64,000 nucleotides of DNA from Azospirillaceae bacterium (GTDB lineage Bacteria > Pseudomonadota > Alphaproteobacteria > Azospirillales > Azospirillaceae), in contig JAPWJW010000003.1 of assembly GCA_028283825.1 (NCBI GenBank), forward strand, positions 1,410,001-1,474,000. The letters are read 5' to 3'. This document shows positions 1 through 64,000 of this stretch, piece after piece. Within the stretch, counting starts at the first letter, position 1; every line of letters begins with the position of its first letter. A program made the translations under genes and the position numbers. The notes beneath the pieces were generated by a model. The model was given only the letters and a program-made list of their open reading frames with translations, searched no databases and was not told where the DNA came from.

Positions 1-510
1 GCCAGCGTTTCGTTCGTCGTTTCATCGTGCGGCGTTCACCGCGTCGATGACCAAACATCTACTCGCTTGCTTCGTCACCGTCAAGTATCTTTTTTCGTCT
101 TCGTTCATTTTTTCAAATCAACGTCGACGCCACAGATACCAGACTGGCTATTCGTTCGATCGCTGGCGTGGATACCGGAACCTTATTAGATGATCAAGCA
201 TCATTTTCGGTCCGACATACTCACGCCCCGGCGAACTTCATTAGCCAAAGCAGCGTTAGATGTTTTTACTTTTCAGAGAACCACGCCGCGATTACTCGCG
301 GCTACCGACCCGATGTTCAACCGTCGTGCGGCCAACCAGGGGTCAGGGCGGCGGGTTATAGGGGAAGGTCCGGGGGCTGTAAAGCGCTTTCTTGACCCTT
401 TTTGGCGCCTGCCTTCCGAAGGCTGCCCTGATCAAATCAGGGGTGGCATTGCCTTGAACAGGCGCGTCCGGAAACCGGCCCCACCCCACCGCCACAGGGA
501 TGGCCCGGCG
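1..510. other. Gene-free left edge
   Basis: I see no credible coding frame here. The first 300 bases are clearly richer in A+T than the rest of the window and have no sustained GC3 bias. Two short hairpins lie downstream of the minus-strand gene that stops at 511: GCCTTC/GAAGGC at 411-423 and CCCTGAT/ATCAGGG at 426-442. They may mark transcript ends, but neither is followed by a T-run on the minus strand. Confidence 0.5.
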
Positions 511-1068
511 TCAGGCGCTCTCCCGCTGGGCGGCGCCCAGGTTGGGCGCCTCCGTCAGGTCGCCCTCATGCGGGACCACGTCCAGGATTTCATGGCCCTG
601 GGCGGCGGGGAAGCGCAGCAGGGCCTTGCGCCGCGCCCGCGTGGGATCGGCGGCGTAAAAGAAGAAGTAGCGCCCCTCCGCCCACAGCTGCGTCACGCGG
701 GTGGGTTCCGACGGCAGCGCCTCGGTCCGGCGGATAAGGACGATCCAGCCGGTTTCCTGCAAACCGCGCCGCTCATCCGTCACCAGGACGCGGCGATCCA
801 CCTGTTCCAGCCCGTTCACATGGCGGGCCAGGGCCTGGATATGGTCGCCCACCTGGGCCGATTCGACATCGTCCGCCCGGCTGGTCAGGCGTTGCGCCAA
901 GCTTTCCCGCGCCAGCGTACGCACCTGGTGGCTGAGCACCCGCCGGCGGTGCCGCAGGTCCCGTATATTGTGCCGGGTGCGGGCCAGCCGGCGTTGTGCC
1001 CGCTGGAAGGCCGGCTTCACGCCGATGGCCACGATCATCAGACCCAGGGCGAAGGCGAACCAGTTCAT
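511..1068 (-). CDS. Membrane-anchored protein of unknown function (185 aa)
   Basis: I do not recognise a family. The protein starts with a hydrophobic segment (about residues 2-18), followed by a very arginine-rich, probably helical stretch (about 20-75) and then a mixed region with WAEGRYFFFY near residue 130. This suggests an N-terminal membrane anchor with a cytoplasmic body. Its ATG overlaps the stop of the upstream gene (ATGA, 1065-1068), so the two are almost certainly translationally coupled. GC3 bias follows the minus frame, which supports it over the longer plus-strand frame covering the same bases. Confidence 0.7.
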   Translation of the reverse strand: MNWFAFALGLMIVAIGVKPAFQRAQRRLARTRHNIRDLRHRRRVLSHQVRTLARESLAQRLTSRADDVESAQVGDHIQALARHVNGLEQVDRRVLVTDERRGLQETGWIVLIRRTEALPSEPTRVTQLWAEGRYFFFYAADPTRARRKALLRFPAAQGHEILDVVPHEGDLTEAPNLGAAQRESA

Positions 1069-1661
1069 GGGGCCGGATCCAACGCCATGGTGGCCGGATC
1101 GGTCACGGCCACGTCGGCGGACAGGGCCTGGGCATGGGTCACCTTGAAGCCCAGCATGCGGGGATAGGCCCGCTCATACTCCGCCCGCGCCTCCTCCAGG
1201 CTGGTGGCCCAGATGTGCACGGGCACCGGGCGGGCCCAGCTGTTGTCATAAAAGGCATGCCGATCCCCCCGCTTCACCTGGTGGGAAACGCTGCTGTTCA
1301 TCACCATGAATTCGAACGGGCGGTTGGGCAGCAGTTCCGGCCCCAGGCTGCGGATGAACCGGTGGGGCGCCGTCTCCAGCTCCCGCACCTTTTTCTTAAG
1401 CTGGGCCTCCTGCCGTTGGGCGGAGAACAGCACCGTGGCGGCGTTGCCGGCACCGTCCTTGCGGGCGTCCACCCGTTCGGACAGGCCGTTGGCCAGTCGG
1501 GCATACCGGGCCAATTGCTGGCGCAGGCCACTGACGTCGGCCAAATGTTCCACCACCAGGCCATGGACGTGGGCGCCCAGGGAGACGAGCACGCTCAGTC
1601 CGGCGGTCGCCAGAAAAACGAAAAACCCGAACTCCAGAATGGCCATAATGCCCGCGGTCAC
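1065..1661 (-). CDS. Membrane-anchored protein of unknown function (198 aa)
   Basis: No family recognised. There is one N-terminal transmembrane helix (about residues 8-30), a likely coiled-coil stretch (about 40-95, with LRQQLARYARLANGL and a lysine-rich KLKKKVRELE-like part), and a C-terminal region rich in aromatic residues. The likely start is the GTG at 1661 behind an AAGGGG ribosome-binding site; an ATG at 1646 is the alternative. It is paired with the gene at 511-1068 by a 4-nt overlap. Both have the plan 'one anchor plus charged helix', so they may form one membrane complex. That is inference only. Confidence 0.7.
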   Translation of the reverse strand: MTAGIMAILEFGFFVFLATAGLSVLVSLGAHVHGLVVEHLADVSGLRQQLARYARLANGLSERVDARKDGAGNAATVLFSAQRQEAQLKKKVRELETAPHRFIRSLGPELLPNRPFEFMVMNSSVSHQVKRGDRHAFYDNSWARPVPVHIWATSLEEARAEYERAYPRMLGFKVTHAQALSADVAVTDPATMALDPAP

Positions 1662-1784
1662 CCTGATCGCCCCTTTGGCAGTACACGGATGGCCAATACT
1701 TTAAATTATCCGGCAGAAGCGGCAAGTCGTTATTCGAGACGGCTATTTGGTTAACGGGAAGTTACCAGATGATCACTTCTGCAA

Positions 1785-2732
1785 CTACATGAATAGCGCC
1801 TCTTTCTCCAAGCCCTTGTATAGGCCGGCCACCTGGGCGCCATAGCCATTGTATATCTGGGTAGGAACCGACTCGTTGCTGCCCAGCAGCCGTTCGCGCG
1901 CCTGGGACCAGCGGGGGTGCGGCACCGCCGGGTTCACGTTGGCCCAGAAGCCGTATTCATCGGCGTTGAGCAGCCCCCAGAAGGTCTTGGGCCGCTTGTC
2001 CGTGAAGCTGATTCGCACCACCGACTTCACCGACTTGAATCCGTACTTCCACGGCAAGGTCAGGCGCAGGGGCGCGCCGTTCTGGCCAGCCAGGGGTTTG
2101 CCGTAGAGGCCGGTGGACATGAACGCCAGCTCGCTGGTCGCCTCCGCCATCGTCAGGCCCTCGACATAGGGCCAGGGGTAGAAGGGCTGGCGCAGGCCGG
2201 GGGCGGCGTAGGTGTCGCGGCCGAAGGTCTGCAGCTCCACATATGTCGCCGACGCCAGCGGCTTGGCGAAGGCCACCAGCCTGGCCAGGGGGAAGCCCAT
2301 CCATGGCACCGCCATGGCCCAGGCCTCGACACAGCGGTGGCGGTAGAGGCGCTCTTCCACCGGCATGGCCTTCAGCAGATCGTCGATGCCCAGGGTCAGG
2401 GGTTTTTCCACCATGCCGTCGATGCGCAGCGTCCAGGGACGCAGCGGCATCTTCTGTGCCGCCGACACCACGTCCTTCGACGTGCCGAACTCATAGAAGT
2501 TGTTGTAGCTGGTGGCGGCATCCTCCGGCGTCACCGGCCGGTCCAGGGTGTAGGCGGGATTGCGCACCGGGGATTCGGCCGCCTGGGCGCGACCGCCCAG
2601 GCTTCCCCCAAGCGCCAGCCCGCCGGCGATGCCGCCCGCGGCCTTCATCAGGCTGCGGCGGTTGAGGTAGGCGCCTTCCGGCGTCGCCGCCGATTCCGGC
2701 AATTCCCAGTCACGCTTGGTCCTGACCAACAT
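1785..2732 (-). CDS. msrP: Protein-methionine-sulfoxide reductase catalytic subunit MsrP
   Basis: Periplasmic molybdopterin enzyme of the YedY/MsrP family, which reduces oxidised methionine in envelope proteins. A Tat signal with RRSLMKAAG sits near residues 20-30, then a hydrophobic stretch ending at AQA. The molybdenum-binding cysteine is in YRHRCVEAWAM, matching the family's RCVEAWSM. Length (315 aa) is normal. I chose the ATG at 2732 because GAAGGA lies 7 nt upstream; a TTG at 2759 would extend it without a better site. The haem membrane partner MsrQ, normally next door, is not found in this window; the downstream genes are the unknown pair at 511-1661. Confidence 0.93.
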   Translation of the reverse strand: MLVRTKRDWELPESAATPEGAYLNRRSLMKAAGGIAGGLALGGSLGGRAQAAESPVRNPAYTLDRPVTPEDAATSYNNFYEFGTSKDVVSAAQKMPLRPWTLRIDGMVEKPLTLGIDDLLKAMPVEERLYRHRCVEAWAMAVPWMGFPLARLVAFAKPLASATYVELQTFGRDTYAAPGLRQPFYPWPYVEGLTMAEATSELAFMSTGLYGKPLAGQNGAPLRLTLPWKYGFKSVKSVVRISFTDKRPKTFWGLLNADEYGFWANVNPAVPHPRWSQARERLLGSNESVPTQIYNGYGAQVAGLYKGLEKEALFM

Positions 2733-2909
2733 GGCGCATTCCTTCACCAACCGCCCCAACCGGGCTGTCCTATAAGTGAGGGGGCGATGGTGGCCTGATC
2801 AAGGGGTGCGGCACCATGGTGCCGATAGCCGGGCGTTAGCCCCAAATCGACCGCGCCGACGGCGCCCTCTTCTCCTATTATATAGGGGACAACAAACCGG
2901 GAGGGGGCG

Positions 2910-3434
2910 ATGGCCGATACGGCAGGGGCGGGAACGCTGTTCGAGCGCCAGATGGCGATGTACGTGACCTATCACCGCGACGCCCGCAACAAGGCGACCC
3001 ACGCGGTGGGCATTCCCCTGATCGTCTTTTCCGTGGTGCTGGCCACCAGCCTGGTGTCCATCGCACCCCCCGTTACCCTGGGCCTGATACTGTCCGTGGT
3101 GGTCTGGGCGCTGTGGATCGCGCTGAACCGGCCCATCGGTCTGGCCCTGGGCCTGCTGGTCGTCCCGTCGGTGGTCCTGTCGGCCTGGCTGGTGGAGCGG
3201 CTGCCGGTGGCCGGCGTGCAGGGACTGGCGCTCGGCCTGTTCGTGGGCGGCTGGGTCTTCCAATTGCTGGGCCACGTGTTCGAGGGCAAGAAGCCCGCCC
3301 TGGTCGACAATTTGTTCCAGGCGCTGATCGGCCCCATGTTCGTGGCGGCGGAAGGGCTGTCGGCCCTGCACCTGCTGCCCACCGGGCTGATGGACCGCAT
3401 CGAGCATGGCGCGGCGCTGCGGACGGCCGAATAA
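2910..3434 (+). CDS. Mpo1-like / DUF962 membrane protein
   Basis: DUF962 (Mpo1-like) integral membrane protein. In yeast, Mpo1 is an iron-dependent dioxygenase acting on 2-hydroxy fatty acids; the bacterial substrate is not known. The family's histidine motifs are visible: YHRDARNKATHAVGIPL near the N-terminus and LLGHVFEGKKPALVDN near residue 115. Between them are three or four hydrophobic helices. Length (174 aa) fits the family. The ATG at 2910 follows a strong GGGAGGGGG site. It stands alone on the plus strand and converges on dps across a shared terminator. Confidence 0.88.
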   Translation: MADTAGAGTLFERQMAMYVTYHRDARNKATHAVGIPLIVFSVVLATSLVSIAPPVTLGLILSVVVWALWIALNRPIGLALGLLVVPSVVLSAWLVERLPVAGVQGLALGLFVGGWVFQLLGHVFEGKKPALVDNLFQALIGPMFVAAEGLSALHLLPTGLMDRIEHGAALRTAE

Positions 3435-3438
3435 GAAA

Positions 3439-3464
3439 AAGGCGGCCCGGAACCGGACCGCCTT
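3439..3464. terminator. Bidirectional terminator between the Mpo1-like gene and dps
   Basis: A 12-bp stem (AAGGCGGCCCGG / CCGGACCGCCTT) with one mismatch and a 2-nt apex lies just after the stop of the plus-strand gene, preceded by an A-run (3436-3440). The position between convergent genes suggests it ends both transcripts, although the T-run on the plus side is weak. Confidence 0.65.
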
Positions 3465-3487
3465 CGACTTTCCACCTTGATGAAATC

Positions 3488-3958
3488 TCAGCCTTCCAGC
3501 ATGGCGCGCAGCATCCAGGCCGTCTTCTCATGCGTCTGCATGCGCTGGGTCAGCAGATCGCACGTCGGCTCGTCACTGGCCTTCTCCGCCACCGGGAAGA
3601 TGGAGCGGGCGGTGCGGGCCACCGCCTCCTGCCCCTCAACCAGCTGGCGGATCATGTCGACCGCCTTGGGCACACCCGTCTCTTCCTTGATGACGGTCAG
3701 CTGGGCGAACTGGGCGTAGGAGCCGGGGGCCGGAAAGCCCAGGGCGCGGATACGCTCCGCGATGTCGTCCACCGCCACCGACAGTTCGGTGTACTGGGTC
3801 ATGAACATGGTGTGCAGCGTGTTGAACTGCGGGCCCGTGACGTTCCAGTGGAAGTTATGCGTCTTCAGGTACAGCGTGTAGGTGTCGGCCAACAGGCGGC
3901 TGAGCCCCTCGGCAATCGCCTTGCGATCCTGTTCCGAGATGCCGATGTCGATAGCCAT
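3488..3958 (-). CDS. dps: Dps family DNA-binding / ferritin-like protein
   Basis: Dps-type miniferritin that stores iron using hydrogen peroxide and protects DNA under starvation or oxidative stress. The dodecamer ferroxidase signature is present: [13 protein letters not shown] (residues 33-45), LHTMF, and [11 protein letters not shown] (about 64-74). Length (156 aa) is typical. A palindromic Fur-family-type site lies 84-102 bases upstream of the start (4042-4060), so expression probably responds to iron, haem or peroxide. Confidence 0.95.
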
Positions 3959-4041
3959 TTCTTCTTACCTTTCTTGACTGCGTCGAACCTATGCCTCGCC
4001 GACAAAGGTAGTCCCATCGTCCCCACCCTCGCAAGCGTTGT

Positions 4042-4060
4042 TTTTAGAATAATTCTAAAA
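4042..4060. promoter_or_regulatory. 19-bp Irr/PerR-type operator upstream of dps
   Basis: A perfect inverted repeat, TTTTAGAAT-A-ATTCTAAAA. It contains the arrangement TTTAGAA-N3-TTCTAAA, which is how I recall the iron control element bound by Irr in rhizobia, and it is also close to the PerR box. Both proteins are Fur-family members. It stands in AT-rich DNA between dps (minus) and the cupredoxin gene (plus), so it could serve either, but dps is the closer and more expected target. Confidence 0.75.
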
Positions 4061-4211
4061 CTTATCCATACCTATCCGTAAGGCGGGAACCGCCGATTTT
4101 CCTTGGGGGCCGGCGCTCCGTCGCCCACATGGCATCCTATCCGCGGGCCAACGCCTGGCCGCGGACCTGGATTCGTGTGTCCAAAAAACAGCCAGCCTTC
4201 GAGGGGCTTTC

Positions 4212-4898
4212 ATGGGTTTCGCCGTCGGCGCCGATCATGGTCGCGCGGGAGTGAGGGGGGTGGCCTGCCTGGCGGCGGCGCTGGCGCTGCTGTGCGCGCG
4301 GCCCCTGCGGGCTGCCGACCTGACGGTGGTGGTGACGGACGCCGCCGGCCATCCCGTGGCCGACGCCGTGGTCACGGCCACGCCCGAGGGCTCCACCCTG
4401 CCCCCGACCGCGCCGCCCGTGCCGCTGGTGATGGACCAGATCGACGAGACCTATGTGCCCTATGTCATGGTGGTGCCCAAGGGCGGTACCGTCACCTTCC
4501 GCAACAGCGATCTGACGCGTCACCACGTCTATTCCTATTCAGAGGCCGCGAAGTTCGAATTCGTGCTGGCGCCCGAGCAGATCGGCCAGCGCAAGTTCGA
4601 CCAGGCGGGCGTGGTGGCCTTGGGCTGCAACATCCATGACCATATGATCGCCCATCTGTACGTGACCGCCGCCCCCTTCGCCGCCGTCACCGGCCAGGAC
4701 GGCAAGGCCAGGCTGACCGGCCTGCCGGCGGCCAGCACCACGGTGGTGGCCTGGCTGCCGCGCCTGAAGCCGGGCACGCCGGCACCGCAGCAGACGGTGG
4801 CGGCCTCATCCCTGGGTGGGGGCCCACTGACCATGGTGTTGCCACCCCTTGTGCCGGACAGCCGCCAGGCCCAAGATCCCGACCACGGCAGCAATTAA
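4212..4898 (+). CDS. Exported cupredoxin-like (methylamine-utilisation/plastocyanin-like) protein
   Basis: Predicted periplasmic blue-copper-fold protein. It has a signal peptide (about residues 1-34, ending LRAAD), then a carboxypeptidase-regulatory-like beta domain and a cupredoxin core. Candidate copper ligands are the histidines in TRHHVYSYS and the Cys, His and Met in GCNIHDHM, in the order expected for type-1 copper. The next gene begins at or just after its stop, so the two are probably cotranscribed, linking copper/redox status to the phosphodiesterase. The exact electron partner is unknown. Confidence 0.75.
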   Translation: MGFAVGADHGRAGVRGVACLAAALALLCARPLRAADLTVVVTDAAGHPVADAVVTATPEGSTLPPTAPPVPLVMDQIDETYVPYVMVVPKGGTVTFRNSDLTRHHVYSYSEAAKFEFVLAPEQIGQRKFDQAGVVALGCNIHDHMIAHLYVTAAPFAAVTGQDGKARLTGLPAASTTVVAWLPRLKPGTPAPQQTVAASSLGGGPLTMVLPPLVPDSRQAQDPDHGSN

Positions 4899-4920
4899 GC
4901 ACGAACTGGATCGGCCCCCC

Positions 4921-7335
4921 GTGGCACTCGGCTTCCGCAACCGACTGGCGTTGTTCCTGGTCGCGACCCTGGCGGTCGTGCAATTGGGTACCATGTCCAT
5001 CCTGTACGGGGTGGCGCGGTCGGCCATGATCGACGCCGGCAAGCAGCAGCTGGTGATCAGCGCCGCGTCCTTCACCCGTCACCTGGGAACCCTGTCGGAT
5101 CACCTGGGCGAGGATGCCCGGGTCATGTCGCTGGACTATGCCCTGCGCCAATCCGTGGCCACCCACGACAGCGGCACCGCCATCAGCGCGCTGCGCAATT
5201 TCGGGCGACGGGTGGGCGCCAGCCGCATGCTGCTGATCAACCTGGACGGCACCATCGCCGCCGACACCGCCCATCCCCGCGAACTGACGGGCCTGGGCCG
5301 CTTCGCCTTTCCCGACCTTCTGCCCCAGGCGGTGGACAACGGCCGGGCGGCGGCGGCCGGCGTCATCGACGGCACGCCCTACCGCCTGGTGGTGGTGCCG
5401 GTGCTGCTGCCCGACCCGGTCGCCTGGATCTGCATCCTGGTGCGGGTGGATGACCGCTTCGCCGAGGAACTGCGGGCCCTGTCCCCCCTGCGCAAGGACA
5501 TCGCCCTGGCGGGCCAGATGGCACCGGACGCCGGCTGGACGGTGGTGGCCGCCGCCGGCGACCCGGTGGCACCGCTGGCCGGCATCGCGCCGCCGGGAAC
5601 CGGGGCGGCATCGGTGCCACAGCTGATGGACAAGGCCGGGGCGGAATATCTGGTGCTGACCGCCCCACTGGCCACCGCCCCCGGCAGCCTGCCGATGATG
5701 GCCGTGCTGCAATACCCGCTGGACCAGGCGCTGGCGCCTTACCGCAAGGTGCTGCTGTACATGGGCGCGCTGATGGCCGGCGGCCTGTTGGTGGCATTGG
5801 CCGGCATCGTGCTGATTTCCCGCAGCGTCACCCGGCCGGTGACGGCCTTGGCCGCCGTGGCCCGCCGCATCGCCGACGGCGACTATGCCCACCTGCCGCC
5901 CGTCACCGCGGATGACGAGATCGGTCAGTTGACGGTGGCGCTGGACGACATGGCCCGGGCCATCGCCGACCGTGAGGAACACATCCGCCACCAATCCCTG
6001 CACGACACCGTCACCGGTCTGCCCAACCGCCTGCATCTGGAGGAACGGGTGGATGGCGCCATCGACCGGGGCCATGCCGTGGCCCTGCTGCTGCTGGGCC
6101 TGGACCGGCTGCGGGAGGTCGCGAACACCCTGGGCCACGACCTGGCCGACCGCATCGCCCGCGATGCCGGCGACCGCCTGGTGCGCACGCTCGCCGCCAA
6201 TGGGGCAGCGGACGCCTTCATCGCGCGGGTCGAGCACGGCTTCGCCGTCCTGCTGGTGGACCACGACCGGGCCGACGCGCTGGCCCTGGCCCCCGCCCTG
6301 GTCGCCGCCTTCGAGACGCCCTACAGCGAGGCGCCCTATGGCCAGGCCGACGTGACGGTGGATCTGGCGGCCGGGGTGGGCATCGCCCTGCACCCCGACC
6401 CCACGCCGGACGCGCCACCCGCCGACAGCGCCGGCGTGCTGTTGCGCCATGCCGACGTGGCCATGCTGGACGCCCGCGCCACGGAGCCCTTCATCCGCGT
6501 CTACGACCATGCCGCCGATCCGCACCGGCCGGAGCGGCTGTCGCTGATGGGCGATCTGAAGATCGCCATTGAGCAGGACGCCCTGGATCTCGCCTACCAG
6601 CCCAAGCTGGACCCGCAATCGGGCACGGTGGTGGGCGCGGAGGCGCTGGTGCGCTGGACCCACCCCAAGCGGGGCTTCGTGCCACCCGACAGCTTCATCC
6701 CCCTGGCGGAGGAAACGGGCACCATCCGCCTGCTGACCCGCTGGGCGCTGGGCCGCGCCCTGCGGCAGACGGCGGCCTGGGCAGCGGCCGGGCACGATCT
6801 GCGCCTGTCGGTGAACCTGTCCGTCCGCGACCTGGGGGACCAGTCCCTGCCCGGGCGTATCGGCGAGTTGCTGGCAGAGACCGGGCTGCAAGCCGACCGG
6901 CTGATGCTGGAGATCACCGAAAGCGCCATCATGGGTGAGCCGGAGGCCGCCATCGCCATGCTGCGCCGCCTGGCCGCCCAGGGCGTGGAACTATCCATCG
7001 ACGATTTCGGCGTGGGCCAGTCCTCCTTCGCCTATCTGCGGCGCCTGCCGGTGCGGGAGATCAAGATCGACCGGTCCTTCATCATGGCGCTGGACCAGAC
7101 GCCGCAGGACCAGGCCATCGTCCGCTCCATCATCAAGCTGGGGCACAATCTGGGCTACAAGGTCACGGCCGAGGGCGTGGAGAACGCGGCCTCGCTGGTC
7201 CTGCTGGGCGACATGGGCTGTGACCTGGCCCAGGGGTATTTCATCGCCCGCCCCCTGGCGCCCAGCGCCTTCGCCGATTTCCTGGCGGCCCACGCCGCCG
7301 GCGAAACGCCCGCCCAGAAGCAGGCGCGCGGCTGA
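4921..7335 (+). CDS. Membrane GGDEF(degenerate)-EAL cyclic-di-GMP phosphodiesterase
   Basis: Inner-membrane signalling protein. Layout, numbered from the GTG at 4921: TM1 (about 7-30), a periplasmic sensor region of about 240 residues, TM2 (about 275-298), HAMP, a GGDEF-like domain and a C-terminal EAL domain. The EAL motifs look complete: AEALVRW, NLSVRD, ITESAIM, DDFGVGQSS, KIDRSF and AEGVEN, so c-di-GMP hydrolysis is likely. The GGDEF signature is replaced by VEHGF, so cyclase activity is unlikely. No clear ribosome-binding site decides the start; a TTG at 4849 overlapping the cupredoxin gene is the alternative. The pairing suggests the periplasmic domain senses the cupredoxin or its redox state (inference). 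Confidence 0.88.
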   Translation: MALGFRNRLALFLVATLAVVQLGTMSILYGVARSAMIDAGKQQLVISAASFTRHLGTLSDHLGEDARVMSLDYALRQSVATHDSGTAISALRNFGRRVGASRMLLINLDGTIAADTAHPRELTGLGRFAFPDLLPQAVDNGRAAAAGVIDGTPYRLVVVPVLLPDPVAWICILVRVDDRFAEELRALSPLRKDIALAGQMAPDAGWTVVAAAGDPVAPLAGIAPPGTGAASVPQLMDKAGAEYLVLTAPLATAPGSLPMMAVLQYPLDQALAPYRKVLLYMGALMAGGLLVALAGIVLISRSVTRPVTALAAVARRIADGDYAHLPPVTADDEIGQLTVALDDMARAIADREEHIRHQSLHDTVTGLPNRLHLEERVDGAIDRGHAVALLLLGLDRLREVANTLGHDLADRIARDAGDRLVRTLAANGAADAFIARVEHGFAVLLVDHDRADALALAPALVAAFETPYSEAPYGQADVTVDLAAGVGIALHPDPTPDAPPADSAGVLLRHADVAMLDARATEPFIRVYDHAADPHRPERLSLMGDLKIAIEQDALDLAYQPKLDPQSGTVVGAEALVRWTHPKRGFVPPDSFIPLAEETGTIRLLTRWALGRALRQTAAWAAAGHDLRLSVNLSVRDLGDQSLPGRIGELLAETGLQADRLMLEITESAIMGEPEAAIAMLRRLAAQGVELSIDDFGVGQSSFAYLRRLPVREIKIDRSFIMALDQTPQDQAIVRSIIKLGHNLGYKVTAEGVENAASLVLLGDMGCDLAQGYFIARPLAPSAFADFLAAHAAGETPAQKQARG

Positions 7336-7441
7336 CGGCATCCGGCTGATTACGGCCGGTTTCCCCTTCCTTCCCATCCGCGGGCCCCAACCCGTCCCAG
7401 GATCGGCCCTGCCGCCGGATCCTAACCCTCAGACCATTGGA

Positions 7442-7459
7442 CTATGTCCATAGACATAG
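7442..7459. promoter_or_regulatory. 7-bp inverted repeat in an AT-rich promoter region
   Basis: CTATGTC-cata-GACATAG in the AT-rich gap before the gene at 7512, about 50 bases upstream of its ribosome-binding site. It has the form of an operator or a small hairpin in the leader. I cannot name a regulator. Confidence 0.3.
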
Positions 7460-7511
7460 ATATTAATACCTAACAATATCGCAACGTTTACCTCTATGGG
7501 GGAGGTTTGGC

Positions 7512-10202
7512 GTGCTTCGAGATGCCACCAGCCGGGATCGCTGGTTCGTGCTGTCCCTGTGCCTGTTTCCCATCCTGGCGAAACTCCACCTCCTGTTGGG
7601 CCTGCTGAAGGCCGACCCCCTGCTGTTCTATGCCGGCCTGACACCGCGCAACGGCCCGGGCTGGCTCAACGGCTATCCCACCATCGACCCAAACATCGCA
7701 GCGACATCCCAGGCGCTGGGCGGTGGGGCCGTGAAAAGCGTCCTGTCAGGTGCCCTGCCTTGGTGGAACCATTTCCAGGGCGTGGGGGCGCCGCTGCTGG
7801 GGGAAATGCAGTCCGCCGCGCTGTTCCCGCCCACGCTGCTGCTGGCCCTGCCCAACGGCCAGCTTTACATGCACCTGCTGCTGCAGGTCATCGCCGGGGC
7901 GGCCACCTATTTCCTGCTGCGGCGCCTGGCTTGCCCGCGATCCACCGCCCTGGTCGGGGGCCTGCTGTTCGAATTCAACGGCACCTATGCCTGGATGGCC
8001 ACCGCATCCATCAACCCGGTGTGCTTCCTGCCCCTGTTGCTGCTGGGCATCGAGGTCGCGCGGGACCGCAGCGGGCGGTGGGGCGGATGGGGCTGGATCG
8101 CACTTGCCCTGGCCCTGTCGCTGTACGCCGGTTTTCCGGAGGTCGCCTATTACAACGCCCTGATGGCGGGTGTGTGGATCCTGGCCCGCCTGCCGGGCCT
8201 GCCCCGGCCCGAGGCGTGGCGCTTCCTGGGACGTGTGACCCTGGGAGTGGCCAGCGGCCTGATGCTGGCCGCGCCAGTGATCATCGCCTTCTTCGATTTC
8301 CTGGACGATGCGTTCGTCGGCCAGCATACGGGCGGCTTCACCGCCTTTTCCCTGCCGCCCAGCGCCTTCATCAAGGTCTTCGTCCCCTATCTGCACGGCC
8401 TGATCTACGAACAGCCGGTCACGGCCGCAGGGTTCTGGAACGATGTCGGCGGGTATGCCGGCATCCTGCCGGTGGCGCTGTCCCTTTATGCGCTGGCGGG
8501 AATGACGCGACGGCTGGCCCCCCTGCGGCTGGCGCTGGGCCTATGGGTGGCGGTGACCGTCGCCGCTTGTTACGGCGTGCCCGGCGTGGCCAAGGCGCTT
8601 GCCGTCGTGCCCGGTTTCGCCCTGACGGCCTTCTATCGTTATCTGCCCTGCACCTGGGAATTCGCCCTGTGCGTCCTGTCCGGCCTGGCCCTGGCCGACC
8701 TGGCGGCGGGATATCGCGACGCGCTGGACGCCCGGCGCAGCGTCCGCGCCTTCTGGATCGCCAGCGCCGCCCTGGCCGGCCTGTTGCTGGCGGCCTTCGC
8801 CCTGCCCCAGCCGGCATCGGTGGCGGAAATCGTCACGCCATGGCGCGCCCGGTCACTGGCCTTCGCCGTGATTCTGCTGGTGGGTTGGTTCTGGTGCCGG
8901 CCGCGGATGAAGACGGATGCCGCGCCCCGCGTCCTGGCGGTGCTGGCCGTGGTCGAGGCGGTGGTCTTTTTCGTCATCCCGACCATGGCCTATCATCGCA
9001 AGGCACAACTGGAACCGGCCGGCATCCGTTTCCTGCGCGACAATCTGGGCTTCCAGCGCTTTTACACCCTGGGGCCGATCGAGCCCAACTACGGCACCTA
9101 TTTCCAGATCGGCGAGGTCAATCACGACGACATGCCGGTGCCGGCGCGGTGGGTGGACCATGTGGCCCATCACCTGGACGACAACGCCACAGCCAGTGTT
9201 TTCGCCCATAACCGCCTGCGGCCGGACGGGCCGTCGCCCGTGGAAAACTTCCTGAAGAACCAGGCCAATTACCAGGCCGTGGGCGTGAAGTACCTGGTGA
9301 CGGCGCCGGACACCGACCCCTATGCCCGGCACTACGCCGATATCGCCGCCGGCCCCAACACCCCGCTGGTCCTGCAAAGCGGTCAGCGGGCCGGCCTGAC
9401 GCTGAAGGACCCGGGACTGGGCGGCACCCTGAGCGGCCTTGCCCTCCCAGTGGGCACCTATGGCGACCGGTCGGATGGCGTGTTGTCCGCCACCGTCTGT
9501 TCCCAGGGCCGGTGCAGCATCGGCAGCGCCGCGCTGGGCGGGGCCGCCGACAACCACCCCTTCACCATCATCCTGGATGATCCCCTGCCGCTGGGCACGG
9601 ACCTGACGGTGGAATTGGATTACGACGACGCCAACACCCCGTTGGTGCTGTGGATGTGGCCACGGGCCGCCAACGCCCGGACCTCAATCTCCCATGAAGG
9701 GCGGGAGATCGCGGACCAGACCTTCCGTTTCCAGCTGGATCTGGCGGACCATCCGCCGCTGGTGTTCCAGGACCGGGCGATGCGCCTGTACGAACTGCCG
9801 GCCCCACGGCCTTACCTGGACGCGGCCGGCTGCCAGCTGTTTCCCCGCAGCCGGGACAGTTTCGACAGCGACTGCCCGGTGCCCACGACGCTGACCCGCC
9901 TGGAACTGGCCATGGCCGGGTGGCGCGTGACGATCAACGGACAGGAACAGCCGGTGGCGATGGTCGCGGATCTGTTCCAGCAGATCACCCTGCCCGCCGG
10001 CCAGGCCAGCGTGTCCTTCCGCTTCCTGCCGCCCTACATGCCCTTGGGCTATGGCCTGTTCGCCATCGGCTGCGCCCTGCTGGTGTTGACGGTGGGCAAC
10101 CCCCTTGCAGCACGGCGCGTTCTGGCCGGCATGCCGCTGGGTGGACGTTCCCCCATCGGGCAACCGGCACTGGATGGGGCGATGATGCCGACTGCGGAAT
10201 AG
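7512..10202 (+). CDS. YfhO-like multi-pass membrane protein
   Basis: Large integral membrane protein (896 aa) resembling the YfhO group, whose members belong to the GT-C-like glycosyltransferase superfamily and act on lipid-linked sugars or teichoic/surface polymers. About eleven hydrophobic helices occupy residues 10-480, followed by a large hydrophilic, presumably periplasmic domain (about 500-850) and a last helix near 855-880. The early acidic segment GYPTIDPNIAATSQALG follows TM1, as the first periplasmic loop does in GT-C enzymes. GTG start with GGGGGAGG 6 nt upstream. No linked sugar genes are visible, so the substrate is open. Confidence 0.7.
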   Translation: MLRDATSRDRWFVLSLCLFPILAKLHLLLGLLKADPLLFYAGLTPRNGPGWLNGYPTIDPNIAATSQALGGGAVKSVLSGALPWWNHFQGVGAPLLGEMQSAALFPPTLLLALPNGQLYMHLLLQVIAGAATYFLLRRLACPRSTALVGGLLFEFNGTYAWMATASINPVCFLPLLLLGIEVARDRSGRWGGWGWIALALALSLYAGFPEVAYYNALMAGVWILARLPGLPRPEAWRFLGRVTLGVASGLMLAAPVIIAFFDFLDDAFVGQHTGGFTAFSLPPSAFIKVFVPYLHGLIYEQPVTAAGFWNDVGGYAGILPVALSLYALAGMTRRLAPLRLALGLWVAVTVAACYGVPGVAKALAVVPGFALTAFYRYLPCTWEFALCVLSGLALADLAAGYRDALDARRSVRAFWIASAALAGLLLAAFALPQPASVAEIVTPWRARSLAFAVILLVGWFWCRPRMKTDAAPRVLAVLAVVEAVVFFVIPTMAYHRKAQLEPAGIRFLRDNLGFQRFYTLGPIEPNYGTYFQIGEVNHDDMPVPARWVDHVAHHLDDNATASVFAHNRLRPDGPSPVENFLKNQANYQAVGVKYLVTAPDTDPYARHYADIAAGPNTPLVLQSGQRAGLTLKDPGLGGTLSGLALPVGTYGDRSDGVLSATVCSQGRCSIGSAALGGAADNHPFTIILDDPLPLGTDLTVELDYDDANTPLVLWMWPRAANARTSISHEGREIADQTFRFQLDLADHPPLVFQDRAMRLYELPAPRPYLDAAGCQLFPRSRDSFDSDCPVPTTLTRLELAMAGWRVTINGQEQPVAMVADLFQQITLPAGQASVSFRFLPPYMPLGYGLFAIGCALLVLTVGNPLAARRVLAGMPLGGRSPIGQPALDGAMMPTAE

Positions 10203-10205
10203 GGA

Positions 10206-10793
10206 TCAGGCGGCGAAGGCCGGTTCGGCCAGGCGCAGGGTATGGGCCAACACGTCGGGCGGCCAGTCGCGGGCCTGGTTTTCGAAGGTCGCGCGGTCCC
10301 CGGCAAACAAGGCGCGGGCGGCTTCCTCGAAACCCGGCCGGTCACCGGCCATGGTGGACATGAAGCGATAGGCCGCCTCACGCGCCAGCCGCACACGATC
10401 CTGGCCTTCGTTGGCATGGCGGGCGGCATCCACCAGGCGACGCAGCGCGACGGAGGCGCCGCCCGGCTGAGCGGCCAGCCATTCCCAGTGCCGGGGCAGC
10501 AGGGTCACCTCCCGCGCCACCACGCCCAGCTTGGGCCGGCCGGGCCCGGAGCGCGGGGCGGGCGTCAGGTCGGCCGGGAACACCGGCGCCAAGCGGCCGC
10601 GAATCTCTTCCGCCGTGCCGCGCAGATCCAGGTCGATGGGGCGCGCCGTTTCGTCATTGAAGATGAAGATCAGGTCGGTGGTGCCGGCGTCCAGCGCCGC
10701 CTTGGCCGCCAACGCGGCCTCCACCAGCGTGCCCGTGGCCAGGTGACGGGTGCCGGCGAAGGCGGTGCAGCGCATTTCCGGATCCAGGCCCAT
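10206..10793 (-). CDS. DUF2239 family protein
   Basis: Soluble 195-aa protein matching the DUF2239 family as I know it: an N-terminal FAGTRHLATGTL segment, a central LIFIFNDETARPIDLDLRG-like strand region, then GRPKLGVVAREVTLLPRHWEWL and ASVALRRLVD. The GRPKLGV..EVTLLPRHW part resembles a small DNA-binding-like motif used by the family to place residues before a helical tail, but no biochemical role is established. It converges on the YfhO-like gene, with 3 nt between stops. Confidence 0.8.
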   Translation of the reverse strand: MGLDPEMRCTAFAGTRHLATGTLVEAALAAKAALDAGTTDLIFIFNDETARPIDLDLRGTAEEIRGRLAPVFPADLTPAPRSGPGRPKLGVVAREVTLLPRHWEWLAAQPGGASVALRRLVDAARHANEGQDRVRLAREAAYRFMSTMAGDRPGFEEAARALFAGDRATFENQARDWPPDVLAHTLRLAEPAFAA

Positions 10794-10874
10794 GGCATTT
10801 CCCTCCGCCTCAAGAAGACGGAAAGGTTTGTAGGCCGATCACCGCATCCCGTCAATATTACCCGGATAAAATCC

Positions 10875-13073
10875 TCAAGGACCGCGACGACGACGGCCAC
10901 CCCCGGATGATTTTCCCGGCGGGCGGCCAGTCGGCAGGGGCGCCTTGGCCGACTTCTCGCCCACCGCACTGGCCCGCAAGGGGGTCGCGTTAGGGTCAAT
11001 GCCCAGGTCGATGGCCTCCAGCCGGCGGATTTCGTCGCGGATGCGGCCAGCCTCCTCGAACTCCAGGTCGGCGGCGGCGGCGCGCATCTTCTTTTCCAGG
11101 TCGGCGATGACGGCCTTGAGGTTGTGACCGACCAGCCCCGCCTCGTCCGCCAGGCCCGAATCCACGTTCACGCGGTCGCCGCGTTCGTAGACGGAGCTCA
11201 TGACGTCGGCGATCTGCTTTTTCACCGATTCCGGCGTGATGCCGTTGGCCTTGTTGTAGGCCTCCTGCTTTTCCCGGCGGCGGCTGGTTTCCTCCAGCGC
11301 CGCCTTCATGCTGTTGGTGACCTTGTCGGCATACATGATGGCGCGGCCGTCGACGTTGCGGGCGGCGCGGCCGATGGTCTGGATCAGCGAGGTGCGGGAA
11401 CGCAGATAGCCTTCCTTGTCGGCGTCCAGGATGGCGACCAGGCCGCATTCCGGGATGTCCAGGCCTTCGCGCAGCAGGTTGATGCCGATCAGCACGTCGA
11501 AGGCGCCCAGGCGCAAATCGCGGATGATCTCGATCCGCTCCAGCGTTTCCACGTCGGAATGGATGTAGCGGACCTTGATCCCGGCCTCGTGCATGTAGTC
11601 GGTCAGCGCCTCCGCCATCTTCTTGGTCAGGGTGGTGACCAGGACGCGCTGGCCCTTGGCGATGCACTCGCGGCATTCGGCCATCACGTCGTCCACCTGG
11701 GTCTCGGTGGGGCGGATGAGGACGGGGGGATCGATCAGGCCGGTGGGCCGCACCACCTGTTCCACGAACACGCCACCCGTCCGTTCCAATTCCCACGGGC
11801 CGGGGGTGGCGGACACGAACACGGATTGGGGCCGCATGGCGTCCCATTCCTCGAACTTCAGCGGGCGGTTGTCGATGCAGACCGGCAGGCGGAAACCATA
11901 GTCCGACAGGGTCGATTTGCGCATGTAGTCGCCTTTGTACATGCCGCCCACCTGGGGCACCATGACGTGGCTTTCATCGACGATCAGCAGGGCGTCTTTC
12001 GGCAGATATTCGAACAGGGTGGGCGGCGGTTCTCCCGGCGCGCGCCCCGAGAGATAGCGGGAATAGTTCTCGATGCCGGCGCAGGAACCGGTCGCCACCA
12101 TCATCTCGATATCGAAGGTGGTGCGCTGTTCCAGCCGCTGGGCCTCCAGCAGCTTGCCCTGGGCTGAGAATTCCTCCAGCCGCACCTTCAGGTCGCGCTT
12201 CATCTGCTCCACCGCCTGCAACAGCGTGGGCTTGGGCGTGACGTAATGGCTGTTGGCGTAGATGCGCACCTCTTTCAGGCTGGCGATCTTCTCGCCCGTC
12301 AGGGGGTCGATCTCCTGGATGGTCTCCAGCTCATCCCCGAACAGGCTGAAACGCCAGGCCCGATCCTCCATATGCGCCGGAAACAGTTCGATGGTGTCGC
12401 CGCGCACGCGGAAGGAACCGCGGCCAAACCCCAGATCGTTGCGCTTGTACTGAAGCTCCACCAGCCGCTGCAGGAACTGGGTGCGGTTCACCATGGCCCC
12501 CACCTTCATCGGCAGGGTCATTTCCGAATAGGTCTCGACCGAGCCGATACCGTATATGCAGGACACCGACGCCACGATGATGCAGTCGCGCCGTTCCAGC
12601 AGCGACCGCGTGGCGGCATGGCGCATGCGGTCGATCTGCTCGTTGATCGAGCTTTCCTTCTCGATATAGGTGTCGGTGCGGGGGACGTAGGCTTCGGGCT
12701 GGTAATAGTCGTAATAGCTGACGAAATATTCCACCGCGTTGTCGGGGAAGAAGCTTTTCATCTCCCCATACAACTGCGCGGCCAGCGTCTTGTTGGGCGC
12801 CAGGATCAGGGTGGGGCGCTGCAGCCGCTGGATGACGTGCGCCATGGTGAAGGTCTTGCCCGACCCGGTGACACCCAGCAGCACCTGGTCGCGCTCACCC
12901 GCCGTCAGCCCCGCCATCAATTCCGTGATGGCCTGCGGCTGGTCGCCCGCCGGTTCGAACTCCGACTGGATGCGCAGGGGGGGGCCGTCCGTGACCGCCG
13001 GCAGGGCGTCACCCCGCGGCATGGTCATGGGCGTCGGCAGGACGGGTTCCAGGGTGTGGATATCTTGCGGCAT
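10875..13073 (-). CDS. uvrB: Excinuclease ABC subunit B
   Basis: DNA helicase-like damage-verification subunit of nucleotide excision repair; receives DNA from UvrA and recruits UvrC. Seen: [11 protein letters not shown] at the start of the motor, Walker [10 protein letters not shown], the beta-hairpin [24 protein letters not shown], the helicase motifs EGLDIPE and QTIGRAARN, and the C-terminal UVR motif ([19 protein letters not shown]) that contacts UvrC. The start at 13073 gives 732 aa and avoids overlap with the gene upstream; an ATG at 13133 is possible but would overlap it by 56 bases. The uvrC gene is at 17116, so two repair subunits lie close together. Confidence 0.97.
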
Positions 13074-13077
13074 GGCC

Positions 13078-13815
13078 TCAAGGTAGGCTGCGCCGGGCCA
13101 CTTTTCCAGAGCGCTTACCCGTTTTGTTCCCATTTGATGGGGCCGTCCGCGATGGGGCCTCGCCCCGGCCCGGAACGGCGGCCTTGCCGCCCGCCTTCAC
13201 CAGGGCCTTGCACAGGGGTTCCCACGCCTCGGCCAGGGCCTCGCTCTCCGTCCCGTCCTCACGCGCCATGGCCTTCAGGGCCGCCTGGAAATCGCCGGAC
13301 AGGCAGGCGGTGCGGGGAATGCCGCTGGTGAACTGGGTGACGTCGGGGAAAACCACCAGCACGCGGATGCGCGCCAGGGGGAAACGTCCGCGCAGGGCGT
13401 GGATCAGCGGCTGAAGCTGGACCACCGGATTGGTGTACAGCCCCAGCTTGCCGCTGGCGGTGACGTAGCGCCACTGCCCGGCCTTGGCGCCGGCGCTGAT
13501 CTTGCCGCCGATGTCGCCGGGCGCGCTCAGCACGATCAGCACGCTGGCCGGCAGGCGCACCAGATGGTCGATGCGCATCGGCCGCCCCTGCTTGTCCCGG
13601 ACATGCAGGCCGTGGACGACGGAATAGCCCTCGTCGTCCAGCGCCAGCTTGCGCCGGTAGGCCTCGGCATTATAGCGGCGGCGGGACTGGGTGCGGGTCT
13701 TGGGCCGCAGGGCCCACATCACCACCAGGATCAGGACGATGACGACAAGCGCCACCGTGCCGATGGTGACCATCTGGCTGAGGTTCATCAGCTCTGTCGG
13801 GTTGTCCTGCGCCAT
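13078..13815 (-). CDS. Membrane-anchored NERD-like domain protein
   Basis: One N-terminal transmembrane helix (about residues 15-34) and a nuclease-related (NERD-like) domain (about 45-165) with [10 protein letters not shown] and [18 protein letters not shown]. In active NERD domains this strand pattern reads QIDH...IExK. Here the aspartate is kept, but the Glu and Lys positions appear to be L/S and P, so nuclease activity is doubtful. A basic tail follows. It ends 4 nt before the preferred uvrB start on the same strand, so the two are likely cotranscribed. Confidence 0.65.
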
Positions 13816-13971
13816 GGCGGTTGATTAAACCATCGCGCCGGGACTGTCACCGGTTGTCGCCCCCATCCGCGGCGGCGGCGGCCGGCGCGCAGCTTTATGT
13901 CGCGGCACCGACAGCCCGGCAGGCGCGTCATGCAGCGGCTGCGGGTTGTGCCCCATTTTGCCCAGGCGTAA

Positions 13972-15216
<1,245 letters not shown>

Positions 15217-15242
15217 GTTCACGCTTCCGCTTTGACGAGGAT

Positions 15243-15266
15243 GGCCGCCCTGGCAACGGGGCGGCC
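15243..15266. terminator. Hairpin after the aminotransferase gene
   Basis: Perfect 8-bp stem GGCCGCCC/GGGCGGCC with an 8-nt loop and a short T-rich tail (gttcttcg), between convergent genes ending at 15216 and 15277. It is likely a transcription end for the plus-strand gene. Confidence 0.6.
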
Positions 15267-15276
15267 GTTCTTCGTT

Positions 15277-15705
15277 TCACGCGCGGGCCTTCTTGGGCCG
15301 GCCGCCGCGCTTACCGTTCTCACGGGCCGCCGCCGCCTTGGCGCCACCCCTGGCCTGCCCACCAGTGGCACCCAGGACAGCCGCCGGCGAACGCTGCGCC
15401 ATCCATTGCGGGGAACCCAGAACCCCTTCCAGCAAGGCCGGCACATAAACGTCCGCATCCAGCCGTGGGAAATGCAGCCCCAGCCCGAAAGCCTGCACCT
15501 CGATTTCCGCCAAGTCCGTTGCGGCTGCCCCGGCCAGGCCCTCAACCGCCTGTGGAGGGAAGCCCAGTTCAATCCCCGTGGTGAGGCACACGATCACCCG
15601 GTCGCGGTCGGCATCATAGTGTGCGCTTTCAGCCCGGGGGCCCCGCAAACGCGCTTCGCCCCGGGCCAGCGCGGCATCGAACGCCTCTGCCGTCAGTTCA
15701 GCCAT
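15277..15705 (-). CDS. DUF2442 protein, partner of a DUF4160 protein
   Basis: The central part VIVCLTTGIELGFPPQAVEGL and FPRLDADVYVPALLEGVLG is the DUF2442 fold. The C-terminal 30 residues are low-complexity, rich in Ala, Gly, Lys and Arg (KRGGRPKKARA), and could bind nucleic acid. It overlaps the upstream DUF4160 gene by 8 nt (15698-15705), so the pair is coupled. DUF4160/DUF2442 pairs have been proposed as toxin-antitoxin-like modules; no function is shown for this one. Confidence 0.8.
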   Translation of the reverse strand: MAELTAEAFDAALARGEARLRGPRAESAHYDADRDRVIVCLTTGIELGFPPQAVEGLAGAAATDLAEIEVQAFGLGLHFPRLDADVYVPALLEGVLGSPQWMAQRSPAAVLGATGGQARGGAKAAAARENGKRGGRPKKARA

Positions 15706-15928
15706 GAATGCGCCTCCATTCCGCCAGCAGGACCTCTTGGTGGGCTGAGATCATTTCCATGATCCGGCGGGCCTCCCGTTCCGTGCACCCGATGGCCTCA
15801 CGCAATTCCATTCCGATCAGATTGACCACCACGGCCAGCCCCGGGCCCAGAATGTGGACATGCGCCGGTGGATGGTCGTTGGGATAAATCACGACACGCA
15901 GGCCATCCAGGCGCAAGACCGTGGGCAT
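15698..15928 (-). CDS. DUF4160 protein
   Basis: Small 76-aa protein with the DUF4160 hallmark YPNDHPPAHVHILGPG (residues 15-30), whose H-PPAHVH cluster could be catalytic or metal-binding. First gene of the DUF4160-DUF2442 pair. No ribosome-binding site stronger than AGG is visible. Size and overlap fit a toxin-antitoxin-like arrangement (inference). Confidence 0.82.
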   Translation of the reverse strand: MPTVLRLDGLRVVIYPNDHPPAHVHILGPGLAVVVNLIGMELREAIGCTEREARRIMEMISAHQEVLLAEWRRIHG

Positions 15929-15978
15929 GTGCCATCCTATCGGAAACCCAAGCGCTTAGGAATATGGCGATCGCTGTG

Positions 15979-16533
15979 TTAACGCGGCGACCACCGCGGG
16001 CTGTCCGGCGATTCCGCCGGCGCGCGCAGGGGCTGGGCCAGGACCACCACCCAGATATAGGCATCGTTGGGTCCGCCCGGCGTGGCGTTGGGCACGCGGG
16101 CCACGCCCACATCGGTCATGCCGGGGGTGGCCAGCGCACCGACGGTGGAGCCTGTGTCCTGCCAGATGGCCAGGGGCTGGCCCGGGTCGCCCGACGCCCG
16201 GGCCTCAAGCGCGATGTCCTGCATGGGCACGTACAGGGCGTGGATCAGGCCCTGGCGCAGGTCCGGCGTCTCCATCCCGCTGGCCAGCGCGAGGGCGCGG
16301 GCGGCGGCGGCATCGTCCAGCACCGGCTGGCGGGTCAGGGCCGGCAGCCCGGCCTGGATGCGGGTCTTCTGCAGGAAGTCCATCAAGGTTTCGGCCGCCG
16401 CGCGGTCCGCCTGGCCCATGGTCACCGGCGTGCCGACGGGCACGGCGGCCGACGCCCGGTTGCAGGTTCCATCCAGCGCACCACCCGCCACCAAAATTCC
16501 GGTCGTCAGCATCAGGGTCGCCAGGACGCGCAT
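15979..16533 (-). CDS. Exported CAP-like (SCP/PR-1-like) protein
   Basis: 184-aa protein with a signal peptide (about residues 1-30, cleavage near ASA). The mature part has the rhythm of a CAP domain: MDFLQKTRIQAGLPAL, LDDAAAARALALASGM, a middle DLRQGLIH segment and a late YIWVVVLAQPL strand. The classical CAP histidines are not obvious, so the call is tentative. Chosen start: the ATG at 16533, with GGAGAA 6 nt upstream; a longer frame reaching 16764 lacks such a site and would bury the signal peptide. Confidence 0.6.
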   Translation of the reverse strand: MRVLATLMLTTGILVAGGALDGTCNRASAAVPVGTPVTMGQADRAAAETLMDFLQKTRIQAGLPALTRQPVLDDAAAARALALASGMETPDLRQGLIHALYVPMQDIALEARASGDPGQPLAIWQDTGSTVGALATPGMTDVGVARVPNATPGGPNDAYIWVVVLAQPLRAPAESPDSPRWSPR

Positions 16534-17115
16534 CACGTCTTCTCCATTATGGGGCCGCCTGCGCGGCCGAATAGCAGCCAACCGCCAATCGCGATCGGGA
16601 CCAACTTTAGGGGGAGAGTGTGGCGGAAAATCGACCGCGCCCACCACCCTGATCTTGCGTCGCGGCGGTCCGGTGGGTGGTGATTCTTTCGTGCCGTTCA
16701 AGCCCATCCCAAGGAAGTGCCGCGAAACCCTTGGAAAACCGGCAGGACAGGAAGTTTTACACAACGCCCGCCCCTGAAATCAGACAAACCCTGTCAACCC
16801 TTATCTGGGTCTAAATGAACTATTTGTTAGATATTGACAGAAGTGGTTTTAAGTAAAATCAATGAGATAGCTGTTTATGCCTAAAAATTGGGCAAAATCC
16901 GGAAAGCCTTATGGCGCCTAGCGCGGCACACGCTGTCAGCTATTTTTCCGCAAACTTATCCACAGGTTCCGTGGAAGATCGTGGGGTTTTCCACCGGGGC
17001 CTTCACGCGGTTTGATTCGCACCATTGAGGTAACCCGAAAGGTGGATCGACCATACGTTACGGCGATGCGGGATCCACAACCGGGAGCCGGCCGGCACCC
17101 CCACAGGGCGTGTGC
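16534..17115. other. AT-rich intergenic island with DnaA-box-like sites
   Basis: About 580 bases without a gene. 16780-16920 is strongly AT-rich for this genome. One perfect DnaA box, TTATCCACA, lies at 16956-16964, and a near match TTTTACACA at 16755-16763. It may simply carry the promoters of the divergent flanking genes. Confidence 0.4.
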
Positions 17116-19125
17116 ATGACCATTGACCCCGCAAGCGCAATCGGCAGAGTGTCCGGCATGGCCATCATCGACGATACCCCCCTGCCCCCGCCCCCTCCGG
17201 ACGCGGGGCCTTCAGACACGGTGAACACCGACGCGCACACGGCGCCCGGGGCGGCCAAGCCGCGCCGCCGCACCGTGGCCGACCTGAACCGGGGGGTGGA
17301 GACCATCAAGGCCTATCTGCGCACCCTGCCGGTGACGCCCGGCGTCTATCGCATGATGAACGAGCACGGCGACGTGCTGTACGTGGGCAAGGCCCGCGCG
17401 CTGAAGCGCCGGGTGGCCAACTACACCATGCCGGCCAAGCTGCCCATCCGGCTGCAGCGCATGGTGGCCGAAACGGTGACCATGGAGTTCGTCACGACCC
17501 ATACCGAGGTCGAGGCGCTGCTGCTGGAATCCAACCTGATCAAGCGCCTGATGCCGCGCTACAACGTGCTGCTGCGGGACGACAAGACCTTCCCCCACAT
17601 CATGATCACGCGGGATCACGACTTTCCGGCACTGATCAAGCACCGCGGCGCCCGCGACCGGGCCGGCGACTATTTCGGGCCCTTCGCCTCGGCCGGCGCC
17701 GTCAACCGCACCATCACCGCCTTGCAGCGCGCCTTCCTGCTGCGCAACTGCACCGACAGCGTCTTCTCATCCCGCACCCGCCCCTGCCTGCAATTCCAGA
17801 TCAAGCGCTGCACCGCCCCCTGCGTCGGCCGGGTCAACCGCGCCCAGTACGGCGAGCAGGTGGATGAGGCGGCCGCCTTCCTGGCGGGCAAGAGCCGCGA
17901 CATCCAGACCCGCATGGCCAACGCCATGATGGAAGCGTCGGAGGCGCTGGACTTCGAGTCCGCCGCCAAGATGCGCGACCGCATCCGGGCATTGACCGCC
18001 ATCCAGGCCCACCAGGACATCAATATGGAGGGCATGGAGGACGCGGACATCATCGCCGCCTACCAGGACGGCGGCAGCACCTGCGTCCAGGTGTTCTTCT
18101 TCCGTGGCGGGCGCAACAATGGCAACCGCGCCTATTTCCCCAGCCACGACAAGAACCAGGGCACGGCAGAAGTGCTGGCCGCCTTCATCGCCCAGTTCTA
18201 CGACAACCGCGCCGCCCCCGGCCTGGTGCTGATCAGCGAGGAACCGGAGGAGCAGGACCTGCTGGCTGAGGCGCTGACCCTGCGGGCCGGCCGCAAGGTG
18301 GAACTGGCCGTGCCCAAGCGCGGCGACAAGAAGCGCCTGATGGACCACGCCCTGACCAACGCGCGCGAGGCCCATGGCCGCCGCCTGGCGGAAACTGGCA
18401 GCCAGGCCAAGCTGCTGGCCGGCGTGGCGGAAATCTTCGGGCTGGAGGCGCCGCCCGCCCGCATCGAGATCTACGACAACAGCCACATCCAGGGCGCCCA
18501 CCCCATCGGCGGCCTGGTGGTGGCGGGCCCCGACGGCTTCATCAAGAACGCCTACCGCAAGTTCAACATCCGCGACCCCAAGGCCGCCGGCGACGACTTC
18601 GCCATGATGCGCGAGGTCATGACCCGCCGTTTCGAGCGCGCCCTGAAGGAGGATCCGGAACGCGGCGGCGAGACCTGGCCCGACCTGCTGCTGATCGACG
18701 GCGGCGAGGGCCAGTTGGGCGTGGTGGTGGAGGTGCTGGCCGAACTGGGCCTGTCCGACATCCCGCTGGTGGGCATCGCCAAGGGGCCCGACCGCGACGC
18801 CGGGCGCGAGCGCTTCTTCATGCCCGGGCGTCCGCCCTTCGGCATGGACCCGCGCGACCCCGTGCTCTATTTCCTGCAGCGCCTGCGTGACGAGGCCCAC
18901 CGCTGGGCCATCGGCAGCCACCGCCAGCGGCGGGAGAAGGCGATCAGCGCCAGCCCGCTGGATGAGGTGGCGGGCATCGGGCCTAAGAGGAAGAAAGCGC
19001 TGCTGCTGCACTTCGGTTCCGCCCAGGCGGTATCGCGTGCAGGCTTGGCCGATCTGCGCTCCGTGGAGGGGATATCCGACACGGTTGCCAAAATCATCTA
19101 TGACCACTTCCATCCGGACGGTTAA
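17116..19125 (+). CDS. uvrC: Excinuclease ABC subunit C
   Basis: Dual-incision nuclease of nucleotide excision repair. N-terminal GIY-YIG domain ([18 protein letters not shown], about residues 77-94), a cysteine-containing linker ([15 protein letters not shown]), a UVR motif binding UvrB ([15 protein letters not shown]), the C-terminal RNase H-like nuclease ([20 protein letters not shown]) and two helix-hairpin-helix motifs ([18 protein letters not shown]). Length about 669 aa including a proline-rich N-terminal extension. The start may be the ATG at 17116 or 17158. pgsA, moaD and moaE follow on the same strand, an order often seen in Rhodospirillales. Confidence 0.97.
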
Positions 19126-19250
19126 ACTACAGATCAATGGACCAGCCGGAACGCGCCCGACCCGAACCTTTGCAACAAGGGTCGGGCGAGGTGTGTTGGA
19201 TGACCGGCCATTTAAGATCGTCCCTCTGTGATCGCCCCTGGGATCGCCCG

Positions 19251-19895
19251 ATGCTGACCAGCCTGCCCAACCTGTTGACCCTGTCGCGGATCATCCTGAT
19301 CCCCGTCATCCTGGCCCTGCTGTGGTTCCCGGCGGCGTGGACGGCGTGGACCGCCGCCGGCCTGTTCGCGCTGGCAGCCATCACCGATTATTTCGACGGC
19401 TATCTGGCGCGCGCCTGGAAGGAGGAGTCGCTGATCGGCCGCTTCCTCGACCCCATCGCCGACAAGCTGCTGGTGGCGGCGGTACTGTTCCTGCTGGTGG
19501 CCGACCATAAGATCGTGGGCCATGCCGTGCTGCCGGCCGTCATCATCCTGCTGCGCGAGGTGGCGGTGTCGGGCCTGCGCGAATTCCTGGCGGGCCTGCG
19601 CGTCTCGGTGCCGGTATCGCGCCTGGCCAAGTGGAAGACCACCATCCAGCTGATGGCCATCGGCTGGCTGATCGTGGGCGACCACGGCCCCGACGCGCTG
19701 CATGTGCGGCCGGTGGGCGAAACCCTGCTGTGGCTGGCGGCGGCGCTGACCCTGATCACCGGATGGGACTATCTGCGCGCCGGCCTGCGCCACATGCTGA
19801 CGCCCCCGGGCACCGCGCCGGCCGAGCAGCCGGTCAAGGCCGCCCCCACCGCAGCCCCCACGCCCGGCGTCAATGCCGTGCGCACCGGGGCCTGA
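19251..19895 (+). CDS. pgsA: CDP-diacylglycerol-glycerol-3-phosphate 3-phosphatidyltransferase
   Basis: Inner-membrane enzyme making phosphatidylglycerolphosphate, the first committed step to phosphatidylglycerol and cardiolipin. The CDP-alcohol phosphotransferase signature is complete: DYFDGYLAR followed by GRFLDPIADK (four aspartates in the D-x2-DG-x2-AR-x8-G-x3-D-x3-D spacing). Hydrophobic helices fit the family. I use the ATG at 19251, which starts directly at MLTSLPNLLTLSR as in known PgsA proteins; the frame is open back to 19137. moaD begins 4 nt after its stop. Confidence 0.95.
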   Translation: MLTSLPNLLTLSRIILIPVILALLWFPAAWTAWTAAGLFALAAITDYFDGYLARAWKEESLIGRFLDPIADKLLVAAVLFLLVADHKIVGHAVLPAVIILLREVAVSGLREFLAGLRVSVPVSRLAKWKTTIQLMAIGWLIVGDHGPDALHVRPVGETLLWLAAALTLITGWDYLRAGLRHMLTPPGTAPAEQPVKAAPTAAPTPGVNAVRTGA

Positions 19896-19899
19896 GATC

Positions 19900-20151
19900 A
19901 TGCGCATCCTGTATTTCGCCTGGCTGCGGACCAAGATCGGCACCGCGGAGGAGGATGTGGCGCCGCCGAGCCATGTCCACACCACCGGCGACCTGATCGA
20001 CTGGCTGGTGGCCCGCGGCCCCGGCTATGCCGACGCGCTGGCCAACCGCGCCGTCGTCAAGGTGGCGGTCAACCAGGACTATGTCGGGCTGGACCATCCG
20101 CTGGCGGCGGGGGATGAGGTGGCACTGTTCCCGCCGGTGACGGGCGGCTGA
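19900..20151 (+). CDS. moaD: Molybdopterin synthase small subunit MoaD
   Basis: 83-aa ubiquitin-like sulfur carrier. It begins MRILYFAWLRTKIG and ends in the diagnostic GG (LFPPVTGG), which is converted to a thiocarboxylate and donates sulfur to make molybdopterin. It starts 4 nt after pgsA and ends 1 nt before moaE, so it is in an operon. The product cofactor is needed by MsrP at 1785-2732. Confidence 0.95.
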   Translation: MRILYFAWLRTKIGTAEEDVAPPSHVHTTGDLIDWLVARGPGYADALANRAVVKVAVNQDYVGLDHPLAAGDEVALFPPVTGG

Positions 20152-20152
20152 C

Positions 20153-20611
20153 ATGGCCATCAAGGTCCAGGCCGAAGACTTCGACGTCGGCGCCGAACTG
20201 GCGTCCCTGACCGACGGCAACACGGCCATCGGCGGTGTCGCCAGCTTCGTCGGCCTGGTGCGCGATTTCGCCGGCGGCATGGCCGTCGACGCCATGACCC
20301 TGGAACATTATCCCGGCATGACCGAGCGCCAGCTGGCCGCCATCGAGGCGGCGGCGCGGGCGCGCTGGCCGCTGGACGCCGTGCTGATCATCCATCGTCA
20401 TGGCCGCCTGTTGCCCGGCGACCGCATCGTCCTGGTGGCCTGCGCCAGCGCCCACCGGGCCGCCGCCTTCGAGGCCTGCTGGTTCCTGATGGACTGGCTG
20501 AAGACCAAGGCCCCCTTCTGGAAGCAGGAGGAGACGGCGGAGGGCACCCGCTGGGTGGCGGCGAAGGAAGAAGACGACGACGCGGCCGCCCGCTGGACCG
20601 CATCGTCCTGA
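20153..20611 (+). CDS. moaE: Molybdopterin synthase catalytic subunit MoaE
   Basis: Large subunit of molybdopterin synthase, converting cyclic pyranopterin monophosphate to molybdopterin with MoaD-borne sulfur. Seen: GGVASFVGLVRDF, LEHYPGM, IIHRHGRLLPGD and the catalytic-lysine segment LKTKAPFWKQE. Length 152 aa is normal, with an acidic C-terminal tail. Confidence 0.96.
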   Translation: MAIKVQAEDFDVGAELASLTDGNTAIGGVASFVGLVRDFAGGMAVDAMTLEHYPGMTERQLAAIEAAARARWPLDAVLIIHRHGRLLPGDRIVLVACASAHRAAAFEACWFLMDWLKTKAPFWKQEETAEGTRWVAAKEEDDDAAARWTASS

Positions 20612-20942
20612 AACCACCGCCTCGGGCCAGCCGCCCCAGGGCCGTCGGGATGGCGAACGTACCCTTAAGCCGGCCGATGGCTGGCCCGGCGCACTATTGT
20701 ATACCTGCCGCAACATATTGTTTCATCGCAATCCCCTGAAGAATAGGGAAAATTCCGCTCGCCCCGTTACACGGCGACCCGTCCGCGTCCTGTTTATGCG
20801 TCATGTCTAATACGTCCGGCCTAGTCTTTCCTATATTGGATATGGCCTTGCCCGAGACTTCCCATTTAGTGATTCAAGCGCGGACGGACAGCGACATACG
20901 CGCGGATTCGTTGTATAAAGCGGGATCAGCGTTAGAGACAAC
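20612..20942. other. Intergenic region before the hybrid kinase
   Basis: 331 bases. The second half is AT-richer (for example around 20700-20760 and 20820-20870) and presumably carries the kinase promoter. I see no convincing operator, terminator or RNA gene. Confidence 0.35.
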
Positions 20943-22247
20943 ATGCCCGGACTATTCAAAGACCCGGCCGGCTTTCTGGCCCAATCGCAGCGCAACGCCA
21001 CCATCCTGCTGGTGGACCCCAACCAGGGCGCCCTGATCACTCTGGTGGATCTGCTGCGCCATGGCGGTTTCCGCTTCATCCATTGCCGGGAGGATGCCCG
21101 GTCCTTGCCGCTCCACTGTCGGGAATTGTCGCCCGACGTGCTGGTGCTGGACCAGGGTGGGGAAACCGCGGAGGCGGTGGCCGATCTGATGGCCACGCTG
21201 GCCCAGTTGCACACCCTGCCCGCATCGGCACGGCCCACCACCCTGCTGCGCGCCGGCACACTGGACGCCCGCGCCCGGGAGGAGGCGTGCCGACGGGGCG
21301 TAAGCGACTTCATCGCCCCCGCCTGCCCGCCGATGGACATCGTGGCGCGAGTCGCCGCCGCCGCCCAGTTGCAGTTCCTGACCCGGCAATCGGCACAGCA
21401 GCAGAAACAGGTGGAGGCGCAGGTGACGGACCGCACCGCCCGCCTGCTGGAATCGGTGGAGGCGATGCAGGAGCGGGAGCGGACGCTGCTGTCGGCGCTG
21501 GAGCAGACCCGCATGGAGATCCGCCAGAAGGCGGACTTCCTGGCCCATGCCACGCACGAACTGCGCACGCCACTGAACGCCATCCTGGGCTTCGCCGACC
21601 TGCTGCGGCGGGAATTCCACGGCCCCATGGGCGACGCCCGCTACCTGGAATATGCCGAGGACGTGCACGCCGCCGCCAGCCACATGGCCGCCGTGGTGGA
21701 CGACACCCTGGACCTGAGCCGGGCCGAGTCGGGCCAGGTCACGTTGGACGTGCGCGAGGTCGATGTCGGCCGCGCCGTGCACGACAGCACCCGCATGCTG
21801 CGCACCCTGGCCACCGACTGCGGCGTGGACCTGGCGGTGAAACTGCCGGACCAGCCGTTGCGCCTGCGCACCGACCCGGAAAAGATCCGCCAGATCATCC
21901 TGAACCTGGGCTCCAACGCCCTGAAGTTCACGCCGCGCGGCGGCCGGGTGACGGTGGAGGTGCAGGCCGACACCAAGGGCGGCGCCCTGATCCTGATCGT
22001 GCGCGATACCGGCGTGGGCATGGCGCCGCACGAACTGCCCGTAGCGCTGAAGCCCTTCGGCCAGGTCCGCGATGCGCAACAGCCGGGCGTGCGTGGCACC
22101 GGCCTGGGCCTGCCGCTGACCAAGCGCTTCGTGGAAATGCTGGGCGGCACCCTGGACATCGCCAGCGTGCCCGGCCGCGGCACCGTGGTGACGGTACGCC
22201 TGCCCGGCATGCCGGAGCAGACGGGTGAGAACCGAGCCACGGCATAA
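20943..22247 (+). CDS. Receiver-histidine kinase hybrid protein
   Basis: Soluble two-component protein with no transmembrane helix. A receiver-like domain comes first (about residues 18-135: ILLVDPNQG, candidate phospho-acceptor Asp in DVLVLDQGG), then a coiled coil (about 140-195), a HisKA dimerisation domain with the phosphorylated histidine in HATHELRTPLNAILGF, and an ATPase domain (N box LNLGSNALKFTPRGG, G1 DTGVGM, G2 GTGLGLPLTK). The receiver being upstream of the kinase implies it takes phosphate from another kinase or acts as a switch. No cognate regulator is adjacent. Repeat copy A follows its stop by 6 nt. Confidence 0.9.
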   Translation: MPGLFKDPAGFLAQSQRNATILLVDPNQGALITLVDLLRHGGFRFIHCREDARSLPLHCRELSPDVLVLDQGGETAEAVADLMATLAQLHTLPASARPTTLLRAGTLDARAREEACRRGVSDFIAPACPPMDIVARVAAAAQLQFLTRQSAQQQKQVEAQVTDRTARLLESVEAMQERERTLLSALEQTRMEIRQKADFLAHATHELRTPLNAILGFADLLRREFHGPMGDARYLEYAEDVHAAASHMAAVVDDTLDLSRAESGQVTLDVREVDVGRAVHDSTRMLRTLATDCGVDLAVKLPDQPLRLRTDPEKIRQIILNLGSNALKFTPRGGRVTVEVQADTKGGALILIVRDTGVGMAPHELPVALKPFGQVRDAQQPGVRGTGLGLPLTKRFVEMLGGTLDIASVPGRGTVVTVRLPGMPEQTGENRATA

Positions 22248-22550
22248 TGTAGTCCTCAAACGGCGGGCGCCGGCGTCCGCCGGCTTGCCTCATCCTCGAT
22301 TTCCAGTCCGCTGACGCTCCCCGTAAATCTCCGGCGGCCCCAGTCGGGGCCTACGGCGGCATGGGTTAAGCCCCATGCCGCTCGTGCAATAAGCTCCCGC
22401 CACCGTTCCGGTCTTTGCGTTTAGCGCCAAGACGTTTCGCGCAGAGCGGTCGTTATCGCCCGGCCGTGCCAACGGTATTCCTTGTCCTCGACGGCGGGCC
22501 CTTCCGGCCCACCCTGAGCAGCCCCACCTCGGGCAACCAAGGAAACCATC
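22248..22550. other. Intergenic region holding repeat copy A
   Basis: Besides the repeat (22254-22381) the remaining 170 bases contain a ribosome-binding site AAGGAA before 22551 and presumably a promoter. Nothing else is recognised. Confidence 0.35.
22254..22381 (+). repeat. Structured dispersed repeat, copy A
   Basis: Begins 6 nt after the kinase stop. First hairpin GCCGGC-gtcc-GCCGGC (22269-22284), the conserved TTTCCAGTCCGCTGACGCTC block, then a distal hairpin GCGGCATGGG/CCCATGCCGC (22356-22381). Its second-stem partners carry mismatches (GTAAA, GCGGCC). Confidence 0.85.
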
Positions 22551-23099
22551 ATGCAAGTCCTGACCGACCGTATCCTGTCCCAGTCCGCCTATAGCGCCGA
22601 GATCGACGTGCCGTTGGCCCAGGTGGATATCGGCGACTGGCTGTTCACCCTGCCGGAGGCGGAGTACCTGCGCTGCTGCGTGCCCGACCACATCGCCGCC
22701 GGCGTCACCACCACCGATGACGGCCGCCCCATGTCCATCAATGTGGAAATGATCGGTACCGGCCTGGTGGTCCAGCATTATGTGGCGGAAGAGGTCACCC
22801 CCTCCTACGTCCGCATGAACTCCATCTCCGACGTGTTCACGCCCAAGGGCCGGACCCAGGTCAACGTGGTGTGGGAACTGATCGCGGAAGCCATCCAGGG
22901 CGACCGCACCCGCTACACCAACCGCGTCACCGCCCACCCCACCGACGTCTTCCTGGCCTTCCTGGAAGCCAACGGCCAGACCTTCGAGGAAGCGGCCGCC
23001 GGCCGGCAAGCAGCGGGCGGCGACCATAACCGCCGCGAGACGCCGGAATTCGCCGCCAGCATCGCCCGGCGGGCCAAGGTCCGCGCCCGGGCGGCCTGA
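22551..23099 (+). CDS. Conserved-looking protein of unknown function (182 aa)
   Basis: I do not recognise it. It is soluble, with no signal peptide or membrane segment. The middle alternates beta-type strands (SINVEMIGTGLVVQHYVAEEV, RTQVNVVWELIAEAI), and the tail is rich in Ala, Arg and Lys. Acidic motifs include EIDVPLAQVDIGDWLF and EAEYLRCCVPDH. It is a single gene with a good AAGGAA site 6 nt upstream and a strong intrinsic terminator, which suggests it is well expressed. Confidence 0.75.
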   Translation: MQVLTDRILSQSAYSAEIDVPLAQVDIGDWLFTLPEAEYLRCCVPDHIAAGVTTTDDGRPMSINVEMIGTGLVVQHYVAEEVTPSYVRMNSISDVFTPKGRTQVNVVWELIAEAIQGDRTRYTNRVTAHPTDVFLAFLEANGQTFEEAAAGRQAAGGDHNRRETPEFAASIARRAKVRARAA

Positions 23100-23157
23100 A
23101 ATACTGCTTTACGTTTAGGGAAGCTTGACCGGCACCATTTCCACCGGTGAAAAAGGA

Positions 23158-23196
23158 AAAGCCCGCGGGAGGTGCGTCCTTCCTCCCGCGGGCTTT
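23158..23196 (+). terminator. Strong intrinsic terminator
   Basis: Perfect 15-bp stem (AAAGCCCGCGGGAGG / CCTCCCGCGGGCTTT) with a 9-nt loop, 58 bases after the stop of the gene at 22551-23099. The T-run is short (3 T within the stem). Confidence 0.85.
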
Positions 23197-23243
23197 ACGC
23201 GTCCGGCGGCCCTGAACCCGCCGGACGCGATCTTATAGTTTTC

Positions 23244-23345
23244 CCCTCAGGCGCCGGGCGGGCGCATCCACGCCCTTGGCTTATCCTCAGTTTCCAGTCC
23301 GCTTCACTCCCCGGAAACTTCCGGCGGACGCGGTCGCGTCCTAGG
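23244..23345 (+). repeat. Structured dispersed repeat, copy B
   Basis: First hairpin GGGCG-catcca-CGCCC (23260-23275), then TTTCCAGTCCGC and its partners GGAAAC and GCGGAC. It is the exception among complete copies in not sitting immediately after a stop codon; the nearest gene end on its 5' side is 23099, beyond the terminator. Confidence 0.8.
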
Positions 23346-23414
23346 AAAGAAGGTGTGGAATGAGTAGAGGGACGTGGCGACGCGGAGCTGCCGCGTCGCC
23401 GTCACTGGTTGCCT

Positions 23415-24749
23415 TTACCGCACGCCGGCGCGGCGCAGGCTGTCGGGAGAGAAGTCGGACGCCGACAGGTTGACGTTGAAGTTGTAGGGCTTTTCCTGGT
23501 TGATGAAGCCGCTGGCGGTGTAGCGGCCCGACTGCAGGTCGTACACGGTGAACAGGCCGGCCCAGTAGCTCTGGATGTCGTAGTAGTTGATGCCGTGGGC
23601 CTCGGTCACGCGCCACAGCTGTCCACGGTTGTCGTACTGATCGGCGACCAGGATGTTCCAGCTGTCCTCATCCACATAGAAGGTGCGGCGGGAATAGATG
23701 TGGCTGGTGCCGGACTTCAGCTTGCCGTCCACCACCCAGACCCGGTGCAGCTCATAGCGCGGGAAATCCTGGTTGATGTGGCCGGCCTTGATGATCTGGT
23801 CGTAGGTGTGCTTGTCGCTCTGCAGATCATAGGCGTTATAGGGGACGTACATCTCCTTCTTGCCCACCAGCGTCCATTCGTACCGGTCGGGGGAGCCGTT
23901 GAAAACGTCCAGCTGGTCGGAGGTGCGCAGGCCGTCGGTCGCCGTGCCGGGGTTGTCGTAGGCGACGTTGGGCGCGCGGCGCACGCGGCGCTGGCCGGGG
24001 TTGTAGGTCCAGGCGTTACGCGGTTCCTTGATCTGGTCCATGGTCTCATGCACCAGCAGGATCTCACCCGCCAGACGGGCCGGCGCCGTCACTTCCTGCT
24101 GGAAATACAGCGAGGTCTGGCCGTCCGGGCCGGTGTCGTTGTAGAGGAACTTCGATTTTTCATCGATGTTGATCATGGTGTAGGAGCCGTCGGACTGCGG
24201 GTTGGCCTGGCCGTACTGGCGCTCCACCTGCTTGCCCTTCCAGCGCAGGACGTGGTTCCACACCACCTCCACGCCCGTCTTCGGAATGGGGAAAGGCACG
24301 CCGATCTTGGCGCCTTCAACGCCATTGCCGTCGTCCACCAGCTTGGCCCGGGTGGCGTTGGCGATGGTCTCGTCATAGACGCTCTTGGGCAGCGAGGCGC
24401 TGCGGTGCGTCGGATAGACGTTCAGCTTGTAGTCCGGGTACTGCTTCAGCAGGGCCTTCAGGCCTTCCGGCAGCTTGTCGGCATACTGGCCCGCGTTCTG
24501 GCCGGTGATGGTGAACAGCGGCTTGTCGCCGGCATAGGGATCCACATATTGGCCGCCCGGCTTGTAGCCCGCCGGCGGCGTGGTGATGCCGCCCGTCCAT
24601 TCCGGAATGGTGCCGTCCTTGTTGGCCGCCTTTTCCGCGCCGTTGGGTGTCAAGGTCTTGCCCAGGTCGGCCGCCGTCTGGGCCGCCGCCATGCCGCCCA
24701 GGAAAACGGCCAAGGCGCCGCCCATCAGCGCGGTGTTCGTCCACTTCAT
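23415..24749 (-). CDS. DUF1329 exported protein
   Basis: 444-aa protein with a classical signal peptide (residues 1-23, cleavage after AAA-Q), followed by the DUF1329 domain: GTIPEWTGGITTPPAGYKPG, YPTHRSASLPKSVYD, WNHVLRWKG, RRAPNVAYDNPGT, WTLVGKKEMYVPYNAYDL and DSWNILVADQYDNRGQLW. The family is structurally related to outer-membrane lipoprotein-sorting proteins and is often next to RND or fatty-acid genes; its role is not established. No lipobox cysteine. The next gene upstream on the same strand starts the beta-oxidation cluster's end at 24972. Confidence 0.9.
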   Translation of the reverse strand: MKWTNTALMGGALAVFLGGMAAAQTAADLGKTLTPNGAEKAANKDGTIPEWTGGITTPPAGYKPGGQYVDPYAGDKPLFTITGQNAGQYADKLPEGLKALLKQYPDYKLNVYPTHRSASLPKSVYDETIANATRAKLVDDGNGVEGAKIGVPFPIPKTGVEVVWNHVLRWKGKQVERQYGQANPQSDGSYTMINIDEKSKFLYNDTGPDGQTSLYFQQEVTAPARLAGEILLVHETMDQIKEPRNAWTYNPGQRRVRRAPNVAYDNPGTATDGLRTSDQLDVFNGSPDRYEWTLVGKKEMYVPYNAYDLQSDKHTYDQIIKAGHINQDFPRYELHRVWVVDGKLKSGTSHIYSRRTFYVDEDSWNILVADQYDNRGQLWRVTEAHGINYYDIQSYWAGLFTVYDLQSGRYTASGFINQEKPYNFNVNLSASDFSPDSLRRAGVR

Positions 24750-24971
24750 TCTTTTTCCTCCCTAATGCGCCGGGTCGTCACCGCGCCCGCGCGTCCGTTT
24801 AGTCTAGCGAGTAATTCTCAGGCCAAACGCTTTATCAAAGGACCTCGCCACCTCAGGGACAACTTGCCCGGGACCGGCGTTTGATCCTCTCATTTCAATA
24901 GTTTGCGGGATGCCGGACCGTCGCGCAATGGCTGTGGCCCGGCCCCGCCGGGAAAAAGCACGTTGTGGGCA

Positions 24972-26765
24972 TCAGAACAGCTCGGCCTCCAGGTCCATGA
25001 CGGTCTTGGCCCCGGACATCAGGGCCTTGAAGCGGAAATCCACCTCGGGCAGCAGGCGCTGCACGAAGAAGCGGGCGGTCTTGATCTTGGCCTCATAGAA
25101 GCCGGCCTTGGCGCCGGCACCCTCCGCCAGCTTGGCGTTCGCGACCTTCACCATGCGCAGCCACATCCAGCCCAGCGCCACCAGGCCGAACATGCGCAGA
25201 TAGTCGGTGGATGCCGCCCCCGCCTCATCCGGGTTCTTCATCCCCCTCTGCGCCACGATGGCGGTGGATTGCTGCAGCTTGCCGAAGGCCTTGGCCAGCG
25301 GGCCGGCGAATTCCAGCAGGTCGGTATCCTCCATCGCCGTTTCCAGCTCCGCCGCCAGCGGGTGGAAGAAGCGGCGCAGCAGGCGGCCCATGTCCTGGCC
25401 CAGCTTGCGTCCCACCAGATCCAGCGCCTGGATGCCGTTGGCGCCCTCATAGATCATGGCGATGCGGGCATCGCGCACGAACTGTTCCATCCCCCATTCG
25501 CGGATGTAGCCATGGCCGCCGTACATCTGCTGGGCCATGGTGGCGCACTCATAACCCATGTCGGTGAAATAGGCCTTCACCACCGGGGTCAGCAGGGCCA
25601 CGAACTCGTCAGCCTCGGCACGGGCCGCCGGGTCGGGGTTGTGATCGGCCTGGTCCAGCTGGATGCCCACCCAATATCCCAGGGCGCGGGCGCCCTCGGT
25701 GAAGGCCTTGATGGTCATCAGGTTCTTGCGCACATCCGGATGGACGATCAGCGGGTCGGCCGCCTTCTCCGGTTCCTTGGCGCCGGTCAGGGACCGGCCC
25801 TGCAGGCGGTCCTTGGTGTAGGTGACGGCATTCTGGTAGGCGACGGTGGCGATGCCCAGGCCCTGCATGCCCACGCCCAGGCGGGCAGCGTTCATCATGG
25901 TGAACATGGCGCGCATGCCCTTGTGGGGCTCACCCACCAGCCAGCCCTTGGCGTCGTCGAAGTTCATGACGCAGGTGGCGTTGGCCATGATGCCCATCTT
26001 GTGCTCGATGGAGCCGCACATGACGCCGTTGCGGGGCCCTGGCTGGTTATCGTCCGTCGGCAGGAACTTCGGCACCAGGAACAGGCTGATGCCCTTCACG
26101 CCCGCCGGCGCGTCCGGCAGCTTGGCCAGCACCAGGTGGATGATGTTGTTGGTCAGGTCATGCTCACCGGCGGAGATGAAAATCTTGGTGCCGGTGATGC
26201 TGTAGCTGCCGTCGTCGTTGGGGACGGCCTTGGTCTTGATCAGGCCCAGGTCGGTGCCGCATTGCGGTTCCGTCAGGCACATGGTGCCCGACCACTCGCC
26301 CGTGGTCATCTTGGGCAGGTAGGTGTCCTTGAGATCGTCGCTGCCGTGGGTGTGGATGGCGTTCCACGCCCCCTGGGTCAGGCCCGGATACATGGCGAAG
26401 GCCATGTTGGCGGAGATCAGCAGTTCCTCAAGCACGAAGGTGATGGCGTGCGGCAGGCCCTGGCCGCCGTACTTGGGATCCATGGACAGCCCCTGCCAGC
26501 CGCCGTCGACATAGGCCTGGTAGGCTTCCTTGAAGCCCTTGGGCGTGCGCACCACGCCGTTCTCGTAGTGGCAGCCCTCTTCATGGCCGGGGCGGTTCAG
26601 GGGCTGCAGCTCGTTCTCGCAGAGCTTGGCCGCCTCTTCCAAAATGCTGGTGACGAGGTCGCGGGTGGCATCCTCGAACCCCGGCAACTTGGTCAGGTCC
26701 TCGACCTGCAGCAGGTCGTTCAGGACGAAATCGATGTCTTCGAGCGGCGCCTTGTAGGTCGGCAT
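24972..26765 (-). CDS. Acyl-CoA dehydrogenase with C-terminal extension domain
   Basis: FAD-dependent acyl-CoA dehydrogenase, first step of beta-oxidation. N-terminal helical domain, the flavin/substrate middle domain (MCLTEPQCGTDLG, ITGTKIFISAGEHDL), then the C-terminal domain with MIYEGANGIQALDLVGRK holding the likely catalytic glutamate. Length 597 aa, longer than short-chain members; the extra C-terminus fits the large dehydrogenases acting on long chains. Start at 26765 (AAAGGA 10 nt upstream). A perfect 10-bp hairpin (26790-26811) sits between it and the upstream fad gene. Confidence 0.93.
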   Translation of the reverse strand: MPTYKAPLEDIDFVLNDLLQVEDLTKLPGFEDATRDLVTSILEEAAKLCENELQPLNRPGHEEGCHYENGVVRTPKGFKEAYQAYVDGGWQGLSMDPKYGGQGLPHAITFVLEELLISANMAFAMYPGLTQGAWNAIHTHGSDDLKDTYLPKMTTGEWSGTMCLTEPQCGTDLGLIKTKAVPNDDGSYSITGTKIFISAGEHDLTNNIIHLVLAKLPDAPAGVKGISLFLVPKFLPTDDNQPGPRNGVMCGSIEHKMGIMANATCVMNFDDAKGWLVGEPHKGMRAMFTMMNAARLGVGMQGLGIATVAYQNAVTYTKDRLQGRSLTGAKEPEKAADPLIVHPDVRKNLMTIKAFTEGARALGYWVGIQLDQADHNPDPAARAEADEFVALLTPVVKAYFTDMGYECATMAQQMYGGHGYIREWGMEQFVRDARIAMIYEGANGIQALDLVGRKLGQDMGRLLRRFFHPLAAELETAMEDTDLLEFAGPLAKAFGKLQQSTAIVAQRGMKNPDEAGAASTDYLRMFGLVALGWMWLRMVKVANAKLAEGAGAKAGFYEAKIKTARFFVQRLLPEVDFRFKALMSGAKTVMDLEAELF

Positions 26766-26789
26766 CGGGGGAATTCCTTTTCGGGGAAC

Positions 26790-26811
26790 CCGGGGCGGCT
26801 GGCCGCCCCGG
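26790..26811. other. Intra-operon GC hairpin
   Basis: Perfect stem CCGGGGCGGC/GCCGCCCCGG with a TG apex, in the 61-nt gap between the dehydrogenase/hydratase stop (26827) and the acyl-CoA dehydrogenase start (26765). No T-run, so it is more likely an mRNA processing or stability feature than a terminator. Confidence 0.6.
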
Positions 26812-26826
26812 TCCCAAGACAGAACG

Positions 26827-29169
26827 TCAGTTGCGCAGCGGCTTGCCGGTGGACAGCATGTGATCGATGCGGTTGATGGTGCCGGGTGTGCGCACCAGGC
26901 GCATGAAGGCCTCGCGCTCCAGATCCAGCAGGTCATCCTCGGTCAGCACCGCGGTGATGTCGGTGTCGCCACCGCTCAGCACCCAGGCCAGTTCACCCGA
27001 CACCACCACGTCATGGTCGGTCGCCCTGCCCTGGCCGTGGAAACCCTCCACCGCCATGTCCAGCGCGGCACGGGCGGTGGGGCCCGGCAGGCGGATTTCC
27101 AAGGGTTCCGGTGCGGTGTAGTCCTTGGCCAGTTCCAGGGCCTTGGCCTTGGCGTCGGCCAGCAACCGGTCGCGGTTCATGGTGATGCCGTCGGTCGGGC
27201 GCAGGATCAGCAGTTCCTTGGCCTCGAACGCCGACTTGGCGACCTTGGCCGTGCTGATCGTCTCGAAGACCTTGGCAATGGGCGGCATGGGGCCGCCCGG
27301 GCGCTTCTTGTTGTAGGTGTGGCGGTACAGCATCTCCTTGCAGCCGCCCCAGCCGGGCACCAGGCCGACACCGACCTCGACCAGGCCGATGTAGCTTTCG
27401 GCGTGCGCCTGCACCGCGTCGCAGTGCAGCAGGATCTCGCAGCCACCGCCCAGTGCCATGCCCGACGGCGCGCCCACCACCGGGAAGGGCGCGTACTTCA
27501 AGGCCTTGTAGGTCTGCTGGCCTTCCGACGTCGCCTGCTCGATCTGCGGCCACAGGGCGATGTTCAGCGCGAACAGGGCCAGGCCCAGGTTGGCGCCGAC
27601 GGAGAAGTTGTCGCCCTCGTTATGCACCACCAGGGCTTTATAGGCACCGGACTTGCCATCGCCGATGATGTCGATGGCCTTGCGATAGAGCGCCATCACT
27701 TGGTCGTCCAGCGCGTTCATTTTGCCGGTGAATTCCAGGCACAGCACGCCGTCGCCGATGTCCCACAGCGACGCCGACGCCGTCTTGGCCACGGGCTTGG
27801 ATGCGCGCTTCACGTCCGACAGCAGCAACACGCCCTCGGGGCGTTCCACCGCCGCATACTCGCCGCCGGTGGTCAGGTAGTGCAGGCGCCCATCCTCAAC
27901 CTTATAGAACGGCCGGCCGGCGGCCAGCTTCACCAGGGCCGGCACGGGCAGGCCGTCAGCCTCCAGCTTCTCGGCGAACCAGGCCGTGCCCAGGGCGTCG
28001 ATCATCTCGAACGGGCCCTGCTTCCAGTTGTAGCCCAGGCGCATGGCGGCATCGACGTCCAGGATGGTGTCCGCGATCTCCGGCACCAGGCTGGCGGCGT
28101 AGGCCAAGGCCTGGCTCAGCACCTTCCAGGCATAGCGGCCGCCCTTGTCGGGGTGGGTCACCAGGGCCTTCAGGCCGCGTTCCTTGGCCGACGCCAGGTC
28201 AGCCTTCACCGTCGGACGGTAGGCACCGGTCTTCAGGTCGATGGTCTCGCGGTTGCGCTTGCCGTCCGGCGTCTTGGTCTGGCGGTAGAAGCCGCCCTTG
28301 CCCTTACGGCCGGTGTAGCCCTCCGCGATCATCTTGGTCTGCAGCGCGTTGTCGCGGTAGACGCGGCGGTAATCGTCCTGCGCCGGCAGGGTGGACAAGA
28401 GACTCTTGGCGATGTGGGGCCCCAAATCGATGCCCACCAGGTCCAGCAGGCCGAAGGTGCCCGTCTTGGGCAGGCCCATGGGCTTGCCGGTGATAAGGTC
28501 GGTCTCCTCCACCGTCAGGCCCAGATCGTCGGTGGCGTTCACCGCCACCTGGAACCAGTAGGTGCCGATGCGGTTGGCGATGAAGCCGGGGGTGTCCTTG
28601 CAGGTCACCACCCCTTTGCCCAGGCGCACGTCGCACACCTGGCGGATGGTCTCCACCGCGTCGGCCCGCGTCTTGCGTCCCGCCACGATCTCCAGCAGCC
28701 GCATGTAGCGCGGCGGGTTGAAGAAGTGGGTGATCATGAAGTCGCCGGCGAATTTGTCGCTGGCACCCTCCAGCAGGATTTCCAGCGGGATGGTGGAAGT
28801 GTTGGAGCTGACGACCGAGCCCGGCTTGCGCACCGCGTCCAGCTTGGCATACAGCGCGTGCTTGATGTCCTTGTTCTCGATCACCGCCTCGATGATCCAG
28901 TCGACATCCTTCAGCTTTTCCAGATCGTCTTCGGTGTTGCCGGGCGTGACCAGCCGGGCCGCGTCCTTGTGCATGAAGGCGGCCGGTTCGGTCTTCAGCA
29001 GCTTTTCAACGGCACCCTTGGCGACGGCGCTGCGGTCGCCGCCGCTGTCCTTGATGGCCTGGGGCACGATGTCCAGCAGGAAGACGGGAATGCCGGCATT
29101 GGCGATGTGGGCGGCGATGCCGCTGCCCATCACCCCGGCGCCGATGACGGCGGCGCTTTTGATCTCCAT
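26827..29169 (-). CDS. fadN: 3-hydroxyacyl-CoA dehydrogenase / enoyl-CoA hydratase fusion
   Basis: Bifunctional beta-oxidation enzyme (780 aa). The NAD-binding 3-hydroxyacyl-CoA dehydrogenase comes first (AAVIGAGVMGSGIA at the start, the IITHFFNPPR-like segment), then its C-terminal helical domains (FIANRIGTYW), then a crotonase-fold enoyl-CoA hydratase (SVGANLGL, GMALGGGCEILLHCD, VEVGVGLVPGWGG). This order is reversed from FadB/FadJ and like FadN-type proteins, so the symbol is by domain order only. Start 29169 has GAGGAG 7 nt upstream. Confidence 0.9.
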   Translation of the reverse strand: MEIKSAAVIGAGVMGSGIAAHIANAGIPVFLLDIVPQAIKDSGGDRSAVAKGAVEKLLKTEPAAFMHKDAARLVTPGNTEDDLEKLKDVDWIIEAVIENKDIKHALYAKLDAVRKPGSVVSSNTSTIPLEILLEGASDKFAGDFMITHFFNPPRYMRLLEIVAGRKTRADAVETIRQVCDVRLGKGVVTCKDTPGFIANRIGTYWFQVAVNATDDLGLTVEETDLITGKPMGLPKTGTFGLLDLVGIDLGPHIAKSLLSTLPAQDDYRRVYRDNALQTKMIAEGYTGRKGKGGFYRQTKTPDGKRNRETIDLKTGAYRPTVKADLASAKERGLKALVTHPDKGGRYAWKVLSQALAYAASLVPEIADTILDVDAAMRLGYNWKQGPFEMIDALGTAWFAEKLEADGLPVPALVKLAAGRPFYKVEDGRLHYLTTGGEYAAVERPEGVLLLSDVKRASKPVAKTASASLWDIGDGVLCLEFTGKMNALDDQVMALYRKAIDIIGDGKSGAYKALVVHNEGDNFSVGANLGLALFALNIALWPQIEQATSEGQQTYKALKYAPFPVVGAPSGMALGGGCEILLHCDAVQAHAESYIGLVEVGVGLVPGWGGCKEMLYRHTYNKKRPGGPMPPIAKVFETISTAKVAKSAFEAKELLILRPTDGITMNRDRLLADAKAKALELAKDYTAPEPLEIRLPGPTARAALDMAVEGFHGQGRATDHDVVVSGELAWVLSGGDTDITAVLTEDDLLDLEREAFMRLVRTPGTINRIDHMLSTGKPLRN

Positions 29170-29193
29170 GGGATCTCTCCTCAACCGGGCCGG

Positions 29194-30330
29194 TCAGACC
29201 GCTTCCAGGACGGTGGCGATGCCCTGGCCGCCGCCGATGCACTGCGTCGCCAGCGCGAACTGCTTGCCTTCGCGCTTCAGCAGGCTGGCGGCCTTGCCGG
29301 TGATGCGGGCGCCGGTGGCGCCCAGCGGGTGGCCCAGCGCGATGGCGCCGCCGTCCAGGTTCACCCGGGCGGGATCGAAGCCCAGTTCGTGGGCGACGGT
29401 CATGGACTGCACGGCGAAGGCCTCGTTGCTTTCCACGATGTCGATGTCCTTCACCGACAATCCGGCACGCTCCAGCGCCTTGCGCGAGGCCGGCACCGGG
29501 CCGTAGCCCATGATGGTGGCATCGCAGCCGGACACCGCGACGGAGCGGATGCGGGCCAGGATGGGCAGGCCGTGGGCCTTGGCGTATTCCTCGCTGGTCA
29601 CCAGCGTGGCCGAGGCGCCGTCGGTCAAGGGGCTGGAGGTGCCGGCGGTGACGGTGCCGGCCTGGTCGAAGGCCAGCTTCAGGCCGGCCAGGCCCTCGGC
29701 GGTGGTCTCGGGACGGATGCAGCCGTCCTTGTCCACCAGCTTACCCTTGACCTCGATGGCCACGATCTCATCGGCCAGGCGACCGGCGGCCTGGGCGGCA
29801 GCCGCCTTCTTGTGCGAGGCGACGGCGTAGGCCTCCTGGTCGGCGCGGCTGAAGCCGAACTTCTTGGCCAGGTTTTCCGCCGTGATGCCCATGGCCATGT
29901 AGGCGCCAGGGTTGGCGGCGTTCAGGGCTGCGTTGGGCATGGGGTTGAAGCCGCCCATGGGAATGCGGGTCATGCTTTCAACACCGGCGGCGATGAAGGC
30001 CTTGCCGGCGCCGAGCGCGATGGCGCCCGCCGCCATGTGGATGGCCTGCATGGACGAACCGCAGAAGCGGTTGACCGTGGCGCCCGCCACCGACTGCGGC
30101 AGGCCGGCGATCATGCCGATCAGCTTGGCGACGTTGAAGCCCTGCTCCCCTTCCGGGAAGGCGCAGCCGACGATCAGATCCTCAAGGTCGGCCGTGTTCA
30201 CGCCCGTGCGCTCGACCAGCGCCTTGACCACCGTCGCCGCCAGGTCGTCGGGGCGAACCCTCACCAGGTCCCCCTTGTTGGCCAGCGTGAACGGGGACCG
30301 GGCGTAACCGGCGATAACGACTTTGGTCAT
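29194..30330 (-). CDS. fadA: Acetyl-CoA acyltransferase (3-ketoacyl-CoA thiolase)
   Basis: Thiolase (378 aa) cutting 3-ketoacyl-CoA with CoA, last step of beta-oxidation. The acyl-accepting cysteine is in NRFCGSSMQAI (about residue 91), the His-containing GGAIALGHPLGATGAR and the second catalytic cysteine in CIGGGQGIA. It ends 24 nt before the dehydrogenase/hydratase start. Confidence 0.94.
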   Translation of the reverse strand: MTKVVIAGYARSPFTLANKGDLVRVRPDDLAATVVKALVERTGVNTADLEDLIVGCAFPEGEQGFNVAKLIGMIAGLPQSVAGATVNRFCGSSMQAIHMAAGAIALGAGKAFIAAGVESMTRIPMGGFNPMPNAALNAANPGAYMAMGITAENLAKKFGFSRADQEAYAVASHKKAAAAQAAGRLADEIVAIEVKGKLVDKDGCIRPETTAEGLAGLKLAFDQAGTVTAGTSSPLTDGASATLVTSEEYAKAHGLPILARIRSVAVSGCDATIMGYGPVPASRKALERAGLSVKDIDIVESNEAFAVQSMTVAHELGFDPARVNLDGGAIALGHPLGATGARITGKAASLLKREGKQFALATQCIGGGQGIATVLEAV

Positions 30331-30453
30331 TGGTGTGCTCCTCGCCTCGAACGGGTCGGCGCCTCGTTGAGCGGGCGCCGGATGATTGTTGTGCGAAAGG
30401 GAATTCCGGCCGGGCTCTGTTCCCGCACGCCGGCAAGACCGGTCAGGGCCGGC

Positions 30454-30891
30454 TCAGGCGTCGCCGTCGGGCATCCCCTGGCCCAGCGCGCCCTTCTTGG
30501 CCAGGTGGTCCATCACCAGGCCCTCGATATCCTTGAGATCGACCAGCGTCTGCTGCACGTCGCGCAGCTGCTGTTCCAGCGCGTGGATGCGCTCCCGCGC
30601 GCCCTTCAGCAGGAAGCGCATCTGGCCCACCTGGGCATCGCCCAGGTCATACAGGTCCAGGAAACCCTTGATACCGGCGATGGTGAAGCCCAGGCGCTTG
30701 CCGCGCATGATCAGCTTCAGCCGGGCCCAGTCGCGGTGGGTATAGACCCGCTGCTGCCCTTCGCGGCGCGGGGTCAGCAGGCCTTCGTCTTCATAGTAGC
30801 GGATGGTGCGGGGCGTCAGTTCAAACGCCTCGGCCAATTGACTGATGGTGTACGTCTCTTCCACCGCCGTCACGGGCGCTCCATCGGGCAT
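30454..30891 (-). CDS. MerR family regulator of the beta-oxidation operon
   Basis: 145-aa MerR-type transcription factor: winged-helix DNA-binding domain (YTISQLAEAFELTPRTIRYYEDEGLLTPRR, about residues 13-43), HRDWARLKLIMRGKRLGFTIAGIKGFLDLYD, then a long coiled-coil dimer helix (about 75-125). No metal-binding cysteines, so it is of the LiuR/metabolite-sensing kind rather than a metal sensor. It heads the fad genes on the same strand and has a 22-bp perfect palindrome 51-72 bases before its start, so autoregulation and control of the operon are likely. Start chosen at 30891 because of GGGAGAA 6 nt upstream. Confidence 0.9.
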   Translation of the reverse strand: MPDGAPVTAVEETYTISQLAEAFELTPRTIRYYEDEGLLTPRREGQQRVYTHRDWARLKLIMRGKRLGFTIAGIKGFLDLYDLGDAQVGQMRFLLKGARERIHALEQQLRDVQQTLVDLKDIEGLVMDHLAKKGALGQGMPDGDA

Positions 30892-30941
30892 CGTCTTCTC
30901 CCTAGGCCGGCCAGGCATCCTCGTTCGTCGGGATCCGGCGC

Positions 30942-30963
30942 CTTACGTTTACGTAAACGTAAG
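30942..30963. promoter_or_regulatory. 22-bp perfect palindrome, likely operator of the MerR regulator
   Basis: CTTACGTTTAC / GTAAACGTAAG with no mismatch, 51-72 bases upstream of the regulator start. It has the ACGTAAACGT-type core I recall for LiuR sites. No second copy is seen in front of the other fad genes, so it would act on the whole operon from its 5' end. Confidence 0.8.
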
Positions 30964-31067
30964 CATGACCCCCGCCGCTGTCAACGGCTTCCTGAACCAC
31001 CTTTCAACTTTATCCGTTGGGGGTAGGGAAAACGCTCCCTCAGCACCCCTGCCCGAAGGACGCCAAG

Positions 31068-31191
31068 CGGCATGAGCCGCGGCTCATGCCGTAGGCCGCG
31101 ACGGCGGCCGCCGGACCTTTTCGGGGAGCGTCAGCGGACTGAAAAGGGAGGATAGCCCAGCCGCCGGATGGCGGCGCCCGGCGCCTGAGGG
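31068..31191 (-). repeat. Structured dispersed repeat, copy C
   Basis: Reads in the minus direction and begins at the base after the stop of the gene at 31192. First hairpin GCCGCC-atcc-GGCGGC (31160-31175), second-stem core with TTTTC paired to GAAAA (where other copies have TTTCC/GGAAA), and a 24-bp perfect palindrome CGGCATGAGCCG/CGGCTCATGCCG at the far end (31068-31091). Confidence 0.85.
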
Positions 31192-32814
31192 TCAGATGAA
31201 AAAGTGAATCTGCGTGTGGTCGTAGCCGGTGCCCAGCAGCATGGGCTGGCCCTGGGCGACATGGAAATCCTGGCCGAAGAAATAAGCGGCCTGCTTCCAG
31301 TGGTTGGTGCGCGCGGTGGAGCGGGAGCTGTAGACCACCTCCTCATCCATGTGCAGGTCGAACCAGAAGGCCACGCCCTGCACCGTGCCGGCCTTGGTGG
31401 CCTGGACCGTCAGGCTTTTGAGGTCGCTGTCCGGCATGCTGACGCGGAAGTCGAAGAACCAGGCCGGAAAGGGTTCCGACAGGGTCTGGTGCACGTCGTG
31501 CGCCAGATCGATCTGCTGGTAGCCAGGTGACCGGAACTGGTCGAATCGGCTCATGTCGAAGCCGCTGACGGTGCGGATGGGGCTGACGCGGCGCAGATCG
31601 TCCGCCTGGATCAGCTGGGCCCAGACGGTGGCGGCGGCCGGGATGATGCGGGCGCCGGGGCGGGCCAGGTTGCGCCGGGCATGGTCCAGGATGGCCAGCA
31701 TGTCGGGGGCCAGCATGCCGACATTGACGACGTTGGACACCAGCACGTCGGCCGGGCGCTCCAGGTCCACGCCCAGCTTCAGGTCCTGCGGCCTCTTCGC
31801 CACGACGCTGACGCGGTCGGCGTAGCCGTTCAGAGCCACCGTCTCCCGCGCCACGCCGGCCAGGGCCGGCAGCGGTTCGGCCGCTATCACCCGTTCCGCG
31901 CCGGCGCGGGCCGCCATCATGCTGACCAGCGCCGAACCGGCGCCCAGCTCCAGCACCAGGTCGCCGGGGCGGATGGCGCGCGACAGGGCCGTCTCATAGG
32001 CGTCGTTGCGCTCATGATCGTTCAGGCGCGGGATGTGCCAATCGGGGATCTGGGTGCTGCGCAGCAGTTGCAGCGCGTACTGCACCGCCTGGTTTTCCGG
32101 GGAGCGGGCCTGCACACCGGTCAGCAGGGCCACCGCGTCCTCGGTCCGGTCCTGGCCCTGGAACACCTGGGCCAGGCAGATCGCCGCCTCATACCGGCTG
32201 TTGTCGGCCGCCAGCACCTGGGCGAACAGGCCGCCGGCCTCATCCAGCCGGCCGCTGTGCAGCAGCAGGGTGCCCAGATTGTACAGGGCGTCCAGATTGT
32301 CGGGCATCAGGCCCAGGGAATGGCGGAAGCAGAACTCCGCCTCTTCCAGATTGCCCAGTTCGCGCAGGGTGTTGCCCAGATTGTTGTGCCCCTCGGCATA
32401 GTGGGGGTTCAGTTCCACCGCCTCGCGGAAGCGGGCCTCGGCCTCCGCCAGGCGGCCCAGGGCGCGCAGGGCGTTGCCCAGGTTGTTCTGGCTGACGGCA
32501 TCGTCGGGGTTCAGTGTCACCGCCATGCGGAAACACAGCTCGGCCGCGGCGAAACGGCTGCAGCCGTACAGCAGCACGCCCAGGCTGTTGCGGTACTGGA
32601 AATTCTCCCCGTCCAGGGCGATGGCCTGGGTGAACAGCTCGCTGGCCTCCACCGGGCGGTTGGCCTTCAGCGCGATCACCCCCAGCAGGTGGGTGGCCTC
32701 GGCATGCACGGGATCGGTCGCCAACGCGGTGCGGCAGCTCATCTCGGCTTCCGCCAGGAAACCGGCGATCAGGTGCTGGCGGGACAAGTCCACACATTCC
32801 TGGACGAAGGACAT
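31192..32814 (-). CDS. TPR protein with PRMT-like SAM-methyltransferase domain
   Basis: 540 aa. The N-terminal half carries about six tetratricopeptide repeats (residues 10-240; for example QNNLGNALRALGRLAEAEA and GHNNLGNTLRELGNLEEAE). The C-terminal half is a class I methyltransferase related to protein arginine methyltransferases: motif I LVLELGAGSALVSMMAARAGA, IAAEPLP, and a C-terminal NHWKQAAYFFG matching the PRMT 'THW' loop. The double-E loop reads VSNVVNVGMLAPDML, so the usual first Glu is absent. Substrate unknown; the TPRs suggest a protein target. Good GAGGAG site before the ATG. Confidence 0.85.
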   Translation of the reverse strand: MSFVQECVDLSRQHLIAGFLAEAEMSCRTALATDPVHAEATHLLGVIALKANRPVEASELFTQAIALDGENFQYRNSLGVLLYGCSRFAAAELCFRMAVTLNPDDAVSQNNLGNALRALGRLAEAEARFREAVELNPHYAEGHNNLGNTLRELGNLEEAEFCFRHSLGLMPDNLDALYNLGTLLLHSGRLDEAGGLFAQVLAADNSRYEAAICLAQVFQGQDRTEDAVALLTGVQARSPENQAVQYALQLLRSTQIPDWHIPRLNDHERNDAYETALSRAIRPGDLVLELGAGSALVSMMAARAGAERVIAAEPLPALAGVARETVALNGYADRVSVVAKRPQDLKLGVDLERPADVLVSNVVNVGMLAPDMLAILDHARRNLARPGARIIPAAATVWAQLIQADDLRRVSPIRTVSGFDMSRFDQFRSPGYQQIDLAHDVHQTLSEPFPAWFFDFRVSMPDSDLKSLTVQATKAGTVQGVAFWFDLHMDEEVVYSSRSTARTNHWKQAAYFFGQDFHVAQGQPMLLGTGYDHTQIHFFI

Positions 32815-32941
32815 CCGCGTCTCCTCAGAGGCAAGGTCAAATCTTTGCCCGGGAGGGAGAGCAAGGGGTGTGCCAGCGGGGCCGCTTTCCGAAAGCCTTG
32901 GATTCCCATACAGAACTGCAACGACCCCGGCAGGAATGGGA

Positions 32942-32987
32942 CCGTCGCATCGATGCGACGGCCACCGCCGGGCAAAGCTTGCCCGGC
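32942..32987. other. Two adjacent palindromes downstream of the ribokinase gene
   Basis: A perfect 20-bp palindrome CCGTCGCATC/GATGCGACGG (32942-32961) and a hairpin GCCGGGCAA-agc-TTGCCCGGC (32967-32987) lie just after the ribokinase stop (33000, minus strand). The hairpin may end that transcript or protect its 3' end; the palindrome could be a regulator site. Confidence 0.5.
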
Positions 32988-32999
32988 AGAAGCCGCCCC

Positions 33000-33911
33000 T
33001 CAGAGATGGGGCGTAACCTCGTCCGCCGTCGGCATGGCATCGCCCGCGCCAATGCGCGTGACGGCGATGGAGGCGGCGACGTTGGCATGGCGCATGGCCT
33101 GCGGCAGGGCGTCGCCCTGGGCCAGGCGGGCGGCCAGCGCGCCCACGAAGCAGTCGCCGGCGCCGGTGGTGTCCACCGCCTTCACCGCGCGACCGGGCAC
33201 GATGACCTGGTCGTCGGCGGTGACGGCCAGGGCGCCGCGCACGCCCAGCGTCGCCACCACCGTCTGGCCCGGCCGGCGCATCAGGCGGCGGGATGCCGCG
33301 GCCACGGCATCCTCCGTCGCATCGCCGGGAACGTCCACGCCGGCGAAGTGGCCCAGTTCCGTCTCATTCACCACCAGGATATCGACATCGGCCCACAAGG
33401 ACTCCGGCGCGTCGTCCAGGGCGGGGGCGGCGTTCAGCACGGTCGTGGCCCCGGCGGCGCGGCCCCGGCGGAAGAAGTCGGCGATGGTCTCGCGCGGGAT
33501 CTCGAACTGGCTGACCAGCACGTCGCCGGCGGCGATGGCCACGGCGTCCAGGTCGGCGGCCGAGACCTCGCCATTGGCGGCGGGAATGACGACGATGCTA
33601 TTTTCCGCACTGGCATCCACCATGACAATGGCGGTGCCGGTGGCGGTATCGGTGCGGGCGATGCCGCCCGTGCCCACGCCGTTGGCCTGGAAGAAGGCCA
33701 GCGCCTGGTCACCGAAGGCATCGCGGCCCACCCGGCCGACAAACTCCACACCCACACCCTGGCGGGCGGCGGCTATGGCCTGGTTCAGCCCCTTGCCGCC
33801 CCGGCCGAAGGCCACCGTCTCACCATTCACCGTCTCCCCCGGGCGTGGCGCCCGGCGCATGGTGGTGAGGACATCGGTGTTGATGCTGCCGGCGACGACG
33901 ACTTTGGGCAT
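33000..33911 (-). CDS. rbsK: Ribokinase-like PfkB-family sugar kinase
   Basis: 303-aa PfkB kinase phosphorylating a sugar, most like ribokinase (D-ribose 5-phosphorylation). N-terminal VVVAGSINTD, the first signature GRGGKGLNQAIAAARQG (about residues 38-54), and the anion-hole/catalytic-base signature DTTGAGDCFVGALAARL (about 246-262). No ribose transporter or repressor is nearby, so the sugar is uncertain. Start placed at 33911 by homology; the frame extends to 33962. Confidence 0.88.
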   Translation of the reverse strand: MPKVVVAGSINTDVLTTMRRAPRPGETVNGETVAFGRGGKGLNQAIAAARQGVGVEFVGRVGRDAFGDQALAFFQANGVGTGGIARTDTATGTAIVMVDASAENSIVVIPAANGEVSAADLDAVAIAAGDVLVSQFEIPRETIADFFRRGRAAGATTVLNAAPALDDAPESLWADVDILVVNETELGHFAGVDVPGDATEDAVAAASRRLMRRPGQTVVATLGVRGALAVTADDQVIVPGRAVKAVDTTGAGDCFVGALAARLAQGDALPQAMRHANVAASIAVTRIGAGDAMPTADEVTPHL

Positions 33912-34002
33912 GGCGGGGAAAAAGCCTTCGATGGGGGGAAAAGAGAACGGCGGCGATGCCATCGCACCGCCGCCGTGATTCTAAACGCTCAACGGAAAGA
34001 CG

Positions 34003-35721
34003 TCAGGAGGCTTTGGCGGCCTTCTGCGCCTCCATCTCATCCAGCAGGGCCTTGCGCGACAGTTTGCCGATCATGGTCTTCGGCAATTCGTCCCGGAATT
34101 CCACCTGCTTGGGCAGTTCGATGGCCGACAGCTTGTCGCGCAGGAAGTCGCACAATTCCGCCTGCGTCATGGCATGGCCCTCGGCCAGCTTGATGTAGGC
34201 CTTCACCGTCTGGCCACGATAGGGATCGGGCACGCCCAGCACGATGCACTCGTTGACGGCGGGGTGCAGGTAGATCGCCTCTTCCACGTTGCGCGGATAG
34301 ACGTTGTAGCCGCCGGCCAGGATCATGTCCTTGATGCGGTCCACGATGTAGATGTAGCCGTCCTCATCCATGTAGCCGACGTCGCCGGTGTGCAGGCGGC
34401 CGTCGCGCAAGGTGAGTGCCGTTTCATCCGGCCGCTTCCAATAGCCCTTCATCACCTGCGGGCCCCGGATGCAGACCTCCCCCCGCTCCCCCTGGGGCAT
34501 CACCGTCCGGCCGTCCTCCACACTGACGATCTCGATGATGGTGCCGGGCACGGGCAGGCCGATGGATCCCACCTTGACCTTGCCACCAACCGGGCCGTCG
34601 ATGGGATTGACGGTGGCCACCGGCGCCGATTCGGACAGGCCGTAGCCCTCCACCAGCTTGCAGCCGGTATGGTCCTGGAAGGTCTGGCAGACATCCAGCG
34701 GCAGCGGCGCCCCACCGGAGATGCTGAACGCCAGCGAGGACAGGTCGTACTTGGCCCGGTCCTTGTAGTTGTTGATGGCGGTGTAGATGGTGGGCACCGC
34801 CGGGAACTGGGTGGGCTTCTTCTTGTCGATGGTCTGCAGCACCTGCTCGATCTCGAACCGGGGCAGCAGGATCATCTCCGCCCCCAGGTAGATCGACAGG
34901 TTCATGACCCCGGTCATGGCGAAGACGTGGAACAGGGGCAGCACGCCCAGCATGCGTTCCTGGCCCGGCCGCCCCTGGTAGAACCACAACGCCGACTGCA
35001 CCGTGTTGGCGGTCAGGTTGGCGTGGGTCAGCATGGCGCCCTTGGGGATGCCGGTGGTGCCGCCGGTGTATTGCAGCACCGCCACGTCCTCGACCGGGTC
35101 GATGTCCACCGGCCGATAGCGGCCGTCATTCGCCACCAGGTCGCGGAAGGGCATGTTCAGGGCATCGGCCGGCGGGTGGGCGATGTCCTTGCGCTTCACC
35201 AGCGGGTACAGGACGTTCTTCGGGAAGGGCAGGACATCGGCCATGCGGCCGGTGACGATCTTCTTCAGGCACGTCTGCGCCGGCATCAGCGCCAGCTTGT
35301 CGTACAGCTGGGGCACGTCGATGGTGACCATGATCTCCACCTCGGAGTCATTGATCTGCTTCACCAACTCGCGCTCGGCATACAGCGGGTTGAAGTTCAC
35401 CACCGTGGCACCGGTCTTCAGGATGCCGAAGTAGCAGAAGATGAAGTACGGGCAGTTGGGCAGGAACAGGCCGACACGCACGCCCCGGCCGACGCCAAGC
35501 GCCTGCAACCCCTTGGCCACCCGGTCCACCATGTCGGCGCCCTGGCGGTAGGTGTAGCGTTTGCCCAGGAAGTCGATGAAGGGACGGTCGGCGAACCGCG
35601 CCGCGGAACTGTCGAACAGATCCGTCAGCGGTTTCACCGGGATGGGGGCGTTCCAATCCACGCCCGATGGGTAGCTGTGTTCCCAAATATGCGCCGCACC
35701 CACGGCCATGTCGGCCATCAT
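34003..35721 (-). CDS. fadD: Long-chain-fatty-acid-CoA ligase
   Basis: AMP-forming acyl-CoA synthetase that activates fatty acids for the fad operon nearby. Adenylation motifs: LQYTGGTTGIPKGAMLTH, VPTIYTAINN, VEGYGLSESAPV, LHTGDVGYMDEDGYIYIVDRIKDMI and the C-terminal catalytic lysine in TMIGKLSRKALL. Length 572 aa is normal. Two ATG codons in a row (35721 and 35718) follow GGGGAG by 7 and 10 nt. No LiuR-like palindrome is seen in its upstream region, so it seems to be regulated apart from the operon. Confidence 0.94.
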   Translation of the reverse strand: MMADMAVGAAHIWEHSYPSGVDWNAPIPVKPLTDLFDSSAARFADRPFIDFLGKRYTYRQGADMVDRVAKGLQALGVGRGVRVGLFLPNCPYFIFCYFGILKTGATVVNFNPLYAERELVKQINDSEVEIMVTIDVPQLYDKLALMPAQTCLKKIVTGRMADVLPFPKNVLYPLVKRKDIAHPPADALNMPFRDLVANDGRYRPVDIDPVEDVAVLQYTGGTTGIPKGAMLTHANLTANTVQSALWFYQGRPGQERMLGVLPLFHVFAMTGVMNLSIYLGAEMILLPRFEIEQVLQTIDKKKPTQFPAVPTIYTAINNYKDRAKYDLSSLAFSISGGAPLPLDVCQTFQDHTGCKLVEGYGLSESAPVATVNPIDGPVGGKVKVGSIGLPVPGTIIEIVSVEDGRTVMPQGERGEVCIRGPQVMKGYWKRPDETALTLRDGRLHTGDVGYMDEDGYIYIVDRIKDMILAGGYNVYPRNVEEAIYLHPAVNECIVLGVPDPYRGQTVKAYIKLAEGHAMTQAELCDFLRDKLSAIELPKQVEFRDELPKTMIGKLSRKALLDEMEAQKAAKAS

Positions 35722-36264
35722 ACGTTTTCTCCCCAGGGGCGGGGCCCGTTCAGGCATAGGGCCGCCGCCGCTCCAATGTTTTGAAGCACGAGGGTGCCGA
35801 CGCTGACGACGAGGGACGCATACCCGGCGGGCGGAACGGCAACCATTCTGCCGGGACTCCAGGCCCCGGTCTAAGCCGGTAACCTGCCTGCATCGCGGGC
35901 GCTACTCAAGCGTTTCGTGCGGGGATCGCCGCCGATCATCGACACCCGGCACAACGTGTCGTTGCTGCCGGCATCACCCCCGGGATTTCGGCGGCGCCGT
36001 GAATACCGGGGTGTTGCCGGCCTGCCAGCCTGTGGATGAAAGGAACGAAGCCCCTGCCGCAGCGCAACATTTCCACACACATTACAGTAGCGGTCCCCCA
36101 CCGTTTATGTTTACCATTAAGACGGGTTAAGCCGCCGCATCGTACAAAAACAGGGATGGTTCCGGGCCGGTCCGGGCATACCCGTCGCGACGGCCATGGG
36201 GGGTGAGATCATCGGGCCGGTGCCCCTTGAGCGGGGCCGGCACATATCGGGAAGGTACTGCCTC
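35722..36264. other. Intergenic region before the cold-shock gene
   Basis: 543 bases with no gene I can support. AT-rich DNA at 36066-36125 probably carries the cold-shock gene's promoter; that would leave a leader of about 140-180 bases, a length common in cold-shock mRNAs (inference). Confidence 0.4.
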
Positions 36265-36798
36265 GTGCCACGCTTCGGATCGTATGACGCCTTCAGCCAG
36301 GACGAGGGTCTCCCGGCCAAGGCCCAGGTTAAATGGTTCAACACGTCAAAGGGCTTCGGCTTCGTTGCCCTGGAAGACGGAACGCCTGACGCATTCCTGC
36401 ACATCTCGGTGATCAGCCGGGCCGGTCTGGCCGACATTTCGGAGGGGACCGAGTTGTTGTGCACCATCGGCGCCGGGCCGAAGGGCCCGCAGGTGTTGCG
36501 CATCGTGGAAGTGACGGGCATGGCGGAGGCGCCGGAACGGCCCGGCGGCGGCGCACAGCGCCCCCGCGACCGGGTGCCCACCGGGGCCGAAATCGAGATC
36601 GACGGCACCGTCAAATGGTTCAAGGCCGACAAGGGCTTCGGCTTTGTCCTGGCCGATGACGGCGGCAAGGACGTGTTCGTGCACAAAAGCGTCCTGCGCC
36701 GTTGCGGCATGGACCACCTGGACGAAGGCCAGCGCGTGCAGATGCGCATCGCCGACGCCCCCAAGGGCCGCGAGGCGGTGTGGGTGGCGCTGGCTTAA
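36265..36798 (+). CDS. Double cold-shock-domain protein
   Basis: Two CspA-type nucleic-acid-binding domains in tandem. The first (about residues 18-85) has AQVKWFNTSKGFGFVALEDG and DAFLHISV; the second (about 110-177) has GTVKWFKADKGFGFVLADDG and DVFVHKSV. Both keep the RNP1 (KGFGFV) and RNP2 (FLHI / VFVH) aromatic residues, so both should bind single-stranded RNA or DNA. I prefer the GTG at 36265, with GGGAAGG 9 nt upstream; the ATG at 36196 has no ribosome-binding site. Repeat copy D follows the stop. Confidence 0.92.
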   Translation: MPRFGSYDAFSQDEGLPAKAQVKWFNTSKGFGFVALEDGTPDAFLHISVISRAGLADISEGTELLCTIGAGPKGPQVLRIVEVTGMAEAPERPGGGAQRPRDRVPTGAEIEIDGTVKWFKADKGFGFVLADDGGKDVFVHKSVLRRCGMDHLDEGQRVQMRIADAPKGREAVWVALA

Positions 36799-36811
36799 CT
36801 TAATCCTGTCC

Positions 36812-36928
36812 CCTCAGGCGGCGGGCGCGGCCATCCGGCCGCTTGCCTCATCCTCGCTTTCCAGTCCGCTGACGCTCCCCGGAAAGCTCCGGCGGACGCC
36901 GTCGCGTCCTACGGCGGCAAGGGCCGCC
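36812..36928 (+). repeat. Structured dispersed repeat, copy D
   Basis: Begins 13 nt after the cold-shock gene stop. First hairpin GCGGCC-atcc-GGCCGC (36827-36842); second stem GCTTTCC/GGAAAGC; GTCCGC/GCGGAC can also pair in a crossing arrangement; distal hairpin GGCGGC-aagg-GCCGCC (36913-36928). Confidence 0.85.
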
Positions 36929-37054
36929 GCTTTTGAACGCCCCGCCCCAAAATGATCACAGCCCCGGAAGCACAGCACCTTCCGGGGCTGTTTTCATGTG
37001 CGCCACACCGCCGCCGCCCCCCTCTCCCCATCGCCCACGCCAGGATCACCGGAG

Positions 37055-37164
37055 CGTAGCGACAAGGCCGCGACCGCGGCCGCCGGACCTTTCCGGGGAA
37101 TGGAGTGGACCGGAAAGGGAGGACAGCCAAGCCCCCGCAAGGGGGCGCCCGGCATTTGAGGGAA
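37055..37164 (-). repeat. Structured dispersed repeat, copy E
   Basis: Minus orientation, ending 5 nt from the alpha-2-macroglobulin stop. First hairpin GCCCCC-ttgc-GGGGGC on the minus strand (37131-37146), second stem CCTTTCC/GGAAAGG. It is the only copy with a TTGC rather than ATCC/GTCC loop. Confidence 0.8.
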
Positions 37165-37169
37165 CAGGC

Positions 37170-40100
37170 CTAAGGCACGATCACCAGACTGCCGGCGACG
37201 CCGGTGGCCTGGTGATTGGGCGAAGTCCATTCCTCCACCTGGGCGGGGGCCTGGGCGTAGGTGCCGGGCAGGACGGCGCGCACCAGGTAGACCAGGCGGA
37301 AATCGCGGCGGTCGGCCGTCAGGTCCACGGCGGCGACGTAGCGGTCCTCGCGCGCCTCGACATGGGTAGCGTCGCTGATGTCGCCCACGGCACCGGACAG
37401 TTCCGGTGGCAGGCCGCCGCGCGCGATGCGCACCGTCTCGATCGCCAACCCCGCCGCCACCGGGTCGCTGACCAGGATTTGCGTCGGCGCCGTGCCGTCG
37501 GCCTTGCCCGACAGCACCACGGCCAGCAGGTCGTTCTGGTGGACATGGGCGGGATCGACCGGCTTGCCCTTCAGGTCCAGCAGGCGGCGTTCGATGGCGT
37601 ACCCTTGCGTGGCCGGTGCCGTGGCGTCGGTGACCAGCGGAATGCCGGACACGGCCACCGTGCGCTGCACCGGCTGCTGCCCGCCATTGGCGACGGACAG
37701 CGGGCGGCCGCCGATCTCCAGCCGGCGTACCAGCGGCCGGGTTTCGGCCGGCGCCTGGCCGGCCAGGCCCAGGGTCATGGACCCCGCGCGTTGCGCCAGG
37801 CCGTGGGCCGCCACCAGCAGCCAGGCGCGTTCCTGGCTGCCGATCAACGCCGGTTCGCGCAGCAGGCCCTGCACCTCCTTGGCTTGCGCCGCCAGGCGGT
37901 CCACCGGGACGTTGCCTTCGGCCAGCAGGGCCAGGCTGGCCGCCCGGTCACGCAGGTCGGAGCCAAAGTCGCGCATGCCCGGCAGGGTGATGCGCAGGCC
38001 GTCGACCCGGGCGTAGGCTTCCTGCGCCTGGGGCAGGCCGGCAGCCGCCAATGCCGCGGCGGCATGGGCACGGGCCAGGCGGGTGGGCAGCCTGTCCCAG
38101 AAGGTTTCATAGAAATAACGCACGGCCGCGGTGTCCACCGCCTTGGCCTTGGCAACCACGGCCAAGGCGTAGGCGCGGGCCGGCAGGTCGGCCGGTTCCA
38201 CCCAGCTGTTGCCGACGCTGCGCACCAGCCAGTCCAGGCCCTTGCGGTAGGGGGCGTCCGGCACGGCGTGGCCGGCGTCACGCGCCCGGGTCAGGAAGTC
38301 CATGACATAGGCGGACAGCCAGGGTTCGGCCGGGCCGTCGGCCGACCACAGGGCGAAGCCGCCGTCGGCCCGTTCCAGGGTCAGCACCTTGTCGATGGCG
38401 CGGTCCACCCGCTCACGCAGCGCCGCGTCGGTGGACAGGCCCAGGGCCTTGGCGGCATCGCCCAGATACAGCAGCGGCAGGCTGCGGCTGGCGATCTGTT
38501 CCGACGAGCCATAGGCGTTACGGTCCAGGGTCATCAGCAGGCCGGGCACGTCCAGTTCCGGCAGGGGGCTGAGCGCCAGGCCCGCAACCGCCGTTTCCGG
38601 GCGCAAGCCCTGCGCCGATTCGCTGGGCACCTGCACCGTCGTGCCGGGGCGGATGTCCACCGTCTCATGCCGGGTCACGACCGGCAGGTTGCCCCGCACC
38701 GGCACGGTGAAATCACGCGTCAGATTAAGGCCCTCCGGCCCCTTCACCGTCATCACCAGGCGGCCGTTGCCCACGGCCAGGCCCTTGATGTCGCGGTTCA
38801 GGGTGACCTTGCCGCCCTTGGCCACGCTGCGGAACACGGCGACGACGTCGCGCGGTTCCGGACGCGCCACGTCCTTGCCCTTGCGCTTCTTGGCGCCGAC
38901 GCCGCGGTTGGCGGTATCGACCGGGAAGGACAGCGGGCCTTCGGCCTGCAAGGTCACGGTATAGGTGCCCTTCACGCCGCTGACGTTGTTCAGCGTCAGG
39001 GTCAGGCGGGCGGTGTCCTCCGGCGCCAGGAAGCGGGGCAGCACCATGTCGGCCTGCACCGGATCACGCACCGACAGAACGCGGTCGGCATGGCCCAGCG
39101 CGCCGGCCGACCAGACGGTGGCCATCAGGCGCAGCCGGCCCTGGAAGTCCGGCAGGGCCAACGGTACCTGCACCTTGCCGTCATTGCCCACCGCCAGCAC
39201 GCCGGTATAGAGCGCCACCACCGGCGCGCCGCGCGGCGGCACGGAGTCCGAGGATGGGGCCGCCGCGGGCGGCGGGGCGGACGGCGCACCGTGCGGCGCC
39301 GTCAGGCGACCGTAGACGTCGTGGATGTCCACGCCCAACTGGCGCTGGCCGTAAAACCAGCCTTCGGGATCGGGGGTCTTGTAGCCGGTGAGGTCCAGCA
39401 CGCCCTGGTCCACCGCCGACAGCACCAGGTGAACGCCCTGCCCGGGTGCCGCACCCGGCACCACGATGGGAATGTGCACGGTGGTGCGCGGCCGGCTTTC
39501 GGCCGGGCCGTCGATCTTGGGCGTCAGGGTGCGGCCGGCCATGGCCACCGGCAGCCAGTCCACACCCACCGCGCGGCGCGGCAGGGACCGCCGCCCGGCC
39601 TCGACCGGGGCGAAGGCGTTGGCGATGATGTAGGCGCCGCCGCCGATGTCGGCATCGACCGGCACCTCCACCAAGGCGCCCTCGGCCCCGATCTCCCGGG
39701 TCAGGGTCTGGCGCACGGCACGGTCGGCCAGGGTGATCAGCACAGTGCTGCGGTAGGGCGGGCGCACGAAGACCGACGCCTTGGAACCGGGGACCAGCGG
39801 CCCACCGCCCACGGCACCCTTCACCGTCACCTCCACCGCATCCGGCGTCTCACCCAGGCGGGCGCTGACCCAGGAACCGGCGGCGAAACGCACACTACCG
39901 GCGACGCCGGTGGCGGGGTCGTAGACCTCAAGCCGATAACGGCCGGAGGTCACCGGCGCCTCGATCCCGGCGGGACCCTTGGCGGTGGCGGCCACGGTGC
40001 CGCCCGTCAGCTTCTGGTCGCGCACCTGGGGCTTGTAGTCCCAGCTGCCGTTGGCCTCGAACCAGACATAGTCCAGCCGTTCCTCATAGAGGTCGTAGGA

Positions 40101-42158
40101 CAGCTGCCCCTTGTCCAGGGGCTTGCCGTCGGGGGAGACGGCGATGACGTCGAAGCCGGCGGTCGCCCCCTCGGGCACGGCGTCGTCGGCGAAACGCGGG
40201 CGGATGCCGATGGTGTAGGGGTGGCGTTCCACCGGCACCACCAGATCGTGGGCGGTGGTGCCGCCGCCGACATCGAACAGGGCGGCATGGAACACCGCCT
40301 CCAGCGGGCGGGAACCGTCCAGCTTGCCTTTCAGCGACACCGGCACGCTGGCGACACCATTGGCGTCGGTGGCGAATCCGGGCAGCGTCTCCTGCCGGGG
40401 GGCGCCATCCTCCTGCGCCAAGCCGAAGCGGTACCCCTGGTACTGCAGGCCCTGAAGCTGCGGGAAGGGATCGGCCGCCGGGCGCAGGGTGACCGATAGG
40501 GTGCCGGCCAGGTTGGCCGCCGGCACGCCGGCCGGCGTGCGGCCGTTGACGGACAGGGTCAGCGCCCCTTCCGGCCCGATGCGGGCCTGGTCGGCGGAGA
40601 GATCCAGATTGACGCGCGGCGGCACGAAGTCCGCCACCTGCAGGCGCAGGGTGCCCACGGCCGGGCCATCGGCATCGGCGTGCACCGTCATGGTCCAGGT
40701 GCCGGCGGCGGCGTTGCTGGGCACGTCCACGATGGCGGCGTAACCGCCGTTGCCCCGATCAGCCAGGGCCAGGCGCTCAATCTCCAGCCCATCGGGGCGC
40801 TGGACCTTCAGGGTCAGCGGCCGGCCGGCCACGGCCTGGGCGGCGGCGTCGCGCAACAGGGTGGTGACGTGCACCGCCTCACCCGGGCGATAGATGCCGC
40901 GATCGGCGAAGACATAGGCGTCCAGGGCCCCCGGCGAGGGCCGGCCGGCAGCACCACGCGCCGCCAGGTCCAGGCCCGGCGCCGTCAGGTCCAGGAAGCT
41001 GAAGTCGCCGTCCTTGGTGCTGGCGAACAGGGCCTGGCCCTTGGCGGCACCCGAGGCGGCATCAAAGCGCGCGGCACCATCGGGCCCGGTCACCACCTTG
41101 CCCAGTTCCTTGTTGTCGCGGGCGACCACCCGCACCTCAACCCCCGCCAGCGGCGTGGCGGTGCGCAGGGAATGGACGTAGACCAGCAGGCCGTTGGTGC
41201 CCGACAGGGTGGTCAGGCCCAGGTCGGAGACGATGAACCACTGGGTGGCGCGACCTTCCCAGCTGGCGGCCTTGGCGGTGGCGTCCTCCGCCACCGCGAC
41301 GTAGACGCCGGGCTTCAGTTGGCCCAGCACCGCGTCGATGGGGAAAGGTGTCACCTGCGCCTGGTTGCGCTTGTCGCCCACGGCCATCTCGCCGCGCCAC
41401 ACCAGTTCACCGTTCTTTTCCACCAGCGAGCCGACGTCGATGTCGTTCAGGGTCTGGTTCAGGCGGCCGTAATAGATTTGCTCGACCAGCGAGCGGTCCT
41501 TGATGTGCAGGACCTGCAGGCGCGCGCGCTCCACATTGATGGTGCGCAGCGGCAACCCCTCGCGCCCGATGCGCGGCAGGATGTAGCCGCCGCTGCGGAA
41601 GGCCAGCGCCGGCCGGCGATTCAGCACCTCGATATCCCGGGTCTGCGGGGCGGACAGCGTCTCGGTCCCGCCGGCAGCCGGCAGGCCCGCCTTCAGGGTG
41701 ACGGTGTAGCGGCGGCCATGCTCCAGCTTCTGGATGCACAGGCTGCGGTCGCGCACCACGATGGGGCGGGCCAGAAGGGTGCCGGCATCGGCGGCGGGGG
41801 TGCCGCCCGTGGCCTGCCCCGGGGCGGGGGCCGCCTTGGCCAGGATCTCGACCTTGCCGGCGTAGGGGTCCTGCAGCCCGGCCCGGGCCTTGGCCAGCGG
41901 CCGGTTGAAGGTGAAGCAGGCCTCGGGGTCGTCCCGCTCCGCCGACACATCGACCCCGGTCAGGCCGAAGGGGCCGGCATCAGGGTTGGCGCCCTGAGTC
42001 GGGGGGCCCGCAGGAGGTGTGGCGGATGGCGTACCGGTCGGCTTTCCCGCTTGGGCCGGCGCCGGCTGCGGGGCCGGGGGGCGCTCTTGGGGGGAAGCTG
42101 TGACGGCGGCGGGCAGGAAGACAGCCAGAGCGAGGGCCGCGACAAAGCTACGCACCAT
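37170..42158 (-). CDS. Large bacterial alpha-2-macroglobulin without thioester cysteine
   Basis: 1662-aa exported protein. Signal peptide at residues 1-22 (no lipobox cysteine), a proline-rich linker, a chain of macroglobulin beta-domains (with RPVYRPGE-like GIYRPGEAVHVTTLLRD near residue 420), the alpha-2-macroglobulin centre (AVDQGVLDLTGYKTPDP) and a helical TED-like domain. In the family the TED motif is YGC-x-EQ; here it reads NAYGSSEQ, with Ser at residue 1218 (38505-38507), so no thioester bond can form. Related to YfaS-type rather than YfhM-type proteins. The usual companion PbpC is not adjacent. Likely role: trapping or tolerating proteases in the periplasm (family inference). Start at 42158, GGAGG 12 nt upstream. 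Confidence 0.9.
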   Translation of the reverse strand: MVRSFVAALALAVFLPAAVTASPQERPPAPQPAPAQAGKPTGTPSATPPAGPPTQGANPDAGPFGLTGVDVSAERDDPEACFTFNRPLAKARAGLQDPYAGKVEILAKAAPAPGQATGGTPAADAGTLLARPIVVRDRSLCIQKLEHGRRYTVTLKAGLPAAGGTETLSAPQTRDIEVLNRRPALAFRSGGYILPRIGREGLPLRTINVERARLQVLHIKDRSLVEQIYYGRLNQTLNDIDVGSLVEKNGELVWRGEMAVGDKRNQAQVTPFPIDAVLGQLKPGVYVAVAEDATAKAASWEGRATQWFIVSDLGLTTLSGTNGLLVYVHSLRTATPLAGVEVRVVARDNKELGKVVTGPDGAARFDAASGAAKGQALFASTKDGDFSFLDLTAPGLDLAARGAAGRPSPGALDAYVFADRGIYRPGEAVHVTTLLRDAAAQAVAGRPLTLKVQRPDGLEIERLALADRGNGGYAAIVDVPSNAAAGTWTMTVHADADGPAVGTLRLQVADFVPPRVNLDLSADQARIGPEGALTLSVNGRTPAGVPAANLAGTLSVTLRPAADPFPQLQGLQYQGYRFGLAQEDGAPRQETLPGFATDANGVASVPVSLKGKLDGSRPLEAVFHAALFDVGGGTTAHDLVVPVERHPYTIGIRPRFADDAVPEGATAGFDVIAVSPDGKPLDKGQLSYDLYEERLDYVWFEANGSWDYKPQVRDQKLTGGTVAATAKGPAGIEAPVTSGRYRLEVYDPATGVAGSVRFAAGSWVSARLGETPDAVEVTVKGAVGGGPLVPGSKASVFVRPPYRSTVLITLADRAVRQTLTREIGAEGALVEVPVDADIGGGAYIIANAFAPVEAGRRSLPRRAVGVDWLPVAMAGRTLTPKIDGPAESRPRTTVHIPIVVPGAAPGQGVHLVLSAVDQGVLDLTGYKTPDPEGWFYGQRQLGVDIHDVYGRLTAPHGAPSAPPPAAAPSSDSVPPRGAPVVALYTGVLAVGNDGKVQVPLALPDFQGRLRLMATVWSAGALGHADRVLSVRDPVQADMVLPRFLAPEDTARLTLTLNNVSGVKGTYTVTLQAEGPLSFPVDTANRGVGAKKRKGKDVARPEPRDVVAVFRSVAKGGKVTLNRDIKGLAVGNGRLVMTVKGPEGLNLTRDFTVPVRGNLPVVTRHETVDIRPGTTVQVPSESAQGLRPETAVAGLALSPLPELDVPGLLMTLDRNAYGSSEQIASRSLPLLYLGDAAKALGLSTDAALRERVDRAIDKVLTLERADGGFALWSADGPAEPWLSAYVMDFLTRARDAGHAVPDAPYRKGLDWLVRSVGNSWVEPADLPARAYALAVVAKAKAVDTAAVRYFYETFWDRLPTRLARAHAAAALAAAGLPQAQEAYARVDGLRITLPGMRDFGSDLRDRAASLALLAEGNVPVDRLAAQAKEVQGLLREPALIGSQERAWLLVAAHGLAQRAGSMTLGLAGQAPAETRPLVRRLEIGGRPLSVANGGQQPVQRTVAVSGIPLVTDATAPATQGYAIERRLLDLKGKPVDPAHVHQNDLLAVVLSGKADGTAPTQILVSDPVAAGLAIETVRIARGGLPPELSGAVGDISDATHVEAREDRYVAAVDLTADRRDFRLVYLVRAVLPGTYAQAPAQVEEWTSPNHQATGVAGSLVIVP

Positions 42159-42511
42159 GGGCGACGGGGCCTCCACCCCGATAATAACGGCAAGAAACAA
42201 GGGCAGCCGGGGCCCTGTTCTTCGGGCCTTCGACCAGTCAGGAGGCCAGAGGACGATGTTTTGGACGGTATTGCAACAGGCGCGTTGTCGGTACGGCCCG
42301 CCGTTCGTCCTGGGAACGCTAGGCCAAAGGCGATAGCGGGCCCACAGGACGGACGTTTCGGCCAAGCCTCTGGGCGGGCTGCTCTTTTGCCGGCGGCCTA
42401 TCCCGCGCGGCACCCGCCGCCGCCGGCATCGGCCACCTTGGCACCTTGCGGGGTGGCCCGGCCGGGCTTATCGCTGGGGGACCGCACCCGAGAAGAAGGG
42501 GGGAACACCCC
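42159..42511. other. Divergent intergenic region
   Basis: 353 bases between the alpha-2-macroglobulin (minus) and DUF1345 (plus) genes. It must hold both promoters, but I see no palindromic operator, RNA gene or repeat copy. Confidence 0.35.
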
Positions 42512-43156
42512 ATGCCCCTGGGCAGCCTGATCCAGCCGTTCCGCCATCATCCCAGCCTGTATATCGGCCTGGGCTTCGGTGTCGTCGTGGGCGCCGCCGC
42601 CACGCACGCGACCCGGCCGGTCAGCGCCACGCTGGTCGGCTGGTGCGCTGGCATCGTGCTGTACATCGCCCTGGTGCTGATCCATTTCGGCCGGGCCGAC
42701 GTGAACAGCATCCGCGCCCGCGCCCGCGAACTGGAATCGGGCAAGTGGGTGATCCTGCTGGTCACCAGCCTGGCGGCGCTGGCGTCGCTGGTCGCCATCG
42801 TGATGGAGGTGGCGGATGCCAAGGGCACGCCCGACGTGGCCGGCAGCGCCATCCTGGGGGCCGCCACCGTGCTGTGTTCCTGGGCCTTCGTGCACATGAT
42901 CTTCGCCCAGCACTATGCCCACGCGTACTGGCTGGAGGGCAAGGGCATCGATTTCCCCGGCTGCAAGCAGCCCGACTACTGGGAATTCCTCTATTTCGCC
43001 TTCACCATCGGCATGACGGCGCAGGTGTCGGACGTGACGACCCAGACGGCCGTCATCCGCCGCGCCGTGCTGGCGCACAGCCTGCTGTCCTTCCTGTTCA
43101 ACACCGCCATCCTGGCGCTGGGCATCAACCTGGGCGCCGGCCTGATGGGGAATTGA
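42512..43156 (+). CDS. DUF1345 integral membrane protein
   Basis: 214 aa with five or six hydrophobic helices and the DUF1345 hallmarks WCAGIVLYIALV, the cytoplasmic RARELESGKWVILLVTS loop, CSWAFVHMIFAQHYAHAYW, and the strongly conserved PDYWEFLYFAFTIGMTAQVSDV. Function unknown. I start at the ATG 42512 behind AAGGGGGG. Confidence 0.9.
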   Translation: MPLGSLIQPFRHHPSLYIGLGFGVVVGAAATHATRPVSATLVGWCAGIVLYIALVLIHFGRADVNSIRARARELESGKWVILLVTSLAALASLVAIVMEVADAKGTPDVAGSAILGAATVLCSWAFVHMIFAQHYAHAYWLEGKGIDFPGCKQPDYWEFLYFAFTIGMTAQVSDVTTQTAVIRRAVLAHSLLSFLFNTAILALGINLGAGLMGN

Positions 43157-43163
43157 AGTCATG

Positions 43164-43205
43164 AAAAAGGGCGGCGCCGTCGCCGGTCGCCGCCCCTTTG
43201 GTTTT
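43164..43205. terminator. Bidirectional terminator
   Basis: GC-rich hairpin, AAAGGGCGGCG / CGCCGCCCCTTT with one bulged base, flanked by an A-run on the left and a T-rich tail (tttggtttt) on the right, between convergent genes ending at 43156 and 43223. Confidence 0.75.
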
Positions 43206-43222
43206 CCGCTGAAGGTTTCCGC

Positions 43223-46200
43223 CTACTCGGCGCCCTTCACCACGTGATGCAGCGGGATGACGACCGGCTCCTCCTTCGGCGTCACGAAGCGGCCGAACTT
43301 GGGCGTCAGCCACTTGTTGATGTCATCCACGATGGTGAAGACGGCGGGCACGAACACCAGCGACAGCAGGGTGGAGGTGATCAGGCCGCCGATGACGGCC
43401 GTCGCCATGGGCTGCTGGAACGAGCTGTCGTTGCCGATGCCGAAGGCGATGGGAACCATGCCCGCCACCATGGCGATGGTGGTCATGATGATGGGGCGGG
43501 CACGCTTGGCGCCGGCATCCAGCAGGGCCTCCCGCCGCCCCATGCCCCGGTCGCGCATCGAGACGATGGCGTATTCCACCAGCAGGATGGAGTTCTTGGT
43601 CACGATGCCCATCAGCATCAGGATGCCGATCAAGGCCGGCAGCGACAGCGACATGTGGCCGATCATCAGGGCGGCGAAGGCGCCGCCGAAGCTGAGCGGC
43701 AGGGCGGTCATGATGGTGACCGGCTGGAAGAAGTTGCGGAACAGCAGGATCAGCACCGCCAGGATCAGCAGGAAGGCGGTGGCCAGCGCGATGGCGAAGC
43801 CGATCATCATGTTCTGCATCTCCTGCGTCTGCCCGTAGGCGGGCTTGGAGATGCCGGGCGGCATGTGGGTCATGGACGGCAGGGCGTTGATGGCCTTCAT
43901 GGCCTCACCCACGTCGATGCCGCGCAGGTCGGCCTCGACCGCCAGCTTGCGGGCCCGGTCGAAACGCTCGATCTGGACGGCGCCGGCGCCCATGCCGATC
44001 TCGGCCACCGCCCGCAGGGGCAGCAGGTCGCCGGCGGAGGTCCGCACCCGCAGGTTCTCCATCACGTCCATGTCGGCCCGGTACTTGGGGTCGATCTGCA
44101 CACGGATGGGCACCTGGCGGTCGCCCAGGTTGAACTTGGCCACGCTGGTGTCCAGGTCGCCCAGGGTGGCGATCTTGGCCATCTGGCCGATGGCGGCCAC
44201 GGAGACGCCCTGCTCCGCCGCCCGGTCGAAGTAGGGGCGGATCTGGATTTCGGGGCGCAGCAGGGCCGCGGTGGAGGTGACGTTGGCCAGGAAGGGCAGC
44301 TGCCGCATCTCGTCCAGCACCTGGTTGGAGAAGCGCTCCAGCGCCGGGCCGTCATTGCTGGTCAGCAGGACGCTGATGTCCTTGGCGCCCCAGCCGATGG
44401 AGGAGTTGAAGCCGATGTGGGCGCCGGGGACCTTGTTCAATTCCGGCGTCACCTCCGCCTCGAACTGCTGCTTGGACAGCTTGCGTTCGCTCTTGGGCTT
44501 CAGGATGGCGGTGACGGCGCCGTTGCGCAGCTGGTTGTTGCGGCCGGCGCGGGTCCAGACGTGCAGCACCTCGGGACGCTTGGCCAGGATCTGGCCCACC
44601 ATCTGGGTGGTGGCGTCCGTCTCGGCCAGGGTGACGCCGGGGGGCAGGACCACCTGGACGGTGGACAGGCCGTTGTCGCTGGGCGGCACGAAACCGGACG
44701 GCAGCTGCGTGGCCATGAACAGCGACACCAGGAAGATGGCCACACCCGCCATGACGGTCAGCCAGCGGTGGTTCATGCTCCAGTTCAGCAGGTGCACATA
44801 ACGGGCGATCCAGGGACCTTCATGGCTGTCATGGTCCTTCTGGTTCGGCTTCAGCATGTAGGCGGCCATCAGGGGCGTGATCAGGCGCGCCACCAGCAGC
44901 GAGAACAGCACGGCCACGGCCACCGTCAGGCCGAAGGACTTGAAGAACTGGCCGACGATGCCGTCCATGAAGGACACGGGCAGGAAGACGACGACGATGG
45001 TCATGGTGGTGGCCACCACCGCCAGGCCGATCTCGTCCGACGCCTCAAGCGCGGCCTGGAAGGGGCGCTTGCCCATGCGGATGTGGCGAACGATGTTCTC
45101 GATCTCCACGATCGCGTCGTCGACCAGGATGCCCACCACCAGCGACAGCGCCAGCAGGGTGATGCCGTTCAGCGAGAAGCCCAGCGCCTTCATGGCCAGG
45201 AAGGTGGGGATGATCGACAGCGGCATGGCCAGCGCCGAGATGAAGGTGGCCCGGCCGTCGCGCAGGAACCACCACACCACCAGCACCGCCAGGATGGAGC
45301 CCAGCACCAGGGATTCCACCGAGTCGGCGAAGCTCTGCTTGGTGTACTTGACGTTGTCGAAGATCAGGTTGAAGTGGACGTCGGGGTACTGCTTCGTCAG
45401 CTTCTGGATTTCCTCGTCCACGCCCTTGGCGATGGTCACTTCCGAGGAATGCGGCGCGCGGCGGATGCTGAAGCCCACCGTGGACTGCCCGTCATACCGG
45501 GAGACGAAGCGCATCTCCGACGTGCCGTCGGTGACGGTGCCAAGGTCGCTGAGGCGCACCTTGGCGGCGGAACCGGCGAAGGTGCCGAAATAGACGGGGA
45601 TGGTGATCTCGGTATTGGCCAGTTCCTCCACCGTGCGGGCGGAGCCCAGGGTGCGGATGGACTGTTCCTTGGCGCCGACGGCGCCCCGGCCGCCCGGCAT
45701 GTCCACGTTCAGGGACCGCAGCTGGGAATTGACCTCATCGGCCGTGATGCCCCGCGCCATCAGGCGGTTGGGGTCCAGGTTGATGCGGATTTCGCGGTCC
45801 AGCCCGCCGAAACGCTCGGCGGCACCCACGCCCGGCACGTGGGTGATGGCGCGGCTGATGTCGTTGTCGATCAGCCACGAGAGGTCCACCACCGACCGGC
45901 TGTCGGAGGAGACGGCGTAGGTCAGCAACTCGTCGCCGGTGGCGTCCTGGCGTTCCACCTGCGGTTCATAGATGTCGGAGGGCAGGTTGGAGCGGATGCG
46001 CGACATGGCGTTGCGCACGTCATTGACGGCGCGATCGGTGTCGTAGCCGATCTTGAATTCCAGCACCGTGTTGGACAGGCCGTCGGTGATGGTGGAGGAG
46101 ACGTGGTCCAGGCCCACGATGCTGGACACCGCGTCCTCGACCAGCTTGGTCACCTGGATTTCCATTTCCGACGGGGCGGCACCCGGCCGGCTGACCGACA

Positions 46201-46348
46201 CGGTCACCACCGGGAAATCGATGTCCGGATCCTGCGTCACGTTCAGCGTGAAGTAGGAGACCAGGCCCGCCACGAGCAGGACGATGAACAGGACGATGGG
46301 CGGAATGGGATGGCGGATGGCGACCGCGGAGATATTGCCGCTGCTCAT
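43223..46348 (-). CDS. RND-family efflux pump permease
   Basis: Inner-membrane proton-driven transporter (1041 aa) of the AcrB/HAE-1 type. TM1 (about residues 13-30), a large periplasmic porter domain, the TM4 proton-relay pair in LSLVVGILVDDAIVEIENIVRH, and a repeated second half ending MVAGMVPIAFGIGNDSS. Start and length are normal. It lies 22 nt after its adaptor gene; no outer-membrane channel gene is in the window, so a separate TolC-type protein is needed. Substrates cannot be told from sequence. Confidence 0.94.
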   Translation of the reverse strand: MSSGNISAVAIRHPIPPIVLFIVLLVAGLVSYFTLNVTQDPDIDFPVVTVSVSRPGAAPSEMEIQVTKLVEDAVSSIVGLDHVSSTITDGLSNTVLEFKIGYDTDRAVNDVRNAMSRIRSNLPSDIYEPQVERQDATGDELLTYAVSSDSRSVVDLSWLIDNDISRAITHVPGVGAAERFGGLDREIRINLDPNRLMARGITADEVNSQLRSLNVDMPGGRGAVGAKEQSIRTLGSARTVEELANTEITIPVYFGTFAGSAAKVRLSDLGTVTDGTSEMRFVSRYDGQSTVGFSIRRAPHSSEVTIAKGVDEEIQKLTKQYPDVHFNLIFDNVKYTKQSFADSVESLVLGSILAVLVVWWFLRDGRATFISALAMPLSIIPTFLAMKALGFSLNGITLLALSLVVGILVDDAIVEIENIVRHIRMGKRPFQAALEASDEIGLAVVATTMTIVVVFLPVSFMDGIVGQFFKSFGLTVAVAVLFSLLVARLITPLMAAYMLKPNQKDHDSHEGPWIARYVHLLNWSMNHRWLTVMAGVAIFLVSLFMATQLPSGFVPPSDNGLSTVQVVLPPGVTLAETDATTQMVGQILAKRPEVLHVWTRAGRNNQLRNGAVTAILKPKSERKLSKQQFEAEVTPELNKVPGAHIGFNSSIGWGAKDISVLLTSNDGPALERFSNQVLDEMRQLPFLANVTSTAALLRPEIQIRPYFDRAAEQGVSVAAIGQMAKIATLGDLDTSVAKFNLGDRQVPIRVQIDPKYRADMDVMENLRVRTSAGDLLPLRAVAEIGMGAGAVQIERFDRARKLAVEADLRGIDVGEAMKAINALPSMTHMPPGISKPAYGQTQEMQNMMIGFAIALATAFLLILAVLILLFRNFFQPVTIMTALPLSFGGAFAALMIGHMSLSLPALIGILMLMGIVTKNSILLVEYAIVSMRDRGMGRREALLDAGAKRARPIIMTTIAMVAGMVPIAFGIGNDSSFQQPMATAVIGGLITSTLLSLVFVPAVFTIVDDINKWLTPKFGRFVTPKEEPVVIPLHHVVKGAE

Positions 46349-46370
46349 GATGATGCCCCCTTGCCCGCGA

Positions 46371-47606
46371 TCACTGCTGGTCCGGCAGCGGCTTGACGGC
46401 CGTGTCGGAAATCTTGTCGACCACCGTGACCAGGTCGCCGTCCTTCAGGTAGCCCGCCCCCGACAGCACCACCTTTTCCCCCGGCTTCACGCCGGACAGG
46501 ATGGCGATGTTGCCGCCCTGGCGGGCGCCGGTGGCGATGCTGCGGGCGGTGACGATGCCCTTGTCATCCACGACGAAGGCCAACGGCTTCACCTCGCGGT
46601 AGACGACGGCGCTTTCCGGCACCACCAGCGAGTTGACGACGCCCACGGCCACGCGGCCGGTGACGAACATGCCGGGCCGCAGGTCGGGGTTGCGCTCCAG
46701 GTCGATGCGCAGGTGGCCCAGGCGGGTCTTGCTGTCCACCGTCGGTTCCACCACCCGGACGGTGCCGGTGTAAGCATGGGAGGTGTTGTCGCCGTCCACG
46801 GTGACGGCCACCGTCTGGCCGGCCTTCACCGTCATCATGTCGTTCTCCGGCACCTCGGCCACCAGTTCCACGCGGTTGTCGCGGATCATGCGGAACAGTT
46901 CGGTGCCGCCGGCGGTCAGCACGGCGCCGATGCGGGCGCTGCGGGCGGTGATGGTGCCGTCGGACGGCGCCCGCACCTCAGCCTGCTTCAGGTGGGCCTG
47001 GGACAGCGCGCGGTTGGCTTCGGCCACGCCGATGCGGGCCCGCATGCTGGTGGCCAGCGCCCGGCGGTTGTCCAGGTCCTGGCTGCTCATATAGCCGTTG
47101 TGGTTCAGTTCCTGGGCGCGGGAATAGTTGGCATCGGCCTCCATCGCGTTGCCCTTGGCCTCGGCCAGGGCCGCTTCCTTCTGGGCCAGGTCGGCCTTCA
47201 GCACGTCGTCGTTGAAGCGGGCCAGCAGCTGGCCCTTCTTCACCTGGTCGCCCACGTCCACCAGCACCTCGGCCAGGGCCAGGCCCGACGTTTCCGTCCC
47301 GATGGGCAGATCGTCGAACGCCGCCAGCGAGCCGGTGACCAGCAGGGACCGGGTGACCGGCGCCATGGCGGACGTCGCCACGGTCACGGGCAGGGCCGAC
47401 ACCTTGGCCGGGGCGGCGGCGGGGGCGGCCGTCTTGGCACCCGCGTGGGTCAGGACATAGGCCGCGATGCCGACGCCCAGGACCACCACGCCGCCGGCCA
47501 GCAGCCACCAGCGATAGCGCCTCAGGCCCGACTGGCCCCGCCCCGCCGGCGCGAAATGCCCCAGTTCGGTCCCGTTCGCGGGAATTTCAGCGGAATGGAG
47601 GGTCAT
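46371..47606 (-). CDS. RND efflux periplasmic adaptor (membrane fusion protein)
   Basis: 411-aa adaptor linking the RND permease to an outer-membrane channel. N-terminal membrane anchor (about residues 32-51, RWWLLAGGVVVLGVGIAAYVL), barrel-sandwich half with GLALAEVLVDVGDQVKKGQLLARF, a coiled-coil hairpin (about 130-190), then the second lipoyl half (VRAPSDGTITARSARIGAVL) and beta-barrel and proximal domains. Start at 47606 is the last Met before the anchor; the frame is open far upstream (to 48140) but without a ribosome-binding site. Confidence 0.92.
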   Translation of the reverse strand: MTLHSAEIPANGTELGHFAPAGRGQSGLRRYRWWLLAGGVVVLGVGIAAYVLTHAGAKTAAPAAAPAKVSALPVTVATSAMAPVTRSLLVTGSLAAFDDLPIGTETSGLALAEVLVDVGDQVKKGQLLARFNDDVLKADLAQKEAALAEAKGNAMEADANYSRAQELNHNGYMSSQDLDNRRALATSMRARIGVAEANRALSQAHLKQAEVRAPSDGTITARSARIGAVLTAGGTELFRMIRDNRVELVAEVPENDMMTVKAGQTVAVTVDGDNTSHAYTGTVRVVEPTVDSKTRLGHLRIDLERNPDLRPGMFVTGRVAVGVVNSLVVPESAVVYREVKPLAFVVDDKGIVTARSIATGARQGGNIAILSGVKPGEKVVLSGAGYLKDGDLVTVVDKISDTAVKPLPDQQ

Positions 47607-48181
47607 CGTCTCTAGCCTTCTGTCCGACCGGCGTTCGTAGCGCCGAAAATGGCGCCGCACGGAACCGAGGGGAGCATATGAGGGCTCGAGAGGGCGCAAC
47701 CTAGGGCTTCTGGAAAACCCAAAAGAGGTAAGCGCCAGCGAACCCACGGCCCCCGCGACCGTGGTGGCGGACAACGCCTGATTTTCAGCGGAAGTCCGGG
47801 CAAAATGCCCAGCCTCCGCAAGTCCGCCGATCTCGAGGCTGAACCTACAGAGGGTTGTGTTACGGGAAAAGCCGCTCTTTGTATCGTTTTGTAACGAAGA
47901 GGTATGCGGCGGGGGCCCGTACCCCCACCGGCTAAGCGCCAGCCCCTCGCGCCCCTTTATTTTGTATGCGACCCTGGGTCGGACCGGCAATCGCTTGACA
48001 TGGGGGACCAATCGGCCATCTACAGCGGTTGTGTATCGGGACCGTCCGACGCCGGGATGCCGACCCCGCCCCATACCTTCGGAGGGGCTGGAACAGGCGT
48101 ACGGAACGCAGACCTTACCGGGGATGTCCGGTCGGGACATTTGATGAGGTTTTTCCGGGATTTCCCGGGCGCCAGGGTGGG
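47607..48181. other. Divergent intergenic region between efflux and peptide-synthetase genes
   Basis: 575 bases. A TTGACA box at 47995-48000 with a poor -10 (ATCTAC, 17-nt spacer) could be the synthetase promoter. TCGTT-ttgt-AACGA (47884-47897) is a small inverted repeat that could serve a TetR- or MarR-type regulator of the pump, but no regulator gene is adjacent. No RNA gene seen. Confidence 0.35.
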
Positions 48182-51100
48182 ATGTTGATGCTCAGCGGTT
48201 CGTTGATCGCCGAACGGATGGATACGGAAGGCCGCGGCCCACACCCGGGGCCGGCCGGCGCCGAAACGCTGGCCGCGCTGTTCCTGGCGCGCGTCGCCGC
48301 CACGCCGTCCCTGCCCGCGGTGGAAACCGGCGACGGTTTCATGCTGACCTGGGGCGACATGGGTGATCGCGCCCGCCGCGTCGCCGCCACCCTGGCCGCG
48401 CGGGGCGTGGGCCCCGGCGCCCGCGTGATGCTGCGCGGCCGGGGCAACGCCGAGTTATACGCCTGCCTGTTCGGCATCCTGTTGCGCCGCGCCGCCTATA
48501 TCCCCATCGACGCCAGCTGGCCCGCCGCCCGCGTCGCCAGCATCGCCGAACAGGCCGAATCCCACCTGATGATCGACGTGGTGGGCGACCTGGAGGTGCC
48601 GGGCGTCACCGCCATGGCGCCGGAGGATCTGATCGGCACCGCCCTGCTGGACGACACCGTGGTGTCGGCCCACGGCCTGGCGGACGCCGTGCTGGCGCCG
48701 CTGCCCGGCGACACCTGCTATCTCATCTTCACCTCGGGCACCACCGGCCTGCCCAAGGGCGTGGTGCTGTCGCACGGCGCGGTCATGACCTATGTCCGCG
48801 GCGCGTCGGAAGTCTACCAGCTGGTGGAGACAGACCGGGTCTGGCAGGGTTTTTCCCTGGCATTCGACGCCTCGGTGGAGGAGGTGTGGCTGGCCGTGGC
48901 CGCCGGTGCCTGCCTGCTGCCGGCCTCCGGCCTGGTGATGCGCGACCCACAGCTGCTGTCGGCCGAACTGCGCTGCCGCCGCGCCACCTTCTTTTCCACC
49001 GTGCCCACCCTGCTGGGCCTGATCGACGACGAACTGCCCGACGTCCGCCTGCTGGTGGTGGGGGGGGAGACCTGCCCCGCCAGCCTGGTGGCCAAGTGGG
49101 CCCCCGGCCGGCGCATGCTGAACACCTATGGCCCCACCGAGGCCTCGGTGGTGGCGACGGCGGACGAGGCGCGCTCGGGCCAGCCGGTGACCATCGGCCG
49201 GGCCCTGCCCGGATATCGCGTGCTGGTGCTGGCGCCCGACGGGCAGCCGGTGCCGGTGGGCGAGACCGGGGAGATCCACATCGGCGGCCCGGCCCTGGCC
49301 GACGGCTACCTGAACCGGCCGGAGGAAACCGCCAAGCGTTTCAAGCTGGATGCCGCCGGCAACCGGCTGTACGCCACCGGCGACGTGGGCCGGCCGCTGA
49401 TCGACGGCCGCGTCGATTTCCTGGGCCGGGTCGACAACCAGGTGAAGCTGCGCGGCTTCCGCATCGAGCTGGGTGAGATCGAGGCCATCGTCGCCGGCTG
49501 CCCCGGCGTGCAGCTGGCCGCCGCCGCCGTGCGGCCCGTGGCCGGCATCGACAGCATCGTCATCTGGTATGTGGGCACGGCCGACCGCAACACCATCGCC
49601 GCCCACGTCGCCGCCTCCGTCCCCGCCTACATGCGGCCCAGCTTCCTGGTGCCGGTGCCGGCGATGACCCGCACCGTGGGTGGCAAGATCGACCGGCGCG
49701 AACTGCCGGAGCCCACCCCCCGCGACGTGCCGGAGGACATCGGTGATCCGCCGCAGGGCGAGGTGGAGGAAATGGTGGCCGCCGCCTTCGCCCATGCGCT
49801 GGGCCGGCCCATCCGCGCCCGCGACGCCGACTTCTTCCTGGATCTGGGCGGCCATTCCCTGGCGGCCGCCTCCGCCGTGTCCCGCCTGCGCCTGCGCCAT
49901 CCCGGCACCACCGTGCGCTCGCTGTACCTGAACCCCACCGTGCGCGGCCTGGCCCGGCACCTGGAAACCCAGCCGGGCCGGGCGACCGCCGCCCCGGCGC
50001 GCCAGGCCGCCCGCCTGCGCCACATGCTGTTCGGCCTGGCCCAGGCCGTCACCCTGCCGGTGCTGATGGTGGTGGCCAACCTGCCCACCCTGGCCATCCT
50101 GGCCGGTGCTGGCGCACAACGCCGCCAACGGCATGCTGAACCCGCTGTCCTTCGTGCTGATGGCCGTCCTGTCGGTGGTGACCCTGCCGCTGTCCTTCGC
50201 CATCGCCATCGCCGGCAAATGGCTGCTGCTGGGCAGGGTGAAGGCCGGATCGCACCGCCTGTGGGGTTTCTGGCACTGGCGCTGGTGGACGGCGCAGCGG
50301 CTGGAGGCCTTCCTGCCCATGGCCTGGATCGCCGGCACACCCCTGATGCGCCTGTACGCCCGCGCCATGGGCGGCCATATCGACAATGGCGCCTTCCTGG
50401 GCTGCCACGGCAACATGCTGTGGGACCTGATCACCATCGGGGAACGCGCCACCATCGGCGAGGATACGCTGCTGCTGACCCACCGGGTCCGCGCCGGCCG
50501 CATCGAGGTGGGCACCGTCCGCATCGGCGCCGACGCCACCGTGGGTGCCGCCGCCATCGTCGGCCTGAACAGCGCGCTGGCCGACGGCGCCGGCCTGGAC
50601 GCCCGTGGCTGCCTGGTGGAGGGCGCCACCGTGCCCACCGGCCAGGTGTGGAGCGGTTCGCCGGCCGAGCCCGCCGCCCGCCCCGACTGGATGGTGGGCA
50701 AGGCCGACGGCGCCCTGAACCCGCGCGCCGGCCGGTATGTGCTGGGCGTGGCCAGCCTGGGCCTGGTGCGTTTCGTCACCTCCCTGCCCTTGGCCGTGAG
50801 CCTGGCCCTGACCCTGGACCAGGGCGGCACCGCCGCCAGCCTGGGTGTTTCCACCCTGGTGGCGGGTGCCGTGGGCGGTGCCCTTTGCATGCCCTGGACC
50901 GCCCTGGTGCTGTGGGCCGCCCGCCGCCTGGTACCGCCGGTGGTGGGCCGGGCCAGCGTGCGGCTGGACAGCATGGTGGAATACCATCGCTGGTTCGCCG
51001 ACCGCCTGAACCGCATGGCGGTGGAACTGCTGTACAGCCTCTACGGCTCTCTGTTCGCGGCCACTTGGCTGCGCGCCTTGGGCGCCAAGGTGGGCCGCGC

Positions 51101-52109
51101 CTGCGAGGTTTCCACCGTCGCCCACGTGGTGCCGGAACAGCTGGAGGTGGGCGACCGCGCCTTCCTGGCCGACGCCTCGCTGGTGGGCAGCCCGGCCATC
51201 CATGGCGGCCTGGTGCGCTTCGCCCCCACCCGCGTGGGCAGCGGCACCTTCGTCGGCAATTCCGCCTTCCTGGCCGCCGGCACCGACCTGCCGGAGAACT
51301 GCCTGGTGGGCGTGCTGTCCACCGCCCCCGGCGACGCCGACCCCGCCACCGACTGGCTGGGCCTGCCGCCCATCCGCCTGCCCCGCCGCCAGCGGGTGGA
51401 GGGCGTGTCCGACACCCTGACCGTGGACCCCAGCCCCGTCCTGGTCGCCACCCGCGGCACCATTGAGGCGTTGCGCATCTTCACCCAGGGCGCCATCGGC
51501 GGCACCGCCACCGCCTGCGGCCTGTGGTTCCTGATGCGGGCCATGACGGCGGACGGCCTGTGGGCGGCCCTGGGCTGGCTGGGCCTGGGCCCGCTGGCCG
51601 TGGCCGCCTGCGCCGCCCTGCTGCTGGCCCTGGTGAAATGGGTGGTGGTGGGCCGCTTCCGCCCCGGCATCCACCCGCTGTGGAGTGTGGCCATCTGGCG
51701 CATCGAGTTCGTGACGGCGTTGTTTGACGCCATGTCCGGCTGGGTGCTGGGCCCCATCCTGGGCACACCCTTCCTGTCGGCCTACATGCGGCTGCTGGGC
51801 GTGCGCATCGGCCGCCGCGTCTACCTGGAAACCACCTATGTCTGCGAGATGGACCTGGTGACCATCGGCGACGACGCCGCCATCGGCCCCGGCGCCACCC
51901 TGCAGACCCATCTGTTCGAAGACCGGGTGATGAAGCTGGGCCCCGTCACCATCGGGCCGGAGGCGCAGGTGGGCGCCGGCTCCGTCGTCCTGTACGACAG
52001 CGTGCTGGAGCGCGGGTCCGACCTGGGCCCCCTGTCATTGGTCATGAAGGGCGAACATCTGCCGGCCGGCAGCCGCTTCATCGGCTGCCCCGGCCAGCCC
52101 ATCGGCTGA
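48182..52109 (+). pseudogene. Pls/PosA-type single-module peptide synthetase, frameshifted
   Basis: One gene in two frames. First frame: adenylation domain (IFTSGTTGLPKGVVLSH, FDASVEEVWLAVAAGA, NTYGPTEASVV, YATGDVGRPL, GGKIDRRELP) and a carrier domain with the phosphopantetheine serine at 559 (LDLGGHSLAAA). At about 50104 the frame breaks; the second frame (from about 50106) continues with six membrane helices and three left-handed-helix, acetyltransferase-like soluble domains, the architecture of the epsilon-poly-lysine synthetase. Deleting one G in GCCGGTG would restore one frame of 1308 aa, close to the 1319 aa of known Pls. A real frameshift or a sequencing error are both possible. See findings for the predicted substrate. 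Confidence 0.85.
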
Positions 52110-52112
52110 ATG

Positions 52113-52144
52113 AAAAAGGGCGCCCCGACCGAGGCGCCCTTTTT
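52113..52144 (+). terminator. Intrinsic terminator of the synthetase gene
   Basis: Perfect 12-bp stem AAAAAGGGCGCC/GGCGCCCTTTTT with an 8-nt loop, 4 nt after the stop; the T-run is part of the stem. Confidence 0.9.
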
Positions 52145-52170
52145 CATTCCGATATCGAATCAATCCCCCC

Positions 52171-52272
52171 TAGGCTGCGACCGCAGCCGCCGGAGATTTC
52201 TGGGGAGCCGAAGGCGGACTGGAAACCGAGGACAGCCCAGCGGCCGGATGGCCGCGCCCGGCGCCTGAGGGA
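52171..52272 (-). repeat. Structured dispersed repeat, copy F
   Basis: Minus orientation, 4-5 nt after the carbonic anhydrase stop. First hairpin GCGGCC-atcc-GGCCGC (52240-52255 on the minus strand), second-stem core TTTC/GAAA, and GTCCGCC/GGCGGC. It shares its first stem with copy D. Confidence 0.8.
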
Positions 52273-52276
52273 CGCG

Positions 52277-52885
52277 TCAAATAGGCACTTCAACCCCGTC
52301 CTGAACCGACTTGAAGTCACCGGTCGCCTGGTCCAGCAACAGCAGGTCGGCCTCGGCCACGTCGAACAGGCAGCCGTGCAGACGCAGGCCGCCGGCCGCG
52401 ACCGCGGCGCTGATCCAGGGGAAGGTCATGAGGTTGGCGATGGTCAGGCGGATGACCTGGCGTTCCGCCTCCGCCTGGTCGCGCACGCCGCGCAGGCTGG
52501 CGGCGATGGCCATCCAGTGGCCGATGAAGTCGCCGTCCAGCGCCCCTTCGGCCAGCAGGGCCTTCACCCCGCCGCAGCCGGTATGGCCCATGACGATGAT
52601 GTCGGCCACCCGCAACTGGCGCACCGCGAACTCGATGGCGGCGCTGGTGCCGTGGTAGTCGGAATTCGGCTGGTAGGGCGGGATCAGGTTGGCGACGTTG
52701 CGGATGATGAACAGGTCGCCGGGGCCGGCGGAAAAGATCATCTGCGGATCGACACGGCTGTCGCAGCAGGCGACCACCGCGGCGCGCGGGTTCTGCCCCA
52801 CCTCCGCCAGCCACTGGAAGCGCCGGGCCTGATCCGGAAACGCGGTGGCGCGGAAATTCAGAAATCCCTCGATGAGCTTCCGCAT
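52277..52885 (-). CDS. Beta-class carbonic anhydrase
   Basis: 202-aa zinc enzyme interconverting CO2 and bicarbonate. Zinc ligands are in ACCDSRVDP (Cys, with the Asp-Arg dyad) and HTGCGGVKAL (His and Cys). FIIRNVANLIPPY and GTSAAIEFAV are also typical. Start at 52885 with GGGAG 9 nt upstream. Repeat copy F follows the stop. Confidence 0.95.
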   Translation of the reverse strand: MRKLIEGFLNFRATAFPDQARRFQWLAEVGQNPRAAVVACCDSRVDPQMIFSAGPGDLFIIRNVANLIPPYQPNSDYHGTSAAIEFAVRQLRVADIIVMGHTGCGGVKALLAEGALDGDFIGHWMAIAASLRGVRDQAEAERQVIRLTIANLMTFPWISAAVAAGGLRLHGCLFDVAEADLLLLDQATGDFKSVQDGVEVPI

Positions 52886-53102
52886 GAACGTGTCTCCCGG
52901 CGTCTGTGACTGGGCCTGGCCACCAGGGCGGCGGCCGGCCCCACGGCATACTGGTCTTGCGGGCACCGGTCAACCGAGTGGCGGCCGCGCCCTGGTCAGG
53001 GTGTTACCCCCTTCGGCGGTGCCTATATAAAGCGATGGCCCCGGCGGGGGAAAGCCCCCAAGCTGGACAGCCACGAAAGGTTGCATTGGTTTCGGCCTTC
53101 CC

Positions 53103-53555
53103 ATGAATCATCGCCAGATCCTGGATGCCGCCCTGCGCGGCCACCCCGCCCCCCGCAGCCGCTACCTGAACCTGGTGGCCGACCGGATCGAGCGTGACGT
53201 CCGCTTCGCCGACCGCACCCACCTGCTGTACCCCGTGCTGGCGCGGACCGCCGGCTCGGTGGAACCCATGCTGGACCCGGCGGAGTTCGTGGACATGCTG
53301 GCGGAGTTCCTGTCCAGCCATGGGGCCGCCATCGGTGCCGCCCTTTATCACCGCAGCTATTTGCGCGACCCGGACAAGGCTCTGGCCGGACCAGCCGCCC
53401 TGTTGTCGGGGTGGATTTCCGCCCGCATCCTGGATGGACTGCAGACCGGCCGCTATCGCATGCCCACCGACCGCGCCTACAGCTTCAGTTCCGACGATGC
53501 CAACATCGACGGCGCCTTGCGCGGTTTCCCCTTCCACGATGACGAATCCGACTAG
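53103..53555 (+). CDS. Small soluble protein of unknown function (150 aa)
   Basis: No family recognised. It is predominantly helical, with a basic N-terminus (RGHPAPRSRYLNLVADRIERD), a mid segment DMLAEFLSSHGAAIGAALYHRSYLRDPDKAL and a tail ending in DDESD. No signal or membrane segment. No clear ribosome-binding site. It is the first of a same-strand series but is separated from the next gene by 114 bases with a hairpin. Confidence 0.65.
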   Translation: MNHRQILDAALRGHPAPRSRYLNLVADRIERDVRFADRTHLLYPVLARTAGSVEPMLDPAEFVDMLAEFLSSHGAAIGAALYHRSYLRDPDKALAGPAALLSGWISARILDGLQTGRYRMPTDRAYSFSSDDANIDGALRGFPFHDDESD

Positions 53556-53601
53556 CGGAACCTTGGCCCATCCGGCGCGGTTATCCCTGGCGCGCCAAGT
53601 G

Positions 53602-53621
53602 GTTTCCTTGTCGAAGGAAAC
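53602..53621. promoter_or_regulatory. Hairpin containing a Shine-Dalgarno sequence
   Basis: GTTTCCTT-gtcg-AAGGAAAC, a perfect 8-bp stem with a tetraloop. The right arm holds AAGGA, 6 nt before a TTG (53625) in frame with the DUF445 gene. If that start is used, the site would be locked in the stem. Confidence 0.45.
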
Positions 53622-53669
53622 ACATTGGCCCGGGACAGCGCCGCCGCGAACCGTCATCATGGTGCTTCC

Positions 53670-54965
53670 ATGCCTGCCAAGCCGCCCCCCCTGCCCTTCG
53701 ATCCCGCCACCGAGAACGACCGCGCCGCATCCTTGCGGCGGTGGCGCCGCATCGCCAGCCTGTATCTGGCGGTGGCGGCGGCCCTGTGGCTGGCCGCCCG
53801 CCTGGTGCCCCGCCTGCTGCCCGATTTCATCGGCTGGCCCTGGCCGGGATTCTGGAGCCTGCTGCGCGCCGTGGGCGAGGCCGGGCTGGTCGGCGGCCTG
53901 GCCGACTGGTTCGCGGTGACCGCCCTGTTCCGCCATCCGCTGGGCGTGCCCGTCCCCCACACCGCCCTGGTGCCGCAGAACCGCGACCGCATCGCCGACG
54001 GCATCGCCACATACATCGACAGCGAATTCCTGGCGCCGGACCGGCTGCGCGGCCAGGTGCAGCGGCTGAACGCCGCCGACCAATTGGCCCTGGCCCTGGC
54101 CAACCCCGCCCATCGCGCCCAGTTGGCCGACCTGGCCCTGGCGGCCCTGCCCCGCCTGCTGTCGCGCGACCGCGAGGCAGCCCTGCGCGAGGCCCTGGCG
54201 CGGGCGGCGCTGGAGGGCCTGCGCGCCCTGGATCTGCGTCCCATGGTCGCGCGCCTGCTGCGTGAGGCCATCAACAGCCCGATGTTCGAAGCCCTGATCC
54301 AGGAAATCTCCGACCACGGCGTCGTCCTGGTCCACGGCAGCCGGCCGCACATCCGCGACGCCGTGGCCAGCCGGTCGAAATGGTGGATGCCCCGGGCGCT
54401 GGACCACAGTCTGGCCGACCAGGTGACGGACGCCCTGGCGGGCCACCTGTTCGACCTGCGCAGCCCCCACAGCGAGGCCGGCCACGGCCTGCGCCTGTGG
54501 CTGGCGGAGATCCCCGACCGCATCGCCGAGGGAGACGCCCTGGGCGAGCGGCTGGCGACCGTGCTGCGCAACGCCATCGACATCAAGACCCTGCGCCTGC
54601 TGCTGCGCCACCTGATCGGCCGGGTGAAGGCCGCAGCACTGGAAGATACGGAGCGGCCGGACGGCACCCTGCGCGGCGCCCTGGACGCGGCCCTGCTGTC
54701 GCTGGCCCAGGAACTGGCGCGCCCCGGCACCCGCGCCCGCCTGGATGAGGCGGTGGAGAACGCCTTCCTGGCCGCCATCCCCGGCTGGCGCACCGCCATC
54801 CGCACCTTCATCACCGACACCCTGAAGGCCCAGGACGCCGCCGACTTCTCCCGCCGGCTGGAGGAAGGCGTGGGCAAGGATCTGCAGTTCATCCGCATCA
54901 ACGGCACGGTGCTGGGCGCCCTGATCGGCGCCACGCTTTACCTGCTGGACCTTACTTTCGGCTAA
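53670..54965 (+). CDS. DUF445 membrane-associated protein
   Basis: 431-aa protein with two N-terminal helices (about residues 27-90, ending in GEAGLVGGLADWFAVTALFRHPLG), then a long, mainly helical soluble region and a final hydrophobic helix (VLGALIGATLYLLDLTFG). This is the DUF445 layout; its role is not known. The start may be the ATG at 53670 or the TTG at 53625, which has the better ribosome-binding site inside the hairpin at 53602-53621. Confidence 0.85.
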   Translation: MPAKPPPLPFDPATENDRAASLRRWRRIASLYLAVAAALWLAARLVPRLLPDFIGWPWPGFWSLLRAVGEAGLVGGLADWFAVTALFRHPLGVPVPHTALVPQNRDRIADGIATYIDSEFLAPDRLRGQVQRLNAADQLALALANPAHRAQLADLALAALPRLLSRDREAALREALARAALEGLRALDLRPMVARLLREAINSPMFEALIQEISDHGVVLVHGSRPHIRDAVASRSKWWMPRALDHSLADQVTDALAGHLFDLRSPHSEAGHGLRLWLAEIPDRIAEGDALGERLATVLRNAIDIKTLRLLLRHLIGRVKAAALEDTERPDGTLRGALDAALLSLAQELARPGTRARLDEAVENAFLAAIPGWRTAIRTFITDTLKAQDAADFSRRLEEGVGKDLQFIRINGTVLGALIGATLYLLDLTFG

Positions 54966-55171
54966 GCCGCTGGTCGGGCGTGCTTTCGGCAGAGGAACGG
55001 GCGTAGGGGTTGACGGATGGCCCCCGCATCCCGCAGGGTCGCCCCGCCAGGCCCTGCCCCTTGTCCATCCGTAGCAGCGTTCGGACAGGCGCCGCGCCCG
55101 AAAATTCGACCTTGGCCCCACGGCGGACGCCGGACCCGGGCCATAACGTTATTGCCACCGACGAGGACCGA

Positions 55172-56407
55172 ATGCGCGCCAAATTCTATCCCCTGATGCT
55201 GGGTGCCCTGCTGGCCGTTGGCATTGGGACCGCCCATGCCAAGGACAAGGAAAAGGACGCCACGCCGCCGGAGAAGGCCATCAGCAAGGAGCTGGTCCCG
55301 CCGCTGCAAGCCGCGCAGCAGGCCCTGGGGGAAAAGAACTACCAGGCGGTGCTGGACAACGCCGCCACGGCCGAGGCCGCCAAGGCCGACCGCACGCCCT
55401 ATGAGAATTTCCTGATCACCGAGATGCGTCTGCAGGCCTATCTGGGCCTGAAGGACAACCCGCATCTGGCCGAAGCGCTGGAGACGGAACTGGCGTCCGG
55501 CCAGTTGGCCCCGGAAGAGGCCGCCCGCCGCAGCCTGACGCTGGCCCAGGTCTATTACCAGGACAAGAACTACGCCAAGTTCCTGGAGAAGTCCGACGCC
55601 CTGGTCCAGGCCGGCACCGCCCCGGCGGAATTCTACAACCTGCGCTGCCAGGCCCAGTACTCGCTGAAGAACTTCGACGCGACCGGTCCGGCCTGCCAGG
55701 CCGCCATCGACGTGGCCACGAAGGCCGGCCAGCCGGCGCCGGAACAGATCTACCAGATGCAGCTGGACAGCACCGTCCGCCGCAAGGATTACAGCGCCTA
55801 TGTCGACGGCCTGGGTGAGATCCTGAAGTACTACCCGAAGCAGGATTACTGGGCCGACTACCTGACCTTCATGCAGAAGAAGCCGGGCTATTCCGACCGC
55901 CTGACGCTGGACGTCTATCGCCTGATGCTGCGCGTCAACGCCATCAAGGAAGGCAACGAGTACCTGGACATGGCCGATCTGGCCAGCCACGCCGCCCTGC
56001 CGGGCGAAGCCAAGGCCGTCCTGGAAAAGGGCCAGCCCCTGCTGGGTGGCAACCCGACCGCCAAGCAGATGCTGGCGGAGAGCACCAAGGCCGCGGCGGA
56101 AGACCAGAAGACCATCGACAAGACGGTGGCCGAGGCCGCCAAGGCCCCGACCGGCGTCCCGCTGGAAAAGCTGGGCCAGGCCTACGCCAGCTACGGCAAC
56201 TACCCCAAGGCGATTGAGCTGATCCAGCAGGGCATCGCCAAGGGCGTGAAGGAACCGAACGACGCCAAGCTGCATCTGGCGGAGGTGTACGTCGCCGCCG
56301 GCCAGAAGGATCAGGCCGTGAAGATCTTCCAGGAACTGGCCAACGCCGGCCCGGGCTTCAAGGAACTGTCCAACGGCTGGCTGATCTATCTGAACCAGCC
56401 GGCTTAA
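55172..56407 (+). CDS. Exported TPR-rich protein of unknown function
   Basis: 411 aa. Signal peptide at residues 1-23 (AHA cleavage). The rest is alpha-solenoid, with TPR-like helical pairs, for example LQAAQQALGEKNYQAVLDNAATAE near the start and KLGQAYASYGNYPKAIELIQQGIAKG toward the end. Probably a periplasmic assembly or binding scaffold; the ligand is unknown. Start at 55172 with GAGG 5 nt upstream. Repeat copy G follows the stop. Confidence 0.8.
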   Translation: MRAKFYPLMLGALLAVGIGTAHAKDKEKDATPPEKAISKELVPPLQAAQQALGEKNYQAVLDNAATAEAAKADRTPYENFLITEMRLQAYLGLKDNPHLAEALETELASGQLAPEEAARRSLTLAQVYYQDKNYAKFLEKSDALVQAGTAPAEFYNLRCQAQYSLKNFDATGPACQAAIDVATKAGQPAPEQIYQMQLDSTVRRKDYSAYVDGLGEILKYYPKQDYWADYLTFMQKKPGYSDRLTLDVYRLMLRVNAIKEGNEYLDMADLASHAALPGEAKAVLEKGQPLLGGNPTAKQMLAESTKAAAEDQKTIDKTVAEAAKAPTGVPLEKLGQAYASYGNYPKAIELIQQGIAKGVKEPNDAKLHLAEVYVAAGQKDQAVKIFQELANAGPGFKELSNGWLIYLNQPA

Positions 56408-56767
56408 TATATTTCGCCCTCAAGCGCCGGGCGCCGCCATCCGGCGGCTTGGGCTTCCTCACTGCGCCCTACGGTGCTCGTTCCGGGGCCGGCGGTCGCC
56501 GGCCTGGGGATGAGGGAAAGAGCCAGCTTCAGCGCAATATCGTGAGGAACGGGGTCGGCCCAGCGCCGGCCCCGTTTCTTTTTGCGGCAAAACGGGCCGG
56601 AACGGGCCCGATGGCCGCCGCCGACCTCGACGGCGCGCGGGGGCGCCGTTACACTCCCGGCCCATCTCGGCCCGGTCCGCCCGCATGGCGGGGCTCGAAA
56701 CAGAGAATGGCGGCCGGCGCCTTCAAGCCATCGATGGGGATATTCCTTACATGACGGATTTCATCCG
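56408..56767. other. Intergenic region before the OPT transporter
   Basis: 360 bases with repeat copy G and the 56487-56504 hairpin. The frame of the next gene stays open back through 56582, but that stretch shows no ribosome-binding site or conserved sequence, so I leave it out. Confidence 0.4.
56417..56475 (+). repeat. Structured dispersed repeat, copy G (partial)
   Basis: Begins about 10 nt after the stop of the preceding gene. First hairpin GCCGCC-atcc-GGCGGC (56433-56448) is intact; the TTTCC/GGAAA block is missing. A separate hairpin GGCCGGCG-gt-CGCCGGCC follows at 56487-56504. Confidence 0.75.
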
Positions 56768-58795
56768 ATGACCCAGCCCGGGCACAGCACGATGCGGGAA
56801 CTGACCCTGCGCGGCATCATCCTGGGTGCCTTGATCACCGTGGTGTTCACCGCCGCCAACGTCTATCTGGGCCTGAAGGTCGGGCTGACCTTCGCCTCCT
56901 CCATCCCGGCGGCCGTCATCTCGATGGCGGTCCTGCGGCTGGCCAAGGACAGCACCATCCAGGAGAACAACTTCGTCCAGACCCTGGCATCGGCCGCCGG
57001 CACCCTGTCGTCGGTGATCTTCGTGTTGCCGGGCTTGGTGATCGTGGGGTACTGGACGGGCTTCCCCTTCTGGGAATCGGCCGGCATCTGCGCCGTGGGC
57101 GGCATCCTGGGCGTCATGTACACGGTACCGCTGCGCCGGGCCATGGTGGTGCAGGGCAACCTGCCCTATCCCGAGGGTGTGGCCGCGGCCGAGGTGCTGA
57201 AAGTCGGTTCGCCCGACACCGCCGGTGAGGCAGGGGCCGATGAGGCGTCCAGGGGGGCCGGCCTGCGCGACGTGGTGGCCGGCACCATCGTGTCCATCGG
57301 GTTCTTCCTGATGACCGCCATGCGCTTCTTCACCGAGCAGTTTCAGGGGTTCCTGCGCATCGGCAATGCCGTCACCGGCATCGGCACCGGCCTGTCCATG
57401 GCCCTGCTGGGTGCCGGCTACCTGGTCGGCGCCACGGTGGGCGTCGCCATGTTCGTGGGCGTGGCCATCGCGTGGTTCGGCGCGGTACCGCTGCTGACCT
57501 GGATGCACCCGCCGACGGACGGCATGGATCTGGTGAAGTACGCCAACAGCGTCGTCTGGCGCCAACAGGTTCGCCTGATCGGCGCCGGCGCCATCGCCAC
57601 CGCCGCCATCTGGACGCTGATCGTCCTGGCCCGCCCCATGGTGGACGGCATTCGCGCCTCGCTGGCGGCCATGAAGCATGTGCGCGGCGGCCAGGGCCAC
57701 ACCCTGCCGCGGGTGGAGCGGGACATCCCCTTCCACTACGTCATGGCCTTCGCCGCCGTGCTGCTGGTGCCGCTGGCCGGCCTGTTCATCGCCTTCATCC
57801 TGGGCACGCCCCTGTCGGGCCAGCTGGTCACCCTGGTGCTGGCCTGCGTGGCCTTCGCCGCCGTGATGGGTTTCATCGTGGCCGCAGCCTCCGGCTACAT
57901 GGCCGGCCTGATCGGCAGTTCCAACAGCCCCATCTCCAGCATCGGCATCCTGGCGGCCATCGCCTCGTCCCTGATGCTGATCGGCATCCTGGGCAACACC
58001 GCCGTGGCCGACCCGGTGGTGCGCGCCACCGCCGTGGCCCTGGCCCTGTTCACCACCGCCGTGGTGCTGACCATCGCCACCATCGCCAACGACAACCTTC
58101 AGGACCTGAAGACCGGCCAGCTGGTGGGCGCCACGCCCTGGCGCCAGCAGGTGGCCCTGGTGCTGGGCTGCGTCGTCGGCGCCGTGGTCATCCCGCCGGT
58201 GCTGAACCTGCTGCAGCACGCCTACGGCTTCGCCGGCGCGCCGCTGGATCCGGGCATGGACCCGGAAAAGGTGCTGGGCGCGCCGCAGGCGACGCTGATG
58301 GCCACCCTGGCCACCGGCATCCTCAGCGGCAAGCTGGACTGGTCCATGCTGGGCATCGGCGCCATCGTCGGCGCCTGCCTGGTGATCGTGGATGAGGTGC
58401 TGAAGGCCACCACCCGCCGCTTCCGCCTGCCGCCGCTGGCCGTGGCCCTGGGCATCTACCTGCCCATGACCGTCACCGTGCCCGTCAGCATCGGCGCCTT
58501 CCTGGCCTGGCTGGCCGACCGCGCGCTGGAACGCCGGGCCAAGGCCGCCGGCGTGCCCTTCGCCACATACGCCGACGTGCCGCAGCGCCGCGCCATGCTG
58601 CTGGCGTCCGGCATGATCGTGGGCGAGAGCCTGTTCGGTGTGGCCCAGGCGGCCATCATCTCCGCCACCGGCAACCAGGAGCCCCTGGCCGTCATGGGCG
58701 ACGGCTTCGCCGGGGCCGCCGAATGGCTGGGTGGTGCCGTCTTCCTGGTGGCCTGCCTGTGGAGCTATCGCTGGGTGCTGGCCGAACGCAAGTGA
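56768..58795 (+). CDS. OPT-family oligopeptide/metal-chelate transporter
   Basis: 675-aa integral membrane protein of the oligopeptide transporter (OPT) superfamily. Typical motifs are ITVVFTAANVYLGLKVGLTFASSIPAAVISM (TM1-2), NNFVQTLASAAGTLSS and GNLPYPEGVAAAEVLKVG; about 15 helices. It likely imports peptides or metal chelates by proton symport; the ligand is unknown. Start at 56768. Confidence 0.92.
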   Translation: MTQPGHSTMRELTLRGIILGALITVVFTAANVYLGLKVGLTFASSIPAAVISMAVLRLAKDSTIQENNFVQTLASAAGTLSSVIFVLPGLVIVGYWTGFPFWESAGICAVGGILGVMYTVPLRRAMVVQGNLPYPEGVAAAEVLKVGSPDTAGEAGADEASRGAGLRDVVAGTIVSIGFFLMTAMRFFTEQFQGFLRIGNAVTGIGTGLSMALLGAGYLVGATVGVAMFVGVAIAWFGAVPLLTWMHPPTDGMDLVKYANSVVWRQQVRLIGAGAIATAAIWTLIVLARPMVDGIRASLAAMKHVRGGQGHTLPRVERDIPFHYVMAFAAVLLVPLAGLFIAFILGTPLSGQLVTLVLACVAFAAVMGFIVAAASGYMAGLIGSSNSPISSIGILAAIASSLMLIGILGNTAVADPVVRATAVALALFTTAVVLTIATIANDNLQDLKTGQLVGATPWRQQVALVLGCVVGAVVIPPVLNLLQHAYGFAGAPLDPGMDPEKVLGAPQATLMATLATGILSGKLDWSMLGIGAIVGACLVIVDEVLKATTRRFRLPPLAVALGIYLPMTVTVPVSIGAFLAWLADRALERRAKAAGVPFATYADVPQRRAMLLASGMIVGESLFGVAQAAIISATGNQEPLAVMGDGFAGAAEWLGGAVFLVACLWSYRWVLAERK

Positions 58796-58800
58796 GGCGG
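58784..58800 (+). repeat. Left copy of a 17-bp direct duplication
   Basis: GAACGCAAGTGAGGCGG covers the last codons and TGA stop of the OPT gene and is repeated exactly at 58885-58901. The 84 bases between contain repeat copy H and a perfect hairpin. Confidence 0.85.
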
Positions 58801-58851
58801 GCAAGGCCCGGGAGCCAAGCCAGCGGATGCTGGCGCCCGGCGCCTGAGGGG
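58801..58851 (-). repeat. Structured dispersed repeat, copy H (partial)
   Basis: Only the first hairpin half of the family is present, GCCAGC-atcc-GCTGGC (58819-58834, minus), ending in the CTCAGGCGCCGGGCG-type sequence. It is on the strand opposite to the upstream OPT gene, unlike most copies. It lies between the two 17-bp direct copies. Confidence 0.75.
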
Positions 58852-58878
58852 ACAGTTGATCGGTAACGATCAACTGTC
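58851..58878. other. Perfect 12-bp hairpin with GTAA tetraloop
   Basis: GACAGTTGATCG-gtaa-CGATCAACTGTC. As RNA the loop GUAA is a GNRA tetraloop. It lies between the 17-bp direct copies next to repeat copy H. Confidence 0.8.
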
Positions 58879-58884
58879 GCGCAT

Positions 58885-58901
58885 GAACGCAAGTGAGGCG
58901 G
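58885..58901 (+). repeat. Right copy of the 17-bp direct duplication
   Basis: Exact repeat of 58784-58800, 101 bases downstream. It contains the same GCAAGTGA as the end of the OPT reading frame. Confidence 0.85.
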
Positions 58902-58927
58902 AATAACGCAGAGTCGTAAGGGTTAGA

Positions 58928-58953
58928 GGGGGGCGCTTGCGGCCCCCCTTTTT
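58928..58953 (+). terminator. Intrinsic terminator
   Basis: GGGGGGC/GCCCCCC stem with a 7-nt loop and a run of five T (58949-58953), the strongest T-run terminator in the window; it ends the OPT transcript. Confidence 0.85.
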
Positions 58954-59049
58954 CTATCCATAGACCCTACCGCCACAGGCGGATGTCGGGTCGGGCACTA
59001 AACGGGCGTACCATAAGGGTCGAGTGACAAGACCTGAGGAGGACCCGCC

Positions 59050-60654
59050 ATGGTCGTCTCCACCCCGGCGCCACCGTCAGGAGCCGCCGTTCCGCCCAGC
59101 GCTGAATGGATATTCCTGAACCGCTTCGCCTACGGCCCCCGGCCCGGCGACGCCACCGCGTTGAAGCAGCAAGGCACGGCCCGCTGGCTGGATGAACAGA
59201 TCCGCCTGGCCGCCCAGCCCGACCCGGCGCCGGAAACCCGGCAGCATTTGGACACCGCCGTCCTGCGCATCAAGTACGATGCCGGCGACGGCTGGGCCGC
59301 GCTGGACGAGATGCGGCCCCTGCGCACCCTGGGCCAGCCGGTCGATGCCCTGTGGCAGCTGAATGAGCCCGGACGCAAGCAGCCCTACCAGGAACGGGTG
59401 CGGCCCCGCATGGAACTGGCGGCCGCGACGGTCATCCGCAGCGTCTACGACCCGGCCCAGCTGGGCCAGGTGATGACCCTGTTCTGGCACGACCACTTTT
59501 CCGTCAACGGCGCCGACAGCTATACCGCCCCGGCCCTGCCGGCCTACGACCTGGCCATCCGCACCCACGCCCTGGGCAACTTCCGCGACCTGCTGGAGGC
59601 GGTGGCCACCAGCCCGGCCATGCTGATCTACCTGAACAACCGGTCGTCGCGCGGCGGGGCCGCCAATGAGAATTACGCCCGCGAACTGTTCGAGTTGCAC
59701 ACCCTGGGCCGCGACGCCTACCTCAACACCCAGTACGACCGCTGGCGCGACGTGCCCGGCGCCCTGAAAGGCGCACCCGAGGGCTACATCGACCAGGACG
59801 TCTATGAGGCCAGCCGCGCGTTCACGGGGTGGAGCATCCAGAGCGGCCAGGATCTGGGTGGCTACAAGGCGCCCAGCGACGGTCGCTTCACCTACATTGA
59901 AGGCTGGCACGACAACTACCAGAAGCGCGTGCTGGCGGCGGAGTTCGACAGCTATCAGCCGCCGCAGACCGACGGGCACAAGGTGCTGGACCTGCTGGCC
60001 GCCCACCCGGCCACCGCCCACTACATCTGCGCCAAGCTGGTGCGGTCGCTGCTGGGCGGCGAGCCGTCGCCGGATTTGGTGCGCGCGGCGGCGGCCACCT
60101 GGCTGGACAACCGCCAGCGCCCCGACCAGATCGCCCGGGTCGTGCGCCTGATCGCCCTGTCGCCGGCCGCCACGGCCGGCTGGGGCGCCCGGCCCAAGCG
60201 CCCCTTGGAACTGGTGGCCAGCTTCGCCCGCGCCACCGGCACGCCGGTCACGGCCAGCGAACCGCTGGTGGGCGTCATGGATAGCGCCGGGCAGAAGCTG
60301 TACGCCTGGCCCAGCCCGGACGGCCATCCCGTGTCCGACGATTACTGGCTGGGCGCCCAGAACATGCGGGCACGCTGGACCCTGGCCCTGGGCCTGGCGG
60401 AGGGGGCGTGGATGCCGCCCGGCCTGGCCGCATCCGCCCAGATGGGGCCGGCGGCCGGCCACAGCGGCCAGGCCGTCGCCTTCTGGTCCGACCGCCTGCT
60501 GGGCAGCCCCACGGCCATCGACGCCGGCGCCCTGCTGGGTGGCCTGGACCTGGATGCCGACGCCCCGCCCCGGGTGGACAACAAGACGGGCGAATTCGCC
60601 AACCGCCGCCTGGCCGCCTATGTGGCCATGAGCCCGGCCTTCCAGCTGCGTTGA
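59050..60654 (+). CDS. DUF1800 protein
   Basis: 534 aa. DUF1800 hallmarks: WIFLNRFAYGPRPGD near the start, LFWHDHFSVN (about residue 147) and AANENYARELFELHTLG (about 208-224). It has no signal peptide of its own. GAGGAGG stands just before the ATG. A DUF1501 gene with a Tat signal follows 13 nt later; the two families are a recurrent pair in bacteria and are thought to act together outside the cytoplasm. Confidence 0.92.
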   Translation: MVVSTPAPPSGAAVPPSAEWIFLNRFAYGPRPGDATALKQQGTARWLDEQIRLAAQPDPAPETRQHLDTAVLRIKYDAGDGWAALDEMRPLRTLGQPVDALWQLNEPGRKQPYQERVRPRMELAAATVIRSVYDPAQLGQVMTLFWHDHFSVNGADSYTAPALPAYDLAIRTHALGNFRDLLEAVATSPAMLIYLNNRSSRGGAANENYARELFELHTLGRDAYLNTQYDRWRDVPGALKGAPEGYIDQDVYEASRAFTGWSIQSGQDLGGYKAPSDGRFTYIEGWHDNYQKRVLAAEFDSYQPPQTDGHKVLDLLAAHPATAHYICAKLVRSLLGGEPSPDLVRAAAATWLDNRQRPDQIARVVRLIALSPAATAGWGARPKRPLELVASFARATGTPVTASEPLVGVMDSAGQKLYAWPSPDGHPVSDDYWLGAQNMRARWTLALGLAEGAWMPPGLAASAQMGPAAGHSGQAVAFWSDRLLGSPTAIDAGALLGGLDLDADAPPRVDNKTGEFANRRLAAYVAMSPAFQLR

Positions 60655-60667
60655 GGGAGACATCGCC

Positions 60668-61984
60668 ATGGCCTTCAAGCCCTTATCGGCGCTGAACCGG
60701 CGCGACATCCTGAAATCCCTGGCCGCCGCCGGCGCCCTGACCGCCGGCCCCGGCCTGGGCCAGCTGGCGTTCAGCACCCCCGGCATGGCCATGGCCGACG
60801 ACGGCCGCATCCTGGTGGTGCTGTTCTTCCGCGGCGGCATGGACGTGATGAACTTCATCGGCCCGTCCAACGACGCCGTCTACATCGACGCCCGGCCGGC
60901 CGACCTGCGCCTGCTGGACAGCGGCGACAGGGCCGGCATCGCGCTGGACAGCGACCTGGCGCCAGGCGTGGACTTCCGCCTGCATCCCGAGGCCGGCGCC
61001 CTGCATGAAATCTACCGCCAGGGCGACTTGGCCATCGTCCAGGCCACCGGCCTGGCCAACGCCACGCGCAGCCATTTCGAGGCGCAGGAACTGATGGAAC
61101 GTGGCCTGGCGGCGGAGCCCAAGGGCAACGCCGCCTTGGGCACGGAGGGCGGCTGGGCCGCCCGCCTGTTGCAGCAGATGGGCGGCAACGGCGGCCTGAC
61201 GGCCGTCAGCACCGCCGGCGGCGTGCCCCGGCTGTTGCAGGGCTTCCCGCAGGCCCTGTCCATCCCCGACCTGCGCAACGGCTTCGGCCTGCCGGGTGGC
61301 GCCGGCACCCAGGCGGTGCTGGAACGGCTGTACCCCGGCGGCGGCCAGTCCGCCGCCTTCAACCCCGACGTCAGCCGAAGCGGACGCACCGCCCTGGACG
61401 CGGCGTTGCGCCTGAACGCCGCCCTGCCCCGGGGGCCGGACGGCAAGGTGGCGGCCTATCAGCCGGAACACGGCGGCGCGTTCGAGGGCGATATCGGCCG
61501 ATCGCTGGAAACGGTGGCCCGGCTGATCCGCATGGATGCCGGCCTGAAGGTGGCCTGCGTCGACATGGGCGGCTGGGACACGCATGAGGGCCAGGCCGGC
61601 CGGTTCAAGGGCCTGATCCACCAGATGTCGGGCTCGCTGGCCACCTTCTGGAACGACCTGTCCGACTATCACGACCGCCTGACCCTGGTGACGGTCAGCG
61701 AGTTCGGCCGCCGCCTGCGCGCCAACCGCAGCGGCGGTACCGACCACGGCCACGGGTCGGTGATGATGGTGCTGGGCGGCGGGGTGGCCGGCGGCCGCCT
61801 GCTGGGCCGCTGGCCGGGACTACAGCCCCAGGATTTGGACGAACGCGTGGATTTGGCGGTCACCACCGATTACCGCGAGGTGCTGGCCACCGTGCTGAAG
61901 CACCGGCTGGGCATCACCCAGTTCGACACCGTCTTCCCCGGCTTCCGCCCCGGCACCGGCGACCCGGCGCTATTCAGAGCCTAA
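60668..61984 (+). CDS. DUF1501 protein with Tat signal
   Basis: 438 aa. The Tat motif NRRDILKSLAAAGAL starts at residue 10. DUF1501 is related to the alkaline-phosphatase/sulfatase superfamily; visible are VVLFFRGGMDVMNF near the N-terminus, GSHFEAQELM-like ATRSHFEAQELME and GGTDHGHGSVMMVLGG near the C-terminus. No activity is shown. It forms an operon with the DUF1800 gene and converges on DUF1826, overlapping it by 4 nt. Confidence 0.92.
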   Translation: MAFKPLSALNRRDILKSLAAAGALTAGPGLGQLAFSTPGMAMADDGRILVVLFFRGGMDVMNFIGPSNDAVYIDARPADLRLLDSGDRAGIALDSDLAPGVDFRLHPEAGALHEIYRQGDLAIVQATGLANATRSHFEAQELMERGLAAEPKGNAALGTEGGWAARLLQQMGGNGGLTAVSTAGGVPRLLQGFPQALSIPDLRNGFGLPGGAGTQAVLERLYPGGGQSAAFNPDVSRSGRTALDAALRLNAALPRGPDGKVAAYQPEHGGAFEGDIGRSLETVARLIRMDAGLKVACVDMGGWDTHEGQAGRFKGLIHQMSGSLATFWNDLSDYHDRLTLVTVSEFGRRLRANRSGGTDHGHGSVMMVLGGGVAGGRLLGRWPGLQPQDLDERVDLAVTTDYREVLATVLKHRLGITQFDTVFPGFRPGTGDPALFRA

Positions 61985-62649
61985 CCGATCCACGCCTCCG
62001 GCGAGGCGGCGGAGGGCAGGTTCAGGCACAGCACCAGCCGCACCGCGCCAGTGCCGGCGACGGGCGGGGAGCGGTGGACCACGCCGCCGCCATCGCATCC
62101 ACCTGGCCCACAGCCCTTGAACAGGGCGACGGCGTGCCGGGGCATCTGGTACAGCGGGCCGCCGTAGCGCCGCTGTTCCGCCAGCGCCCGGTCGGCGTCG
62201 ATGGGCGCCACCACCTGGGTGCCGGGGCCGCGATAGGTGGTGATCAGGCGCAAGGCGACATGGTCGCGGTGGAATTTCCAGCAGGCGTCACCGACCACCG
62301 CCTCCAGCCGCACGTCCACCCATTCGCCACCGGCGACGGCCAGGAAACGGGCGCACAGATCCACCACGTCAACCATCAGGGCGGGCGGCGCGCCCGTCCC
62401 CGCCAGCGACGGCGCCAGGGCGGCGGCGACATCGCCCAACCGCGCCAGGAAACGGGCCTGGGGCAGCCGGTCCGGCGGCAGGGCGTCCAGCCAGGGGTCC
62501 AGGGCGGCCCCCGGCATCAGGTCGCGGCGCCACAACGCCAGGCCGACCGATGGATCGGCCACGCGGGCGAGGACCCGGGCCTCAGCCCCCTCCGCGATAC
62601 CGCTGGCGGCGGGCGGCGCCCGGTCAAGGGTTGCAGCGGCGGCCCTCAT
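61981..62649 (-). CDS. DUF1826 protein
   Basis: 222 aa. The DUF1826 family often lies in zinc-starvation (Zur-type) operons with CobW GTPases, as here (4-nt overlap with the gene upstream). A late half contains [22 protein letters not shown], then VVHRSPP and [10 protein letters not shown]. The H-x-D...H...R pattern resembles the iron and 2-oxoglutarate sites of double-stranded beta-helix oxygenases (see findings). Function unproven. Confidence 0.88.
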
Positions 62650-63887
62650 GCCCCGTCACCCCGCTTCCAGGTGGGAAAGGGGTCGGGCAGGCGGTGCCAG
62701 CTGTCCAGATCCAGGCGGGTCGCATTCTCATCCCCCACCAGGCAGGCGTCCAGCTGGCGGCGCAGCGCCGCCTCATCCATGCCGCTGCCGATGAACACGA
62801 TCTCCTGCCGGCGATCGCCGTAGACCGGATGCCAGCGGCGGCCCAGGGTCTGGCGCCACTGCGGATCATCCGGCCAGCTGCTATGCGGCACGTTGGCCCA
62901 CCAGAAGCCCATGGCCTCATGCCGGACCAGGGCCCCGGCCTGGCTCAGCTCCCCCACCCATTGCGGGCGGGTGGCCAGCCAGAAATGCCCCTTGGCCCGC
63001 ACCACGCCGGGCCAGGATTGGTCGAGGAAGGCGTGGAAACGGGCGGGGTGGAAGGGCCGGCGGGCGCGATAGACGAAGCTGGCGATGCCATAGGCCTGCG
63101 TCTCCGGCACATGGCCCGCCGGGTCGTACAGTTCCTTGAACCACAGGGGATGTTCCTGGGCCTTCTGGAAATCGAAGCGGCCGGTATCCAGGATGCGGTC
63201 CAAATCCACCTGCCCCAGGGTGGTTTCCACCACATCGGCATCGGGGTTCAGCGACCGGATGATGGTGAGCGCCGCCTCCACCTGTTCCGGCGTGGCGGCG
63301 TCCAGCTTGTTCAGCACCACAACGTCGGCGAATTCGATCTGGTCCACCAGCAAATCCACCACCGCGCGGCCGTCGTCATCGCCCAGCGACTGGCCCCGGT
63401 CGCGCAGGAAATCGACGGAGGCGTAGTCGCGCAGCAGGTTGGCCGCGTCCACCACCGTGACCATGGTGTCCAGCCGGGCCACGTCGTTCAGGCTGTCGCC
63501 CGCCTCATCCCGGAAATCGAAGGTCGTCGCCACCGGCAAGGGTTCGGCGATGCCGGTGGATTCGATCAGCAGGTAGTCGAACCGCCCCTCGGCCGCCAGG
63601 CGCCGCACCTCCTGCAACAGGTCGTCGCGCAGGGTGCAGCAGATGCAGCCGTTGGTCATCTCCACCAGGGTCTCGTCGGTCTGGGACAGTTGGCCACCGC
63701 CGGCGCGGATGAGGTCGGCATCGATGTTCACCTCCCCCATGTCGTTGACGATGACGGCCACGCGGCGGCCCTGGCGGTTGTTCAGCACGTGGTTCAGCAG
63801 GGTGGTCTTGCCGGCCCCCAGGAAGCCGGACAGGACGGTGACGGGCAGGCGGCCCTTGGGCGCCCGCCTGGAAAGATCGGGGTTCAT
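62646..63887 (-). CDS. zigA: CobW/ZigA-type zinc GTPase chaperone
   Basis: 413-aa COG0523 GTPase, thought to deliver zinc to client enzymes during scarcity. P-loop [18 protein letters not shown], the metal-binding CxCC in [24 protein letters not shown] and a C-terminal domain ending GDGA. Its stop overlaps the DUF1826 start. Upstream on the same strand is the partial gene at the window edge, so a zinc-responsive operator, if any, lies outside. Confidence 0.92.
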
Positions 63888-63901
63888 GATCGGCGTCTCG
63901 G

Positions 63902-64000
63902 CTATTGGCGGGTGGCGGGCGTGTCGGTGTCGGCGACCTGGGCGGCCAGGGTGCGCAGCACATCGGCCAGGCCATCGCCGCCATAGGCGCTGATCAGGCG
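63902..64000 (-). CDS. C-terminal end of an unidentified gene
   Basis: Reading in from the right edge, 32 codons ([20 protein letters not shown]...) end in TAG 14 bases before the zinc GTPase start. Good GC3 bias and spacing support a real gene in the same operon; too short to assign. Confidence 0.6.

Follow-up and report, generated by a model that had tools for sequence, protein, structure and literature searches.

Stems of a dispersed repeat that change in sequence and nevertheless stay paired raise the question of what maintains the pairing, and whether it does so in RNA or in DNA. The locus posing it is the window, i.e., the whole 64-kb stretch analyzed here from the genome of a soil Nitrospirillum, for which a preliminary description had reported at least eight copies of an intergenic repeat with a common order of blocks. 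A sequence-only profile (E ≤ 1e-3) returned eight matches at those same places (Table 1), and the family proved to be larger than had been claimed.

Architecture and distribution of the repeat

Members of the family were about 100-180 bp long and contained three to five different consecutive hairpins in a fixed order: [hp0] - CCTCA - hp1 (ATCC loop) - TCCTC - hp2 - TCCGGC - hp3 (GTC loop) - TA - [hp4]. We counted 85 copies in 1.2 Mb of the source genome, a sample that extrapolates to about 500 copies in the whole genome, and the family was present in all seven Nitrospirillum genomes. Plasmid copies from Azospirillum and Niveispirillum kept the same hairpin order with different stems, and hp1 without the remaining modules occurred also in further alphaproteobacterial families, as found with an hp1 pattern whose four inner stem letters were left free (N4) in 82 genomes of the order and 190 of the class.

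Loops and linkers, that is, the unpaired letters, were nearly invariant while the stems varied. CCTCA, located 10 nt before the hp1 stem and 3 nt before the outer stem, appeared in 66 of the 70 aligned copies, the GTC loop of hp3 in 67, and the TA after hp3 in 61, often followed by C, so that the opposite strand reads GTAG with its last G paired (conservation of the end columns was recounted on the untrimmed alignment, since profile alignments trim the ends). The nearly constant first-hairpin loop (ATCC, GTCC) described previously held overall, except that the copy at 37065 carries TTGC; the stems quoted for this hairpin were also recovered, but its pairing is not always perfect, the copy at 23245 having C.A at the loop-closing pair. 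In the 191 copies whose 5' end was intact, the hp0 pattern gave 33 distinct matches, a few of them spurious. In genome G010, with 380 exact hp1 matches, one single stem was found in 47/48 among the matches listed, and all 13 hp1 matches of G122 carried the stem that dominates in G010 among the matches listed; this shared stem possibly reflects spread in bursts.

Table 1. Copies of the repeat in the window and hairpins of the type copy
Feature	Position	Strand	Structure	Setting
Copy 1	22254..22381	+	Core (22254-22353) plus hp4	Tandem gap; begins 6 nt beyond stop of histidine-kinase-like gene (20943-22247 +)
Copy 2	23245..23343	+	Core, no hp4	Convergent gap, genes 22551-23099 (+) and 23415-24749 (-, DUF1329)
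Copy 3	31068..31190	-	Core (31092-31190) plus hp4	5' end 1 nt from stop of gene 31192-32814 (-)
Copy 4 (type copy)	36812..36929	+	CCTCA-hp1-hp2-hp3-hp4; profile core 36812-36911	Starts 13 nt past stop of cold-shock-domain gene (36196-36798 +)
hp1, type copy	36827..36842	+	GCGGCC ATCC GGCCGC; two-sided changes at 5/6 pairs over 70 copies	
hp2, type copy	36856..36887	+	GCTTTCC / GGAAAGC enclosing conserved AGTCC..TCCCC internal loop and 2-bp inner stem	
hp3, type copy	36894..36909	+	GGACGC CGTC GCGTCC	
hp4, type copy	36912..36929	+	Variable hairpin; here CGGCGGC..GCCGCCG	
Copy 5	37065..37161	-	Core; TTGTCGC tail replaces hp4	5' end 8 nt from stop of (-) gene ending 37170; same convergent gap as type copy
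Copy 6	52171..52270	-	Core, no hp4	Predicted convergent gap; 5' end 6 nt from stop of carbonic-anhydrase gene (52277-52966 -); opposite-side gene 50106-52109 (+)
Copy 7	56418..56505	+	Variant with short hp2; profile core 56418-56500	Opposite-orientation copy at this site in four relatives (G001, G002, G003, G006)
Copy 8	58813..58849	-	Truncated, first hairpin (hp1) only	
hp0 of copy 8	58851..58880	-	Upstream hairpin GACAGTTGATCG..CGATCAACTGTC	

Stem pairing and placement relative to genes

Covariation was evaluated in a structure-blind alignment of 70 genome copies, against 500 shuffles in which stem partners were re-dealt. Paired cells amounted to 95.7% of 1645 (76.3% in shuffles, sd 0.6) and cells with two-sided change to 270 (66.5 in shuffles); none of the 500 shuffles reached either value or the observed covariation score, thus bearing out the earlier claim that the fold is kept while the stem letters change. 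Two coarser measures gave less contrast: pairs showing any two-sided change numbered 16 vs. 13.2 (a value reached by 8/500 shuffles), and further pair types 41 vs. 37.9 (reached by 33/500). In G001, where copies were collected with the pattern leaving four inner stem letters free, the arms were perfectly complementary in 37 of 39 copies, as compared to a mean of 4.1 and a maximum of 11 after re-dealing the arms of the same copies. Paired variation extended to hp2, hp3, the 2-bp inner stem of hp2 and the 3-bp outer stem around hp1, one pair of which was C-G in 57 copies and G-C in 10. Chance is excluded as the source of stem pairing. A three-way junction closed by CGCCGG/CCGGCG, suggested by single-sequence folds, was unsupported (93.9% of cells paired, zero two-sided changes, no excess over shuffles).

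According to gene calls from a small purpose-written caller, just two of the 85 copies extended more than 30 nt into a predicted gene, and 80 of 83 placed copies faced at least one gene 3' end. Convergent gaps held 45/83 copies in 20.6% of the intergenic length, whereas divergent gaps held 3/83 in 32%. Of the 159 convergent gene pairs, 41 held a copy; where the gap measured 108-172 nt, the share was 27 of 33. No strand contrast appeared along the largest replicon (p 0.25; 79 matches there among the best 150), and there is thus no sign of lagging-strand targeting.

This position next to stop codons, mostly between convergent genes, is one reason to consider a functional RNA, in which the hairpins would lie in the transcript 3' ends of both convergent genes and act as two-way terminators or 3'-end protectors. 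The fixed unpaired loops and linkers resemble a binding surface, and the placement is like that of REPs thought to act in RNA, as described in PMC3733652. Against it, inspection by eye of the copies displayed showed no T run, the mark of an intrinsic terminator, downstream of their hairpins, and canonical terminators were not rarer in copy-bearing gaps. A terminator role through a canonical hairpin plus T run was rejected, as these terminators were neither clearly enriched nor depleted in gaps with a copy (convergent, 15/41 with vs. 22/54 without; tandem, 8/34 vs. 41/285).

Departures from Watson-Crick pairing bear on the same alternative. In 213 copies G.T was found 46 times vs. 65 for A.C when one habitually mismatched pair was excluded (47 vs. 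99 when included), whereas tRNA stems of the same DNA gave 17 G.U and no A.C (11 tRNAs, 3 further doubtful ones being skipped). A functional RNA transcribed from both strands would favor neither mismatch, since a G.U in one transcript corresponds to A.C in the complementary one; but in tandem gaps, which have a single transcribed strand, that strand still showed 8 G.U and 9 A.C, and the element lay 16 times in sense and 19 in antisense (small numbers). The commonest pair change was a G-C/C-G swap. The lack of G.U preference, the two orientations in tandem gaps and the prevalence of these swaps point to pairing at the DNA level. By module, hp2 alone gave 8 G.T vs. 34 A.C, while hp1, hp3 and the outer stem gave G.T slightly above A.C (33 vs. 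23), which counts against the DNA-element explanation that we prefer below. Pairing is apparently kept in DNA rather than in RNA, the former fitting the data better; of the initial proposal of "RNA or single-stranded DNA", it is the DNA part that agrees better with these counts. We regard a functional RNA as rather unlikely.

Same-site changes and the upkeep of pairing

Mapping to species 94-95% identical revealed turnover of sites with orientation kept: 45 copies in the same orientation, 1 in the opposite orientation only, 19 absent and 16 unmapped. At one site, filled in G006 and almost cleanly empty in G003, the flanks were too diverged to read a target duplication. Among 875 stem pairs compared at shared sites, we found 117 two-sided changes and 37 single changes that left a mismatch; 7 changes went through G.U, and 11 were of other kinds. 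Of the 117, 54 were C-G/G-C flips, which cannot pass through G.U. Same-site stems differed by 17% vs. 9-11% at four-fold sites, the latter being only a proxy for neutrality, and the same-site pairs come from three species and are not independent. The mean stem difference was 0.177 in 37 same-site pairs and 0.269 in 1739 random pairs, with mixed values at shared sites (0.00-0.07 in some pairs, 0.25-0.39 in others).

The preliminary description concluded that the fold itself is selected. Pairing is indeed kept, but selection is not the sole reading, since template-switch correction of palindromes or replacement of copies could preserve the pairing even if individual copies were not under selection. 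In the first process, template switching at quasi-palindromes during replication would copy one arm onto the other and the stems would drift almost neutrally, the loops being fixed by another cause or by youth; PMC8794818 argues such a mechanism for RNA genes. The dominance of whole-pair swaps, the flips for which a G.U route is impossible and the excess of stem change over four-fold sites would all agree with it. It leaves the near-invariant linkers and loops unexplained, however, and inspection by eye of the displayed alignments revealed no inverted loops, which some template switches should produce. Moreover, of the 16 same-site pairs that could be compared in full, 11 differed in all three stems (80% of random pairs), as if whole copies had been replaced. 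Mutational upkeep seems improbable to us.

Ectopic gene conversion among family members, overwriting whole copies or single hairpins in situ with their orientation kept, is a possibility that we entertain with some doubt. The 45:1 orientation at shared sites and the mixed same-site divergence speak for it, as does the number of within-stem haplotypes, lower than with free columns (30 vs. 50 for hp1, 48 vs. 59 for hp2, 23 vs. 30 for hp3), together with only weak linkage between hairpins (p 0.004, 0.002, and 0.36). Swapping of single hairpins as cassettes at one site was not supported: the 16 fully comparable pairs look near random copies, a pattern better explained by whole-copy replacement or saturation. 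Against conversion, different copies share only short runs of homology, the linkers of 10-20 nt, below the usually quoted requirement of RecA, and conversion would tell how copies change, not why they are present or paired.

Possible mobility and relation to known repeats

The explanation that we prefer, at about even confidence, is a family of short non-autonomous REP- or MITE-like palindromic DNA elements with up to five consecutive hairpins and without a RAYT. The hairpins would extrude from single-stranded or supercoiled DNA, where pairing would matter, and a putative protein would read the hairpin shape along with the fixed loops and linkers, instead of the stem letters. The elements would spread in bursts and persist at landing sites behind stop codons, after which stem sequences would drift with the hairpin shape kept. 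As a by-product that might benefit the host, convergent genes would be separated by a symmetric block of hairpins, attenuating read-through or marking a topological boundary. The explanations considered are not mutually exclusive, and copy replacement is compatible with such DNA elements.

Several observations speak against these DNA elements: a mobilizing enzyme was looked for in vain, a target-site duplication could not be established, the terminal repeats are weakly kept, and the largest replicon lacks strand contrast; besides, the 45:1 orientation is not predicted by fresh insertion. The REP-associated transposase (RAYT), for which the preliminary description suggested a search, was rejected as mobilizer, since Y1_Tnp (PF01797) had no match in the seven Nitrospirillum genomes, the control search being positive in 5 of 14 known genomes. 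The longest copies showed candidate terminal inverted repeats (TNATAC..GCGGCAT / ATGCCGCTGGTAT), whose TNATAC.. / ..GTAT ends kept 5-14 of 20 identities in 15 copies. No inward-facing pair of end matches lacking the core occurred within 3 kb in the 1.2-Mb sample (list read by eye) that could represent a partner IS with the same ends, and an IS630 neighbor in Azospirillum ramasamyi was unsupported as partner, with one match and no second end.

As the preliminary description had it, the repeat belongs to no named family that we could find, either in Rfam (no match above gathering score in the window) or among the papers listed by literature searches. Its suggested likeness to REP/BIME in size and setting was supported. 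Like REP, BIME and REPIN sequences (GTAG and CGTC families in PMC3733652; REPINs in PMC3116915), it has hundreds of extragenic palindromic copies with stem variety within the family, some inverted pairs and tandem clusters, and it lies at gene 3' ends and in convergent gaps, comparable to the placement within 20 bp of 3' ends, by convergent or upstream genes, given in PMC3733652. It differs in having 3-5 hairpins over 100-180 bp instead of one palindrome of 20-40 bp, a size that hp1 alone would fit, and from REPIN/RAYT systems in that no Y1/RAYT transposase was detected in Nitrospirillum. Clear GTAG or CGTC tags are missing from hp1; the 5' end carries CCTCA, and on its minus strand hp3 spells GTAG/G with the last G paired. 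PMC3733652 gives CCTC as a variant of the CGTC tag and lists a CGTC family for Azospirillum lipoferum, of the same bacterial family. According to that paper, a CGTC REP has a single stem of 8-9 bp whose first pairs are A-T, and also a CCA tail; hp1 shows none of these traits, but the comparison was by description and the two may be identical.

MITEs such as RUP, Correia/NEMIS, ERIC and Nezha resemble the Nitrospirillum element in size, intergenic setting, possible terminal inverted repeats (in the longest copies) and presence or absence between close genomes. The element differs from MITEs in that no partner IS with matching ends appeared in the stretches examined, no target duplication was established, and it is very GC-rich; since most copies lack hp0, they also miss one end, unlike MITEs. 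The pneumococcal BOX element (PMC3049150) is similarly a composite of structured modules, some missing or repeated, with many copies and a predicted RNA fold, but it has another host and other modules, whereas the Nitrospirillum element combines dense paired changes and fixed linkers with positions after stop codons in both orientations.

More broadly, and tentatively, multi-hairpin DNA elements may form a widespread class in Alphaproteobacteria, their pairing being maintained in DNA by a RAYT-independent enzyme or by arm-to-arm templated repair, with whole-pair swaps outpacing four-fold sites and loops and linkers fixed, so that covariation would mark a DNA hairpin. A functional RNA is normally proved by covariation; if the DNA reading holds, some covarying "RNA motifs" from genome scans may be DNA hairpins. 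With hundreds of copies in one genome and sister genomes at 5-15% divergence, G.U vs. A.C counts can be used to ask whether pairing is kept in RNA or in DNA, and the first answer favors DNA. The family thus offers a REP-like system without a detected RAYT in culturable plant-associated nitrogen fixers, in which the means of spread can be tested.

Copies and paired structure of the element

A profile built by sequence only from the window copies recovered, at the same coordinates, all eight copies of the preliminary description. The window itself is G000 C3:1410001-1474000. In 1.2 Mb of the Nitrospirillum genome G000 (7.16 Mb), a sample chosen by place and containing 7.5 kb of N, it detected 85 copies (E < 1e-4), with each of the five contigs represented; by extrapolation, the genome would hold around 500. 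Tandem runs also occurred. The core was 97-101 nt long, with the order CCTCA-NN-CGCCGGGC-hp1-TTGGCT-N(0-3)-TCCTC-hp2-TCCGGC-hp3-TA. The first hairpin (hp1) presented the loop ATCC on a 6-bp stem and was enclosed by a short outer stem, CGCC..GGC or the paired alternative CGGC..GCC; in hp2 the internal loop AGTCC/TCCCC, which is conserved, lay between a 7-bp stem and an inner one of 2 bp, a short variant also existing, and hp3 carried the loop NGTC on a 6-bp stem. Many copies were extended by hp4 (CAGCGGCATGAG..CTCATGCCGCTG; 75 distinct pattern matches, including a few spurious ones, in 213 copies). In some, hp0 came first (GGCATTTGATC..GATCAAATGCC; 33 distinct matches, again including a few spurious ones, in the 191 copies whose 5' end is intact), both patterns being matched in 14 copies; other copies ended in the alternative 3' tails TTGTCGC or TAGG.

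The claim that the stems stay paired while their letters change held in A3, an alignment of 70 copies in which structure was not used: standard pairs occupied 95.7% of 1645 cells at 24 named pairs, with two-sided changes at 16 of these pairs (270 cells). None of 500 shuffles reached the observed pairing percentage, two-sided cell count or covariation score; the weaker measures, number of changed pairs and number of pair types, were reached by 8 and 33 shuffles, respectively. The covariation score decreased from 0.476 to ≤0.088 once partners were shifted by 1-3 columns. Unpaired letters were near-fixed (CCTCA in 66 of 70 rows, ATCC in 58 and GTCC in 4, TCCTC in 69, TCCGGC in 58 and TGCGGC in 8, GTC of the hp3 loop in 67, final TA in 61 and TT in 7), whereas the commonest letter of stem columns fell to about 0.5. 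Ten matches from Azospirillum and Niveispirillum (8 distinct rows; all good but one, which was weak at E 0.085) were paired in 97.3% of 147 cells, a level reached by 0 of 500 shuffles and biased towards the model, since their alignment was fitted to it.

Folds of single sequences suggested a further, long-range stem closing the structure; it was without covariation and was discarded. Separately, the hp2 pair next to the internal loop (A3 columns 54 and 76) was C.A instead of C-G in 16 of 69 distinct copies, as if the mismatch itself were tolerated or wanted.

Pairing on a single RNA strand should tolerate G.U far above A.C. Among 213 copies from seven genomes, the 23 pairs remaining when the habitually mismatched one was left out comprised 46 G.T, 65 A.C and 89 other non-Watson-Crick cells vs. 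4186 Watson-Crick (47 G.T and 99 A.C with the mismatch-prone pair included). The ratio was 8 to 34 in hp2 alone and 33 to 23 when hp1 and hp3 were pooled with the outer stem. In contrast, 17 fixed pairs in 11 tRNAs from the same DNA, three doubtful tRNAs being skipped, gave 17 G.T, 0 A.C and 2 others vs. 168 Watson-Crick. Two-way transcription could mask a G.U preference in convergent gaps, but not in tandem gaps, where the transcribed strand showed 8 G.U vs. 9 A.C (small numbers; Fisher P = 0.0009 against tRNA). Thus, of the proposal that the fold is kept in RNA or single-stranded DNA, the DNA part fits better, the G.U excess expected for a single RNA strand not being seen. A function as RNA on both strands is a rival reading, compatible with the others.

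Placement beside genes

With a home-made gene caller, 83 copies of the G000 sample were placed. Convergent gaps held 45 of them vs. 20.6% of intergenic length (gaps ≥100 nt; P ~ 2e-11) and divergent gaps 3 vs. 32% (P ~ 2e-10); the remaining 35, of which 16 were sense and 19 antisense, lay in tandem gaps. Only 2 of 85 copies overlapped a predicted gene, and in the 61 copies with a co-oriented upstream gene the median distance between its stop and the core was 13 nt. A copy was present in 41 of 159 convergent gene pairs, and in 27 of 33 where the gap measured 108-172 nt. Canonical terminators were not rarer beside copies (15/41 with a copy vs. 22/54 without in convergent gaps, 8/34 vs. 41/285 in tandem gaps).

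Nine of 12 matched plasmid records were examined, two of them without annotation at the copy. In the seven with annotated neighbours (NCBI), placement was convergent in L221, L222 and L224, tandem in L225, L228 and L229, and divergent in L223, agreeing in kind with the G000 sample; no annotated feature lay beneath the copies in any of the 12 records. REPs have the same placement (PMC3733652).

Individual sites in G000 and in other Nitrospirillum genomes (G001, G002, G003, G005, G006)
Place	Feature	Comparison
Window 36812-37164	Two facing copies; canonical terminator-like hairpin also in the gap between (~36960-36995)	Terminator only in the matching gap of G001, G002, G005, G006
Window 56418-56500	Copy	Orientation opposite to same-site copies in G001, G002, G003, G006
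G000 C3:1217343-1217694 (= L031:17343-17694)	Three near-identical tandem copies (1217343, 1217469, 1217597), period ~126 nt; TTGTCGC tail replaces hp4 in two	Similar cluster in G001 C4, near 249.7 kb
G006 syn.fa 133118-133204	Full hp4-core-hp0 element	Absent in G003, TAATAC kept at the empty site

Turnover between sister species

Sites were compared across species of 94-95% identity, covering ~315 kb in G001, 398 kb in G003 and 406 kb in G006. The 81 comparisons yielded 45 same-orientation copies, 1 opposite copy only, 19 sites without a copy and 16 unmapped. At same-orientation sites, 703 of 875 pairs were unchanged, 117 had changed on both sides, 37 by a single change to a mismatch, 7 via G.U and 11 otherwise; the two-sided changes comprised 54 flips between C-G and G-C, one between A-T and T-A, 40 transitions and 22 G-C/T-A. 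Divergence was 17% in stem letters and 9% in unpaired letters, four-fold sites showing 9-11%. Mean values for 37 near-complete same-site pairs were 0.177 (stems) and 0.100 (unpaired), random pairs being higher (0.269 and 0.148). Divergence was mixed, with near-identical pairs beside pairs as unlike as random family members, and all three stems had changed in 11 of 16 fully comparable pairs (12 sites) vs. 80% of random pairs. This indicated that some sites retain their copy, and that others carry a different one whose orientation is unchanged. The differing copies may be due equally to conversion, to re-insertion or to change in place. Ectopic gene conversion, as well as templated correction of palindromes, for which a case has been made in RNA genes (PMC8794818), is a rival reading compatible with the others. 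The site filled in G006 and empty in G003 is the best candidate here for the insertion ends.

Mode of spread and distribution

The best reading is of a REP/MITE-like element. It would be spread by a putative mobilising enzyme; the hairpins would matter as DNA, with loops and linkers as the letters recognised; copies would land, or survive, behind stop codons, and the stems would then drift while pairing stays. As far as Pfam PF01797 can tell, the REP-associated Y1 transposase (RAYT) suggested as a partner is excluded. No published account of the family was recognised in the literature searched, the CGTC consensus that PMC3733652 gives in a figure for Azospirillum lipoferum lying outside the comparison; the portions consulted of the Azospirillum genomes paper (PMC3245306) hold nothing on such repeats.

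An exact pattern from the element centre matched 16 stretches in the genome contig scan, all from Nitrospirillum or Azospirillum sp. B4. With the core model, 7/7 Nitrospirillum genomes yielded copies (106 to 150 passing per genome, out of 150 scored candidates); among 79 family genomes, only 6 from outside the genus gave matches at E ≤ 1e-6, 1-2 each (51 candidates scored per genome). The best of these shared the unpaired letters of hp1 with the element and differed in hp2 and the stems, one presenting the paired CGGC..GCC outer variant. Plasmid copies are known from Azospirillum ramasamyi, A. lipoferum, A. argentinense, A. brasilense and Niveispirillum cyanobacteriorum; in nine records examined by eye the order hp1-hp2-hp3 was kept with different stems (L222 stops within hp3), with hp4 in eight and hp0 in seven.

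With stem letters left free, hp1 alone was found exactly in 21 of the 82 genomes searched within the order, at 118 places in G000, at 4-90 places per genome in 11 members of a single other genus, and at 380 in G010, from another genus of the same family. Across the class it occurred in 6/190 genomes (families f1, f43, f45 and f81), and its 7-bp-stem form in 4/385 (f1, f13 and f36); when the pattern was reversed as a control, the rows of these searches (82, 190 and 385 genomes) contained 0 matches. Among the hp1 matches listed for G010, 47 of 48 had one stem (GGCG), as opposed to the many stems of Nitrospirillum. The G010 set looks like a recent burst, and this genome would be a good setting for watching stems begin to drift.
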